A stretch of DNA of 64,000 nucleotides from Aphrocallistes beatrix (Eukaryota > Porifera > Hexactinellida > Sceptrulophora > Aphrocallistidae). The translations under genes were made by a program, and so were the position numbers. This document shows positions 1 through 64,000 of this stretch, piece by piece (within the stretch, counting starts at the first letter, position 1; every line of letters starts with the position of its first letter). The stretch lies in the NCBI GenBank assembly GCA_963281255.1, contig OY725496.1:372001-436000 (forward strand). The letters are read 5' to 3'. The notes beneath the pieces are model-generated. The model saw nothing but the letters and a program-made list of their open reading frames with translations. It was not told the origin of the DNA and searched no databases.

Positions 1-358
1 AATAACGAGATCATTATGATACATGCATAATTTCTATATTTATATTGGTGTTACAATGGAGCTGTACTATCTGTTTGTTTCGACCCACATTATTATTCTA
101 TTGATTTAGAATAATATCATACAGAATATTTTCTAACTTAACTTTCGTCTTGATTCCTTCACGAGGCGACTAATACTCCATCAATAGGATTTTACAAATT
201 ATTTAATTTAATACTATTTAATCATTTTATTTCATAACATGCACAATAATAAATATCTATACATTCTACATGCGAAATAATATCAAAATATTTTTATCTG
301 GAAAAATAGACTGAATAGCTATTTTGCTTATAATAAAAAGCTACTCAAGTATAACTGT

Positions 359-664
359 TCAAATGTTTGTGTGAGAATGCCAAATTGCTCCTCCGAATAT
401 AACAAAGTTCCGATCATCTTGTATAATATGTTCATATATAGGTCCAGGTCCCCTGTATGTGTGGCTTTCCCAGACAACACGATCCCTATGTCCATAGATA
501 ACCAGATTTCCATCATCTTTCATTCCAGCTTTATACGGGCCTGGACACCCACTAGGATTAGCCATATTGGATTCCCAAACAACGTTATGATAATCATGTC
601 CTTCATACATCGCTAGATTACCGACAGGTTGCATTCTGACGATGTAGCGATTATTAGGCGAGTT
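359..664 (-). pseudogene. GNA-like lectin 3'-exon remnant, copy 1
   Basis: The minus strand encodes about 100 residues matching the bulb-type lectin at 10492-10904. Three QxDxNxVxY-type sugar-binding repeats are recognisable but degenerate: MQPVGNLAMY has lost the Asp, MKDDGNLVIY has Gln to Lys, and IQDDRNFVIF has Tyr to Phe. Upstream of residue NSPNNRY the frame meets a TGA, and the Cys-containing segment present in the intact gene is deleted. No splice acceptor or signal-peptide exon was found. It is a duplicated, probably non-functional exon; a short expressed product cannot be excluded. Confidence 0.65.
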
Positions 665-1462
665 TAAATCATTTAATCACTTCCAGCACCAAACAAACAT
701 GATGCTCTTGACAACCTCTCTATAAGAAATATCTTAGATCCGTTCACATAGGCACCATGTGTGGGTACCTGGGGGGCCCGTACCTCCCAGTGACAACCAA
801 ACCCAAAATTATGTTAATTGGGTCTAAATATATATTCCAGTTGCATTTTTCTCCCAATATAATCCGAGATTTCTTCTCCCTAACGGTAACAACAATAGCT
901 GTATATCGATATTTGAGCATCTAAGATTTAAACAATGGAGTTGAACTGTTGGTTTGTGTCGACCAACATTTTTATTCTTTTGATTTAGATAATATTAAGG
1001 AGAATATTTTCTAACTTGACTTTCGTCTTGATTCTCTTCATGGAGCGATTAATACTCCATTATTAGGATTTGCAAATTATTTAGTTGAGTAATATTTAAT
1101 CAGTTTTTCACAACGCACACAATACTAAATATTTCTTCAATTTACGTGCAGGTTAAATAATCAATATTTTTTTATCTAGAAAGATTTCCTGAATACTGAT
1201 TTTGTATTACACTTTGATTCAAGCACACCCAGTAATGTTCGTAAACTAATTGAATATAATTGGTCAATGTAAGATGATATAGTTTGTGTAGATATCTTTG
1301 TAAGACATTTTTGTAAGACATTTTACCTTACATCCAGATGTGTTCATTTCCATATCCTTTAATTAAAATGTATCCAAAAATTGTTTCAATCATGTCTAGC
1401 ATATTTTCCAGAATCCTACAGATATGTTAGGACGTTTCACGTGGTTTCTGTCATGATGTACC

Positions 1463-2045
1463 TGTTATGGTTAGGTTATTAGGCAACCAGATCTTAGTTT
1501 GATAAAGGAACTACTCCTAGCGTAGCTCCACTTCAAGGCACGGGTATCGGTCACTTCGTACCCAACACTCTTTCGTACCTTAATTATGACACTTTCGTAC
1601 CCAATACACTTTCGTACCCAATACACTTTCAGATTTGTGTTTTTATAAAAACGAAATTGTGTTTTTATATATACGAAATTGTGTTTTTATATATACGAAA
1701 TTGTGTTTTTATATATACGAAATTGTGTTTTTATATATACGAAATTGTGTTTTTATATATACGAAATTGTGTTTTTATATATACGAAATTGTGTTTTTAT
1801 ATATACGAAATTGTATTAGTTACGAAATTGTGTTAGGTACGAAATTGCAATTAAGTACGAAATGGAAAGAGTACGAAATGGTTTAGGTGCGAAATGACTT
1901 GTATTCTCAAGGCACTAGTATGCGCGATTACTTAACTAGAATCCTCTTTCCTTTATACTTAAGTAGCTCATATTATATCCTATTATACGAGTACTTTATT
2001 TGCTATTCCGAGTGGTTGATCACTTCCTGAACCGAGATCATAACA
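1463..2045. mobile_element. 583-bp non-autonomous TGT...ACA element (Ginger-like)
   Basis: Unit 1 carries this insertion and unit 2 does not. The ends are TGTTATGG and TCATAACA (7-bp perfect inverted tips) and the flanks are TACC on both sides (1459-1462, 2046-2049). The empty site in unit 2 reads TATC at 3770-3773. A 4-bp TSD with 5'-TGTNR...YNACA ends is the published signature of Ginger-type cut-and-paste elements. Inside are many degenerate TTTCGTACC motifs, in opposite orientation in the two halves, around a 22-bp minisatellite. No coding sequence is present. Confidence 0.6.
1637..1815. repeat. 22-bp minisatellite
   Basis: About eight nearly identical copies of a 22-bp unit (GTTTTTATATATACGAAATT plus GT). 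It lies in the middle of the 583-bp element and grades on its right side into related TACGAAAT motifs. Confidence 0.85.
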
Positions 2046-2334
2046 TACCTCCTATGGTATGAACTGCATTAAAATTTAAACTTCGGAGGAAAAAATGGTC
2101 AATTTCAGTATGATTAATATTTGAAAATTTCGTACTTTGGAAGATACGTATTATCAAACGAAGTGTCTTATCAAAACAATTTTTTTCACGTATCATTAAT
2201 ATTCATCAATTTGAGTTAATTATATATCCTTCACTAACTATCCCTCTTAATGGATCCAGTATGCCACTATGACGAGGTGTTATCCAGCGCATCTCACCCA
2301 ACGGGGAGGCACCTAAGATTTAGGGTCAGGGCGA

Positions 2335-4072
2335 AATAACGAGATCATTATGATACATGCATAATTTCTATATTTATATTGGTGTTACAATGGAGCTGTA
2401 CTATCTGTTTGTTTTGACCGACATTTTTATTCTATTGATTTAGATAATATTATAGATAATATTTCACTAACTAACTTTCGTCTTGATTCCTTCACGAGGC
2501 GACTAACACTCCATTAATAGGATTTTACAAATTATTTAATCACTTATAACATGCACAATACTAAATAACTAGACATTCTACATGCAAAATAATGTCAAAA
2601 TATTTTTATCTGGAAAGAATATAGTGAATAGCTATTTTGCTTATAATAAAAAGCTACTCAAGTATAACTGTTCAAATGTTTGTGAGAATGCCAAATTGCT
2701 CCTCCGAATATAACAAAGTTCCGATCATCTTGTATAATATGCTCATATATAGGTCCAGGTCCCCTGTCTGTGTGGCTTTCCCAGACAACACGATCCCTAT
2801 GTCCATAGATAACCAGATTTCCATCATCTTTCATTCCAGCTTTATACGGGCCTGGACACCCACTAGGATTAGCCATATTGGATTCCCAAACAACGTTATG
2901 ATAATCATGTCCTTCATACATCGCTAGATTACCGACAGGTTGCATTCTGACGATGTAGCGATTATTAGGCGAGTTTAAATCATTTAATCACTTCCAGCAC
3001 CAAACAAACATGATGCTCTTGACAACCTCTCTATAAGAAATATCTTAGATCCGTTCACATAGGCACCATGTGTGGGTACCTGGGGGGCCCATACCTCCCA
3101 GTGACAACCAAACCCAAAATTATGTTAATTGGGTCTAATTATATATTCCAGTTGCATTTTTCTCCCAATATAATCCGAGATTTCTTCTCCCTAACGGTAA
3201 CAACAATAGCTGTATATCGATATTTGAGCATCTAAGATTTAAACAATGGAGTTGAACTGTTGGTTTGTGTCGACCAACATTTTTATTCTTTTGATTTAGA
3301 TAATATTAAGGAGAATATTTTCTGACTTGACTTTCGTCTTGATTCTCCATGGAACGATTAATACTCCATTAATAGGATTTGCAAATTATTTAGTTGAGTA
3401 ATATTTAATCAGTTTTTCACAACGCACACAATACTAAATATTTCTTCAATTTACGTACAGGTTAAATAATCAATATTTTTTTAATCTAGAAAGATTTCCT
3501 GAATACTGATTTTGTATTACACTTTGATTCAAGCACACCCAGTAATGTTCGTAAACTAATTGAATATAATTGGTCAATGTAAGATGATATAGTTTGTGTA
3601 AATATCTATGTAAGACATTTTTGTAAGACATTTTACCTTACATTCAGATGTGTTCATTTCCATTATTCTTTAAGTAAAATGTATCCAAAAATTGTTTCAA
3701 TCATGTCTAGCATATTTTCCAGAATCCTACAGATATGTTCGGACGTTTCACGTGGTTCCTGCCATGATGTATCTCCTATGGTATGAACTGCATTGAAATT
3801 TACACTTCAAAGGAACAAAATGGTCAATTTTAGTATGATTCATATTTGAAAATTTCGTACGTCGGAAGATATTATCAAATGAAGTTGCATGTGTTCTCAC
3901 CAAAGGTTCCATTTCTTTTTCTCACGAATCATAAATATTCATCAATTTGAGTTAACTGTATATCCTTCACTAACTAGATAGCCCTCTTATGGATCTAGTA
4001 TGCCACTATGACGAGGTGTTATCCAGCACATCTCACCCAACGGGGAGGCACATAAGATTTAGGGTCAGGGCG
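2335..4072. repeat. Tandem unit 2 of decayed lectin locus
   Basis: Second copy of unit 1, matching it almost base for base except for the missing 583-bp insertion and small indels. It supplies the empty site for that insertion. It ends with the same segment (GGGGAGGCAC...GGGTCAGGGCG) that ends unit 1. Confidence 0.8.
2658..2976 (-). pseudogene. GNA-like lectin 3'-exon remnant, copy 2
   Basis: Nearly identical to the copy at 359-664, with the same degenerate sugar-binding motifs and the same upstream stop, so the decay happened before the tandem duplication. The 3' end reads a few codons longer (ending HLNSYT) because of a 2-bp difference. No signal-peptide exon was found upstream. Confidence 0.65.
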
Positions 4073-4340
4073 AAATGAAGAGATCATTATGATATATGCA
4101 TAATTTCAACATTTATATTAGTGTTACAATGGAGCTGCATTATCGGTTTGTTTCGACCGACATTTTTATTCTATTGATTTAGAAAAATATTATGGAAAAT
4201 ATTTTCTAACTTAACTTTCGTCTTGATTCCTTCACGAGGCGACTAATACTCCATTGATAGGATTTTACAAATTATTCAATTTAATACTATTTAATCACTT
4301 TATTTCATAACATGTACAATATTAAATATCTATACATTAT
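4073..4340. repeat. Truncated third unit of the lectin repeat
   Basis: Repeats the first about 265 bases of units 1 and 2 with moderate divergence and then stops; no lectin-coding sequence follows. It shows at least three rounds of local duplication. Confidence 0.7.
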
Positions 4341-5505
4341 CATGTCAATGAATAGTGACTTAACTCGCCTTAAAAATCTTTAATTTGAAAAACTGCTATT
4401 ATACACTTCACGATCTTATATGATATTCTGTTAGAATCTAGTATTACTAGATTCAAATTCAACAGTAATGTTGTACACCCATATGATATAATTGGTCAAT
4501 GGAGGATGATATCTTTTGTGTGAAATAATTGGTGTGGTATGAACTGCATTAAAATTTAAATGAACAAAATGGTCGATTTTGATATGATTCATATTTGGAA
4601 ATTTTAAGGAGATTTATTAGATTGAAAATGATTCATACAGAAATATTTTATGAAATATGAGTCATATTAGTGAAGATATCCCACATAGAGATAGATGACT
4701 GAGGAATTACTGATGAAAAAGAAATATAACTAGACAAATCAATTAATTGTATCATATGACACAAAGACGAATATTCAGGGGAACTAGGGGGAGGCAAAGT
4801 TCCGCCCCTCCTCTTCTCCCAAATGTTATGAAATGTTATCGTCTAGCGCCGCTCTTGATATCACATGATTTCCAAATTGAATGAATAGGGAAGGTAGATT
4901 AACATTTCTATTAAAACACTATAATTCTTATATATGTGAAAATGACCCACACATCTATTGTAAATTTCAAAATAATACTTGAATGGGACTGAGTTCCCCT
5001 TAGTGGTCCACATAGGAAGGATTTCAGGGAGTGCTCAGGATTCGAAATTTTGTATTATGGTTAACAAAAGAACGTCCACAGAATATAGGGAAATTACCTC
5101 AGGGGGTCCATAACCAAAAAAGGTTGAAACCCGCTGCATTAAAGTATCAAAATTAAATTACAGTTCTCTATTTAGTAAAACCACAGTGTTTGTTGTCAAA
5201 CTCTATGGCAGCGGTTTTCAACCTTTTTGGGCAGTGGAAAATTTTTCTATATTCTGTGGGCCCCTCCTATTAAACGTAACACAAAATTGCGAATACTGTG
5301 GACTCCCTGATATCTTCTGTGGACCACTAAGTGGTCCATGGACCCCAGGTTGGGAACCACTGCTCTATGGCCAACTGATCACTATAACAATGCCTAATGT
5401 CCTGTTTGTAGGTTATATAATAAGAAGGATCATGGTCTGGGGGAAGATAGCGTGAGACGAGGTTAATATATCAATCTATTAATGCCAGAAAAAAACATGT
5501 CAACT
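4341..5505. repeat. Interspersed repeat, left part, split by transposon
   Basis: Gene-free. From about 4600 on it matches 19220-20110, with partial matches at 21720-22060 and 24180-24600. The copies share the segment around CTGAGTTCCCCTTAGTGGTC and the segment around GAAGGATCATGG. At 5505 the repeat is cut by the transposon and resumes at 9214. Short ORFs inside it are not conserved in the other copies. Confidence 0.65.
5209..5362. mobile_element. hAT-type MITE, 154 bp
   Basis: Ends CAGCGGTTTTCAACC and GGTTGGGAACCACTG are the inverted termini common in hAT MITEs. Both flanks carry the 8-bp TSD CTCTATGG (5201-5208, 5363-5370). The related repeat near 24455 has an empty site (TTTATGG followed directly by CCAACTG). 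A shorter copy sits at the same position of the paralogous repeat at 19895-19966. Confidence 0.85.
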
Positions 5506-5839
5506 CACGGGTGTAATATTTGGAAGATAAAATGGGAAAAATTCCCAACGTAGATGAGCATTTATGTTAGCTATTTTGGACAATATGGAATAAGAATTCG
5601 TAATTCTTTAACCTCTGTGACGTCCAAAAAATTTTTTTTTCGCAAAAATAGCCCGCCTGTCCGGAAAAAAATATTTTTTAAAAAAATTCCTAAAAAATAT
5701 TTTACCTGTACTTGTCAAATATCCCATTCACAGATTAATAATACTCTATTTTTGGTGCAAATATCTTCTTTGTTTGATTATATATTGGCAAAAATTTTAA
5801 ACTAAAATGCCTATTTATTGGATATTGCCGAATTTATTT
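5506..5839. repeat. Left terminal inverted repeat
   Basis: Pairs with 8879-9213 after reverse complementing, with scattered mismatches and small indels. It includes a CCCGCCTG segment beside an A/T-rich run at about 5625-5700. Confidence 0.85.
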
Positions 5840-6243
5840 CCCGTAATATTTACATATGAAAAATATGAACTTTTGGTTCGTTCACTCCACAACAAATTAA
5901 TTTAACTATTTTTAGTATACTTTATTAAATTAGTGTATTTCATAATAGGCCCTTCAAATGATAAATGTAATGTTGAATTCTTTACTTTGGTAATTATACT
6001 AGCTGAAGAATTAATTGCTAGAAAGTTTTTATTAATCTTGTATATTTACAGTAGTTAATATACCATAATTCAATCTCCAAATCAGACAAACAACACAGAG
6101 AAGCAGACAAATAGCATTCTATTTAATTATATAGTAGATAACCAAACCTAAAATTTACTTATTTCAGTTAAATTTCCAAGTCATTTCAATAACTTACCTA
6201 TCTATACTATTATGTACTTATATATAAGTAATTAAGAATTTTG

Positions 6244-8508
6244 TTAATCAATATCAGAAGATTCTTCATCTGTGTCCCAATTATGAAGTTCTACCCTCTC
6301 TATATCACTTTCTTCATCATGACAGTCGCTGCAAGTATCAGTGAATATTTTCCCCTGTTCTTTAGAAAGCCTCTCTGCATTATCCCACCGTAAATTATAA
6401 TTATATGTCACCATACAATCAACCAATCTCTGTGGGTATAGCTCGTGCTCTAACTTGGTCTTAAATCTAAGATCCCAAAGATTTTGTATTCTGGAATGTA
6501 TCATCTCTCCGCTCTGCTCTGAACTTATTGCTGCCCCTGCTGTTAATTGAGGTTCATAATGGAAGAAGTATTCCATATAATCGTCGGAAAGTATATGCGA
6601 TTTTAATGACCAAGGTAAACCGGTTGCATCCCATGATTCTCTGAATAGACAAATACTCTCTTCCCAACCAGGCTTTCTTAAAAGACCCAAACACCTGTCT
6701 TTTACCATCTTTAATGATTTTAGGGCGTTTAACAAGGAGGTGTGTTGGCTAGGGAATGGTATAATATCTAAATTATCCAAAAGTCGAGAGCAAGAGTTAC
6801 CTTCTAGAGCGCCATCCCAGTACTCAGATCGATATACTTTGCATCTTTGCAAAGCTTGACAATGTTGTTTATACAGTAAACGATCATATCGGTTAGTCGC
6901 ATTCTGAGATGGCCTAGCTACACCATACAACCGATTGACGAGACCAAGAAGTATATGGAGAGGAGCAAGAGCAAGTATTTCCATAAGTGAATCTGACCAC
7001 TTGATAATTGGTTCATGAGATACGCTATTAGTTTTTGAATGAAAATCCTTAATTAATTCCTTATACCTTCTTGCACGAAGAGGTGTTCCGGTACATTTTG
7101 TATTCTTCCGCCCTATACAAAATGGGCAAGGATGCTTGCTGGATGCTTGCTGAATTCCAACGAGCATAGCAGCCACTTTAAAATCGCATGCAATTTGGAT
7201 CGGAATATCCAAGTTAAAGATGTTTCGAATAGATGTTATATTTAGTAATGAGCGCAAGTTTTCTGAATTTTCGGATGCTTGACCCATCGCGATTACAAAG
7301 TTGGAAAGAACGCTATTAGGATTTGCTATATACAGACTATTCGGAAGCATTGAAACCATATTGACAGACAGCTTGAGGAATTGTTTACCGCCATCCAGTT
7401 GTACTTTAAGTCTCGAAATTCTGTTCGATTGTTTATATGTGATTATATTCAATAATCTTTCAACATCGGTACAAATTCCCATTGGAACCAGTTCAAAGTT
7501 TTGTGTTTCTGAACGGATCATTTTGATAGATAGTGAAGTAAATATTTCTCCAAATATTGACCATTTTTCATCCCATGCTCCTTTTATTCCCCCCGTGGGA
7601 AAATGGATTCCTTCTTTGCGAAGAATTCTACCCAGCTCAAAATACGACGTTTTCCCCAAACCAAGGTGACCTAACTTCTGCATATCTCGGACTGCCTCTC
7701 TGCTTAAAACGTGATTACTAATATTTTGTTTTGCACTCTTATACGGAATTGTAGCCACAGCTAATTGATTATTCGAATCGAATGGATGATGTAATGATAG
7801 GGCATTAAATGGTGTAATAAGGCTATTGTCGCTAACTGAACCTTCGAGACTACTTACCAGGAAGTTAGTAGTGAGATTTTCAGTGTATCCACGAGACTCT
7901 ACCCTTTCTGCGAAGTGTTTTCCAGCCTGCCGAGAAGATTGTGGGCGTTTCATAACTCGTTTGCAAAAGTCGATATCATGAACATCAGTAGACATTCCAC
8001 ACTTGCTGCATATTAATCTGACAGGAGATTGTTCTAAAGGCCTACCAGGATTAGGGCCTTGTGTCTTGAGTTTTGAGAGATGATTATTCATGGAGGACGA
8101 GTATATTTTGCATATATGGCATCGATCTGTAGGGACACAAAGAATCGCCTTACGAGTAATGTTACATGGAATTTCGACATTTAGGTTGGATTCAATATTA
8201 GATCTATCGGAAAGCCATTTATGTATGTTAAGTTTGCCACTTTCTAAGTCTGATAACCGAGATCTACAACTACAACAAAATACCTTTGGCTTAAAGAGAT
8301 CAATTATTTCAGCGCGAAGATCTATGTTGTAAAACTTATAGGCTCTGTCAATCACCAGATTAGTAGGAGGCTGTCGCAAATTTTTCTTAGGCAAATCTTT
8401 TGGCGATAGGCGGATATAACAAAAACGGCATACTTTGTACAGTGAATCCACATGGTAATCATCCCAAATATTCAAGAGATTATCTGGTATTAATAATGAA
8501 GAAGACAT
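6244..8508 (-). CDS. DDE-type transposase of the 5506-9213 element
   Basis: Intact ORF of 754 residues from the ATG at 8508; the frame is open further upstream to 8610 but begins there with hydrophobic non-conserved sequence, so the inner Met (MSSSLL) is preferred. The first about 250 residues carry several CxxC pairs (CRFC, CCSC, CHIC, CSKC), suggesting zinc-binding DNA-recognition modules. The core shows DGGKQFLK, CDFKVAAMLVG, then a CPFC knuckle, LHILLGLVN and SEQSGEMIH. This order (acidic residue, zinc knuckle, final Glu) resembles the RAG1/Transib/Chapaev type of RNase-H-fold transposase. It would cut and rejoin the element's TIRs. The C-terminal end is strongly acidic. Assignment to DDE is fairly sure; the exact superfamily is inference from TSD, tips and motif order. 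Confidence 0.75.
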   Translation of the reverse strand: MSSSLLIPDNLLNIWDDYHVDSLYKVCRFCYIRLSPKDLPKKNLRQPPTNLVIDRAYKFYNIDLRAEIIDLFKPKVFCCSCRSRLSDLESGKLNIHKWLSDRSNIESNLNVEIPCNITRKAILCVPTDRCHICKIYSSSMNNHLSKLKTQGPNPGRPLEQSPVRLICSKCGMSTDVHDIDFCKRVMKRPQSSRQAGKHFAERVESRGYTENLTTNFLVSSLEGSVSDNSLITPFNALSLHHPFDSNNQLAVATIPYKSAKQNISNHVLSREAVRDMQKLGHLGLGKTSYFELGRILRKEGIHFPTGGIKGAWDEKWSIFGEIFTSLSIKMIRSETQNFELVPMGICTDVERLLNIITYKQSNRISRLKVQLDGGKQFLKLSVNMVSMLPNSLYIANPNSVLSNFVIAMGQASENSENLRSLLNITSIRNIFNLDIPIQIACDFKVAAMLVGIQQASSKHPCPFCIGRKNTKCTGTPLRARRYKELIKDFHSKTNSVSHEPIIKWSDSLMEILALAPLHILLGLVNRLYGVARPSQNATNRYDRLLYKQHCQALQRCKVYRSEYWDGALEGNSCSRLLDNLDIIPFPSQHTSLLNALKSLKMVKDRCLGLLRKPGWEESICLFRESWDATGLPWSLKSHILSDDYMEYFFHYEPQLTAGAAISSEQSGEMIHSRIQNLWDLRFKTKLEHELYPQRLVDCMVTYNYNLRWDNAERLSKEQGKIFTDTCSDCHDEESDIERVELHNWDTDEESSDID

Positions 8509-8878
8509 GTTACTGAAAAATGAATAAAGAATTAAATTTTTGTGACACTTATATAGAAATGGTATGTATATGGTTCCTACATAATAACAATAGATTAGCA
8601 AGACAGCCAAATAGCATGCAATGAAGAAGTCTTAAAATCATACTCATATTTGTATTTTTATGTTATCAGAATATAATTTTATGGTTAGTATTAGAATACA
8701 GATGTAGCATCAGCCAACCGTTGGCTAAGCACGAGCATACTATAACATAGCGTTACCCAACGGTTAATTACTGAAACTCATTATTTCAATAAAATCAGTT
8801 TTAGAACATAGGCATAGAGAATTGTCAAAGTGAATAAAATTGCAATGACATGCAGAAATTATACTCTGACTGACAGAG

Positions 8879-9213
8879 AATAAATTTGGCATTATCCAAT
8901 AAATGTGTATTTTTAGTTTAAATTAATGCAAAATATAATCAAACAAAGAAGATATTTGCACCAAAAATAGTGTAATATAAATCTGTGAATGGTAATATTT
9001 GACAAGTACAGCAAAAATATTTTTTAGGAATTTTTAAAAAAAAAAAATAATTTTTCCGGGCAGGCGGGCTATTTTTGCGAAAAAAATTTTTATGGACGTC
9101 ACAGAGGTTAAAGAATCACGAATTCTTATTCCATATTGTCCAAAATAGCTAACATAAATGCTCATCTACGTTGGGAATTTTTCCCATTTTATCTTCCAAA
9201 TATTACACCTGTG
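8879..9213. repeat. Right terminal inverted repeat
   Basis: Reverse complement of 5506-5839. It starts 270 bases upstream of the 8610 end of the open frame, so it probably also holds the transposase promoter. Confidence 0.85.
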
Positions 9214-10491
9214 AACTGTCCAGTTTTTGGCGGGTCTCGATTTTTTCACTCTTATATTGTGAAAATTTTCATCAGCATCCCGGTTTTATCATGGGTCAAG
9301 CTGGCATGTCTGCATTGTACTAAAGTTCACCATGTTAACTGGGTTTATTTTACAAAATTTTTGTATATATTTCCACACCGTTAGATATATATTTTAAAAT
9401 CATTGGATTAATTTTTCAAAAATCGCTGTAGACTAGCTTCGGTTGACATGCGGTTTTTAGGGGTGTAGAATTCGAATATTATATTTTCGAATCTATGTGA
9501 TAAATTATTTGTTTACTTTTGTTTTCAATAGATATATAAAGTAAACAAATTCCCAAAATAGGCTAGATTGTGTAACTCTAGGCGCCCGCAGGGAAACTCT
9601 GCATCCGCATGCCGCGGAGCCAAGCAAGCGAAGCGCGCTTGTCTATATTAGAGCATTTTACAATTCTTATATCTGAAAATGACCTACAAATCTTATATTT
9701 TAAAATTCAAAATAGTACTTGTATGGAACTGAGTTCCCCTGTGGTCCACAGAAGATATCAGGGGGGCAGGATTCGAAATTTTGTATTATGGTTAACAAAA
9801 GAGGGTCTATATAATATAAGGAAATTACTACGCCTCCCAAGTTTGAAGCCTGGGTGCTGGACAATGGAGCAGTGGAGGAAGCTGTGGTATAGCAGGACTT
9901 GCACAAAACTTGTAGGTTACAACTAAACCCCAAATTATGTTAATTGAGTCTAAATATATATTCCAGTTACATTTTTCTTCCACTATAGTCCGAGATTTTC
10001 TTCTCCCTAGGTAACAACAATAGCTGTATATCGATATTTGATCATCTAATATTTAAACAATTTTCTAGGGGCCAAGCCCCCCAGACCTCCCCATATCGTC
10101 GCTCGCTCTTGCCCCCCAGGACTTATTTTATTTTCCAAAAGTTGGCACCTATGTACGTACATGCATGATTTCTACATCTCTATTGGTGTTACAATGAAGT
10201 TGAACTGTTGGTTTGTGTCGACCAACATTTTTATTCTTTTGATTTAGATAATATTAAGGAGAATATTTTCTAACTTGACTTTCATCTTGATTCTCTTCAT
10301 GGAGCGATTAATACTCCATAGGATTTACAAAATATTTAGTTGAGTAATATTTAATCAGTTTTTCACAACGCACACAATCCCAAATATATTTTCAATCTAC
10401 AGGTTAAATAATAACAAAACATTTTTATCTGGAAAAGAATTCCTGAATAGCTTATTTTTTATATAATAAAATGCTACTCAAGTATATCTGT
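9214..10491. repeat. Gene-free repeats between transposon and lectin
   Basis: 9214-9420 continues the repeat interrupted at 5505 (it matches 24605-24760). 9426-9650 matches parts of 22470-22550 plus 23871-24170 and contains the GC-rich CAAGCAAGCGAAGCGCGC motif. 9660-9930 is another fragment of the CTGAGTTCCCC repeat. 10140-10450 is the lectin downstream flank, also found in the units at 1-4340. No gene seen. Confidence 0.6.
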
Positions 10492-10904
10492 TCAACCCCT
10501 AGATGCCCAAAGTACTCCTCCGTATATAACAAGGTTCCCATCATTTTGCATAACCAGCTTTCCGTTTCCAGATCTACAGTTTGTTTCGCTTGCCCAGACA
10601 GTACAGCGCCTAAGTCCAAAGATAGTCCACTTTCTCCCATAGATCACCAGATTTCCATCATGTTGCATTTCAGCTTTATACGGGCGTCTACAGTTTCTAG
10701 GATTAGCCGAATCTGATGCCCAAGCTGCCCTATCATGATTTTCTCCTCCATATATCACTAGATTACCGTCATATTGCATTCTGAGGACGTATTGACGATT
10801 AGGCGAGTTTATACAGTCACCTCCGTTAAGAAAGTCACCCTTTTGCAATTTTGTACCCTTGCATTGACGATTGTAACGTTTTTGGATTGAATGGGCATCC
10901 ACAG
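10492..10904 (-). CDS. Secreted GNA-like mannose-binding lectin, exon 2
   Basis: Encodes the mature lectin. Three bulb-type repeats carry the mannose-binding signature QxDxNxVxY: MQYDGNLVIY, MQHDGNLVIY and MQNDGNLVIY, all intact, each followed by W-A-S strands. The N-terminal part has Cys in RQCKGTK and GGDCINS. A good acceptor (polypyrimidine tract then CTAG) ends at 10905, so the exon starts at 10904 and the upstream in-frame Met at 10947 is not the real start. Exon 1 (17328-17385) supplies one leftover base and the phases fit: 58 + 413 = 471 nt, that is 156 residues and a stop. Such lectins bind mannose glycans outside the cell and in sponges are linked to defence or recognition. The decayed paralogues at 359 and 2658 show the locus has been duplicated. 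Confidence 0.82.
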
Positions 10905-11088
10905 CTAGGAAAGAGAATGTTAGATAAGTATTTTTCCAACTTTTCAAACTAAATTATAGCAGTTTCTGAATCAATTTGCCATTAATTTTGATATATTTAG
11001 TTATACTATATTCTAGGGTGCATGACAATTTAAATTTGGTAGTATAGATACTACTTAAGCTACTAGTTTTCCATTGTGTCAGTATGAA

Positions 11089-11240
11089 TGTTGCAGTGTA
11101 TTAGAGATATTAGTGTGTACGCGTACACACGATATTTAAACCGTGTGTACGCGTACACCCGAAATGTTTCGTGTGTACGCGTACACACGATAGTAATTTC
11201 CGTGTATTAGAGTTACTGCATAAAATGGGTTGATTGTAAT
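11089..11240. repeat. Ginger left TIR with three 18-bp palindromes
   Basis: Contains GTGTGTACGCGTACACAC, a perfect 18-bp palindrome, at 11113-11130, 11143-11160 (one change) and 11171-11188. Regular spacing suggests repeated transposase-binding sites. Confidence 0.9.
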
Positions 11241-11352
11241 TATAGACTGATGATGTCATTTTGGGGACGTTCTTGATTCTTTGAAGATTGTTTGATTGTA
11301 ATTATAGACTGATGATGTCATTTTGGGGACGTTCTTGATTCTTTGAAGATTG
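11230..11352. repeat. 61-bp tandem duplication
   Basis: A 61-bp segment containing TGATGATGTCATTTTGGGG occurs twice in a row between the left TIR and the integrase ORF. It may be part of the element's promoter or 5' leader. Confidence 0.85.
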
Positions 11353-11454
11353 TAGTCAGCATTCTCATGATTGTTTGTTGTCTTGTCCATAAATTATTTC
11401 AAAACGTCTTCTTTAACAATTTTCTTTTACTTTTTTGGTTCATAATTCGAGACT

Positions 11455-13233
11455 ATGTCTAACGCAAAACAGATTTTCATTGAGTCACTTTTGAAATTAC
11501 CCTTCTCAAACCGTTCTGAACTCTATACCACTTTGAATATTTCTCAGAAAATTGATTTTATGTCCACTCCTATTCCAAATGAAAGATCAGCGCGAATTCG
11601 TTGGCAACGGCTGCATCAACGATTCAAAATAGTTCCCTACCAATCAACCAGATTGTTGTATTTGAAAATGAAAGGAGCTGATTGCTCTCAGATCAAACGC
11701 GTAGTAGCGATTGAGGAACTGTACGATATCATTAAGCGTATCCATATAGAGCACAATCACGCAAGGAGAGAAGGCTTACATAAGAGATTGACAAAAGAAT
11801 TTCATGGCATCACTGAGAAAGCTTGCACCCTCTTCTTGGAAAGTTGTGAAGAATGTCATTTACGCAAAGCCAAAAAATCTGTAAAATCGGTTGTTGTTAA
11901 GCCAATTTCTTCAACCCAATTTTTGTCTAGATGCCAGGTTGATTTGATTGACTTTAGGGACATGTCAGAGCAGCATAACATGTCAGAGTCAGGCGTTCCT
12001 TATAAATGGTTGTTGGTTTATCAGGACCATTTTACCAAGTACATTCTTCTTCGGCCTCTCAAGCACAAATCAGCTGTAGAGGTAGCAGATACATTGGAAG
12101 ATTATTTTTGTGAACTCGGACCTCCCCATATTCTCCAGTCTGATAATGGCGGCGAATTTTGTAATAGCATTCTATTTTCTCTCATTGATGAAAAGTGGCC
12201 CTCTACCAAGATAATCCATGGAAAACCACGCCACCCTGCAAGTCAAGGGTCTGTAGAGCGAGCCAACAGAGAAATAAAAAACGCATTAGGTTCGAAAATG
12301 AGAGAAAATTCGAATGATCTGAGCTGGGTTAAGTACCTGAGACGTGTTCAATTCGAAAAAAATACAACTTTTCATTCTACCATTGGGATGACACCATACG
12401 AGGCTCTTTTCCATCACAAACCATCTTTTGGGTTATCTGATCTAGGAATACCCGAAGAATTTGCTCCTCATATTCAAAACGAGGAAGATCTTGAAGCTGT
12501 TATTGGTGAGATCAACGCCTCAACAGAGGACGCTCAGATGAACAATTATCTGCCCTCATCTCTTGATATACCTCCCATAACTGGGGATGTCAACGACCAA
12601 CAGCAAAGTTCTGATAGGGATAGTGAATCATTTGTTATCCCGATTCCTCAACTAGATTCATATCTAGATGAAATTTCTCAGCCTATTCCTGATGGAACTC
12701 GTGTCTTTGGATCTGACTCTTCTCCCAAGTCCTTAAACTGTGTGGTATGTAGTTACGAAACAAGTGGCGTACATTCTTGTCCAGGATGCAGTGGATCCGT
12801 ACATGTTCATTGCGGTATGACCGAAGGAGAAGAAGGTTATGGTTCACCTGTTTGGTGCAATAAGTGCTACCTCTCTACTCAAGCAACAAAAGCAGATGGA
12901 ATTAGAGCTGGGATAAAAAGGAACCAAGAAAAGCTACATGATCGCATGCTTGTGTCATCAGCGAAAAAGTTTCATCCAGCAAATATAGGGGACAATGTTC
13001 TAGTTCCTATTGAGAGACCAGATAAAATGAATTCCCTCGGTCCACGCAATATGTTGGGGGTAGTTACGAATATTTCTGAAGGTGTCTACACAATCGGTAC
13101 CAGAGATGGGACATTGAATACAGCTTATACACGAAACCAGTTTGAGGTGTGTTCTTCTAATTCCTTTCTACAGCCAACAATCGTTCCTCCAGCAATTGTC
13201 TCACAGACCTCTGCAATGCGAAATGCATCTTAA
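11455..13233 (+). CDS. Ginger integrase/transposase
   Basis: 592 residues from the ATG at 11455. Order: an HHCC zinc-binding domain (His near EHNHARREGLH, Cys in ESCEECH, about residues 100-140), the integrase core with Asp163 (QVDLIDF), Asp230 (QSDNGGEF) and a Glu about 38 residues later (GSVERANREIK), then a linker and a Cys/His-rich PHD-like finger (CVVCSYETSGVHSCPGC ... HVHC ... WCNKC, about residues 425-475), then an SH3-like C-terminal segment (IGDNVLVPIERPDK). All catalytic acids are present. It would mobilise the element through its 152-bp TIRs. The stop at 13231 is followed in the same frame by 40 codons rich in Cys (13234-13353), so the annotated C-terminus may be a recent truncation. 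Confidence 0.85.
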   Translation: MSNAKQIFIESLLKLPFSNRSELYTTLNISQKIDFMSTPIPNERSARIRWQRLHQRFKIVPYQSTRLLYLKMKGADCSQIKRVVAIEELYDIIKRIHIEHNHARREGLHKRLTKEFHGITEKACTLFLESCEECHLRKAKKSVKSVVVKPISSTQFLSRCQVDLIDFRDMSEQHNMSESGVPYKWLLVYQDHFTKYILLRPLKHKSAVEVADTLEDYFCELGPPHILQSDNGGEFCNSILFSLIDEKWPSTKIIHGKPRHPASQGSVERANREIKNALGSKMRENSNDLSWVKYLRRVQFEKNTTFHSTIGMTPYEALFHHKPSFGLSDLGIPEEFAPHIQNEEDLEAVIGEINASTEDAQMNNYLPSSLDIPPITGDVNDQQQSSDRDSESFVIPIPQLDSYLDEISQPIPDGTRVFGSDSSPKSLNCVVCSYETSGVHSCPGCSGSVHVHCGMTEGEEGYGSPVWCNKCYLSTQATKADGIRAGIKRNQEKLHDRMLVSSAKKFHPANIGDNVLVPIERPDKMNSLGPRNMLGVVTNISEGVYTIGTRDGTLNTAYTRNQFEVCSSNSFLQPTIVPPAIVSQTSAMRNAS

Positions 13234-13356
13234 GGGATTGAACAAGGTTCTTTTTGCAGATGTAAGCATTGTAAAACATATCGATGCCCTTGCAAAAAGT
13301 CATCCCGGAGTTGTGGTACTAAATGTCACAAAGGAGTAAAATGTTTCAACAATTGA
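13234..13356 (+). other. In-frame Cys-rich extension after the Ginger stop
   Basis: Reading on in the frame of the integrase past its TAA gives 40 open codons before TGA, with eight cysteines in a CxC-type pattern (CRCKHCKTYRCPC then CGTKCHKGVKC). CxC-like tails are common at the C-terminus of integrase-derived proteins, so the TAA probably cuts off a domain. A splice event or read-through is possible but not visible. Confidence 0.5.
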
Positions 13357-13851
13357 ATCTGACAAACTCTAATTAGATGTGTTGAAATGGTAAGTAATTC
13401 TTGTATCTCAATTTCGACAATCAACATGCTAAATACAAGTACTAATACTATACTACCTACTATGCAGAATTTACTGGCTTGTATTTGCTCGTAATTTGTT
13501 AGCTATTTCGTTACATTAATGAACGAAATCCATGCGAAATTTCGAAACACCTTAAATGAAATCACATATTTCTATATGGATAATTGGGTATATCAAGGAG
13601 CTACATTTCCATATAAAGTAGCGAATTGTCGTCCAATAATCAGATAAAATTAGCCAGTATTTTTTAAAATCGTGGGTGGGGAAATTTGTGGTCATTTTCT
13701 GGGATTTTTATGGTCCAAATCAGCGAGAATCTCAAATTATAAACAATATTTTATTTCTGTACTATCTTTGAAACAGGATTAGAAGCAGTCTAGTGACAAA
13801 TGAGGAATACCATTTGTTTAACTTTGAATAATAACTTCATTGGCTAATAAC

Positions 13852-16302
13852 TAGGGATTCCAATCCCGGGATTTCGGGAATGAAATATTGTTCAATCCCG
13901 GGATTGAACATGCTGAATTAATACATTCAAAATTTTACTACTATATGCATATACAATATGTTGGATGGATTATTGTTTGTAATAGTTATAAGCCATTTAC
14001 TTGCTTTCATTGTACGGCGATTATTAATGAATTTATTAACGTTCTTCCATACTGTATTTAATTTAAAGTGAATGAGAAAACCAATTGTAATAATGAAGGA
14101 GCATAGAAACAAATGGAAATACGGCAAAGTATCACGATTCGATTCCCAAAGCATATACTATTACAAATTATTGATGTTATTCCTAATAAATACCAAAACA
14201 TCTATTGTTTCATCGCTGAGCCTACTTCTAAACCTATTGCATAGGTACGCTGCTGAAGAGAATATACGTTCAGCCTCTGCTGAAGTTGGTGGGATGACGT
14301 AGAGCATTTGATAAATTTCTTCTGAAAGATTTCTTCTTTTCCCTGTCTGTTCAGCGATTGATAGCTCATACTTTAGAAGAGTTGATAGTGGTAAGGTTTT
14401 TGGGGAACTCTCTTGAGGATCTTTGAGAGAAGCATCTATTGCAATTTGGAGCTTCTCTTGGACGGATACATTTTCTGAATCTGAATCTTCACAATTATTT
14501 CCTAAAGTGGTTGTGGATTGTGCTTCATTCAAATTTTCTTCAGCATCTACATTTCCCCGAATTCTTGAGAATAATTCTCAACAAAATCTGTTAATTGTTA
14601 CCTTTTTCTCAATTTGCGCTTGAGGATTGTGGAGATGTTGAATAACAACCGATGCATCGATATATCTCTCTTGAATAATTCGCTTGTCAATAGCTTCCAA
14701 AATTTGATTATTGAAATATGAAGGTGACATACTGAGCTCATTTAATAGAAACTTTATTGTTGCTTCCGCAGTTATCAAATTAGTATCACGCCTACATAGA
14801 GCTTCCACTGCAATTTTGATTGGCATGAGAGCTTTAGCAATTAATTCAATCTTGATGAAATCATGATCGCTTAGATCCGCACTTTCCCCGAGGTCCAAAA
14901 GAGCCTTTTGAACCGGTAGCTAAGTTGAATAATTCTTGATATCATATCTAGTAGAGAACTCCATCGAGTCTTACAATCAAGGATTAAGTTTAATCCAATG
15001 GGATGGGTTTCTCTGACATATTTTTGGAGTGTTTCATTTTTCAATGGTGATCGCTTGAACTGTTTCACAATTCCACGCATTTTGGCCACTGTGTCATTAA
15101 TATCGTCGCAAAGTTCTATAGAATTCTCCTGTTCAGGGGTATTTAAAACAATTAAACCACCACTTTCTTCATCATTATCCAAAGATTCTTCCTCTTTATC
15201 AGAATCAGTAGTAGAAAAGATTAATTCTTGGGTTTTAGGCTTGATAGAATATGTCTTGTATGACTAGCTGGAGTCCATGTGCGTAACATAATTGTTGGAA
15301 TGGAGGTATTATTCTACCTAGTTTTTTCATCATCGCACAACCATCTGTTGTGATGGCAACAATATCTGTACGAACATCTAAACCAAATTCACTTAGCCTA
15401 TTAGAGATTGCATCAGAACAAATTTCTGCACTGAAACTTCCTTTTATTCGCACTAACCCAAGATTTAAAAGATAACCCTTTCCATGTACATTTATATTCA
15501 AGTATCTTCTATTTCCTAGTGATGTCCATTCATCCAATGTAAGGGCAAATTTGTTTCCTTCTAATTTAAGATTAGCTAACTTTAGGATGTGTTTTTGGCG
15601 GATTTGTTGGCCGTATTGTATTACTAATTCTCTAATACTGGTGATAGATTTAGGTACAGAGTGTCCTAGTGCGGTAAGAGATTTCCTTAAGTCCTGGACG
15701 TAATAAATATTTTAAAAGAAAGGCCGTCACAAGCTGTCATTCTGGCCAGTACAGCTGGAAGGCTTGCGTCATTCATAAAATATTTCAGTTTCTTTTGTGC
15801 TTCAATTGGATTTTTGTTTTTTGTGTTATTGACACCACTCTCTAAAATATCACGTTTTAGTAAATCGACATTATGACAAGATTTAAGGTGGACATGTAAA
15901 CCTTTGGTCGATCCTCCATGACACTTTAAATTCTTCTTACAAATGTTGCATTCTGCCAGGTTTCCAAATGATGATCGCTTATAATGTGTCCAAATTGGTG
16001 CACCTTCAAATTCTCGAAATCTAACATTGTTCACTGCCATATACCCCAAAATAACAATATCGATTCAGTTAAGAATGTAATATGTATACGTTATGTGAAT
16101 GCATTAGTAATATATGTATGTTAAAATTCAGATACTCATTGTTATATGTGGATAAGGATTCCCAAATAAACTTTCTACAGTTTTATAATTAGCTACAGGT
16201 GATATTATCATATTAGCCAATGGAAATCATTTTCGGAGTGTGATCAACAAATTAGTATATTCGTTTAAGTATATTCAATCAATCCCGGGATTGGAATCCC
16301 TA
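13852..16302. mobile_element. hAT transposon nested in Ginger, 2.45 kb
   Basis: Ends TAGGGATTCCAATCCCGGG and CCCGGGATTGGAATCCCTA, with the perfect 8-bp TSD CTAATAAC on both sides (13844-13851, 16303-16310). Both features are diagnostic of hAT. The interior carries a broken minus-strand transposase. Confidence 0.93.
14161..16049 (-). pseudogene. Decayed hAT transposase
   Basis: Read on the minus strand in several frames. A BED-type zinc finger lies at the N-terminus (AECNICKKNLKCHGG ... LHVHLKSCH, near 15990-15850), followed by catalytic-region motifs LDEWTS and ITTDGCAMMKK (15540-15300), CYAHGLQLV, DCKTRWSS (near 14980) and the C-terminal hAT dimerisation block (PPTSAEAERIFSSAA, near 14280). 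The segments lie in at least two frames with stops between them (breaks near 15690, 15235, 14890 and 14570), and no obvious introns explain them all. The protein is therefore inactive. Confidence 0.85.
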
Positions 16303-16399
16303 CTAATAACGTTTATAATACCCTGTTAAATCAAGGGTTGTGTGTTTAAGTCAAATCAAATAGAATAACTCAAGGAACATTTCAAAATTTTCCCAAATA

Positions 16400-16572
16400 C
16401 AGTAGACTCTCGTTAATAGAACATTAAGGAACCATCCAAATTTGTTCGTATTATCCGGAATTCGTATTAATCGAGGTTATTTGCATACAGTTGTAAAACT
16501 GGGAGGATCAAATCTTATTCCTCTTAACCGATATTTCGCCTTATCCGTGTTCGTACCAACGAGAATCTACTG
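16400..16572. mobile_element. pogo/Tigger-like MITE, 173 bp
   Basis: Inverted ends CAGTAGACTCTCGTT and AACGAGAATCTACTG flanked by TA on both sides (16398-16399, 16573-16574), the Tc1/mariner/pogo signature. No coding content. It lies inside Ginger but outside the hAT. Confidence 0.85.
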
Positions 16573-16998
16573 TATGCATATTAGGTTTAATCCCGGGATT
16601 ACAAAATACGTCTGAGATTGCAAACCGTACATATTAGATTGAATTTATTATTTTTGATAGTTTGGTACAAATAGTTCCCAGGACTTTACTTCGAAGTCGT
16701 TGAGGACACACTACTTCGAAGCAAAGTATCCAAGGAAGTAGTTTCCCCTGGGGAACACTTTACTTTGAGAGACAGGTTACTTCTTAACAGTGCCTCTGAT
16801 ATCCGCACAATATAAATTGTGCAGCCTTGATTATTATTACTTAACAAACAATTAAACAACTTAATGAACATATTAGAACTATCATTTGTGGGGACTAATA
16901 TATTTATTCCACATATTTATTAATTTATTCCGGGATTCGTAAATAAGCTTCTATTTTATTGCAGCACAAGCAGACGAAGAAGAGCGCTTATTATTCTC

Positions 16999-17150
16999 AT
17001 TACAATCAACCCATTTTATGCAGTAACTCTAATACACGGAAATTACTATCGTGTGTACGCGTACACACGAAACATTTCGGGTGTACGCGTACACACGGTT
17101 TAAATATCGTGTGTACGCGTACACACTAATATCTCTAATACACTGCAACA
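16999..17150. repeat. Ginger right TIR
   Basis: Reverse complement of 11089-11240 with very few differences; it also carries three copies of the 18-bp palindrome (near 17051, 17080 and 17109, the middle one with one change). Confidence 0.9.
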
Positions 17151-17327
17151 TGAACACTAACTTTTTTCAGTGACTGTACCGTTTGTTTCAGTGACTGTAC
17201 TAGTGAACACATTTTAAAACTCATATATTTAGCGTATGTTTAATTAATCTCCTATTTTATGAGAGTACTACTGTCTGGTAAATGTGATTACCAATAAAAA
17301 ACTAAACTTACTACAACATAAACTCAC

Positions 17328-17385
17328 ATATTATTGCAAACAGGACGAGGATTCCAATTAATATGATTTGTAGGCTCTTCATCAT
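17328..17385 (-). CDS. GNA-like lectin, exon 1 (signal peptide)
   Basis: On the minus strand the ATG at 17385 opens 19 codons: two Met, Lys-Ser, then a hydrophobic stretch IILIGILVLFAII, a textbook signal peptide. The exon ends at a consensus donor GTGAGT (17327-17322). It contributes 58 nt, leaving one base that completes a codon with exon 2 at 10904 in the frame of the lectin. The intron is now 6.4 kb but only about 0.36 kb without the Ginger element and its TSD. The two exons were joined by phase, signal and acceptor only; an RNA read would prove it. Confidence 0.75.
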
Positions 17386-17390
17386 CTTCT

Positions 17391-17515
17391 GTATTGTAGT
17401 TTCGTTTTGTTGCTTGGTCTTTATTGCAATTATAAGTATTGTAGTTTCGTTTTGTTGCTTGGTCTTTATTGTATTGTAGTTTCGTTTTGTTGCTTGGTCT
17501 TTATTGCAATTATAA
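17391..17515. promoter_or_regulatory. Threefold repeat upstream of lectin exon 1
   Basis: Three direct copies (one shortened) of a roughly 35-46-bp unit containing TTTCGTTTTGTTGCTTGG, immediately upstream of the minus-strand lectin start. Position suggests 5' UTR or promoter; the function is unknown. Confidence 0.5.
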
Positions 17516-18264
17516 ATTATATGATGATTCCTATTTGAGAAGCATCTATATATAGTTAATATCCCATATCCATATGATGTAATGAGTTAATTCTTTTAGA
17601 ACCTCAATTCTATGATTGGTTATATTATCGATTTTTTTCTTTATTAAAATATGAATAATGCTACAATGATATCAAATTTTACAATAATGATTCGTGTGCA
17701 ATTTGACTACTATTGTGCACTACTCTAGATCTTATATGTGATATTCTGTTAGAATATAGTACTACTTAGATTCAAATTCAACAGTAATGTTGTAAACCCA
17801 TATGATATAATTGGTCATTGGAAGATGATATCTTTTGTGTAAAATGTTGGTGTAAGACATTTTACCTTACATCCAGATGTGTTCATTTTTGTATACTCGT
17901 ACAGTAGAACTCGGATGAACTATCCTTAAGTACGTACTAACCGAGTTGATATTAAATTAAGAATCTATGTATTGAATAAATTTTGGTTCAGAGAATTGAG
18001 TACGTACTAAGCAGAAGCACCTCTTATAATCCTGAGCGGACTAACCGAGTTCTACGTGGTAAAGAATTGTCGCAATCATATCTAATAGATTTTCCAGAAT
18101 CTTACAGATACGTTCGGAAATTTATTCGTCCACCAGTCCACCACGGAAGCCTCCATGCAAATAGTTTTAAAGCAGGTCTATTTGTAGAAGCATAAGTACT
18201 TTGATTAAATGTAATAAATACTCTATATTGGATTTTAAATTCGTAATCTACTCATTCTAATTAT
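17516..18264. repeat. Gene-free stretch with a TA-flanked MITE
   Basis: 17750-17890 is a diverged relative of 1230-1330 and 4430-4530 (AATTGGTCA ... TTACATCCAGATGTGTTCATTT). 17898-18057 has inverted ends with TAGAACTCGG and CCGAGTTCTA near TA dinucleotides, likely a pogo-like MITE. From 18060 the 2.7-kb tandem duplication begins. No gene seen. Confidence 0.5.
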
Positions 18265-18505
18265 CAGGGTTGCCGTGGGAATGGAATTTCAATTCCCATT
18301 CCCATAGGATTTCTGTGAGAAATCCCACAGAACCCCACAGGAAACCCTACAAAAACTAACAGGAAATTCCACAGAATCCCACAAATGTTCACAGAATCCC
18401 ATAGATTCCCACATGTCGGAATTCCCATAGCCTTAAAATAATTCCCATTCCCATCCCATATGGGAATCTGTGGGTTTTCCCATGGGAATTCCCACGGCAA
18501 CCCTG
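18265..18505. mobile_element. hAT-like MITE with CCCACAG minisatellite, 241 bp
   Basis: Ends CAGGGTTGCCGTGGG and CCCACGGCAACCCTG are inverted; flanks CTAATTAT and TTAATTAC agree in 6 of 8 bases. The interior is a degenerate direct repeat of an AATCCCACAG-like unit. Confidence 0.75.
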
Positions 18506-18697
18506 TTAATTACTCATATATGAGAGCCTCAACTTAATTAGTAACTCTTAAGTTTACTAATATCTCCCTTTGATTCCTGATGCTATTTATCTCCTGTCAC
18601 GGCCACTATATATTATAGCGATAATGACACAAAGTACACAGGTAGATAATTTTCTACATGAGAATAAGTATTTATGTTGGAAGTGTTTAATAATGAG

Positions 18698-18994
18698 CAG
18701 GGCCGTAGCAAGCTCATGAAAAGTGGTACGGCCATTCTTGGTGGATCAGACCGATCGTAGCGAGCAACCATATGGGGTCTTGCGGGCTTGCCCGCCACAA
18801 ATATTTTGAACCTTATAGACTCAAATATCGATATCAGCAGTTCTTATCAAGCAACAATAGTTATAATAGCATTTTTGTAAATATTAGTGACAAATGTTTA
18901 GGTTCACTTATTGAATACAAAATCATTAAGATGTAAGGGCCGTAAAAGTGGTACGGCCATGGCCGTACCAGCCGTACCGGTTGCTACGGCCTTG
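18698..18994. mobile_element. hAT-like MITE, 297 bp, with empty site
   Basis: Inverted ends CAGGGCCGTAGCAA and TTGCTACGGCCTTG, perfect 8-bp TSD ATAATGAG (18690-18697, 18995-19002). The paralogous copy near 21506-21513 has a single ATAATGAG and no insertion, so this came after the tandem duplication. Confidence 0.92.
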
Positions 18995-19894
18995 ATAATG
19001 AGTAATTTGGATGTGTAGCTAACGAATTTTAAATAAAAAATAGAATAATTTTTACAGTTTGAGTACATATTCATTTATGAATAGATTAATCCAAATACTA
19101 TTTGTATGGAGGTTTTCAAGGTAGACGACTACTCTTGACCAGGTAGTGCATGTTCGGATGTTTCACATCGTTCTTACCCTACCTCTTATGTTATGATCTG
19201 CATTAAAGTTTAATGTTACAATATGGTCAATATAAATATGATTCATATTTAAATATTTTAAAGAGTTTTATTCAATTGGATATGATTCATACAGAAATAT
19301 TTTACGAAATAAGAGTGATCTTAATGAAACTATCCCACGTAGATCCACCAACGTGGCTTTATAGTCAAATTTTAATAATAGATGAATGACTGAGGAATTA
19401 CTAATGAAAAGAGACTATGAATTTAGACAAATTAATTAATTATATCATATTACACATAGACGAATATTTAGGAGGATTAGGGGGCAATGCTCCTCCTTTC
19501 CTCCTTCCCCAAATGTTATGAAATGTTATCGTCTAGCGCCGCTCCTGATATCACATGATTTCCAAATTGAATGAATAGGGAAGGTAGATTAACATTTCTA
19601 TTAAAACACTCTATAATTCTTAAATATCTGAAAATGACCTACACATCTATTGTAAATTTCAAAATAGTACTTGAATGGGACTGAGTTCCCCTTAGTGGTC
19701 TACATATGATTTCAAGGAGTGCATAAGATTCGAAATTTTGCATTATGGAACAAAAGAACGTCCACAGAATATAAGGAAATTACCTCAGGGGGTCCATAAC
19801 CAAAAAAGGTTGAAACCCGCTGCATTAAAGTATCAAAATGAAATTACAGTTCTCTATTTAGTAAAACCACAGTGTTTGTTGTCAAACTCTATGG

Positions 19895-19966
19895 CAGCGG
19901 TTTTCAACCATTTTGGGCTGTGGAAAATTTTCCTATATTCTGTGGACCCCAGGTTGGGAACCACTG
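19895..19966. mobile_element. Internally deleted hAT MITE, 72 bp
   Basis: Same ends, TSD (CTCTATGG) and host position as the 154-bp MITE at 5209-5362, with the middle 82 bp missing. The insertion therefore predates duplication of its host repeat. Confidence 0.85.
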
Positions 19967-20480
19967 CTCTATGGCCAACTGATCACTATAACAATGCCTA
20001 ATGTCCTGTTTGTAGGTTATATAATAAGAAGGATCAGGTCTGGGGGAAAGATAGCGTGAGACGAGGTTAATATATCAAAATATTAATGCCAGAAGAAATC
20101 ATACATGTCAACAGTCCAGTTTTTGGCGGGAAAGTTCACATTATGTTAAGAACAAAAGTGATGGAACAAAAGAGAACAAAAAAAGATAACATAAGAAAAA
20201 TTAGATCACAAAATTATTCGAATTAAAATTTTATGTATCAATATGGTCAGTTTGAATATGATTCATATTTAAAAGTTTAGGACGTTTTATTCAATTGGAT
20301 ATGATTCATACAGAAATGTTTTAAGAAATATGAGTCATCTTAATGAAGATATCCTACATAGATTCAACAACGTGGCTTTATAGACAAATTTTAATAATAG
20401 ATGAATGACTGAGGAATTACTGATGGGATAAAGAAAATAGATTTAGACAAATCAATTCATTGTATCATATGGCACATAGA

Positions 20481-20632
20481 AGCGCCAGAACAACGGTTTT
20501 AGAAGTGGTCCGGTTTTCACCCAACCAACGGACTACTTTTGAAAAGTTGTCCCGTTTAAAATGACCAATCTGGGGTCACTTATGAAAAGTCCGGTTAAAA
20601 CCGTACAAACCGAACCAGTGACACCGGCCCTG
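20481..20632. mobile_element. Probable hAT-like insertion, 152 bp
   Basis: Interrupts the repeat body between CACATAGA and CACATATA (7 of 8 identical, likely TSD). Paralogous copies near 19450 and 21910 continue directly into ACGAATATT. The ends are only weakly inverted. Confidence 0.5.
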
Positions 20633-20789
20633 CACATATACGAATCTTCTGGGAGAGTAGGGGGGGACAACTTATATGCTCTATATCATATTCACATCAT
20701 CATACACTCGCTTTCACTCGCTTAACATGGTACGTAGGAAGGAAGATATTATCAAATGAAGGGAGCACAATTACAAATTTCGAATGCGG

Positions 20790-22060
20790 TCAAAAATTGT
20801 TGCAATCATATATAATAGATTTTCCAGAATCGTACAGATGCACTACCCGGACATAAGTATTCGCCCACCGGTCCACCACGAAAACCTCCATTCAAATAGT
20901 TTTAAAGCGGGTCTATTTGTAGAAGCATATGTGTACTTTAACTGTAAAAAATGCTCTATTCGATTTCAAATTCATAATCTACACATTCTAATTATCAGGG
21001 TAGCCGTGGGAATGGATTTGGGAAAGGATTTCTGTGGGAATTCCCACAGAATCCCACAGAAATCTACAGGAATTCCCACAGAATCCCACAGAAATCTACA
21101 GGAATTCCCACAGAACCCACAAGAAATCCCATAGAAACCCACAAGAAATCCCACAGAACCCCACAGCAAATCCCACAAAACCTCACAGGAAATCCCACAG
21201 ATGCTCACAGAATCCCATAGATTCCCACATGTGGGAATTCACATAGCCTTAAAATCATTCCCATTCCCATCCCATATGGGAATCTGTGGGTTTTCCCATG
21301 GGAATTCCCACGGCAACCCTGTTAATTACTCATATTTGAGAGCCTCAACTTAATTACTAACTCTTAAGTTACTAATATCTCCCTTTGATACCTGATGCTA
21401 TTTGTCTCCTGTCACAGTCACTATATATTATGGCGATTATAACACAAAGTAGCACAGGTAGATAATTTTCTACATGAGAATAAGTTTTCGTGTTGAAAGT
21501 GTTTAATAATGAGTAATTCGGATGTGTACCTAACGAATTAAAAAAAACGAAAAATTCTTACAGTTTGAGTATACATATATTCATTTATGAATAGATTAAT
21601 TCAAAGACTATTTGTATGGAGGTTTCAAGGTAGACGACTACTTTTGTCCAGGTAGTGTATGTTCGGACGTTTCACATCGTTCCTGCCATGATATACTTCC
21701 TATGTTATGAACTGCATTAATGTTTAATGTTACAATATAGTCAATTTGAATATGATTCATAGAGAAATATTTTAAGAAATATGAGTCACCTTAATGAAGA
21801 TATCCTACATAGATTCACCAACGTGGCTTTATAGTCAAATTTTAATAATAGATGAATGAGGAATTACTAATGAAAAGAGACTATGAACTTAGACAAATTA
21901 ATTAATTATATCATATGACACATAGACGAATATTTAGGAGGACTAGGGGGCAATGCTCCACCCTTCCTCCTCATCCTCCTAAATGTTGTGAAATATTATC
22001 GTCTAGCGCCGCTCCTGATATCACATTATTGCCAAATTGAAAGAATAGGGATAGTAGACA
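20790..22060. repeat. Tandem duplication, copy B
   Basis: Second copy of 18060 onward. It lacks the MITE at 18698 but has an expanded hairpin MITE. No gene seen. Confidence 0.7.
20996..21321. mobile_element. hAT-like MITE with expanded minisatellite, 326 bp
   Basis: Homologue of 18265-18505 at the same position of copy B. It is 85 bp longer because the CCCACAGAATCC-type units have expanded, which creates fortuitous open frames on both strands. Confidence 0.75.
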
Positions 22061-22549
22061 TCATCTTATATATTAAAACGCTAGGATTTTTTGTTTGTTA
22101 GTTTGTCCGAATTGATTGATTGACAAGTCGTAGAGATACGAAAATTTGCATGTAGGTGTCAAATGATGAATCTATGATTAAGTTCGAAGATCTAAGCGAA
22201 ATTTTCACACCCCTGCAAAAAAATGGAAAACAATTTTTCGCACATTTTCTATACAATACTATGTACGGCTTCACTCTCAAGAGAAAATATTATACGATAT
22301 ATGGTAGACAGTCATTTCTATCAATACTTCTAAGCAATAACTTATATAGTTATCTCAATTATATTATAGTGTATAGTAATAAAAAAGGTCGGGGGTGTGC
22401 ATATTTTCAACTTTATATACATATTTTCACACTATTTGACGAAAGTTGAAAAATAGGCCAGAGACTAGCTTCCAACGGTTGTCATGGGGTTTTTAGTGAT
22501 GTAGTAGATCTCGAATATCATATTTTCGAGTAAATTTGATGATTAATTT
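22061..22549. repeat. Non-coding interspersed repeat
   Basis: Starts with TATATTAAAACGCTAGG. 22440-22549 (ACGGTTGTCATGG...) recurs at 23930 and 9430. A short open frame at 22156 is not supported by a paralogue. Confidence 0.45.
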
Positions 22550-22556
22550 GTTTACC

Positions 22557-23863
22557 CATAGCATTCTAATACACTAAGGCACTGACACTGCATGTACCAT
22601 GGATGGGTTAATGCCGTTCAATGTAGATTTTGGAAAATTTTGTTTGCATCAATTATATCATTCTAATATGAAACAATAGTAGGATCGGAATATGTTATTG
22701 ACTATGTTAACCCAGTACTACCCAATCTAGACTAAATTTTGAGCATATAATATATGTTTATATTATATAATTCTAAGGTAAATTACAATCAAATGAGCAG
22801 TTCAACAATCACAATAACAACATTAAAACACCAACAAAAGCAGTACACATCTAGTATCTTCAATTGTAATGAGTAATGAGGTCAAGTACAGAATGACATC
22901 TAGTGTCGTTAATGAGTAATGAGGTTACAATACATCGTACATCTAGTATGTTGAATGAGGTGAGCACACATCTACGTCGTATCTTTAGTGAAGATAAATA
23001 CACATGAGGATATAGTACACGTAGACACATCTAGCATAGAATCTTGATTGTACTGAGGTAAATTGTGTAGGAATTAAGTGAGGGTCTTTTGAATATCATC
23101 AGGTCAGCTATAAGAGATAAGTTACGAATTAGATACTAATATTTTTAAGCTTTGTATTGTCAGACTTCGCGACTAAATGCATTAAAATTGTTAACTCTCC
23201 TTAATAAAATACAATTTGAAACAGTAATTACTAATTTATGTAAAATATCCAATCGCCATACTTTACAATCACATAATTCTCTCAATTTTCCAATATGTTC
23301 ATCTTCAATTATTGACGCACTAATAAACTGCGGGATGGGCCAGCAAAAAGTTTTTACATAGAATTTCTGAGGTATCTTCATAAAAGTCTCGTAAATAATA
23401 CTCACACAATCAATAACGGTAAGTGATGGAACATAAGTGAACTTCTATCTAATAAACCAACAAGTATATATTGAGAACCAACATCATTTAAATTTTCCAT
23501 TTGTTTATCAGTTGTTAAGAAATTGTAACAATTGGTGCATTTATTAGTTTTTTTCATGTACGAAAACACGGCATACCCAGCAACCTAAGTAAGAGGCATG
23601 CCTAATTTATTATATAAGATAGTCCTAAACCACCTCTCACACATCTCTTTATCATTTGGGAATGAAAAGGTTGGCGTACGATGCTCCTGGCTCTTGTAAT
23701 TAGAATTACATCCTGGCATCACAGTGCAAAATTTGGCGCCTAGTACAAAGTTTGGCGCCTAAAATCTAGCCAATCAAATTCGAGTATTCAGTACGGCATT
23801 AACATATCTATGGCAACCCAAATTCAAGGCAGTGCCAGTGCCTTAGTGTATTAGAATGCTATG
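22557..23863. mobile_element. Internally deleted P/THAP-type transposon
   Basis: Inverted ends of about 35 bp: CATAGCATTCTAATACACTA and TAGTGTATTAGAATGCTATG. Both flanks carry GTTTACC (22550-22556, 23864-23870), and the related repeat near 9515 shows the uninterrupted site. The minus strand retains a THAP N-terminus and part of a P-type C-terminus. A 7-8-bp TSD and a THAP-bearing transposase fit the P superfamily. Confidence 0.8.
23160..23719 (-). pseudogene. Truncated THAP/P-element transposase
   Basis: From the ATG at 23719 the minus strand reads MPGCNSN, then FSFPNDKEMCERW, a THAP zinc finger start. After about 40 codons the frame jumps to a C-terminal part matching the second copy (GYAVFSYMKKTNKCTNC, ELCDCKVWRLDILH). 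The catalytic middle is gone. The junction contains GGCATGCCTAATTTA (23595-23609), the arm of a palindromic insert that is complete in the copy at 48597. Not functional. Confidence 0.75.
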
Positions 23864-23870
23864 GTTTACC

Positions 23871-25012
23871 TTTGTTTACAATAGATACATAAAGTAAAAT
23901 AATTACAAAAATAGGCTAGAAACTAGCTACCAACGGTTGTCATGGTATTTTAGTGGTGTAGATTTAAAATATTATATTTTCGGTTCAATATGAGAAATTA
24001 CTCGTTAACTTTTGTTTACAATATTTAGTATATAAAGGAAAATATCCCCAAAATAAGTTAGATTAAGTAATTCTAGGCGGCGACTCTGCAGACACATAGT
24101 GTCCGCAAACCGCGCAGAGCAAGTAAGAGAAGCGTGCTTCGCAATATTAAAACATTATTAAAATACTAATTCTTTAGAATACTAATATCTGAAATTAACC
24201 CGCAAATCTTATATTTTAAAATTCAAAATAGTACTTGTATGGAACTGAGTTCCCCTTAGTGGTCCATGGAAAATATCAGGGGGTACACAAGATTCGAAAT
24301 TTTGAATTATGGTTAACAAAAGAAGCTTCGCAAAATATAAGGAAATCACTATAGGGGTCTATAACCAAAAAAGGTTGAAACCCGCTGCATTAAAGTATCA
24401 AAATTTTATAACTAAATTACAGTTCTCTCTTGATTAAAACGACAGAGTTTGTTGTCAAACTTTATGGCCAACTGATCACTCTAACATTTTGCCTCATGTC
24501 CTGTTTGTAGGTCATATAATAAGAAGGATCATGGCCTGAGGTAAAGATAGCCTGAGACGAGGTTAATATATCAATCTAATGATCCCAGGAAAAAATAATA
24601 ATGTCACTGTCCCGTTTTTGGCAGGAAGTTTTTTCACTCTTATTTTGTGCTAATTTTCATGAGCGTACCGCTTTTATCATGACTCAAGCTAGCATTTGTA
24701 TGTATTGTGCTAAAGTTCACCCTGTTAACTGGGTTTATTTACAAATAATCTATTGCATAATTATATATAACAATAGAACAAAGAACAAATAATATAATAT
24801 AATATAATAAAAATTAGATCACAAAAATTATTCTCAAAAATTTGAGAAAAACAAACTCGAAGTAAACAAGAAGTTGTACAACAAAGATGAAATGAATAAG
24901 AGCTATTAATTAAAGTCTAATTGATTACAACATAAAATCAGTACAATTCAATATTACTCAGTTAATATTATGTGTTAGTAGGATATGAGGTAGGATCGTT
25001 TATATTGAGATC
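23871..25012. repeat. Gene-free repeats before the receptor gene
   Basis: 23871-24170 resembles 9430-9650, including a diverged GC-rich module. 24180-24600 is a copy of the CTGAGTTCCCCTTAGTGG repeat without the hAT MITE. 24600-24760 matches 9218-9360. 24770-25012 is unique AT-rich sequence. Confidence 0.55.
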
Positions 25013-25021
25013 TATATAATA
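25013..25021 (+). promoter_or_regulatory. Possible TATA box of LRR-EGF receptor
   Basis: TATATAATA lies 81 bases upstream of the start codon, just inside unique sequence. AT-rich context makes this tentative. Confidence 0.3.
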
Positions 25022-25093
25022 AGATGCAAAAGGAATCATTCCAAGCTTAATAATTAACACAGATTAATAAATCCAGAATTGTATATTATTATT

Positions 25094-27133
25094 ATGGTAA
25101 GATATTCATTATTACTGCTTTTTCTCAACGCATATTTGTGCACAACTTCAGGAAAAACAATTTGTAACACTTCATCAGTTGTTTGTACAGACAGAACATC
25201 TCACTCCACCTCATCTTTGAATTTGTACTGTCATATACTAAATAACGATACTCAACTTATTAAAACTCAGTTGAACGAGTGTAGCGGAAATTCTACTCAC
25301 CGATACCTCTACGTGAATAAAGCATACAATTCGGATGAATTTGGACCGTTAAAAATTGATGTGGATCTACCATCCAATATACTTAGTTTCAGGCTGTTCA
25401 ATTATCGAGACGATCACTCCATCAGTTTGACTACATCTGTCGCGAATTCAGTTCTCACTGGATTAGCAATTTACGAATCTGCCAACATCGAATCGAAAAC
25501 ATTTTTCAAAAATTTCACTGCACTCAGGCATATTTATCTTCAGAAAATGATCACAGATGAAACACCGTCATTTACACATTTAAAGAGTTTAACAACGATC
25601 CAAGGTTTGATTGAGGTATCAGGTGATCCGATATTGGATGAAAATATGGTGAGTGGACTTGAAAATTTAATTTTTTTGATTTTAGACCATTCTAACTTCG
25701 AAAAAGTAACACCAAACGCATTTCAAAATCTTAGTGCGTTACAAGTCTTGTCGCTTGAGTATAACAAAATAACTCAAATTCAGAATGGAACATTTGGTTC
25801 GCTCGCTAAACTCCGTCGTTTATATCTGATCGGAAATGGTATCGTTCGCGTTAGTGATGATGCTTTTAAGGGTCTAGATCAGTTAGAAATTCTACAATTA
25901 GACAGAAACCCTAATTTCCCCATTAACACTCTTCTGAATACAAGAAATTTGGAATTTCTGTCCCTTAACTACAATAATTATTCCACCTTTGAGCCATACG
26001 TATTCCAACAAATGAATAAGTTAGAGGAACTATCCATTGGAAACAACCCATTTATCTGTGATTGCAACTTAAAATGGGCTTCAAAATTGGAAGAATATGG
26101 AGTTATAATCATTGGAAGTTGTTCATTACCACATTATGCTACAGGAACCAGCTTGACCGATCCCTCTATCTATTTCAGATGCCCACAAACTGAATCGTTT
26201 AAGTGTTTTGACAGATCTATTGAGTGCCAAGGTCACGAGTTCTGCCATAACACAGGTGATAGTTACACTTGTGGTTGTAAAAAAGGTTATGTCCGTCACA
26301 ATTCAGGAGAATGTATAGAAGATGATGAATGCACTAGACCCAACAAGTGTGAGTATTCCTGTGTTAACACAGATGGATCCTACTACTGCAACTGTAGTGA
26401 AGGGTTTCAAATATCCGCTAATGGTTACAGTTGTGAGGATATTAATGAATGTCAAAATGCGAATGGAGGATGTGAACTTGGATGCGGAAATACAGTTGGA
26501 TCTTATCAGTGTTATTGTGAGTTCGGCCATAGAACTAATAATGGTTTTAATTGCTCTGTTAATAATGAATTTTTGATGATCAAAGAACAGCTTAATGTGT
26601 CAATTACAAACTACAAAATTCAAAATTCAAGTTTTGAAATGATAACAAAAGAATTGGAAAGACAAATTTCAATTTGTCAAAGTGACCTTAATTCTGCTAT
26701 TGCTAAGAAAGAACAAAAAAATTCAAGTTCTGAAAATTCCGCGATTTTTGCACGACAAAATTTGATTACAAAAATCTTGTTATCTTCTACCATTGTCCTT
26801 AGTATCATAATTGGGATAGAGACAATAATTCTCATAATATTTATCGTCTATCAGATCAAAAAAGTTAATAAAATAAATAAAACAAATAAAGATATATTGG
26901 AAAAATCTGGAACTGCGCTTCCTAATACGATCAAACCTGATGCAGGTTTGAATCACCATTATTATGCTATAGAACAGTCGATTAATTCAGGAGTAACGAC
27001 TCGAAGGACTGAGGGAAGTTCAAAACACAAAGATAATCTACCTAATGTCCCGGGAAATGTTGTACTGTATGAAAATCATAATCGATTTGAAATATCATGC
27101 CTTCCAAACCCCATTTATGCAAGCATTAAATGA
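25094..27133 (+). CDS. LRR-EGF single-pass receptor
   Basis: 679 residues from the ATG at 25094 (MVRYS); the frame is open upstream but has no earlier ATG. A signal peptide (LLLLFLNAYLCTTSG) is followed by a Cys-containing cap, about eight leucine-rich repeats (e.g. LSALQVLSLEYNKITQI, LAKLRRLYLIGNGI; residues about 90-315), an LRR C-terminal cap (NPFICDCNLKWASKLEEYG), three EGF-like domains (about 370-490; DDEC and DINEC suggest calcium binding in the last two), a short spacer and one TM helix (about 560-588). The roughly 90-residue cytoplasmic tail has no kinase or TIR domain but carries tyrosine motifs: NPIY near the C-terminus (NPxY, a possible PTB or endocytic signal) and VLYENH. All on one exon. 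Likely a cell-surface adhesion or recognition receptor; the ligand is unknown. Confidence 0.85.
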   Translation: MVRYSLLLLFLNAYLCTTSGKTICNTSSVVCTDRTSHSTSSLNLYCHILNNDTQLIKTQLNECSGNSTHRYLYVNKAYNSDEFGPLKIDVDLPSNILSFRLFNYRDDHSISLTTSVANSVLTGLAIYESANIESKTFFKNFTALRHIYLQKMITDETPSFTHLKSLTTIQGLIEVSGDPILDENMVSGLENLIFLILDHSNFEKVTPNAFQNLSALQVLSLEYNKITQIQNGTFGSLAKLRRLYLIGNGIVRVSDDAFKGLDQLEILQLDRNPNFPINTLLNTRNLEFLSLNYNNYSTFEPYVFQQMNKLEELSIGNNPFICDCNLKWASKLEEYGVIIIGSCSLPHYATGTSLTDPSIYFRCPQTESFKCFDRSIECQGHEFCHNTGDSYTCGCKKGYVRHNSGECIEDDECTRPNKCEYSCVNTDGSYYCNCSEGFQISANGYSCEDINECQNANGGCELGCGNTVGSYQCYCEFGHRTNNGFNCSVNNEFLMIKEQLNVSITNYKIQNSSFEMITKELERQISICQSDLNSAIAKKEQKNSSSENSAIFARQNLITKILLSSTIVLSIIIGIETIILIIFIVYQIKKVNKINKTNKDILEKSGTALPNTIKPDAGLNHHYYAIEQSINSGVTTRRTEGSSKHKDNLPNVPGNVVLYENHNRFEISCLPNPIYASIK

Positions 27134-27838
27134 AAATCTCACTATTTTAATTGTTTAAATAATTTTTGTTTTTTTGTTGTTAATTCTAATTCCTGCTCTT
27201 ACAAACTTGATTATATCTCCCCCTTGATTATATCTCCCGCTCTCATGTTCATTCATTAATTGATTTATATTCAAATTTCTAAGCTCTGTTGTCACATCAA
27301 TTAAAATGAATGTATATATTTAAATTTGTTAATTAAATTTATCTTTAGGATATTTTCTATTTATAGAATATACCCACACTTTTAGGGTTTCCCCATCCAA
27401 AATGACTGAAATGAGTTAACAAAATTCTTAGTCCGAATCGGGTTTTAATTGATCATAAAAAAATATTAATTTTGATCTTTTGTATGCGGGGCATAGACAA
27501 GGTCAGGGGCACCGAAGATTTTCGAAATCCATTGGTCATTTTGAGTTCCAGGGGGGGGCTCAGCCCTAAATTTTGTAGATATTAGATACAAATTTAGTCA
27601 AGCAGATTTCCAGGGACGAGCAGACATACGTAATGGCAAAACAATAATTAACTGCTATGGGTCGACACCCAACTTTGGAATCTCGAATTACTGTTATATG
27701 TGTTCTAAAGTTAGCCATAGTCTGCTAATTCCATAAATTAATTGTAATACGATCTGAATAGGTATAATATTAGAGACAAATCAACTAGATACTATACGTC
27801 CAACATTATTCAATATAATCTGTTCAGTTTATTTAATA
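27134..27838. other. Intergenic, receptor to UBL gene 1
   Basis: AT-rich 3' flank, then about 220 bp before 27839 (ACCCAACTTTGGAAT... to TTCAATATAATCTGTTCAG) that are duplicated before the second UBL gene at 29970-30162, so the promoter was copied with the gene. Confidence 0.6.
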
Positions 27839-28336
27839 ATGGATTTTATCGTGCAATCTTTGTCTGGGACTGTTCTCCATTTGAACATTAACGAGAAAAG
27901 TTCCATTCAAGATCTCCATCAAACCATATACGAACATACGAACATAGAATCCAACCACCAAAGGCTGATAAAAAATGGAAAAATAGTCGAAACGATTGAC
28001 AAGGATTTCCTTGCGAAACCAGGAACAATCTGGCTAGTGCCTAAAATACGTGCTGGTACATCCATACACGTGAAACACGTTGGGGTAATACTCACTGTTG
28101 AGGTTGATCTTGATGAAGATTGCGTCTACAATTTGAAGGTGAAAATCGGGGAGAAAAGAGGAGTGGAGACAAGTAATCAAATTCTAATCTTCAAAGGAAG
28201 GACCCTTGACGATGATGACATGAAGCTATCCGCTGCTGGCATACAAAAAGGTGACATGCTACAGATGGAAGTGAAAGTGGAGGACACCAGCGTGAAAGTA
28301 GAGCCTGAAGGGGCCAAGTGCTGTTGTTTTATTTAG
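27839..28336 (+). CDS. Tandem ubiquitin-like protein with CaaX box, copy 1
   Basis: 165 residues, one exon. Residues 1-73 and 75-148 are two ubiquitin-like folds head to tail: QRLIKNGKIV and QILIFKGRTLDDDDMKLSAAGIQKGD align with ubiquitin's [22 protein letters not shown] region. The junction reads KIRAG where polyubiquitin has LRGG, so the Gly-Gly needed for processing and conjugation is missing. The C-terminus is KCCCFI: the last four residues CCFI form a CaaX prenylation box with extra cysteines for possible palmitoylation. UBL3/MUB proteins are single prenylated UBLs; here there are two domains. Inferred: a membrane-anchored, non-conjugated UBL adaptor. The copy at 30163 is close to identical. 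Confidence 0.8.
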   Translation: MDFIVQSLSGTVLHLNINEKSSIQDLHQTIYEHTNIESNHQRLIKNGKIVETIDKDFLAKPGTIWLVPKIRAGTSIHVKHVGVILTVEVDLDEDCVYNLKVKIGEKRGVETSNQILIFKGRTLDDDDMKLSAAGIQKGDMLQMEVKVEDTSVKVEPEGAKCCCFI

Positions 28337-28767
28337 GTTAAAAATTTATTGTTTTAGTGATGAACCCTGTTTGTCGGATTCTGTGTATCGATTAGACTAT
28401 GAAGTTTGAGAAAAGAAATCCGAATTTGACCGAGATATAAGTCATTGACTAGCGGGTCTTTTGTCTAAGGGCCTTTGTTCCCTTTTGGAACTGGCCTGCA
28501 AGCTGTTATATATCAGAGTTTATTACTTTTGTTTAAGTTGAAGCACGTATATATACCATGTACTTACATGATAAGCGATTTGGGATATCATAAATGACCA
28601 GAAAATATTCGGGGGGGGGGGGGGTGACACATGATCAAAATCCACCACCTCCGGCTGTGGATAACATCCTTTCTCCTAAATGTTTTTATCAGAGTTCTAG
28701 GGGGGACAGTCCCCCCCCCTAGAACTCCAAAATATCCCAAAGATTTGGAAAATTTGGCACCCCTGAC
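28337..28767. other. UBL 1 downstream flank with G-run
   Basis: Non-coding. Contains a run of about 15 G near 28609-28623 and a GGGGGGACAGTCCCCCC palindrome near 28700. Nothing else recognised. Confidence 0.5.
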
Positions 28768-29100
28768 CAGAGTTGCACGCGGGCCGAAATTCGTAACCGC
28801 GGCCCGCAAGAAGCCCGCATAAATATTTTTGGCCCGCTTTGTAAGTTACTAACTATAGAGAGACACTTAGGGAATCCTTTTATGGGAGTGAGCTTCTGCA
28901 AACACAAATAAGTGGAAACTAACAAAGTTCCATTTACGTAAGTATTCCTTAATTGGTACCTCGTGACAATTAAAAACATCGTCTCAGTTGTAATCGCGGG
29001 GAGTTCTACCAAGATTTCCGGCCCACGGACTCGCAAACTATTATATTCGGCCCGCACGGCCCGCGGGCCGATAAGAAAAGTCGACCCGCGTGCAACTCTA
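28768..29100. mobile_element. hAT-like MITE, 333 bp
   Basis: Ends CAGAGTTGCACGCGGG and CCCGCGTGCAACTCTA, perfect TSD CCCCTGAC (28760-28767, 29101-29108). GC-rich GGCCCGC arms and an AT-rich middle. A fragment of the same family lies at 56192-56502. Confidence 0.92.
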
Positions 29101-29108
29101 CCCCTGAC

Positions 29109-30162
29109 ACAGCCCATGTTAATAGTTCATTTCCAAAATAGAAACTACACTAAAAAGATAATTCTTTAGTGTTAATTTGATATCTTTTGTAAAAAGGGTT
29201 TAATATTTAGCAAAATCTTTACCCAGGTACAGATTTCTACCATTTCAGAAAGACTTAGAAAATTTGGGGCAATTTTGTAAAAGCAGATTTCCAGGAATGA
29301 GCAGACATACAACGGGCTTTCACACTGTCCATGTCATAATACATTTCCTATTATAGGAACAACACTAAAAACAGTATTACTGGTTGGCAAGTTTATGTAT
29401 GTCTTCAGAGTCAGAGAACATTTCGGAGAATTTATTTTAGTCCAAAATATTCCATTGTTTTATTACAATTAGTAATTCGAATACTTAAAAGTAGTCATTT
29501 TGATAGATTCCCTCTAGATTTTAATTAACATTGAAAATGTATCGAGAAACATTCTCAAATACGTAATACATGTTATGAATTAGCTATTTCACAATGAGTA
29601 GGTAATCCATTGGGAAACAAAAGAGATTCAAATGAATGATATTCATGAGTAGTGCCACAAATATTAATCATATAATATCCTAAATTCAACGTGTATTTTA
29701 TGACTACAATTTCTCCTCTACCTACATATCAATGAGCGAAAATATGGTTAGCTAATAATTGAAATAAATATTACGCGTGTACAGAAGAATTAGAAGATGC
29801 AGATATCACTTTACCAATGTTATATATGAGAGGTATTATTATAAGTTATCTCCTAAATAATATTTGATCACATGGTAAATTCATGTTTATACTTTCTCGC
29901 TATCTTCAAAATTCCTTGCATACTTTTGTGGATTGTTTAAGCCGTATCTGACTGTTTTTAATTAGCAGTAAATAATTACTATGGGTTGAAACCCAACTTT
30001 GGAATATAGGATTACTGTTAAATGTGTCCAGAGATGGGAGTTAGGCATAATCGATTGATTCAGCTAAATTAATTGTAATACGATCTGAATAGGTATATTA
30101 GAGACAAATCAACTAGCTAAACGTTTATATTATTCAATATAATCTGTTCAGTTTATTTTATA
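29109..30162. other. Intergenic between the UBL genes
   Basis: No gene seen. 29200-29320 resembles 27540-27620. 29970-30162 repeats the flank upstream of UBL gene 1. The rest is unique AT-rich sequence. Confidence 0.5.
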
Positions 30163-30660
30163 ATGGATTTTATCGTGCAATCCTTGTCTGGGACTGTTCT
30201 CCATTTGAACATTGACGAGAAAAGTTCCATTCAAGATCTCCATCAAACCATATACGAACATACGAACATAGAATCCAACCACCAAAGGCTGATAAAAAAT
30301 GGAGAAATAGTCGAAACGATTGACAAGGATTTCCTTGCGAAACCAGGAACAATCTGGCTAGTGCCTAAAATACGTGCTGGGGTAGCCATACACGTGAAAT
30401 ACGTTGGGGTAATACTGTCTGTTGAGGTTGATCTTGATGAAGACAGCGTCTACGATTTGAAGGAGAAAATCCAAGATAAGCAAGATGTGGAGGCGAACAA
30501 TCAAATTATAATCTTCAAAGGAAGGACCCTGGACGATGATGACATGAAACTATCTGCTGCTGGCATACAAAAAGGTGACATTCTACAGATGGAAGTGAAA
30601 GTGGAGGACCCCAGCGTGAAAGTAGAGACTGAAGGGGCCAAGTGCTGTTGTTTCGTTTAA
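30163..30660 (+). CDS. Tandem ubiquitin-like protein with CaaX box, copy 2
   Basis: Paralogue of 27839-28336, same length. The first UBL is almost unchanged (one Asn/Asp and one Lys/Glu difference). The second UBL differs more (DSVYDLKEKIQDKQDVEANNQ) and looks closer to canonical ubiquitin around its first helix (KIQDK). The junction again lacks Gly-Gly (KIRAG). The C-terminus is KCCCFV, keeping the CaaX box with Val for Ile. Conservation of CaaX and of the missing Gly-Gly in both copies supports a membrane-anchored, non-conjugating role. Duplicated promoters suggest similar expression. Confidence 0.8.
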   Translation: MDFIVQSLSGTVLHLNIDEKSSIQDLHQTIYEHTNIESNHQRLIKNGEIVETIDKDFLAKPGTIWLVPKIRAGVAIHVKYVGVILSVEVDLDEDSVYDLKEKIQDKQDVEANNQIIIFKGRTLDDDDMKLSAAGIQKGDILQMEVKVEDPSVKVETEGAKCCCFV

Positions 30661-30858
30661 CTCTTTATGCGAATTTGTTTATTATCATTCTTATTTTCAC
30701 TCTGTTAGTTGACAGTATTCGTAACTTTCTAGATATTTAAAAGGACCTAATGTTTGTTTTGGCATTATACAATTATAGCGTTTCGTATTATCTCAAATAA
30801 AAGTTGAGTGTTGAACTAAAAATATATTTTTAGGCAGAGTATTAAGCGCATCTCGAAA

Positions 30859-30933
30859 GGGCATGCCTAATTTACGGGACGGGACGGCATCCCGTCCCGT
30901 AAATTAGGTACCTAGAATTTCTGGGATGGTCCC
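30859..30933. mobile_element. Palindromic micro-element, copy A (variant)
   Basis: Starts GGGCATGCCTAATTTACGGG, then the inverted CCCGTCCCGTAAATTAGG, followed by a short extra arm ending GGTCCC. Flanks ATCTCGAAA (30850-30858) and GTCTCGAAA (30934-30942) agree in 8 of 9 bases. Confidence 0.7.
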
Positions 30934-31011
30934 GTCTCGAAATTAGAAGCACCCTCCTTACCTATAATTAGAACGCCCTCCAGGGGGACAGTCAACTCGT
31001 CCCTATTTTGG

Positions 31012-31418
31012 ACATACCTAATTTACAGAAGGCAACGGAGCCATTCCGCGAAATCTGAGCGCCTAATTTACGGAATTTAACGGAACGGTTTTTAAATGCC
31101 TATTTTACGGAATACAGTCGACTCCGCTTAATAGGGTGTCACTGTTTAATCGAGTCAACCGCTTAATCTGGCCACTTTTGGTAGGACCGGATTAGCTCTC
31201 ACACATAGAAGCTAATACAAAATATATTCGGTTAATAGGGTTCTCCGGTTTAATCGGGCCAAAATATCCTCTGACCGATGTGATCCTATTAAGCGGAGTC
31301 GATTGTATTCCGTAAAATAGGCATTTAAAATTCCAAAACCGTTCCGTCAAATTCCGTAAATTAGGCGCTCTGATTTCCCGAATGGTTCCGTCCGTTCTAT
31401 TCCGTAAATTAGGTATGT
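31012..31418. mobile_element. Large palindromic element related to the micro-elements
   Basis: Arms of about 100 bp are inverted: ACATACCTAATTTAC...TTTTACGGAATA against TATTCCGTAAAATAGG...GTAAATTAGGTATGT, sharing CCTAATTTACGG with the small palindromes. The centre is occupied by a TA-flanked MITE (31115-31305). Flanks CCTATTTTGG and CCTATCTTTGG look like a mutated TSD. Confidence 0.65.
31115..31305. mobile_element. pogo/Tigger-like MITE, 191 bp
   Basis: Ends CAGTCGACTCCGCTTAATAGG and the matching inverse ...AAGCGGAGTCGATTG, flanked by TA on both sides. It occupies the loop of the large palindrome at 31012-31418. Confidence 0.85.
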
Positions 31419-32110
31419 AACCTATCTTTGGGGTAGGGGTTAATGGATGGAGAAGTAGAGCATGGGTTTGTCTAGGATTTCCAGTCCGGCACTTTTATGA
31501 AAGTGATTAAGATTTGATGACACCCAAACATATCTTGTAATTCTAGGGGTAGTGGACGATGCTAGACTGGCACCTATAAGTGCCGGCCAAGCACCTAGAT
31601 AAACCCCTGGGGTAGAGGTATAGTTTGGGGTTTCAGTTATAAAAATGGACTATTATAACCATCAATGGAATTAAAAACTGACATAAACTTATACGATTTG
31701 ACCAGCATTCCCCTCCAAATTATATAAATTGAGCGCGCTCCCACTCTTCTATGCGCTCATTCACAAAAACATCGAATCTAACAACCCCCCAGTATTTAAT
31801 CCCCCTGAGATCTGGGGCTGTATCTAACCCTGCAGTAGCCACCCCCTCTGGAGGTTATCCCCTCCCCCTCCTGAAAATATTTTAGATCCCTTTAGCCCAG
31901 GCCTCTCAACTCTCACGATTTGTCACTAGCCATCACACGATTTAGTTAAATTACAGGTTGAGAGTTCCCCCCACTGGAATCCGGGGCTAGATCCAATCTT
32001 GCTCCCCCATTCTATGAAAACTTTCTTCCCCCATAACATTGCAGGTTTATATGCCAAATGGTAGGACTAGGAATTGTGAACGATACCTAAGAATTTAGAA
32101 TAACGTTATA
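31419..32110. other. Intergenic with a probable MITE
   Basis: 31466-31615 has inverted ends GGGTTTGTCTAGG and CCTAGATAAACCC, a likely hAT-like MITE with a weak TSD. 31680-32040 is C-rich non-coding sequence with nothing recognised. Confidence 0.45.
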
Positions 32111-32284
32111 CAGTGGAGATTGGATATGACGACGTACCATCGGGCAAGAGAAAAATGTCGTTATTTGCGATCTGTCACTATATCCGATCTTAGGGTCACA
32201 CACACAATATGCGCTTAGGATTTCGCTCTGGGCAAGGAAAAATGGTCGCTATTTGCGATTTGTCGTTATATCCAATCTTCACTG
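32111..32284. mobile_element. pogo-like MITE, 174 bp
   Basis: Inverted ends CAGTGGAGATTGGATATGACG and CGTTATATCCAATCTTCACTG, flanked by TA (32109-32110, 32285-32286). Confidence 0.85.
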
Positions 32285-32786
32285 TACTAGTATTAATTAT
32301 TAATGAAACACAATCTGTACATATATAATGACAACCTTAGAAATGCATTAACGTGGATATATCATGATAAAAGCCTCATGATAAGTTCTACAATAAACTC
32401 TATCCATAGGTTGAATTATAGACGCACATGACTAACCATAATTTCATATGATTTATATGATGGTTGTAAACCAGTCACAAAGTTTTTCAGCAAATTTAAT
32501 TAATAAATTCTTAAAGGAATGAAAAGTAGAGGAGTATAATTATTTAATAATAAAGCTCAAAATAAATAACAATTATAAAATTAGATCAATTTTTGTATTC
32601 TCCTGCTAATAAATCCTTTGAAATTCTTCTATTTATAGTAAAACTTATATGGCTTCCCCGCCCAAAATGGCTTAAACCGGAAATGACGCGATACATTCCA
32701 GGAGCAACAGTTAATTAGTTGAGCGTTTAAACACTAAAAAATATTCTTAAAACATTAGGTATTTAGGTAACATTGGAGTATTATTC

Positions 32787-33938
32787 TTAAAGAAGATGTT
32801 GGGTGAGATTGGGCGTAAATCTTGTGCGAACAAGTCCATAGCGAAACTTTAGTCGATCCCAGAACATTTTCCCGAAGAATAATGCAGTCGCTATTAAGTA
32901 CTCCGTTCCAATCAAAGTGCATGAGATGAAAACGAGAAACATCGAAAAAATTGTGATAACATCACTGCTAAAGTTTAATGCTTCAACTTCCGGCTTGGTG
33001 ACTAAGTATGCTGGGTAGAATGGGGTGCCATATATATAGTTGAAAAGGCAGGGACCTGAATAGAGGACTAGTGATAGCAGAAAGAAGTATTGTACGATGA
33101 ATTTATCCAAGATAAAACAGGCATTTGCGATTCCAATGGAGCTCATAACAATCGCGAATTGTGAACTGCTAATGTTTGACCTTCTGATAGTACTTTGACT
33201 CCAGCCATTAATCTGATACTCGATTGTCCTCCGTTTTAAGGTGTTGTAGAAATTTCGCGCGCACTTTATCCATATATAGAAATATATTAGTTGAATGATC
33301 GGTTCAAACAGTTTCTGGATTATAATTAATTGTGGAAAACTTGTAACAAGCAAGAAAATTCCAATAATAACTGAAACACATAGAATCTGCTTATTAAAAT
33401 TCTGCCATTTAAGATCGTTAGTGTAATGAATATGAAGATAGTTCATAAAGCAAATTGCAATGGCTATGGAGGATACGAGTCCTACCTTTCCAATGGATAT
33501 CATTAGAGATATCAGCGGATTGATTAATTGAGGAATGTTATTCGTATCAACAAGCACCAGCTCATCAATACAGTTGGGGAAAGTAGAGTTTTCTTGTCTC
33601 TCATTTACATTGAAACCCAATTGACTGCTGAGTTCAACGCTCAATACACAGATGCTCATAGTGGCAAATTCGGATATATTCATTATTAACAGAAATTTAT
33701 ACTTGACAAGTTCCACTTTGAGATGATTTGCCGCATTTAAGAAGTTTCCAAATGGATCAATACTTACTTTCTGCATAGCCTCGAGATACTTTTTATTAAA
33801 ATATATTATTCGCTTCACGAAAAACACATCCCAGAAAAATGACAGCAGCAGAAAGAGTAGGATAGCGGGTAGGAGAGTGATGTTCCGTACATTTACGAAG
33901 GTATTCAGGATACTTGTCGATTCTAACATTTTTTGCAT
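32787..33938 (-). CDS. Orphan multi-TM (about 7TM) protein, member 1
   Basis: 383 residues, one exon, ATG at 33938. About seven or eight hydrophobic segments (about 20-42, 80-100, 143-165, 190-230 as two, 262-305 as two, 328-358). Shared with the genes at 58747 and 61443: a VKRI...F motif after TM1, then HLKVELVKYKFLL entering TM2, PQL...EPIIQLIYF and a FYNTLKRRTIEYQI intracellular loop, and SGPCLFNYIYG before the last TM. There is no DRY or NPxxY motif of class A GPCRs. I do not recognise the family; a lineage-specific receptor or channel-like membrane protein is possible. Minus-strand TATAAAAAG lies 41 bases before the start codon. Confidence 0.75.
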   Translation of the reverse strand: MQKMLESTSILNTFVNVRNITLLPAILLFLLLSFFWDVFFVKRIIYFNKKYLEAMQKVSIDPFGNFLNAANHLKVELVKYKFLLIMNISEFATMSICVLSVELSSQLGFNVNERQENSTFPNCIDELVLVDTNNIPQLINPLISLMISIGKVGLVSSIAIAICFMNYLHIHYTNDLKWQNFNKQILCVSVIIGIFLLVTSFPQLIIIQKLFEPIIQLIYFYIWIKCARNFYNTLKRRTIEYQINGWSQSTIRRSNISSSQFAIVMSSIGIANACFILDKFIVQYFFLLSLVLYSGPCLFNYIYGTPFYPAYLVTKPEVEALNFSSDVITIFSMFLVFISCTLIGTEYLIATALFFGKMFWDRLKFRYGLVRTRFTPNLTQHLL

Positions 33939-33970
33939 TTGAAATATTAGACATATCTGAAAATGGAATG

Positions 33971-33979
33971 CTTTTTATA
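33971..33979 (-). promoter_or_regulatory. TATA box of multi-TM gene 1
   Basis: TATAAAAAG on the minus strand, about 41 bases upstream of the ATG. The other two family members have similar boxes at 58701 and 62651. Confidence 0.5.
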
Positions 33980-34733
33980 GCTGATTATTGACACAACATT
34001 TAATATGAAGTGTGATTTGCGATGTTAAAATTAGATCTGTTATTGTCATGAAAAAATAATTACAAATTGATCTACTTTCTGTGTAGGGAATAGTTTCAAC
34101 TATGTCATATTACTAAGCTGTATTATTACATATCCTTTGTTGAGAAGATCTATTATGTAATTACATAAACTTGTATTATCCCTTATCTCCAAATCCTACA
34201 GATTGATCAGATTACCCTCTGGTAGAATAATATTGTTGAGGTGGTAATACGTAATTGTTTTGCAAGACAATACAATAGATAATGAAATTAAAATCAACCT
34301 CCAAGCAAGCTGCAAAATGACAAATATTTCCGGTCATAGCATATATGCTGAATTAATTATATAATTATGAATATTACACTACAGTAATACAGTCGGAGTA
34401 GGTTTTTTTTGTCCAATTGATTTCATAGTCTAGGTTACAAAAAATAAAAAGACGGACAAATGACTAGACTATTTTATGATTGAGTTTCTACTAATAATAA
34501 AACAATGTTAATAGAGGTCCAGCGACAATAGAAACGATGGACGAAAAACTCATTTTGACTACTTGAAGAGGTGTGAATAAATTTACATACGTGATAATTT
34601 GGTTTTAAATAATTAACATAAACGGTATGTTCTATTGTTAAAGAACCATGAACAGTACCATGATACTTGTGTGTATTTACTCTCATACTGTTGAATAAGA
34701 CTACGGATAGTATTATCGATTTCAAGTGAGTGC
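33980..34733. other. Divergent intergenic region
   Basis: Separates the minus-strand multi-TM gene from the plus-strand NHL gene. 34395-34550 (GGTTTTTT...TTTCATAGTCTAGG, AATAAAACAATG) has a relative at 38278-38600 and around 57960-58090, so it is a low-copy repeat. No gene seen. Confidence 0.45.
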
Positions 34734-35936
34734 ATGGCTACCCCTGTAATACATTTGGAGGAAATCAATCAATTCGATGCTTTATTAACAAAAATTGAGG
34801 AAATATTTTCCTTTTTCCATTCTCTCCTCGATATACAACAAATCTCGCTCGTTGAGAGAGTAGAGAAGATGAAAGAAATTTACCAGCAGCATCAGAAACT
34901 GTCCGAAGCGATAGAACAGCTGGTCAGAAAAGCAACCAACGAAATGCTGAAAGGAGATCTAGTCGCTGGTAATAAAAACGACGTTGTTAGAATTTATGAC
35001 GAAAAGATAAAGCAATTGAAACGAAATAAATCGGATTTAAAACAAGTTTCTGCTCTTAAATTTCTTGACAATGGTAGAGAATTTTCTGAATGCGTTAAGA
35101 GGATCCATTTGAGGGAAGAAGCTGTGGAGTATAAAAGGAGAAGAGAACCTCTTGTCATGAAAGGAAAGAGAGGATTCAATGAAGGAGAAGTTATTGAACC
35201 TCAAGGTATAGCTATTGACGATACGAATAACGAAGTGTTTGTTGTTGATTGCTATAAGGCCTTAGTCTGTGTCTATTCTTCTGAAGGAGATTTCATCCGA
35301 AAATTTGGGAATGAAAAGTTAAATGGATCTTATGGTATCTGTCTCTCTGGGAAGTCTTTATTTGTTTCAAGTCTAACTAGATCAATAATTTACAAATTTA
35401 CTAAAACTGGTGAGTTTTTGAGGAGTACTAGCTTAGAAGGTGAGAATGCGATTGAACTTAAGAATCCGAAAGGTCTGTGTGTAAATAATAATTTTGTGTA
35501 TATTTGTAATAATGGACAAAACAGAATCGAAGTGTTGAAGCTAGATCTGACATTCGTTACGAGTTTCAAAGATGCCAAAAACTTGGAATACCCACAAGAT
35601 ATCAAAATATTTCATAATCAGATACTTGTTCTTACACAGTTTTTTAATACAATCAACATATTTACCGATACATACACTTTTCTCCGTTCTATCTATTTCA
35701 CAGAACTACACAGTCAGATATGTAACTCTTCACAATTCTTCACGATAGACAATAAGGTTAACTTTATAGTTAGTGATTTTGAAGCTGGCTGTTTGAAAAT
35801 ATTTGATCCTTTAGGGAAAAAAGTGGGCACACTTGGAGATGGGTTTTTAACTGTACCACGAGGTGTTGCTATTGACAATCAACTGCGCATTGTCGTTATC
35901 AACCAGTCGAAATACAGTACTTTTCAGAAATACTAG
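34734..35936 (+). CDS. Coiled-coil NHL-repeat protein, member 1
   Basis: 400 residues, one exon. Residues about 10-120 form an alpha-helical coiled coil (EKMKEIYQQHQKLSEAIEQL). About 135-400 is a six-bladed NHL/beta-propeller with blades such as IEPQGIAIDDTNNEVFVVD, LKNPKGLCVNNNFVYICNNG and TVPRGVAIDNQLRIVVIN. The layout equals the C-terminal half of TRIM-NHL proteins (TRIM2/3-like) but there is no RING or B-box and no room for one before the ATG. Inferred role: protein- or RNA-binding scaffold without E3 activity. It is the most diverged of four members here. Confidence 0.8.
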   Translation: MATPVIHLEEINQFDALLTKIEEIFSFFHSLLDIQQISLVERVEKMKEIYQQHQKLSEAIEQLVRKATNEMLKGDLVAGNKNDVVRIYDEKIKQLKRNKSDLKQVSALKFLDNGREFSECVKRIHLREEAVEYKRRREPLVMKGKRGFNEGEVIEPQGIAIDDTNNEVFVVDCYKALVCVYSSEGDFIRKFGNEKLNGSYGICLSGKSLFVSSLTRSIIYKFTKTGEFLRSTSLEGENAIELKNPKGLCVNNNFVYICNNGQNRIEVLKLDLTFVTSFKDAKNLEYPQDIKIFHNQILVLTQFFNTINIFTDTYTFLRSIYFTELHSQICNSSQFFTIDNKVNFIVSDFEAGCLKIFDPLGKKVGTLGDGFLTVPRGVAIDNQLRIVVINQSKYSTFQKY

Positions 35937-36637
35937 GCAATCCCTGTTTATTTACTTATTACATAGTTATATTCTTATTAGTCACTCGGCGAATTTCAAA
36001 ATTTTCTCAACCTGCATTTTACCTCCTATGTATTGATTAGTTATTTCCTACTATTGAGTCGTCGAATTATATCTACGTACGTATTTTCACTTATATCATA
36101 TTATCTATTGATTATTAAATTAAATGCTATGTTGGGTCAGTGGCAGGGTAAGGTTAAGGCCAGATGGGGTCTATGAACCCCTAGTTGGGGATATTGCCAT
36201 ATACTAGGGTATTGGCTTATATCAAGCCGAATCCAAAAACTAGTATTGAATTTATGAGAAATACGATTAGGGAATGGCGCAATGAATAATATTGAAGTTA
36301 TACTACTAAAGTATAGAAATATATATTTTGTAATTTGTGCCATATGGGAATATTTTTCCTCACCACCAAGTTATTCTTATATAACGCATCTATCGAGTTT
36401 AAAATTGGGACATTTCCTGTAATAGGAGCTGCAAATAAAATCTATGGAGAAATACACTGGTCAGGTAGTATTTCACATGTTTATCCCGATAGTAGATTGT
36501 GCAAGTATCATAGTAGGCATGCCAATTTTCACATTAAAATCCATGTGAGTAGTATCAAGTTTATATCTAGGATATATATTCAAACTCAGTCATTGAATAT
36601 TTACATTATCATCATTATTATTATTATTATTTAGTGA
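35937..36637. other. Intergenic between NHL genes 1 and 2
   Basis: AT-rich, no conserved repeat recognised except a short (ATT)n run at 36609-36632 just before the start of the next gene. A similar AAT run precedes the member at 52817-54031. Confidence 0.45.
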
Positions 36638-37849
36638 ATGGCTACGCGTGAAGGTATTGGAGGAGGTTTGGAGGGATTGGATCGGTTCGATGCTTTGACA
36701 CAGGAAATAGAAGAGAAGTTCTCTCACTTCCATTCTCTCCTCGAAACACGAAGAGTGTCTCTTCTTGAGAGAGTGAAGAAGATGAGAGAACTCTACCAGC
36801 AGCATCAGGAACTGTCAGAAGGAATAAAACAGGTGGAAGAGATCAGAAGAGCAACCAACGAAGTGTTAAAAATGAATATAGCTGCAAAGAGGAAGGAAAA
36901 CGTAATTAAAACGTGGGATGATGAGATTGAAGAGTTGACTGGAAAAAAAGCGGATTTAGATCAAGTTTCTACTCTAAAGTTTGTTGACAATAGTGAAGAG
37001 TTTTCTGATTGTGTAAAGAGGATGTATTTGAGAAAAATAGAGGCAGCGGAGTATTGTAAGAGAAGAGAACCTCTTGTCATGAAGGTGAAGATGGGATACG
37101 GTGAAGGAGAAGTTATTGACCCACTAGGTATATCTATTGACGATATGAGTAACGAAGTCTTTGTGGTGGATTACGTTAAGAAACTAGTAGATGTCTATTC
37201 TTCTGAAGGAGATTTTATAAGAAAATTTGGAGAAGAACAGTTAAATGGACCTTGTGGTATCTGTCTATCTGGAGAATTCATATTTGTCTCAAGTCTATCA
37301 AGTTCCGTAATTTACAAGTTTGCTAAAACTGGAGAGTTTGTGAAGAGTACTAGCTTAGAAGGTGAGAATGCTATTCAGCTTAAGAATTCAAGAGGTCTAT
37401 GCGTACATAATGAATTTGTGTATATTTGTAATTTTGGACATAACAGAATCGAAGTGTTAAAACTAGATCTGACATTTGTTAAGAATTTCGGAGAAGACAA
37501 ACTTAAATATCCAGAAGATATCAAACTATTCAAAAATCAGATATTTGTTCTCGTTCAGCTTAATAGTACAATTCACACATTCGATACAGAACACAATTAT
37601 CTCCGTTCTATCCATTTCACAGGACTACAGAGTCAGATATCTCACGCTTTCTTCTTCACAATTGACAATGAGGGTAACTTTATAGTTAGTGACTATGAAG
37701 CTGGTTGTTTGAAGGTATTCAATTCTTCAGGAGAATGTGTAGAGACACTAGGAGAAGGATTTCTATCTCTACCTCAAGGTGTCGCTATGGACAATCAACA
37801 TATTGTCGTCATTTGCATGTCGAATTATAAATGTTTACAAGTTTTCTAA
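36638..37849 (+). CDS. Coiled-coil NHL-repeat protein, member 2
   Basis: 403 residues, one exon, starting MATREGIGGG. The N-terminal coiled coil (residues about 18-125; HSLLETRRVSLLERVKKM) leads into an NHL propeller (about 145-403; GEGEVIDPLGISIDDMSNEVFVVD, LKYPEDIKLF, SLPQGVAMDN). Very close to the two minus-strand members at 45766 and 52817, including the first 60 residues. No RING or B-box. The similarity extends through the coding region, suggesting recent duplication or gene conversion. Confidence 0.85.
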   Translation: MATREGIGGGLEGLDRFDALTQEIEEKFSHFHSLLETRRVSLLERVKKMRELYQQHQELSEGIKQVEEIRRATNEVLKMNIAAKRKENVIKTWDDEIEELTGKKADLDQVSTLKFVDNSEEFSDCVKRMYLRKIEAAEYCKRREPLVMKVKMGYGEGEVIDPLGISIDDMSNEVFVVDYVKKLVDVYSSEGDFIRKFGEEQLNGPCGICLSGEFIFVSSLSSSVIYKFAKTGEFVKSTSLEGENAIQLKNSRGLCVHNEFVYICNFGHNRIEVLKLDLTFVKNFGEDKLKYPEDIKLFKNQIFVLVQLNSTIHTFDTEHNYLRSIHFTGLQSQISHAFFFTIDNEGNFIVSDYEAGCLKVFNSSGECVETLGEGFLSLPQGVAMDNQHIVVICMSNYKCLQVF

Positions 37850-38774
37850 CCTATTTCATATTTTCTAGTTGTTTCTATTTGTTAGTTACTTCTTATTAGT
37901 GATTTGAGTAGGTTCTGTCATTTCATATATATCCCCTATTGTAATGAGTATTGTAAATGTATTGAGAAATTGAGCTGATCTATTTTGAATATATCATGTT
38001 TATATTAGGTGTTAAGAACAACTGTCTATCCTCAAATAGTACTCCGAGAGGGAAGAATTTACAACTTTATACTAAGGCGTAGTAAACATTTCTTACACTT
38101 ATGGAGGAGGCGAATATTCGTGGGCTGGCTATTACTATTCGAGTATATACAGTATAAGTATTCCATAGTTTGAGTTCATAATTATGAATATAAATTTATT
38201 AATAATCCAAGGAATAAAACAGGACAAAATGTAACTTAAATAAACGATGTTACAAATATATAGTAATGCAGTCGAAGTCGGGTTTTTTGTCCGATTTATT
38301 TCATAGCTTAGACCAGAGGCCGGAACCTTTTAAAAAGAAGTGTGCCAGTTTACCTATAATGTCAATATATTAATGACCAGTGGCACGCCTGCCTAGGGAT
38401 ACCGACCCCTGAATATACATAAATGTCTGTCGACCTTTTTTCAACTCCGCGTACCATCAATTTAGGCTCGCGTTCCATAGGTTGCCGACCCCTAACCTAT
38501 AGTCCTAGACGATAAAAAATCTGACTATTTTGAATGGAGTTATTACTACTAATAAAACAATGTTTTCAGAGGCTTTGGAACAAAGAAAAAACGATGGACA
38601 AAATGACCCGGGGTAAAGAAGTATATCCGATACAAAATAACATTCAAGCAAGCTTTAATCTAAGAGAATTATACCTATCAGTTTTAGGAAAGTAATTTGC
38701 CTAACAAATTCAACTAAAGTAGATAATCCCAGCAATTACTACATACACTACGTTATTCCTATCTAATCGCTCTA
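37850..38774. other. Convergent intergenic region with a hAT MITE
   Basis: 3' flank shared by NHL gene 2 and eIF3a. 38315-38494 carries ends CAGAGGCCGGAACC and GGTTGCCGACCCCTA, a known type of hAT MITE terminus, but no clear TSD. 38278-38314 and 38495-38600 together resemble 34395-34550. Confidence 0.55.
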
Positions 38775-40472
38775 TCAGTTATCCATGCCTTGTCTCCCTC
38801 TCTTCATGTGAGGAGGCACGTATACATTCGAACTCTCAGCAGCTGGACGCACGTTCCTACCTTGATCACGTGAATCTCTCGGGGTGTTGTGGTAATTCCT
38901 CGGTGATTCTCTCGGAGTATTCTGATAGGTGGGAAGTTGTTGTGGACGTCTTGCGGTTGGCTGTTGCTGTTGTTGCTGTTGATATTTATTAAATGTTTGT
39001 TTACGTTTCATTTTGCGTACTTTTTTCGCTTCAGCAAGAAGATAGGCCTCAGTTGCTTCATAAAGATCGCTCAATCTACCGGAATCTTCTGACATTTGAG
39101 TGGTTCGTTTCACCAGAATAGTATCTTTGAAAGAGTATATATCTTCTCGCATGAAATCTACCTTGTCTTTCAATTCAATTTTGTCTGAGAACATATCTCT
39201 AGCGTCCGTAACTCTATTCTTCTCAGCTCTGTTCCATCTCTCTCTCATTTCAATCGTCAGATCAACCTGTTTCGTCGTGAGGAATTCCAGCTCTTTCGCC
39301 CTCTGTACACGGAATAAACAGTCCAGTGACTTCTCATGCTGCTTGAAACGGTTAGGATCTTTCGGTTTCTCTTCGATTTTACTCTTAACTTCAACTTTCT
39401 CAATCATACTTTTCAATTCACGGTGTTCTGGTTTGTGTTGTTCTATCTGCGGTTCTTTCGTCGGTTTTTCAGGATTTTCAGGTGCTTTTTCGGTTGGTTT
39501 GGGTGGAGGTTCACTCGCCGTATTATTAATTACATTCGCACTTAAATCGCGCTTCATTTGTTGAGGTAGAATCCTCCTTCGTTTCTCCTCTTTACTCTGT
39601 AATGCTTCTAACTCTTTACGCCGTCTGGCGAAAATATTCCCCAAATTTTTTTCAAATCCAACGAAACTTTTTTGATTGTGTGTCTTCAATGTCTGATAGA
39701 CTTGTGTCAACTCCTGTTGTTTCGTGTCTATAATGGTTTGTGAGAAGAGGGAGTGAATTGATTTCAACTGAGCGAGTTTGTCATTTGAGAGTTCATCTTT
39801 CTTATTAGATGAATATGAAGATGTGATAGGGAAAGAAATGGTTGAAGGGAACTTGATCGACCCAGTATTGTGATCGATTTTAATGTTATAATGGAGATAT
39901 TTGAAGATTGAAATCAAACAAGTCTCCAATTGCTCCTGACTTAAGAATGGGACTGTTTGCTGGAGTTTGTTGAAAGTGATGATATCGTAAAAATTTGACA
40001 ACTTAACGATCAATTCGATTGCGAAAGAATTTTTCAAGTATGGAATATAGACAGAGTGATTCGCTTTTAGCTTATCTAAGCTCTCAGTGAACATTTTCTG
40101 GTCTAATTTCTGCAACGGAGTTTGTAGCATAATCTCGAATAGTTTCTTAATATCGTCAGATACATAGTCAAGAATGGAGTATTTTTTGATATCATCCAAT
40201 AAGCTATACCTCGTAGGGATAGAAGTGAGGTAGAGATAGTTGGCTAGCTGTCTTTCATTTTCATTGAAAGACTCTTCTGACTCTACAAACCTGAAAAGCA
40301 GGTCTCTATGGAAAGTGTGTGGAGTGGATAGAGTGGAGAGAATTACTTGAGCAGCTAGCTCTTTGAATAGGTCAGGAGACTTCTTCACAAAACGTTTGTC
40401 TTCTTTATAAGTTAAGAAGGCCGACGTGAGTGCTGCAGCATGAAATATGAGGTCTTTTGCCATCAGGTAGAC
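38775..40472 (-). CDS. EIF3A: eIF3a, exon 3 (PCI domain and C-terminus)
   Basis: Continues eIF3a after an acceptor (CATTTAG) at 40473; the exon opens VYLMAKDLIFHAAAL, matching the eIF3a helix before the PCI domain, so the ATG at 40463 is internal. The PCI-like part ends with FNKLQQTVPFLSQEQLE and YNIKIDHNTGSIKFP (about 210 residues into the exon). Then come a charged helical region (ARRRKELEALQSKEEKRRR), a Pro/Glu-rich linker and an Arg/Gln-rich tail ending VYVPPHMKRGRQGMDN. Total protein 866 residues, shorter than vertebrate eIF3a, which adds a long repeat tail. eIF3a scaffolds the eIF3 complex on the 40S ribosome during initiation. Confidence 0.85.
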   Translation of the reverse strand, partial: VYLMAKDLIFHAAALTSAFLTYKEDKRFVKKSPDLFKELAAQVILSTLSTPHTFHRDLLFRFVESEESFNENERQLANYLYLTSIPTRYSLLDDIKKYSILDYVSDDIKKLFEIMLQTPLQKLDQKMFTESLDKLKANHSVYIPYLKNSFAIELIVKLSNFYDIITFNKLQQTVPFLSQEQLETCLISIFKYLHYNIKIDHNTGSIKFPSTISFPITSSYSSNKKDELSNDKLAQLKSIHSLFSQTIIDTKQQELTQVYQTLKTHNQKSFVGFEKNLGNIFARRRKELEALQSKEEKRRRILPQQMKRDLSANVINNTASEPPPKPTEKAPENPEKPTKEPQIEQHKPEHRELKSMIEKVEVKSKIEEKPKDPNRFKQHEKSLDCLFRVQRAKELEFLTTKQVDLTIEMRERWNRAEKNRVTDARDMFSDKIELKDKVDFMREDIYSFKDTILVKRTTQMSEDSGRLSDLYEATEAYLLAEAKKVRKMKRKQTFNKYQQQQQQQPTARRPQQLPTYQNTPRESPRNYHNTPRDSRDQGRNVRPAAESSNVYVPPHMKRGRQGMDN

Positions 40473-40495
40473 CTAAATGAGGAAGCATTCACTAT

Positions 40496-41003
40496 ACAGT
40501 CAGGGTCACTTATTATGAACCCACTTAATATGAACATTCGTTGGGCATGCCTAATTTACGGGACGGGATGGCATCCCGTCCCGTAAATTAGGTATGCCAC
40601 ATCCGTTTATTATGAACTAACTTCCTAACTTCCGAATTTCGCACTTTAAAAGAATACTTTGAATATTTTATGAGCTATTGAATTTTGATATATACATATT
40701 TTCACACCTTTTGTTAAAAATCTATTTTAAGCTAAAAGCGAGCTCTCAACGGCTATTATAGGGTATTTTAACATGTAGATTGTAAGTTTACACTTACAAT
40801 GTCCTAAAATGAGTATTTGCCGATGCATTCCGATATTTATATTTCATGTTCCTTCGAGTCACTTCCTGGAGCTGCACTAGCAGTCTGTCGACCGACATTT
40901 TTAGATAGGATTTGTATTGAATCAAGTTCGCTTAATATGAAGTATCTCTATTATGAACAGATTTTTTGACCCCCTGGTAGTTCACAATAAGCGACCCTGA
41001 CTG
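40496..41003. mobile_element. TA-flanked TIR element in eIF3a intron 2, 508 bp
   Basis: Ends CAGTCAGGGTCACTTATTATG and CAATAAGCGACCCTGACTG, flanked by TA (40494-40495, 41004-41005): Tc1/mariner/pogo-like. It contains a palindromic micro-element (40543-40598) and, at about 40640-40910, a segment resembling the insert at 51570-52236. Confidence 0.8.
40543..40598. mobile_element. Palindromic micro-element, copy B
   Basis: 56 bp, GGGCATGCC...GGTATGCC, nearly perfect palindrome with core ACGGGACGGGATGGC. Flanks ACATTCGTT (40534-40542) and ACATCCGTT (40599-40607), 8 of 9 identical. Confidence 0.85.
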
Positions 41004-41222
41004 TATCAGCTTTCAAACAGACCAAAATGTACAATCGTAACCAATCATTAGGCATATTCTCTAGCACGAGAATCCTGAGAAAGCTTAAAAAATGCGAAAT
41101 TACTTCATTAAGAATTAAGAAAATGAGATATGTATACTCATAACCTTAAAGTAGTAGTGTTGTATGATGACAGATTTACTACTCTCTTACCAGTACCATG
41201 GACAGATTTACTACCATAGCGA

Positions 41223-41886
41223 GGGGCACCTACATTTGTCCGAATGAGGTGCATGCATTTGTCCGAATTTTTAAGTTGTCATTTGTCTGAATAAGAATTT
41301 GGAATATTGTCATTTGTCAGAATCGATTCTTGGAATATTGTCACTTGTCCGAATCGATTCTTGGAATATTGTTACTTGAAATTAAAATGCCAATTTTACA
41401 CTCAATCGGACAATATTTCGAACTTGAAAAGCTCCCTTTCACACTTTTCTGATATATATCATTTCCAAAATGTTGACTTTCAATTTCCCATTCATTCTAA
41501 AAAAAACTAAAATTACGATTCGGACAAATGACAATATTCCAAATTACGATTCGAACAAATGACAATATTCCAAGAATCGAAACGGACAAGTGAAAATATA
41601 CAAAGAATCGATTCGGACAAGTGACAATATTCCAAATTACGATTCAGACAAGTGACAATATTCCAAGAATCGATTCGGACAAGTGACAATATTCCAAGAA
41701 TCGATTCGGACAAATGACGGTTAACGCAATTCGGACAAATGCTGCGTCCCCGTCAGAATCTTGTCCATTGTCAGAGTTTCCTTTACTGGTGTTTGTCAGA
41801 ACTAGACAAAGCTGATTCTGACAAACGCCAGTAAAGGAAATTCTAATTAATGACAACTTCGAGATTCTGACAAATGCAGCGTCCCT
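41223..41886. mobile_element. TTTGTCCGAAT-repeat element in eIF3a intron 2, 664 bp
   Basis: Ends GGGGCACCTACATTTGTC and GACAAATGCAGCGTCCCT, perfect 8-bp TSD CATAGCGA (41215-41222, 41887-41894). The interior is many degenerate copies of a unit containing ATTTGTCCGAATCGATTC and TTGGAATATTGTCA, inverted between the two halves. Fortuitous open frames in it are repeat artefacts. Confidence 0.85.
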
Positions 41887-42100
41887 CATAGCGACTATAT
41901 CCTAGTTCTGTAGTATGATATAAAGACCATGAATGCAAAAAATTCATCCATGGTCCATATGGATCTTACAATAATATCATGGCAGTAAAATGTCATGCAC
42001 AGAACTAGGATATAATCGCTTTGGCAATAACTGTCATAGTATGTTTATCCATGGTTCTGGTAATAGAGATAGTAAACTGTCAGTCATCATACATCAGTAC

Positions 42101-42447
42101 TGTTGCGTAGATCCGTGAGATTCTTATCCTACATAACTATCGATGGTTTTGTAATGTAGAATTCTGAGATTATCCATAGAATTGTGAGATTTTGTATCGC
42201 TTACTCAATGGTCTTGTGGTTCAATCGGTTTAATCGTAGCTTGATACGAAGTATAACCATTGCCATCAAATTGTGTCGTGTACCACAATTTGGTGGCGAT
42301 AGTTATCAAGTTACGATGAAACCGGATGAACTTCAAGGCTATTCGAGTAAGAGAAACTAAATCTCGCAGTTCTAAGGATAATATCAGACTCTACATTACA
42401 AAACATCCATGGTTATGTAGGATAAGAATCTCACGATCTATGCAACA
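42101..42447. mobile_element. Inverted-repeat element in eIF3a intron 2
   Basis: About 60-bp arms: TGTTGCGTAGATCCGTGAGA... and the inverse ...TCTCACGATCTATGCAACA. A longer relative with the same arms is at 60599-61229. No clear TSD. Confidence 0.65.
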
Positions 42448-42663
42448 ATTCTATAAAAGAAATTCAAAATATTTACATTTTGAATTACTGCATAATTTGT
42501 TAGTCATATTAGGGGGGTGTAAAATATTTTCAGAGGGCTAGACCGAAGTAGCTAGATGCAACCATGGACGTACGGACGTCGCACTGCGAATAGGGAATTC
42601 CCATAATAGGAGTCGGTATACAAAATAACCAGTGAGAAAACACTGTATAAATATGCAACTCAC

Positions 42664-43170
42664 AGTCGCTTGCTTCTGGAAATATCCAGCTAGCAACTGA
42701 GGTCTTGGATTCGTCCTAGCAGCTCGAGACAAATCAATCAGTTGGTGACATTCCTCCAAAGATCTGAACGCCTCCTGACACGAATCGATCTTAATCGCGG
42801 TTTCTATCAACTCCAAACGGATATCCATCAACCTCTGAATACTGTCAACCTGCGTTAGGTCCACTGAAGTTTCCTGTTCCTGGTGTCTCTGTATTAACAT
42901 CAAATGCGTGCGTAATATCTCGCAGAGTTTACGAAACTCAGCTTTCCGTCTGTACACCTGACAGAACTCCATGGCTCGTTTCGCGATTTCTTGATACAAG
43001 CGTTCGTGGTCTTTATTATTCTTGCACAGATCGAGCATGTTACGGAGACTATCCCAGAGAAACCTCATGAAGGAGATGAAGGAGAGATTCTCTTTCCCGT
43101 CGATAGAAGAAGAGCGAGCTAGTTGTCCCAGAATGTCTTCAGGTGTGTACACCACATCCAGTTCATCGAC
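42664..43170 (-). CDS. EIF3A: eIF3a, exon 2
   Basis: 169 codons between acceptor (TTTTTCCAG, 43171) and donor GTGAGT (42663), both phase 0. Encodes FMRFLWDSLRNMLDLCKNN, QVYRRKAEFRKLCEILRTHL and EAFRSLEECHQLIDLSR, which follow the order and spacing of the eIF3a N-terminal helical repeats. The sequence continues without gap into exon 3. The Met at 43203 lies in the intron and is not a start. Confidence 0.85.
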
Positions 43171-43277
43171 CTGGAAAAAGTAGTGATTGTTAACCCGAGA
43201 CAACTTGGGGTCATTTCTATTTATAGTAATGACTCCACACTTTTAGGGTTTCCCCGCCCAAAATGACTTAACTGGAA

Positions 43278-43501
43278 GGGGACACAGCATTTGTCCGAAT
43301 TTCTAAGTTGTAATTTGTCCGAAACTTAATTTTAGTTTTTTTCAGAATGAATGGGAGATTGAAAGTCAACATTTTGAAAATTATATATATCAGAAAATTG
43401 TGAAAGGGAGGAAAATTGGCATTATAATTTCAAGTGACAATATCCCAAGAATCGATTCGGACAAATGACAACTCAAAAATTCGGACAAGTGCATGTACCT
43501 C
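43278..43501. mobile_element. TTTGTCCGAAT-repeat element in eIF3a intron 1, 224 bp
   Basis: Short relative of 41223-41886. Starts GGGGACACAGCATTTGTCC and ends GGACAAGTGCATGTACCTC, flanked by AACTGGAA (43270-43277) and AACCGGAA (43502-43509). Confidence 0.75.
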
Positions 43502-43923
43502 AACCGGAAATGAGTGAGCAAAATTCCTGGTGTGCCGTGGGTTAAATTAAACTATGGATATAATATTATTCTGGCAATTAAATTGTGATTTTAGCTCACA
43601 ATATTTTGGCAAATAATTTATATTGTGACTCCTATCTGCCAAAATAAAACAATTTAGGTATTACAAAAATTATGGCACATCCAAATCTTAATTCTGGATC
43701 TATAAATATTTTGTCAATTTTACGAAGAGCATGAATGGTAACTTTTATTCAGATGTGGGGGTAAGGGGCAAATTGCACCCCTCTTTGTACGCCATAGATA
43801 AAACTGATTAGGTTAAAATGTCAAAGATTTGGTAGAAAACATCTGCTCTTCTATTATTTGATAGAAATAATATTGTAAACAGACTGAAACAGACCAAATT
43901 TCCGAATAATTCCCAGAACTCAC

Positions 43924-44319
43924 CTGCATGACAGGAACAATATCCACCAGATCAGTCTGCACATACTTCTGAAAAGCTGTCCTCGATTCAGACAGAGAAT
44001 TATGCATTGTAGCTAACCTATCAGCCGCAAACGACAGAAACCGTTCAACTGCACCATGAAACAAGATCAAGTTCTGTGAGCAGATAACTCTATACTGGTA
44101 GAGTCCGTCTTTCGCGTAGGTGGTCTTCTGATGCTCTACACAGAGCTGACAGAATTTGGTGATTACTAATCCCTGCTCGTTCACTTTGTCTCTGTGGCGT
44201 TTGTTTCTGAGTGCATCGAAGAGGACTTCGAGAGCATCATCGTGCTTGTCTACTTCGATGAACTCATCAGCTCGCTTTATAGCTGATTCTGGTTTCCCTT
44301 GAAACGGAGTTTTGGACAT
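43924..44319 (-). CDS. EIF3A: eIF3a, exon 1
   Basis: 132 codons from the ATG at 44319 to a GTGAGT donor at 43923. Begins MSKTPFQGKPESAIKRADEF and has KDGLYQYRVICSQ, matching the eIF3a N-terminus. The codon before the ATG is GTG; the paralogous exon at 51097 starts at the same ATG. A palindromic micro-element lies 46 bp upstream (44365-44416). With exons 2 and 3 it gives an 866-residue protein. Confidence 0.87.
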
Positions 44320-44364
44320 CACAAATGTAAATCTAGAGACTGTATAGTTTGATTAGAAAATATG

Positions 44365-44416
44365 GGGCATGCCTAATTTCCGGGACGGGATCCCGTCCCA
44401 GAAATTAGGCATGCCC
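44365..44416. mobile_element. Palindromic micro-element, copy C, upstream of eIF3a
   Basis: 52 bp, GGGCATGCC...GGCATGCCC, core CGGGACGGGATCCCGTCCC. Perfect 9-bp TSD GAAAATATG (44356-44364, 44417-44425). The paralogous eIF3a upstream region near 51130 lacks it. Confidence 0.9.
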
Positions 44417-44599
44417 GAAAATATGTCGAACTTTAATTAGAAATGTGGAATTTGTCGCAATTACTATTGAAATTCCACATTTCTGATCAAAATATAGTCT
44501 CAAATCTAATTAGTTCTTTATTACAACTTGTGACATCATATCTTTACTATCTGTACATACAAATGCATCTTTTAATAGGCTCCTGGATTTTATAGATAC

Positions 44600-45110
44600 A
44601 AGCGCGCTTCGCTTGCTTGCGCTGCGCGGCTGGCGGACACTTCGTGTCCGCCAGAGGCTCCCTTCGGTCGCCTGGAGGTGACATTGGTAAGTTATAAGGG
44701 AGATATCATCACTAAATATGTCCATCTTAGTTTTAAAATCGATATCACTCGAAAAATCACGAAATTTGTCAATTTTTAAAATTTTTGATGAGTAATGATG
44801 ACGTCATAACAAAGTGATGAGTCATCATTTTTGGGTGATAGTTACATCATATGTGAGGCATGTTAGTATACAGATTCTATTAAAATTTCAGCCTGCTATC
44901 TCCTATAATGATTGAGTTATGCCCGAACAATGCTGTTGCTTAACTTTTAAAAATGTGACAATGACGTCATAATTCCATGATGAGTCGACATTTTGCTCTG
45001 AACTCAGAACTTACTGGAGCCATAGCCAAAATACTCCCACATGCCAAAAATCAGCTTTCTTCGCCCGGCAGTTTCTTCAATCAATTCGTTACAGATATAT
45101 ATATATTCGT
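44600..45110 (+). repeat. GC-module repeat, copy 1
   Basis: Starts with a CpG-rich module of about 90 bp: CAAGCGCGCTTCGCTTGC, then the hairpin GGCGGACAC-TTC-GTGTCCGCC (44632-44652) and a second hairpin around CCCTTCGG. About 420 bp follow (TGACGTCATAAC, GATGAGTCGACATTTTG). Other copies: 51285-52475 (minus), 57218-57720, 63609-64000. Non-coding. Confidence 0.75.
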
Positions 45111-45765
45111 ATATATATAAATAAATAAATATACATTAATCGAGTTTTAATAGTAAGGATTTACAATGGAGCCTCCGAATAACGGACACATTGCGGACAT
45201 GGCTTTTGTCCGTTGTAGGAGAGTGCTTAACTATTACATACGTAGATGGTAAATTCATTCCGTTCCATGAAGTTTGTTCTACATTCGAGGGGTATTTGGA
45301 GGATGGAAGTGGATGTGGCATAGCTTACTTCACTCGATATTTCATCACTCTTTTGAATGGATTGTCCTGATGGAAAGGGTACATTAATTTAGTCTACTGG
45401 AGACAGTAAACTAAATTAATGCAAAAAATGTGCAGTGGAATCTGCTAAAATAAATCCCCCTTATAAACAGTCTCGTCGCCTACTTCCTTATTACAATTAA
45501 CATCTGCATAACGACCACCAGTACATAAATGTCATTTGTGCAAGTTGATTGGATTGCAGTATACAAGTTTCAGTGAATATCTCTTGAATTCAAGTGAACA
45601 TGTTCAATGTATAGAAGTCGGTTAAAGTTTAAAATGTAAAACAAATAAGTCATGTCCAATAATAATTTCACACATTTTTAAAAAAATTCATGTTTTGGGT
45701 TACATCAGAAATTTTTAAAAATATTCAAACGAATATTTAGGAAAAAATAGGAAAGAAGGAATAGG
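45111..45765. other. Intergenic downstream of NHL gene 3
   Basis: 45110-45330 is unique; 45430-45765 matches 52480-52816 downstream of NHL gene 4 (GTGCAGTGGAATCTGCTA, GTCGCCTACTTCC), part of the block duplication. No gene seen. Confidence 0.6.
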
Positions 45766-46980
45766 TTAATAAGTTTGAAGACATTTGTAACTCGACTTGT
45801 TAACAACGACAATATGTTGTTGATTATCCATAGCGACACCTTGAGGTCGAAGTAGAAATCCTTCTCCTAGTGTCTCTACACATTCTCCTGAAGGATTGAA
45901 CACTTTCATACAACCAGCATTTCTGTCACTAACTATAAAGTTACCCTTATTGTCAATTGTGAAGAAGAAAGTGTTAGATATCTGACTCTGTAGTCCTGTG
46001 AAATGAATAGAACGGAGATAATTGTGTTCTGTATTGAATGTGTGAATTGTACTATTAAGCTGAACGAGAACAAATATCTGATTTTTGAATACTTTGATAT
46101 CTTGTGGATATGTTAGTTTGTCTTTTCCGAAATTCTTAACAAATGTCAGATCTAGTTTCAACACTTCGATTCTGTTATGTCCAAAATTACAAATATACAC
46201 AAATTCATTAAGTACGCACAGACCTCTTGGATTCTTAAGCTGAATAAAATTCTCACCTTCTAAGCTAGTACTCTTCACAAACTCTCCAGTTTTAGCAAAC
46301 TTGGAAATTACTGAACTTGATAAACTTGAGAAAAATAGGAATTCTCCAGATAGACAGATACTACAAGGTCCATTCAACTGTTCTTTTCCAAAATTTCTTA
46401 TAAAATCTCCTTCAGAAGAATAGAGACAAACTAAGCCCTTATAGTAATCAACAACAAATACTTCGTTACTCGTATCGTCAATAGACATACCTTGTGGATC
46501 AAAAACTTCTCCTTCACCGTATCCCATCTTCACCTTCATGACAAGAGGTTCTCTTCTCTTACAATATTCCACTGCTTCTATTTCTCTCAAATGCATTCTC
46601 TTTACGAAATCAGAAAACTCTTCACTATTTAGGACAAACTTTAGCTTGGAAACTTGATCTAAATCCGCTTTTTTCTCAGTCAACTCTTTAATGTCGTCAT
46701 CACACGTTTTAATTAAGTTTTGTTTGCTTCTTGCAGCCAAATTCATTTTCAACATTTCATTAGTTGCTCTTCTGATTCCTTCAAGCTGTTTTATCGCCTC
46801 GGACAGTTCCTGATGCTGCTGGTAGAGTTCTCTCATCTTCTCCACTCTCTCAAGAAGAGATACTCTTCGTGTTTCGAGGAGAGAATGGAAGTGAGAGAAC
46901 TTCTCTTCTATTTCCTGTGTCAAAGCATCGAACCGATCCAATCCCTCCAAACCTCCTCCAATACCTTCACGCGTAGCCAT
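45766..46980 (-). CDS. Coiled-coil NHL-repeat protein, member 3
   Basis: 404 residues, one exon, ATG at 46980. Coiled coil about 18-125 (LYQQHQELSEAIKQLEGI), NHL propeller about 145-404 (FDPQGMSIDDTSNEVFVVD, LKNPRGLCVLNEFVYICNFG, LRPQGVAMDNQQHIVVVN). No RING or B-box. It lies about 1.4 kb upstream of eIF3a exon 1 on the same strand, the same arrangement as member 4 with the duplicated eIF3a exon, so the two genes were copied together. Likely a scaffold built on the propeller; specific partner unknown. Confidence 0.85.
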   Translation of the reverse strand: MATREGIGGGLEGLDRFDALTQEIEEKFSHFHSLLETRRVSLLERVEKMRELYQQHQELSEAIKQLEGIRRATNEMLKMNLAARSKQNLIKTCDDDIKELTEKKADLDQVSKLKFVLNSEEFSDFVKRMHLREIEAVEYCKRREPLVMKVKMGYGEGEVFDPQGMSIDDTSNEVFVVDYYKGLVCLYSSEGDFIRNFGKEQLNGPCSICLSGEFLFFSSLSSSVISKFAKTGEFVKSTSLEGENFIQLKNPRGLCVLNEFVYICNFGHNRIEVLKLDLTFVKNFGKDKLTYPQDIKVFKNQIFVLVQLNSTIHTFNTEHNYLRSIHFTGLQSQISNTFFFTIDNKGNFIVSDRNAGCMKVFNPSGECVETLGEGFLLRPQGVAMDNQQHIVVVNKSSYKCLQTY

Positions 46981-47538
46981 TCACTCAATAGAACTCAATA
47001 ATAATTATAAAGTACTACTAAGTAAGAATAATTAAATACTTGATACTAATAGTATGTTTAATTTAAATATGGCTATCATACTACTAGTGAGGATAATATT
47101 ACACTGAGTATTCTCGATCAATGAACTTGGGATAATAGTATAGTAGATTTACTATAATCTGTGGAGTCAGGTCTATCTATGCAATTTGTAAAGGAATGTC
47201 GATCACATCAGGTCATAGTGCATCTCATTAAAGTTGCAAAATAAGTGCGTGTAAAGCTGTGAGAATTATTACATATGCTTAATATTTCAGCAGAGGTATC
47301 ATACAGCCTTTCAAGAGATACGCTCCTAGTCTCAAACCCATAAATTTTCATACTCCTAAATTGATAAATAACATTATGATTTAGGGGAAATTAGGTAATA
47401 TCTACATTCTCATGATCCTAAACACTGTCGGGCTTAAAATTATATGCCTAAAGGAGCGTCAAACGCTGCTATCCAGTTTTTTGAAAAATGACAAGAATTA
47501 CTAATTTGTTATAAATCTGTTCGAAGCTTAGGTTCAGT
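46981..47538. promoter_or_regulatory. NHL gene 3 upstream region
   Basis: 46981-47280 is homologous to 54032-54320 upstream of NHL gene 4 (shared CACTCAATAGAACTCAATAA, TGTGGAGTCAG, AGTGCATCTCAT), so the promoter regions were duplicated. 47290-47538 is unique AT-rich sequence. Confidence 0.5.
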
Positions 47539-48117
47539 CATAGCATTCTAATACACTAAGGCACTGGCACTGCATGTACCATGGATGGGTTAATGCCGTT
47601 CAATGTAGATTTTGGAAAATTGTGTTTAGCATCAATTATATCATTCTGATATGAAACAATAGTAAGATCCGAATATGTTATTGACTATGTTAACCCAGTA
47701 TTACCCAATCTAATCGCCTAGACTAAATTTTGAGAATATAATAGATGTTTATTGACAATTCTAAGGTAAATTACAAACAAATCAGGCAGTTCAACAATCA
47801 CAATAACAACATTAAAACACCAACAAAAGCAGTACACATCTAGTATCTTCAATTGTAATGAGTAATGAGGTCAAGTACAGAATGACATCTAGTGTCGTTA
47901 ATGAGTAATGAGATTACAATACATCGTACATCTAGTATGTTGAATGAGGTGAGTACACATCTAGGTCGTATATTTAGTGAAGATAAGTACACATGAGGAT
48001 ATAGTACACGTAGGCACATCTAGCATAGAATCTTGATTGTACTGAGGTAAATTGTGTAGGAATTAAGTGAGGGTCTTTTGAATATCATCAGGTCAGCTAT
48101 AAGAGATAAGTTACGAA

Positions 48118-48785
48118 TTAGATACTAATATTTTTAAGCTTTGTATTATCAGACTTCGCGACTAATGAATTAAAATTGTTAACTCTCCTTGATAGAATAC
48201 AATTTGAAACAGTCATTACTAATTCATGTAAAATATTCAATCGCCATACTTTACAATCACATAATTCTCTCAATTTTCCAATATGTTCCTCTTCAATTAT
48301 TGACATACTTATTCGCACTAACAAACTGCGGGATGGGCCAGCATAAAAGTTTTTACATAGAATTTCTGAGGTGTGTATCTTCATAAAAATCTCGTAAATA
48401 ATACTCACACAGTCAATAACGGTAAGTGATGGAACATAAGTGAACTTCTATCTAATAAATCAACAAGTATATATTGAGAACCAACATCATTTAAATTTTC
48501 CATTTGTTTATCAGTTGTTAAGAACTTGTAACAATTGGTGCATTTATTAGTTTTTTTCATGTACGAAAACACGGCATACCCAGCAGCATAAGTAAGGGGC
48601 ATGCCTAATTTACGGGACGGGATGCCGTCCCGTCCCGTAAATTAGGCATGCCCATAAGTAAGGCATTCAAGTTGTGAAGGACTTATCAGAATATCGGGAA
48701 TAAACTGTAATGTTTCCAAGAAAAATTGTAGTTGATCAGAATTTGAGTCTTGATCACTAACATTTTCGACAAACGTAACGTATAA
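48118..48785 (-). pseudogene. P-type transposase C-terminal fragment
   Basis: Minus strand reads FVENVSDQD, LQFIPDILISPSQLECL, then (after skipping the palindrome and one TSD) TYAAGYAVFSYMKKTNKCTNC, YILVDLLDRSS, a one-base frameshift near 48430, and SIIYEIFMKIHT ... ELCDCKVWRLNILHELV. The AGYAVF / KCTNC / LLDR order is typical of THAP9/P-element C-termini. Broken by the insertion and the frameshift. Confidence 0.7.
48597..48653. mobile_element. Palindromic micro-element, copy D
   Basis: 57 bp, GGGCATGCC...GGCATGCCC, perfect arms TAATTTACGGGACGG. Perfect 9-bp TSD ATAAGTAAG (48588-48596, 48654-48662). Inserted in the P-type transposase coding sequence. Confidence 0.92.
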
Positions 48786-48959
48786 GAATATCATAGCGTA
48801 ATGAAATGATGTAATCAAGCCAGTAAATTTGTAATTTATTTTAGATCAGTGCTGTCTATTTCGGAATTTCAATGTGTGTGGTATTTAGAATTCTTACAAT
48901 TCAATTCAATCTAGGGTATATACCGTATTTCCCTGAATAAGCGCCGGGGCTCGAATTAC

Positions 48960-49790
48960 CAGTAGTTTGGATAAATGGACAGTAGATTGGATAAATGGAC
49001 AGTAGATTGGATAAATGGACAGGAGATTGGATAAATGGACAGAAGAATGGATAAATGGACAGAAGATTGGATAAATGGACAGTAGATTGGATAAATGGAC
49101 AGTAGATTGGATAAATGGACAGTAGATTGGATAAATGGACAGTAGATTGGATAAATGGACAGTAGATAGGATAAATGGACAGAAGAATGGATAAATGGAC
49201 AGAAGATTGGATAAATGGACAGTAGATTGGATAAATGGACAGTAGATTGGATAAATGGACAGTAGATTGGGGAATCGGACAGTAGATTTGGGAATCGGAC
49301 CAGTAGTTTGGATAAATGGACAGTAGATTTGATAAATGGACAGTGTATTGGATAAATGGACAGAAGATTGGGGAATCGGACCAGTAGTTTGGATAAATGG
49401 ACAGTAGATTGGATAAATGGACAGTATATTGGATAAATGGACAGAAGATTGGGGAATCGGACCAGTAGTTTGGATAAATGGACAGTAGATTGGATAAATG
49501 GACAGTAGATTGGATAAATGGACAGGAGATTGGATAAATGGACAGAAGAATGGATAAATGGACAGAAGATTGGATAAATGGACAGTAGATTGGATAAATG
49601 GACAGTAGATTGGATAAATGGACAGTAGATTGGATAAATGGACAGTAGATTGGATAAATGGACAGTAGATAGGATAAATGGACAGAAGAATGGATAAATG
49701 GACAGAAGATTGGATAAATGGACAGTAGATTGGATAAATGGACAGTAGATTGGATAAATGGACAGAAGATCGGGGAATCGGACTGTAGAT
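48960..49790. repeat. 21-bp minisatellite
   Basis: About 39 copies of a 21-bp unit (GGATAAATGGACAGTAGATT plus G), with variants AGAAGAATGG, AGGAGATTGG and GGGGAATCGGACC. The order of variants in 49000-49260 is repeated at 49495-49760, so a block of about 0.5 kb was itself duplicated. The length of 21 keeps every frame open, giving a fortuitous 320-codon minus-strand frame. Confidence 0.95.
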
Positions 49791-50640
49791 TGGCTAATAA
49801 TGCGATACTCTTCTCAATGTTAACGACTATTTCTCCGTGGTGGCCTTCCCAACTCTGCTTCACTAGCTATCAGAAGGACGCTCCAGTGGACATTTAAATG
49901 TTTAACTCTAGATTTGATGCTCAATTGAAGAAACGGACGCTTGTAATAGTAGACAGATGCTCAGTTTCTGAGACGGACACTCACTCGGTTTGAGAAAGAA
50001 AGCTCAATTGAAGAAACTTTAAAGCCGTTAGCTCATTGAATATTCTTCCGATTGGAGGATTGCAGGTTCGATCGAAGAAGAGATGATTTGATAACCAAAT
50101 GTGACCAATATGATACATTGTCGAATATCAAGTAAGCCATTGAATTTAGACGTCGAAATTATATTATCACTTAATAGGAAGTAGTATATTCGCAATCAAA
50201 TGGAATTACATTTGAATGTGTAGCTATCGCAGTTTTCAAGATATAACCCCAACTGACCAAAACACCTTTCCATAGCAACACTGGAATTTACCAATATTCC
50301 ATGAAAAAAATCCAGATGTTTCGTATTAACTCATTCACATCTCAGTTCTATGCAAAAAATATTATAGTAAAAACACCTAGAAGTGCCCCTAAACGGCCTC
50401 TGAAATTTGTCACAAATATAGCCTATTGCGCAACCATATGGTGACTAATCAAAATTTTAACAAATGACATGAGTACTTTGACACCATATCTATATATGCA
50501 GGTAATACATTCCTAAGCTAAATTGTGCTTTGTAAATAATTTAAGGCAGCTCGTGTATTAGTTCAACCATATTCTACCGCATCCCTAGTCCCAAATCCGC
50601 AAGTTACTGCGAGGCCTTAAATACAATAGGCTATGGATTG
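49791..50640. other. Gene-free, with a tRNA-like segment
   Basis: No gene. 50026-50078 resembles a tRNA D-arm to T-arm stretch: TTAGCTCATTGAA (A-box-like, 50028-50040) and GCAGGTTCGATCGA (B-box-like, 50062-50075). Could be a decayed tRNA or a tRNA-derived SINE head; no 3' CCA or clear acceptor stem. Confidence 0.3.
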
Positions 50641-50701
50641 AAATAATATTGTAAACAGAAAGAAACAGACCATATTATTCTGAATAATTCCTAGAACTGA
50701 C

Positions 50702-51097
50702 CTGCATGACAGGAACAATATCCACCAGATCAGTCTGCACATACTTCTGGAAAGCTGTCCTCGACTCAAACAGAGAATTATGCATTGTAGCTAACCTATC
50801 AGCCGCAAACGACAGAAACCGTTCAACTGCACCATGAAACAAGATCAAGTTCTGTGAGCAGATAACTCTATACTGGTAGAGTCCGTCTTTCGCGTAGGTG
50901 GTCTTCTGATGCTCTACACAGAGCTGACAGAATTTGGTGATTACTAATCCCTGCTCGTTCACTTTGTCTCTGTGGCGTTTGTTTCTGAGTGCATCGAAGA
51001 GGACTTCGAGAGCATCATCGTGCTTGTCTACTTCGATGAACTCATCAGCTCGCTTTATAGCTGACTCTGGTTTCCCTTGAAACGGAGTTTTGGACAT
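50702..51097 (-). pseudogene. Duplicated eIF3a exon 1
   Basis: 396 nt, same length and start as 43924-44319, with an open frame and one amino-acid change seen (NSLSESRTAF becomes NSLFESRTAF). The donor is GTCAGT instead of GTGAGT. No second copies of exons 2 and 3 exist in the window. It lies upstream of the real gene on the same strand, so it could be an alternative first exon or simply a frozen partial duplicate. The near-perfect coding conservation says the event is recent or the exon is under selection. Confidence 0.7.
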
Positions 51098-51284
51098 CAC
51101 AAATATAAATCTATTTTGATCAGAAAACCAATGTAGAACTTTGATCAGAAATGTGGAATTTGTAGTAATTAGTATTGAAATTCTACATTTCTGATCAAAA
51201 TATACAGTCTCAAATCTAATTAGTTCTTTATAACAACTTGTGATTATATACATAGATGGTTCCACGAAGTGTGGTGTCCGTTTT

Positions 51285-52475
51285 GGAGACTCCTATAACC
51301 CTCTATAACTATAACTCCATTCATGATTGAAGAAACTGCAGGGTGCAGAAAGCTGATTTTTGTATGTGGGAGTCTTTTAGCTATAGCTCCACTAAGTTCT
51401 GAGCTCAGACGAAAATGTCGACTCATCATGGAATTATGATTATGACGTCATTATCACATTTTAAAAAGTTAAGCAACAGTTATTCGAGCCTAACTCAGCC
51501 ATTATAGGAGATAGAAGGCTGAAATTTTAATAGATTATGTACATTAATATATCTCACATAAGACCCAACTATTATTAAAAAATGTCGGTCGACAGACCGA
51601 TAGTGCAGCTCCAGGAAGTGACAATCTAAATTAAAATACCCTATATTTGCCATTGAGAGCTAGCTTTTAGCTCAAAATAAGTTTTTTTAAAAAGGTGTGA
51701 AAATATGTATATATACATATGTTAGAAACTCATAAAATACTTAGATGACCACTTCCAAAGTGTTAAAATCGGAATCTACACATTAAAATATCCTATATTG
51801 GCCGTTGAGAACTCACTTTTAACTCAAAATAATATTTTTTCGAAAGGTGTGAAAATATGTATATATACATATGTTAAAAACTCATAAAATATTCACATTA
51901 TTACTTTCAAAGTGTTAAAATCGGAATCTACATATTAAAATATCCCATATTAGCCGTTGAGATCTTACTTATATCTTTAAACAAAGCTTTGCAGTGGAGG
52001 TGTTAAAATATGAATATATACTCATAAAAACCGGAAGTGATTAGATTTTGCGAAAAAAATGTTGACGGTGCACATCTACACCATAAAGAGATCCTACATG
52101 CGAAATTTGGTAAAATTCGGACTGTTAGATTTCGCAGTAGCGCGCGTACGGACATACACACATACATACATACACATATACGGACGGACGAGATACTCCG
52201 TCCATGCCATAAGGGCATCTCCCTATAGGAGCTGCACTAAAAATGAAGACTCATCACTTTGTTATGATGTCATTATTACGCATCAAAATTTTTAAAATTG
52301 ACAAATTTGGTGATTTTTCGTGCGATATCGATTTTAGCATTATGACAGACGTATTTAGAGATGCTATCTCCAATATAATTAATCAATGGTGACCACAGGC
52401 GCCCAAAGGGCGCCTCCGGCGGACACAAAGTGTCCGCCAGCCGTGCAGCGCAAGCAAGCGAAGCGTGCTTGTTAA
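51285..52475 (-). repeat. GC-module repeat, copy 2, interrupted
   Basis: Reverse-oriented copy of 44600-45110. The GC module is at 52388-52472 with hairpins GGCGCC-CAAAG-GGCGCC and GGCGGACAC-AAA-GTGTCCGCC. The body is interrupted by an insert at about 51570-52236. Confidence 0.7.
51570..52236. mobile_element. Insert with AGTGCAGCTCC inverted ends
   Basis: Inverted AGTGCAGCTCC (51602-51612) and GGAGCTGCACT (52227-52237) bound about 0.63 kb with three direct repeats of about 150 bp (GGTGTGAAAATATGTATATATACATATGTTA). A related segment in opposite orientation lies at 40640-40910. Exact ends uncertain. Confidence 0.55.
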
Positions 52476-52816
52476 TGTAGAAAATGTGCAGTGGAATCTG
52501 CTATAACAGCCGCCATATAAACAATCCCGTCGCCTACTTCCTTATTACAATTAACATCTGCATAATGACCACAAGTACATAACTGTCATTTGTGCAAGTT
52601 GATTGGATGGCAGTGGACAAGTTTCAGTGCATATCTCTTGAATTCATGTGAACATGTTTAATGTATAGAAGTCGGTTAATGTTGAAAATGTAAAATAATA
52701 AAGTTAAGTCTAATAATAATTTCATACGTTACAATCCAAATTCATGTTCTGGGTTACATCATAAATAAAATATTCATACAAAAACATTAGGAATAACTTA
52801 GGAAATACGGAATAGG

Positions 52817-54031
52817 TTAATAAGTTTGAAGACAATTGTAACTTGAATTGCTAATAACGACAACACGCTGTTGATTGTCCATAACGACACCTTGAGGTAG
52901 AAATAGAAATCCTTCTCCTAGTGTCTCTACATATTCTCCTGAAGGATTGAATACTTTCAAACAACCAGCTTCTCTGTCACTAACTATAAAGTTACTCTTA
53001 TTGTCAATTGTGAAAAAGTAAGCGTTAGATATCTGACTCTGTAGTCCTGTGAAATGGATAGAACGGAGATAATTGTGTTTTGTATTGAATGTGTGAATTG
53101 TACTATTAAGCTTAACGAGAACAAATATCTGATTTTTGAATACTTTGATATCTTCTGGATATTTTAGTTTGTCTTTTCCGAAATTCTTGACAAATGTCAG
53201 ATCTAGTTTCAACATTTCGATTCTGTTATGTCTATTATTACAAATATACACAAATTCATTATGTATGCACAGACCTCTTGGACTCTTAAGCTGAATAGCA
53301 TTCTCACCCTCTAAGCTAGTACTCTTTACAAACTCTCCAGTTTTAGCAAACTTGGAAATTACTGAACTCGATGAACTTGAGACAAATATAAATTCTCCAG
53401 ATAGACAGACACTATAAGGTCTAATCGACTGTTTTTCTCCAAATTTTCTAATAAAATCTCCTTCAGAAGAGTATACATATACTAACTTCTTATAGGAATC
53501 AACAACAAACACTTCGTTACTCGTATCGTCAATAGATATACATAGTGGATCAATAACTTCTCCTTCGCCGTGTCCTACCTTCCCTTTCATGACAAGAGGT
53601 TCCCTTCTCTTACAATACTCCACTGCTTCTATTTCTCTCAAATGCATTCTCTTTACACAATCAGAAAACTCTTCAATATTTACGACAAACTTTAGAGTAG
53701 AAACTTGATCTAAATCCGCTTTTTTCTCAGTCAACTCTTTAATGTCATCATCCCACGTTTTAACTACGTTTTCTTTGTTTCTTGCAGCCAAATTAATCTT
53801 CAGTACTTCGTTGGTTACTCTTCTGTTCTCTTCCAATTGCTTTATTCCTTCGGACAGTTCCTGATGCTGCTGGTAGAGTTCTTTCATCTTCTTCACTCTC
53901 TCAAGAAGAGACACTCTTCGTGTTTCGAGGAGAGAATGGAAATGAGAGAACTTCTCTTCTATTTCCTGTGTTAAAGCATCGAACCGATCCAATCCCTCCA
54001 AACCTCCTCCAATACCTTCACGCGTAGCCAT
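52817..54031 (-). CDS. Coiled-coil NHL-repeat protein, member 4
   Basis: 404 residues, one exon, ATG at 54031. Same architecture as member 3: coiled coil about 18-125 and NHL propeller about 145-404 (IDPLCISIDDTSNEVFVVD, LKSPRGLCIHNEFVYICNNR, FLPQGVVMDNQQRVVVIS). The first 60 residues are nearly identical to members 2 and 3, while the propeller surface loops differ more, as expected for diverging binding specificity (inference). The start is preceded by an (AAT)n run at 54043-54073. No RING or B-box. Confidence 0.85.
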   Translation of the reverse strand: MATREGIGGGLEGLDRFDALTQEIEEKFSHFHSLLETRRVSLLERVKKMKELYQQHQELSEGIKQLEENRRVTNEVLKINLAARNKENVVKTWDDDIKELTEKKADLDQVSTLKFVVNIEEFSDCVKRMHLREIEAVEYCKRREPLVMKGKVGHGEGEVIDPLCISIDDTSNEVFVVDSYKKLVYVYSSEGDFIRKFGEKQSIRPYSVCLSGEFIFVSSSSSSVISKFAKTGEFVKSTSLEGENAIQLKSPRGLCIHNEFVYICNNRHNRIEMLKLDLTFVKNFGKDKLKYPEDIKVFKNQIFVLVKLNSTIHTFNTKHNYLRSIHFTGLQSQISNAYFFTIDNKSNFIVSDREAGCLKVFNPSGEYVETLGEGFLFLPQGVVMDNQQRVVVISNSSYNCLQTY

Positions 54032-54042
54032 TCACTTAATAG

Positions 54043-54073
54043 AACTCAATAATAATAATAATAATAATAATAA
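54043..54073. repeat. (AAT)n microsatellite upstream of NHL gene 4
   Basis: About ten AAT units, 12 bases before the start codon on the minus strand. Shorter runs lie at the same place in genes 2 and 3, so it varies within the likely 5' leader. Confidence 0.85.
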
Positions 54074-54344
54074 TGCACAACTAAGTAAGATTTAATTAAT
54101 ATTTCACATTAATCAATTGCTTATCGAGTTAGCTTATAAGACTATCATAGTAAGTTTAATATTACACTCAGTATGTCTTGATCAAGGAACTGGGGATAAG
54201 ATAATAGGTACAATAATCTGTGTTTATGTGGAGTCAGTTCTACAATGCAAATTGTAAAAAAAATGTTGGTCACATCAGCCAGTGATAGTGCATCTCATTT
54301 AAAGCTGTAATAATAAGTTTACGTAAACGTGTGAGAATATGGAT

Positions 54345-54765
54345 ATGTTCTTATCAAGGTTGTAACCGAATAGTTCAATATTCAGTTAGACCAAATACTA
54401 TTTGGCAAATAGTTGATATTCGGTTGGGAACCAAATATCACTATTCGCATTCGGTTGTACTAGTAACCGAAAACAGTATTCGTATTCATGAATATTTTAT
54501 CCTGTTTAATCGGTTTCAACCTTGGTTATAATATATTTTCTAACTAATTTCCCTATAATATCCAGTCACTGTCTATAAAATATATCAACATACAGTACTA
54601 TAACCATTCACAGTCCTCTATCAAAGATTATTTATTTCAGCCGTACAGTATCAGAAATTATGAAGTACCCGAATAATATCAGTATTTGTATTCGGTTAGG
54701 GAACTAATCATGAATACTGATATTCTGTTCAATCGGTTTCAAACTTGATTATTATGCTAGGAGAC
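54345..54765. mobile_element. MITE with CAAGGTTGTAACCGA ends
   Basis: 54356-54532 has inverted ends CAAGGTTGTAACCGAATA and AATCGGTTTCAACCTTG. A partial second copy follows at about 54665-54752. No clean TSD. Confidence 0.55.
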
Positions 54766-56180
54766 AAAAAAGCTGGGCGTTTTATCTTTTTTCGAAAATA
54801 ACAACAACTAGACATTCCTGGAGAATTGATAAAAAACTGGATTATCATCTCACTAAAAATATTCATTCTTTCGCACAATACTGAGAATGCTTTATGACTA
54901 ATTTACAATCCCTTCCTTACTAGGATAGTTGGACATTTCAACCACACAGCACACATGAGTCTTTCTGAAGTACCTTTTTTTTTGTTCATCGTTAAGAATC
55001 CACAGTATATCTCCAGGTTCACAATCCTCACTTTGCCAGATACTATGGATATAGCTCTACTTTCATATAAAATTGTAACTATAAGATACCCATCAATGTG
55101 ATATGATTCTATGCATTAATGGAAATGAGAGTCTAGTGAGCTGTTTTTATAATTAGGTTCATATCCTAGAAGCAACTACAGTGGAATTTGCTTATTAACA
55201 ATCCGGAATTTGTACACGAAAAGATTGCTAATACGCGAAGTTTGTAGAGGAACATTATTAATACAAAATCTTAGTTTCTAGGTGAACATTATTAATGCAA
55301 AATCTAAATATAATACCACCGTAGTTGTGTTGAGTTTACGTAATCTAAATTACCTTATTCAAATGCTGGTTTCAAATTCCTGTTATAACAACGAAGTGAT
55401 AAAAAGACAACTATGTTTCGCCATTCTAATAAGGTAAAAAAAATTAACATTGAAATTCTTCAACACCAAATGTCCCCAAAATGTCCCCACTAAAATCCAA
55501 CAACTGTAATCATATGCAAATGCTTTTAGAAAGTTATCAATATCATGATTCACTTATAGAAAGTAAGAAGATTAATAATGTTTTAAAAATTTTAGAGGGG
55601 AATTATGAAAGTAGACACAATAATACCATTCTACGCATACAGTTCTACTAAGCAGATTAAAATTTCTGCTAATCATTTGGCTGTTTTAGTGAACAGTAAT
55701 GTCGACATAAGCAAAGTCTAGGTAATCTTTTAATTTGTTGAAAAATGTGAATGCTACAGCGATCTATTTGTTTGGAGAATAATAAATTCTCACTGAATTT
55801 GAACGCTTTCAAGGAGGATACCCATTTCTTCAAAATGTAGACTTTGCATTTTACAGTGTAGATAAATAATTTTAGTGGTGGTTCAAGAAGGGATATTTAG
55901 CTGAAATCTCTCTCATAGGCGTAGGCTGTGGGCAGTGGTGGCTCCAGATATTTTAATTTAGGGAAAGGGGGGAAACTTGAATTCGACTTTCCTAGAATGG
56001 GAATACCAGCATTAATGCACGGGAGTATCGAAGATTTTGGACTGGGGGCCCTGAGCGAGCGAAGCAAGCAAATAAGGGTCTGGGGGCTTGCTCCTCATAG
56101 AAATTTCCAATCTTAGACGTTGAAATATAGATCTATAGCTTTCCAACTATCTATGGAGCAATAATTTTGACTAATTTATC
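54766..56180. other. Gene-free AT-rich stretch
   Basis: No open frame of note, no TIR or tandem array recognised, apart from a short GC-rich patch at 55960-56060 with CGAGCGAAGCAAGC. Confidence 0.4.
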
Positions 56181-56191
56181 TTAATAATTTA

Positions 56192-56502
56192 TTCGGCCCA
56201 CAAGAAGCCCGCATAAATATGTTGGCGCGCTTTGTAAGTTACTAACTATAGAGAGACACTAAGGGAATCCTTTTATGGGAGTGAGCTTCTGCAAACACAA
56301 ATAAGTGGAAACTAACAAAGTTCCATTTACGTAAGTATTCTTTAATTGGTACCTCATGACAATTAAAAACATCGTCTCGGTTGTCATCGTGGGGAGTTTT
56401 GCCAAGATTTCCGGATCACTGGCTCGCAAACTATTATATTCGGCCCACACGACCCGCGGGTCGATAAGAAAAGTCGACCCGCGTCCCGCGTGCAACTCTG
56501 CC
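56192..56502. mobile_element. Truncated copy of the 28768 MITE family
   Basis: Matches 28805-29100 closely, including the GTAAGTTACTAACTATAG segment and the end CGTGCAACTCTG, but lacks the left terminus. Confidence 0.75.
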
Positions 56503-56537
56503 CTGGACCCCCCTTGGATACGCTACTAGCTCTAGGC

Positions 56538-57924
56538 CAGTGATTCTCAAAGTGGGCCGCTGAAAGGTTGTTGGGGGGCACTATCATGTAAGGGGGCGCT
56601 GGGGGGGCGCTAATGTGTTTTGTTACAATGACGTCATATTTCCATGATGAGTCGACATTTTGGTCTGAACTCAGAACTTACTGGAGCCATAGCCAAAATA
56701 CTCCTACATGCCAAAAATCAGCTTTCTACGCCTGGCAGTTTCTTCAATCAATTCGTTACAGATATATATATATATACACATTAATCGAGTTTTAATAGTA
56801 AGGATAATAATCAGCCCAACTTTTTTGAAATTTTACCCCCAGGTTTGGTGCCTGTCGGAGGCCGTGGTACTGGGAAATGGAGCAGTGGAGGAAGCTGTGG
56901 TATGGCAGGACTCCACACAAACTTATAAGTTACAACTAAACCCCAAAATTGTTAATTGAGTCTAAATATATATCCCAATTACATTTTTCTTCCACTATAG
57001 TCCGAGATTTTCTTTTCCCTAGGTAACAACATAGCAGTACTATATCGATATTCGAGCATCTAAGATTTTTAAAAATTTCTGGGGGGCAAGCCGCTCACTC
57101 TTGGCCCCCCAGGTTTTATTCTATTTTCCGGCGCCTATGTTCTCATGAACATCCATTGATTAACATATGAGATTAGATTATCCTTACTATTAAAACTCGA
57201 TTAATATTTATTTATATACAAGCGCGCTTCGCTTGCTTGCGCTGCGCGGCTGGCGGACACTTTGTGTCCGCCGAAGGTGCCCTTTGGGCGCCTGGGGTCA
57301 CATTGATTAATGATAAGGAAAATACGTAACATCTGTAAATACGTCTGTCCTACTGTTATAATCGATATCGCACGAAAAAACACCAAATTTATCAATTTTT
57401 AGAATTTTGATGAGTAATGATGACGTTATAGCAAAGTGATGAGTCATCATTTTTTGATGATAGTTGCATCATATGTGAGGAATGTTAGTATACAGATTCT
57501 ATTAAAATTTCACCCTTCTATCTCCTGCTGAGTTAAGCTCGAACAACTGTATTGCTTAACCTTTAAAAAATGTAACAATGACGTCATAATTCCATGATGA
57601 GTCGACATTTTGGTCTGAGCTCAGAACTTACTGGAGCCATAGCCAAAAGACTCCCACATGCCAAAAAACAGCTTTCTGTGCCTGGCAGTTTCTTCAATCA
57701 ATTCGTTACAGAATTTCGTTACAGATTCGTGACAAATTTCAACATTCACTGTAGTTGTTAGAGCTAGACAGTACAATAATCACACTGTCAATGGTTTCCC
57801 GTGACTAATTAATACAATAATTACACTGTTGATGACTTACCGATCATGAGTAAGGGGAGGGGGCGGTGTCAAGAGTAAAATCCTGATTAGGGGGCGGTGT
57901 GCTAAATTAGTTTGAGAAACACTG
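56538..57924. mobile_element. hAT-type element, 1.39 kb, non-coding
   Basis: Ends CAGTGATTCTCAAAGTGG and GTTTGAGAAACACTG, perfect TSD CTCTAGGC (56530-56537, 57925-57932). Interior is a mosaic: a GC-module-repeat fragment (56615-56800), a CTGTGGTATAGCAGG-like repeat (56870-57140, relative of 9850-10140) and a fuller GC-module copy (57218-57720). No transposase seen. Confidence 0.85.
57218..57720 (+). repeat. GC-module repeat, copy 3
   Basis: Same order as 44600-45110. Hairpins here read GGCGGACAC-TTT-GTGTCCGCC and GTGCCC-TTT-GGGCGC: the loop base differs from copy 1 while the stems are kept. Nested within the hAT element. Confidence 0.75.
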
Positions 57925-57932
57925 CTCTAGGC

Positions 57933-58700
57933 TATGGTTTTCTTTTAAATTATTTCCACTGTTCTTTGTCCATCGTTTTTTATCGCTATGCCTCTGTAAG
58001 CATTGTTTTATTGGTAGCAACTCTTACAAAATAGTTTTTTGTCCGTCGTTTTTTGCTGCGTAGGCTATGAAATCAATTAGACAAAAAATCTGATGTAATA
58101 ATTAGATACATTGAAAAACTGCAATTAAGATTTGGGATTTAGCATTAAAGAAGTATTATTCGTATATGTGATTACAATTCCATAATATCCAATACTAAAT
58201 GAGTTATTACATTATTACTGTATATCATATTACGTAATTGCTTAGCCGAGGAGATATTGCAAGTATATATGATTAGATTATAAAGATTATAAATACTTTG
58301 CAAACTTTATTTGTCCTGAATTTTGAAATCATTCACAATTACGCCAGTGTTATCAAAAATCATTAAAAACTCCTTTTCCACAAACTCCAATATCATTTTT
58401 TGTCGTGGGCTTTATTTTGCAATTGCTGGCTTAATTTCACCGTAACCAGTATAACTTTATGATTCTTAAATTTAAATATTGTTCTAACCCAATCTATTGT
58501 ATCACATCAAAATAAAATTACAAAAAAAAATATATTTCGGTAGTTTGCAATCATTTGAAGCTGTTACATCAGAATCTTAATTACTTAATTTATCTTATTT
58601 TATGAGTTAAAGCTTGTCAGCGGTAAATTAATTTAGGGAAAAGTTCCATTCAATCAGATGTTAAGTAGAAATATATTCGTTCTATGCTCTTCTCAAAGTT
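57933..58700. other. Intergenic before multi-TM gene 2
   Basis: 57955-58095 resembles the AATAAAACAATG...TCCATCGTTTTTT repeat near 34420 and 38560 in the opposite orientation. The rest is unique AT-rich sequence. Confidence 0.4.
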
Positions 58701-58708
58701 TATAAATA
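58701..58708 (+). promoter_or_regulatory. TATA box of multi-TM gene 2
   Basis: TATAAATA, 46 bases before the ATG at 58747. Confidence 0.5.
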
Positions 58709-58746
58709 CTGAGATACAGCGAGTTATAGTCATATAAATCATCAAA

Positions 58747-59907
58747 ATGTTCCACATAAATATATTCCAAGATGATAGCATTGCTTATCAGGTAGAAATC
58801 GCCTTTCTTTGTCCATTTATATTTGTTGTAACTGTTCTATATCTTCTCTGGACTGTTTTCTGTATAAAAAGGATTCGCTTCTTCATCAGGAAAAGATCAT
58901 TTGCTTTAGAAAGGTCTAGGAACGATATTCTAGAGAATTTCTCCAAATTAGCTGACAGTCACAAAGTTGAAATTGTCAAATACTCATTTCTATTGGTAAT
59001 TAATTCCATTGAAGGAGTAGCAGTGGTACTGTATGGTATAGCGGATATCGGATCATATTTTGAATTTCGACATAACAATACTCTACAATTCCCCCGAACT
59101 GGTGAAATTTCAAACTGTACGAGGAATTATTTCAAAGTAAAAACTTTACAGACTCTTTCTTCGATTGAATGGCCGACTAGTCTATGTGTTGTAATCGGGC
59201 AAATTGGGTTGTTATTATCAATGACTCTCTGCATCTGTCTCATCAAATTCTTGCATAATAATTATTATGATATTAGAGGGAACTTTCGCTGGATCATTCG
59301 CTTTCTTATCTTCACTTCATTTCTTTGCACCATCTTTCTGGTATTCAGATTAGTCCCTCAGTTATTCCTCTTTCAACTTATCATAGAGCCTTTTGTCCAA
59401 CTGATATATTTCTATTTCCTCGTGAAAAATATATTCATGTTCTATCGCACGTTGAAAAGGCAAACACTTGACTTAAGAATAATTTGCAGTGAAAATAGAA
59501 CCATTCAGGCTTCAAAGGGGATAACCAATCAATTTGCATTGATCTCTTCATTGAACTGCGTCGGAATTGCATGTTTCATAATTGGCGAATTTGCAGCTCA
59601 ATACTTATTCGTTTTTGAGGTAATATTCTCCTTGACACCTTGTTTCTCAGAATATGCATGCGGAAAATCATATTTTCAACCACTCCTCATCACCGTAAGT
59701 GAAGTTGAGATGCTTACTAAAGCAACAGTTATTGTTGGGTGGTTAGCCAATATCCTTGTTGCCATTGGATCAATGTGCATATGTACGCATTACTTTTTGG
59801 TAACTTGCCTCGTGTTTGGAGCAAAGCTGTGGAGAGATCTGAAAATTCGATTTGGAATTGGGATTCAATTTCGATACAGTTCGCTAAACCAGCCTTTTTT
59901 ACCTTAG
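58747..59907 (+). CDS. Orphan multi-TM (about 7TM) protein, member 2
   Basis: 386 residues, one exon. Hydrophobic segments at about 17-40, 78-100, 145-170, 185-230 (two), 262-305 (two) and 325-365. Family motifs: CIKRIRFFIRK after TM1, SHKVEIVKYSFLLVIN into TM2, CICLIKFLHNNYY, PQLFLFQLIIEPFVQLIYF, FYRTLKRQTLDLRII, LTPCFSEYACGKSYFQP and WRDLKIRFGIG near the C-terminus. No signal peptide apart from TM1. I do not recognise the family. It is closer to member 3 (61443) than to member 1; members 2 and 3 converge tail to tail. Confidence 0.75.
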   Translation: MFHINIFQDDSIAYQVEIAFLCPFIFVVTVLYLLWTVFCIKRIRFFIRKRSFALERSRNDILENFSKLADSHKVEIVKYSFLLVINSIEGVAVVLYGIADIGSYFEFRHNNTLQFPRTGEISNCTRNYFKVKTLQTLSSIEWPTSLCVVIGQIGLLLSMTLCICLIKFLHNNYYDIRGNFRWIIRFLIFTSFLCTIFLVFRLVPQLFLFQLIIEPFVQLIYFYFLVKNIFMFYRTLKRQTLDLRIICSENRTIQASKGITNQFALISSLNCVGIACFIIGEFAAQYLFVFEVIFSLTPCFSEYACGKSYFQPLLITVSEVEMLTKATVIVGWLANILVAIGSMCICTHYFLVTCLVFGAKLWRDLKIRFGIGIQFRYSSLNQPFLP

Positions 59908-61442
59908 GTCAACACCTATGAAGCTAAGAGTCACCCACGTGTGCACAAGTATGTGTGTCGTACTTCAATCAATACAGTTTACAATAGCAGCTACTTGGCA
60001 AAGGCTTTCTGTGCTTATGCATGTGAATCAAACAACTAATTTTTATTCTTTGTTTTTTTAATTTCCATTTTTGTGTATATTTCATTATAATAAGCTTTCT
60101 TGTATTCACACCTGGTGTCACACCTGGTGTCTACAGCCTTGATTTTATAGAATATTTTCAGTTTTTTATTATTATAAACATTCAAAATAGCATGAAAAAT
60201 ACAAATTTTAAGCATGTTACATTGAAATATTTGAAAAGAAGATTCTGCTTAAGATAATAGGCCATAAGGATAAAGTCAGTATTGTTTATCTTGAAATATA
60301 TTTAATTCGTAAATTAGGACAATGTGGCAATTTCTAGTCTCAGCAAAAAATCATTTGGAAAACTATAGACAGGGTTTATTAATTCGCTATATTAAATCAT
60401 AGACTGTCTTAGTGATTTTATAAATGAATCAAAGACAAAACCAAAATGTAAACAATGCATTTTTTGTCTTGGTCGTTTTTCTTGTCTAGGCAATGAAATC
60501 AATCAGACATTATCTTTGAGTGTTTAGGCTTATCTCAAGTAAAATCTATAAGGGCTACGTTTTTTATTATAATTAATAACTTAATCGTGTTTATAGTTCT
60601 GTTACGTGGCTTCGTGAGATCTTAGATCCGTGAGATTCTTATACTACATAACCATGGATGGTTTTGTAGCTTAGAATCCTGAGAGTATCCTTTTTCGCTT
60701 ACTCAAATGGCTTAGTGGTTCAATCTATTTCATCGTAACTTGATAACCATCACCATTAAATTGTGGCACACGACACAATCTGATGTCACACGACATAATT
60801 TAGTGGCACGCAACACAATTTAGTGGCACACAACATAATTTACTATGGCAAATTTATTTTGTATTTATGGTCCATATGAGGTTTTACCATGATCATTTGT
60901 GTCGCGTACCATTAAATTGTGTCGTGTGCCACAATTTGGTGGTGATGTTAATCAAGTTATGTTGAAATAGATTGAACCACAAGGTCATTTGAGTTAGTGA
61001 AACAAAATATCACGATTCTACGGAAGAGGCGCCTCCATTTGTTATAATTTTGGAGCTTTCGTTTGCTAGAATTTTCCGAGCTTTCACTTGTTAGAATAAT
61101 TTTAGATGCAACCTTCACATGTTAGAATAATTTTAGATACCGTATCAATGTAAATTTTCAAGTGCCGATTCTACGCTACTAAACCATCCATGGTTATGCA
61201 GTATAAGAATCTCACGTATCTACGCAACAGTTTCGTACCCAGAACTTTTGGTTCCCGCCCAAATTAACTTAACCGGAAATGAGTTAGCAAATTCCTGGTC
61301 CAAATTTAATGTAACTTGGCTAACTGTACAGTATATCGAAGACCCTATGAATTCAAGTGATATAGTAATATATTCAATGGCTTTTTCACTTATCACACTT
61401 ACAATACATGGTAAAGAGTTCACATAATGATCATTATAATAT
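59908..61442. other. Convergent intergenic region with inverted-repeat element
   Basis: 60599-61229 is a larger relative of 42101-42447: arms TAGATCCGTGAGATTCTTAT... and ...ATAAGAATCTCACGTATC. Inside are repeated ACACAATTTAGTGGCAC motifs (60755-60960) and a TTGTTAGAATAATTTTAGAT repeat (61040-61140). No gene seen. Confidence 0.6.
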
Positions 61443-62597
61443 CTATCTTATAAGTGGTTGTCTTATTATGGGCGTTTTGTAAACTGGAATTCCAAATCGC
61501 ATTCTAAGATCCTGCAATACTTTTGATCCAAAAAGGGTGATTGATATGAAAAAGTAGTGAGAGAATATACAAATGAATGAGATTGCAACAGCGATATTGC
61601 CAATCCAATATAGAATGATGATTGCCATATTGAGCTTATTCACTTGATCAGCATCCACCAGTGGAGGTTGATAGAATACTCTCCCATAAGCATATTCTGA
61701 GAAACAGGGACCAAAGTAAAGAGCGATGGAAATAACAAATGAATATTGTGGCAGGAAATCAGCGAGGATGAAACATGCAATCGCGATGCTATTCAGTGTA
61801 GAAATCACATCAAACTGTCTCACTAGTCTGATTGATGTCTGAATTGCTGATTTTGGTTTGTTGATTATTTTCAAATCGATAGTCTGTCTCTTCAATGTGT
61901 GGTGGAATAGGCGTACATGTCTGACGAATAAAACAAAATAGATTACCTGGAAAAAAGGCTCAATAATTCGATGGAAAATCATTAGTGGAGGCACTGCACT
62001 GAATATTAGAATATTGACGCAGATGAATGATGTTAAAAGCATGAACCAAAATATCCATTTGAACTCTCCTCCTTTGTCATAATAGCAACTACGCAAGTAT
62101 TTGATGAGACAGATGCAGAGAGCCAATGTGAGAAGAATAGCGACCTGTCCTGCTGCTTCACAGAAGCCTATTATGGGAATTAATGTAGAAATCCTTTGCA
62201 TTGAACTTCCAGAGACAAAATCCTTTGTACAATTGGATGCTTGGACATAATCAGGGAAACTTGGTTGTCTGTCACCTGTGAAAATATAGGAAGCTACAAC
62301 TGATATCGCGTACGCAATAAACCCGAGAACTTCAACGATGTTGATCGTTAAAAGAAAGGAATATTTTACAACCTCGATCTTGTGATTGTCAGCTAACTGC
62401 TTGTAATTTCCTAGAATATCATATCTAGCCTTTTCTAGTGCTTGTGAACGTGCTTTAGTGAATAAAATTATTTTCTTAACAAAGTAAACATTCCAAACTA
62501 TATACAAAATTGAGGATATGAATATAAGTGGGACAGAAATGATACAATCTATCAGAAATAAGATCGTATCCCCACGCATTAATGCTGTAATTTCCAT
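61443..62597 (-). CDS. Orphan multi-TM (about 7TM) protein, member 3
   Basis: 384 residues from the ATG at 62597 (MEITALMRGD); the frame is open to 62618 but no ATG precedes. Same layout as members 1 and 2: FVKKIILFTKARSQALEKAR after TM1, NHKIEVVKYSFLLTIN into TM2, ALCICLIKYLRSCYYD, PPLMIFHRIIEPFFQVIYF, FHHTLKRQTIDLKII, FGPCFSEYAYGRVFYQP and LQDLRMRFGIPVY. The conserved basic loop (TLKRQTID) between two central TMs looks cytoplasmic. Function unknown; a lineage-specific receptor is plausible. Confidence 0.75.
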   Translation of the reverse strand: MEITALMRGDTILFLIDCIISVPLIFISSILYIVWNVYFVKKIILFTKARSQALEKARYDILGNYKQLADNHKIEVVKYSFLLTINIVEVLGFIAYAISVVASYIFTGDRQPSFPDYVQASNCTKDFVSGSSMQRISTLIPIIGFCEAAGQVAILLTLALCICLIKYLRSCYYDKGGEFKWIFWFMLLTSFICVNILIFSAVPPLMIFHRIIEPFFQVIYFVLFVRHVRLFHHTLKRQTIDLKIINKPKSAIQTSIRLVRQFDVISTLNSIAIACFILADFLPQYSFVISIALYFGPCFSEYAYGRVFYQPPLVDADQVNKLNMAIIILYWIGNIAVAISFICIFSHYFFISITLFGSKVLQDLRMRFGIPVYKTPIIRQPLIR

Positions 62598-62650
62598 TAG
62601 ATCTGAAGTATATTTCAATAAAAGTTAGTTACTGAGTGTATTATGAGCAT

Positions 62651-62659
62651 ATATTTATA
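62651..62659 (-). promoter_or_regulatory. TATA box of multi-TM gene 3
   Basis: TATAAATAT on the minus strand, about 62 bases upstream of the ATG. Confidence 0.4.
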
Positions 62660-63608
62660 CAGTATATACTATGTCAATCACCAAGTTACACGTTGCATAA
62701 TAGGGATAATATTATTTCTCTTAAATCTTGTGTAAAACAGCAAAGATTTTGCAAGCAAATCTTTCATTACTTAATTAAGATGACTTCTTGTCCCTTTTTT
62801 CTATTACCTAATTGTCATAACATTATTACCCAAAATATTCTTAATCAACTTTTTTGATAAAAACCATTTGAAGCAGTAAACATTAAACTATTTTGAATCT
62901 GGTAATACTCATCAATAGCAAATTTTAAAAAAGACATAAAAATAAAAATAAATTCTAACATTGTGACCTCCTGTAAATTATTCTAACTGTAGAGCATTAG
63001 TCAATCGTGAATAAGAAGATCAACATCCCGATCTTAGCTGTATTATGATCAGCGATCTTGATCATTTTTCCGATCGTCTTTGTTACTTAACAAAATTTTT
63101 AACGGAATTAAAATTCGATAAATTAATCAAGCTTAGCTATCAGAATATGTAATAGTCTTTTAGTGCTAAAATATTCAAAATAGTAACCAGCATAGAAAAA
63201 TAGAATAAATTAATGATGGTGAGGAAGGAAAACATAATAAAAATTTTCAAAATGAAAAATGATTCGTTCTTCCATACGATGATTCAAAAAAAAATATCAC
63301 CGATCGTCATTCGATCGTCAAAATAGGAAAATATTTTGCTGATTATTCCCTACAGTTTCCTTTTACATGTCAAAAATTGGTGTCTATGGATTGTATATTT
63401 TTAGTAATTTACTATATACCAGATGATAATGTTTGCAGGAGCGTAGCCAGTCACACCGACCCAGACCTGTGGAAGGCCTTTGCAGGGGTGGTGTGAGGAA
63501 TTCCACGACAAGTGGGACTAGCGTTACCCAACGAGGGGAATATAATTAAAAATAATTATTTCATTGATATCGAGTTGTATATTAATCCCATGTAATATAA
63601 TATCATTA
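62660..63608. other. Gene-free AT-rich stretch
   Basis: No convincing gene; short repeats of CGATCGT/GATCGTC at 63045-63080 and 63300-63320. 63440-63530 is a GC-richer patch (GGAGCGTAGCCAG...) possibly from a MITE. Confidence 0.35.
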
Positions 63609-64000
63609 CAAGCGCGCTTCGCTTGCTTGCGCTGTGCGGCTGACGGACACTTCGTGTCCGCCGGAGGCTCCCTTCGGTCGCCTGGAGGTGACATTGGTTA
63701 ATTATAATGGAGATAACATCTCTGAATACGTCTGTCCTACTGTTCTAATCGATTTCACTCGAAAAGTCACCAAATTTGTCAATTTTTAAAATTTTGATGA
63801 GTAATGATGACGTCATAACAAAGTGATGAGTCATCATTTTTTGATGATAGTTGCAGCATATGTGAGGTATGTTAGTATACATAATCTATTAAAATTTCAG
63901 CCTTCTATCTCCTATAATGGCGGAGTTATGCCCGAATAACTGTGTTGCTTAACTTTTAAAAATGCGACAATGACGTCATAATTCCATGATGAGTCGACAT
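63609..64000 (+). repeat. GC-module repeat, copy 4 (runs off the window)
   Basis: Same order as 44600-45110, with hairpin GACGGACAC-TTC-GTGTCCGCC (one change in the stem) and the TGACGTCATAAC body. Continues beyond the window. Confidence 0.75.

What the first reader, a model, noticed from the sequence alone, without database searches (positions are those of the whole stretch)
30859..48653. Family of 52-75-bp palindromic elements with 8-9-bp target duplications
Four copies (30859-30933, 40543-40598, 44365-44416, 48597-48653) are almost pure hairpins: GGGCATGCC, CTAATTTACGGGACGGG and their inverse, with practically no loop. Each is flanked by a duplicated site: ATCTCGAAA/GTCTCGAAA, ACATTCGTT/ACATCCGTT, GAAAATATG twice, ATAAGTAAG twice. 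They are therefore mobile, yet shorter than typical MITEs and with essentially no sequence except the inverted repeat. Nine-base duplications point to a Mutator-type or similar transposase. A larger relative at 31012-31418 shares CCTAATTTACGG and may link them to a parent element.
Basis: partly seen in the sequence, partly recalled or inferred. Interest (0 to 1): 0.75.

Follow-up and report, generated by a model that had tools for sequence, protein, structure and literature searches.

The report
Tiny palindromic foldback transposon family
These 50-to-57-base hairpins are the smallest members of a family of jumping DNA elements built from a short repeated unit facing its own mirror image, probably moved by a Mutator-type enzyme supplied by another element of the same genome.

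Summary
Observation confirmed, with corrections. The copies are near-loopless hairpins. Their 24-base tip occurs 185 times in this 100.5-Mb eukaryotic genome, its reversed control 0 times. Of 64 de-duplicated copies (50 to 1757 bp), 30 carry 9-bp and 22 carry 8-bp target duplications, 12 neither; mispaired flanks pass in 7 of 4032. Six paralogous empty sites show the insertion of the 48597 copy.

They are the minimal members (one tip plus one unit per arm) of a foldback family whose arms are tandem 30/31/45-bp units. 46 of 51 copies of 261 bp or less share one central junction, so the short form itself spread. Of 17 MULE transposase loci read from the same genome, 7 have tandem arrays on both sides; two of those have exact 8- or 9-bp duplications. 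Muta1, Tm1 and Tetris in print are the same kind. No coding parent with this tip was found: 1 of 121 MULE hits lies within 5 kb of 159 listed tips (185 exist), and there the copy sits inside a MULE fragment. The 31010-31420 relative is a sister foldback with a TA-flanked insert at its palindrome centre, not a parent. New member of a known kind; unusually small.

The parts
30850..30858 (+). left target duplication of copy 1 (ATCTCGAAA)
   Evidence: read directly
30859..30933 (+). copy 1: left tip + centre + truncated right arm (75 bp)
   Evidence: right tip missing, ends in GGGATGGTCCC
30934..30942 (+). right target duplication of copy 1 (GTCTCGAAA)
31010..31420 (+). sister foldback element (GGACATACC tip, CCTAATTTACGG units); possible 8-bp duplication CCTATTTT/CCTATCTT with 1 mismatch if the last two bases of the right tip are taken as changed
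   Evidence: 114 exact sister tips genome-wide
31115..31305 (+). 191-bp insert with CAG...TTG ends and TA on both sides, at the palindrome centre of the sister element
   Evidence: 52 of the 60-bp arms pair around it in a gapped alignment; uninterrupted centre GGAATATTCC in L118
40535..40542 (+). left target duplication of copy 2 (CATTCGTT)
40543..40599 (+). copy 2, 57-bp hairpin
40600..40607 (+). right target duplication of copy 2 (CATCCGTT)
44356..44364 (+). left target duplication of copy 3 (GAAAATATG)
44365..44416 (+). copy 3, 52-bp hairpin
44417..44425 (+). right target duplication of copy 3 (GAAAATATG)
47539..48956 (+). longer genomic repeat that carries copy 4 and was itself copied
48588..48596 (+). 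left target duplication of copy 4 (ATAAGTAAG)
48597..48653 (+). copy 4, 57-bp hairpin
48654..48662 (+). right target duplication of copy 4 (ATAAGTAAG)
22557..23609 (+). another copy of the longer repeat, ending inside the first 16 bases of the same insertion (half site)

Best explanation
A non-autonomous foldback-type DNA transposon family. A full copy has the tip GGGCATGCC at both ends; the last 8 bases of that tip, GGCATGCC, are themselves a palindrome. The tip is followed inward by one to many tandem units of about 30, 31 or 45 bp (CCTAATTTACGGGACGGGAC...), and the two arrays face each other. A Mutator-like (MULE) transposase made elsewhere in the genome most likely binds the ends, cuts the element out and joins it to a target with an 8- or 9-base stagger, which gives the 8- or 9-bp duplications. 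Shown here: family structure, duplications, empty sites for one insertion, a shared centre in the short copies, and MULEs in the same genome with the same kind of arms and both duplication lengths. Inferred: that a MULE moves this family, that the 50-57-bp form is itself transposed, and that unit number changes by unequal exchange or slippage.
For: Tip 24-mer: 185 exact copies, reversed control 0; unit 21-mer: 364, control 0. Duplications: 30 of 64 at 9 bp, 22 of 64 at 8 bp, against 7 of 4032 mispaired flanks. Empty sites: of 16 places scored with the joined flanks, 6 match over 169-171 of 171 bases, 9 are filled, 1 is a half; each empty site has the 9-mer once, unchanged in 3 and changed by a few bases in 3. 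Common centre in 46 of 51 copies of 261 bp or less, at separate sites with their own duplications. MULE hits: 121 in the genome, from 150 of 168 candidates scored. Of 17 MULE loci read (L086-L089, L097-L109), 7 have tandem arrays on both sides of the MULE domain (L086, L087, L100, L101, L102, L103, L109). L086 has a GGG tip and an exact 8-bp duplication; L100 has a GGG tip and an exact 9-bp one. L086 and L087 encode MULE plus RING; L087 also has a FLYWCH match below cut-off. Muta1 in print makes 8- or 9-bp duplications (21 and 39 of 60 yeast insertions, passage) and has a 10-bp imperfect palindromic tip plus tandem subterminal repeats.
Against: No coding element with this tip was found. Of 121 MULE hits one lies within 5 kb of the 159 listed tips (185 exist), and there the copy interrupts a MULE fragment (weak FLYWCH match, 18.5 bits against a cut-off of 23.6). 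The exact 17-mer unit is in none of the 17 MULE or 6 Merlin loci read; only 2-mismatch-or-better matches to the 12-mer CCTAATTTACGG occur in 4 of the 10 loci L080-L089. Ten of the 17 MULE loci do not show arrays on both sides within the stretch fetched. 12 of 64 copies show no duplication by my criterion. A 6157-bp sister element with an exact 8-bp duplication (C2:4751293-4757449) contains none of the 121 listed MULE hits, so the transposase could be a different one or a diverged MULE, or that copy may hold a nested insert; I could not read it. Merlin (20 hits), P (20) and hAT (150 scored of 672 candidates) transposases also exist in the genome.
Confidence: 0.75

Rival explanations
1. The family is moved by a non-MULE transposase that also gives 8-9-bp duplications (Merlin, or hAT or P with 8 bp).
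For: All three are present: Merlin 20 hits, hAT 150 scored of 672 candidates, P 20. The sister element C2:4751293-4757449 holds no listed MULE hit.
Against: 1 of 20 Merlin and 0 of 20 P hits lie within 5 kb of a listed tip; the Merlin one is 3.1 kb from the tip and about 1.9 kb beyond the other end of that element. In 6 Merlin loci I found no exact duplication around inverted ends; L083, whose coding part is itself an inverted pair, gave only 1-mismatch chance-like ones. The mix of 8 and 9 bp is what Muta1 makes. Tandem-repeat arms were seen on MULEs here.
Confidence: 0.2
2. The 50-57-bp hairpins are leftovers: longer members transposed, then lost units in place by unequal exchange or slippage across the palindrome.
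For: Unit-phase-preserving loss from FRR or FFR forms would give exactly the 57-bp form with the same centre. Copy 1 looks like an in-place 27-bp loss. In 9 filled copies of one insertion, 2 changed length by 5 or 9 bp.
Against: 57 bp is the commonest size: 6 of 21 tip-bearing loci on contig C1, counted by hand; one of the 6 is repeat-borne. The 9 copies of one insertion show no whole-unit change, though a one-unit array could not show unit loss.
Confidence: 0.35
3. Not transposons: palindromes made by replication template switching.
For: They are almost pure hairpins.
Against: Shared sequence at many places, 8-9-bp duplications in 52 of 64, empty sites with a single 9-mer.
Confidence: 0.02

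Closest known systems
Muta1 of Aedes aegypti, MULE classed as type-2 foldback (PMC5225508; passages, one of them in the abstract, and section 7 seen)
   Same: 8- or 9-bp duplications; short palindromic end motif followed by tandem subterminal repeats; over 300 non-autonomous derivatives with variable repeat number
   Different: Autonomous copy known and active in yeast; 12-bp repeats; the only natural non-autonomous size I saw stated is 1623 bp, whereas here copies go down to 50 bp without internal sequence and no coding copy was found
Tm1 of root-knot nematodes, Mutator/Foldback (PMC3169594; abstract, sections 8, 9 and part 1 of 11 seen)
   Same: Composite terminal repeats with variable numbers of a short unit, differing between the two ends; 9-bp duplications; MITE-like class most numerous; M. 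hapla lacks a coding copy
   Different: 14-bp units, 1 to 9 per end, smallest copy 0.17 kb; here about 30-bp units, 1 to 56 per arm, smallest 50 bp
Tetris of Drosophila virilis (PMC4079207; abstract, section 10 and part 1 of section 16 seen)
   Same: Foldback with tandem repeats in the arms, 8-10-bp duplications, no coding copy found, arms can grow into satellite-like arrays
   Different: 220-bp units, arms up to 1735 bp; no minimal hairpin form in the sections I saw
Phantom-type MULEs (Tm1 discussion; table passage of PMC6446971)
   Same: FLYWCH plus MULE proteins are present here (L088, L089); 8-10-bp duplications
   Different: Membership of this family not shown; no coding copy

Membership tests
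Foldback (FB-type) transposons | Long inverted ends built from tandem subrepeats, little or no middle | tested here: met
   Arms of 1-56 units, facing arrays; 52 of 64 copies have a centre under 100 bp after L042 is reassigned by hand. In 15 of the 64 (the 50-62-bp copies) the array is reduced to one unit per arm, so these alone would not show it
Foldback (FB-type) transposons | Mobile: target duplications and empty sites | tested here: met
   52 of 64 with 8-9 bp; 6 empty sites for one insertion
Mutator-like (MULE) superfamily | Duplication of 8-11 bp (range as in a passage of PMC6446971) | tested here: met
   30 of 64 at 9 bp, 22 of 64 at 8 bp
Mutator-like (MULE) superfamily | A family member encodes a MULE transposase between the same tips | tested here: not met
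   No MULE hit of 121 lies in an intact pair among 159 of 185 listed tips; 26 tips were not listed and diverged tips are not covered. The family is therefore described as MULE-like, not filed as a proven MULE
MITE | Short, non-coding, inverted ends, duplication, many copies | tested here: met
   no ORF of 50 codons in L042; ORF lists were made for few of the larger copies
Merlin / IS1016 | Transposase of this family between the same tips | tested here: not met
   20 hits; nearest 3.1 kb from a listed tip and outside the element; same limits on listed tips
P / Galileo foldbacks | P-type transposase between the same tips | tested here: not met
   20 hits, none within 65 kb of a listed tip; same limits on listed tips
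hAT | 8-bp duplication only, hAT transposase between the same tips | tested here: inconclusive
   9-bp duplications in 30 of 64 argue against; only 150 of 672 hAT candidates scored; compared with tips by eye only; one degenerate hit (C7:314108) lies between two truncated copies without a shared duplication

The most novel reading that the evidence does not exclude
The 50-57-bp hairpin (tip, one unit, mirror image, no cargo, loop of 3-5 bases) is itself a working cut-and-paste substrate: an element reduced to two transposase-binding ends. The family can grow long arms on both sides only after another element has landed in the palindrome centre and supplied a spacer, because long spacer-free palindromes are unstable.
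Probability: 0.3. Interest if true: 0.6.

Novelty: new member of a known kind. Interest (0 to 1): 0.42.

Why it matters
It gives a size series of one transposon family in one genome, from a bare 50-bp hairpin to a 1757-bp copy with 56 units in one arm, with empty sites for one insertion. That makes two questions testable: how short a substrate a MULE-type transposase can move, and how long a spacer-free palindrome a eukaryotic genome tolerates. It also shows a possible route from transposon ends to a minisatellite (L065).

Tried and rejected
Autonomous parent: searched MULE, Merlin, hAT and P families genome-wide, compared coordinates of MULE, Merlin and P hits with 159 of 185 tips and of hAT by eye, read 17 MULE and 6 Merlin loci; no parent. 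The facing tips C7:310686 and C7:320515 (9.8 kb) looked like a long element but have no common duplication, and each is a truncated separate copy.

Sister-tip pairs of 4194 bp (C7) and 5735 bp (C12) have no common duplication; the 6157-bp pair on C2 has an exact 8-bp one but could not be read. The sister 44-bp palindrome L118 has no visible duplication; the 55-bp L125 has a 9-bp one with 2 mismatches.

Idea that copy 1 used an alternative internal end: a simple 27-bp loss through CCCGTC repeats explains it as well, so not claimed. The automatic split put L042 among the spacer-free copies; reading it shows a long non-repeat interior, so I count it by hand as spacer-bearing. One-sided arm growth (14 of 16 copies with exactly two extra units, counted by hand) fits palindrome instability but also the fact that a one-unit array cannot change by unequal exchange, so it stays a suggestion. 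An ungapped comparison of arms around the central inserts gave only 17-25 of 30 and 39 of 100 for the window; with gaps it is 51-54 of 60 in 6 of 7, 38 in L041, and 52 in the window.

Public prokaryotic and viral contigs: 0 exact matches to a 19-mer and a 17-mer. Literature: four tip and unit strings occur in 0 papers of the held library; a search for smallest-MITE phrases listed nothing that looked relevant. Searches were seen only as listings. The organism was not identified. The novel-case probability was lowered from a first 0.4 to 0.3 on re-check, because it joins two claims that I rate 0.6 and 0.4.
Full report
What is there. Copies at 30859-30933, 40543-40599, 44365-44416 and 48597-48653 were read directly. 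All fold as strong hairpins, and none of 200 shuffles folds as well for any of them. The window lies in a genome of 100,537,919 bases in 28 contigs, with genes of eukaryotic type such as eIF3a PCI and LRR-EGF domains. The organism was not identified.

Family. The 24-mer GGGCATGCCTAATTTACGGGACGG occurs 87 + 98 = 185 times, and its reversed control 0 times. The inner unit GCCTAATTTACGGGACGGGAC occurs 169 + 195 = 364 times, control 0. I paired facing tips (up to 2 changes in 15 bases) in the stretches fetched and de-duplicated them: 70 elements, 64 after dropping 6 repeat-borne copies of the 48597 insertion. The set is not a random sample: L009-L038 are the first 30 listed places (contig C1 and the start of C2), most of the rest were chosen by me, and L110-L117 were chosen because both tips were close together. 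Copy 1 of the window is not among the 64 because its right tip is missing. Sizes run from 50 to 1757 bp. On C1, where all 28 listed tips were read, I count by hand 21 loci, 6 of them 57 bp and one of those repeat-borne.

Duplications. With at most one mismatch, 30 of 64 have 9 bp, 22 of 64 have 8 bp and 12 of 64 have neither. Left flanks paired with right flanks of other copies pass in 7 of 4032. For the 48597 copy the flanks joined without the element were searched: 6 places match over 169-171 of 171 bases (86-95% identity), 9 are filled (window included) and 1 is a half site. Alignment shows one 9-mer in each empty site, unchanged in 3 and changed by a few bases in 3, and two in the filled ones. 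The filled copies are 95-100% identical to the window flanks, so one insertion was later copied with its host repeat (47539-48956). Among these 9 copies of one event, 7 keep 57 bp, one has +5 bp at the centre (L096) and one has +9 bp at a tip (L001).

Architecture. Reading larger copies and counting units shows arms of tandem 30/31/45-bp units, forward then reverse. 46 of 51 copies of 261 bp or less contain the same 14-base centre (at most 2 changes). In these 51 the shorter arm has 1 unit in 46 and 2 in 5, the longer arm 1 to 6. A common centre at many sites with their own duplications means the short lineage spread as such; independent collapse at each site would not give one junction. L065 has 1 unit against 56 (1757 bp), a minisatellite held between transposon tips.

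Spacer. In 52 spacer-free copies the shorter arm has 1 unit (47) or 2 units (5), never 3, although the longer arm reaches 56. In 12 copies with a long interior (L042 moved to this group by hand) the shorter arm has 1 in L020 (a damaged copy), 3 in L042 and 4 to 11 in the other ten; the automatic split, with L042 still on the other side, gave a Mann-Whitney p of 9e-10. In 7 of these copies I located an insert of 496-853 bp with CAGTCGAG... ends and TA on both sides (TG on one side in L041). The arms around it pair in 51-54 of 60 positions in 6 of the 7 and 38 of 60 in L041, so it sits at the centre of the older palindrome. These copies share descent, so they are few independent events. Unequal-exchange kinetics or assembly loss of long palindromes could also produce the pattern.

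The relative at 31010-31420 has sister tips (GGACATACC; 114 exact copies), the same CCTAATTTACGG unit, and a 191-bp insert with TA on both sides (31115-31305). The arms meet there as GGAA-TA-TTCC; 52 of 60 positions pair around it, and the uninterrupted form GGAATATTCC is seen in the 44-bp sister palindrome L118. Its first 40 bases differ from those of the L044 insert after the first seven (by eye), so two different inserts seem to have hit palindrome centres. The ends with TA suggest pogo- or Tc1-like MITEs; that label is recalled, not tested.

Which enzyme. Duplications of 8 or 9 bp, GGG tips and tandem-unit arms are what I find on some MULEs of the same genome. L086: 2873 bp, exact 8-bp duplication GTAGTATT, 20-23-bp units, one ORF with MULE and RING domains. 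L100: 1714 bp, exact 9-bp duplication ACGTGATGA, 15-bp units. L087, L101, L102, L103 and L109 have tandem arrays on both sides of the MULE domain. So 7 of 17 MULE loci read show this; the other 10 do not within the stretch fetched. Published Muta1 matches closely: 8 bp in 21 and 9 bp in 39 of 60 yeast insertions (passage), a 10-bp imperfect palindromic tip and tandem subterminal repeats. Against: no coding copy with this tip was found among 159 of 185 listed tips, and a long sister element with a clean duplication has no listed MULE hit.

Verdict. New member of a known kind, a MULE-like foldback family. Its notable points are its minimal size (Tm1's smallest reported copy is 0.17 kb) and its natural series of arm lengths. 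Steps shown: family, insertion, duplication, shared centre. Steps inferred: transposase identity (about 0.75), direct transposition of the 57-bp form (about 0.6), spacer requirement (about 0.4).

Noticed in passing
   Followed up: partly
L065 3011-4767: One copy has 1 unit facing 56 tandem 31-bp units: a minisatellite between transposon tips.
   Followed up: partly
L040 167-1000: The flanks of this 834-bp copy are inverted copies of each other over about 27 bp, with no direct duplication; unexplained.
   Followed up: no
L001 and L023, right tips: An extra 9-10 bp resembling the tip (xxxATGCCC) next to a normal tip; in L001 it arose after insertion.
   Followed up: partly
L043 1650-1680: A family copy ends with its 8-bp duplication directly against the tip of a sister-family element, as if both used the same site.
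   Followed up: no
window 31115-31305 and cores of L040, L041, L044, L045, L072, L074, L077: Inserts with TA at their borders sit at the centre of palindromic elements; possible preference for palindrome centres.
   Followed up: partly
window 40494-40542 and 40896-41009: 40494-40542, the left flank of copy 2, is 94% identical to repeats in the MULE loci L098 and L100; 40896-41009 is 95% identical to L098. Copy 2 is probably nested in another repeat family.
   Followed up: partly
window 41254-41878 and 60623-61222: Other inverted, tandemly built repeat elements in the window.
   Followed up: no
window 42538-43203 and 50675-51265, minus strand: Two pieces of an eIF3a PCI-domain gene; copies 3 and 4 lie between them, with a 97% duplicated 478-bp stretch (43860-44335 and 50636-51113).
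   Followed up: no
window 34734-37849, 45766-46980, 52817-54031: Four single-ORF NHL-repeat genes, duplicated in both orientations.
   Followed up: no
window 11455-13233: 592-codon ORF with integrase core (rve) and SCAND3-like zinc finger.
   Followed up: no
L079 2159-2379: A 221-bp family copy interrupts a weak FLYWCH match next to a MULE domain hit with a stop, that is, it lies in a MULE fragment.
   Followed up: partly
L087 644-967: Two inverted 2-mismatch matches to the 12-mer CCTAATTTACGG, 300 bp apart, beside a MULE; could be an old sister copy or chance.
   Followed up: no
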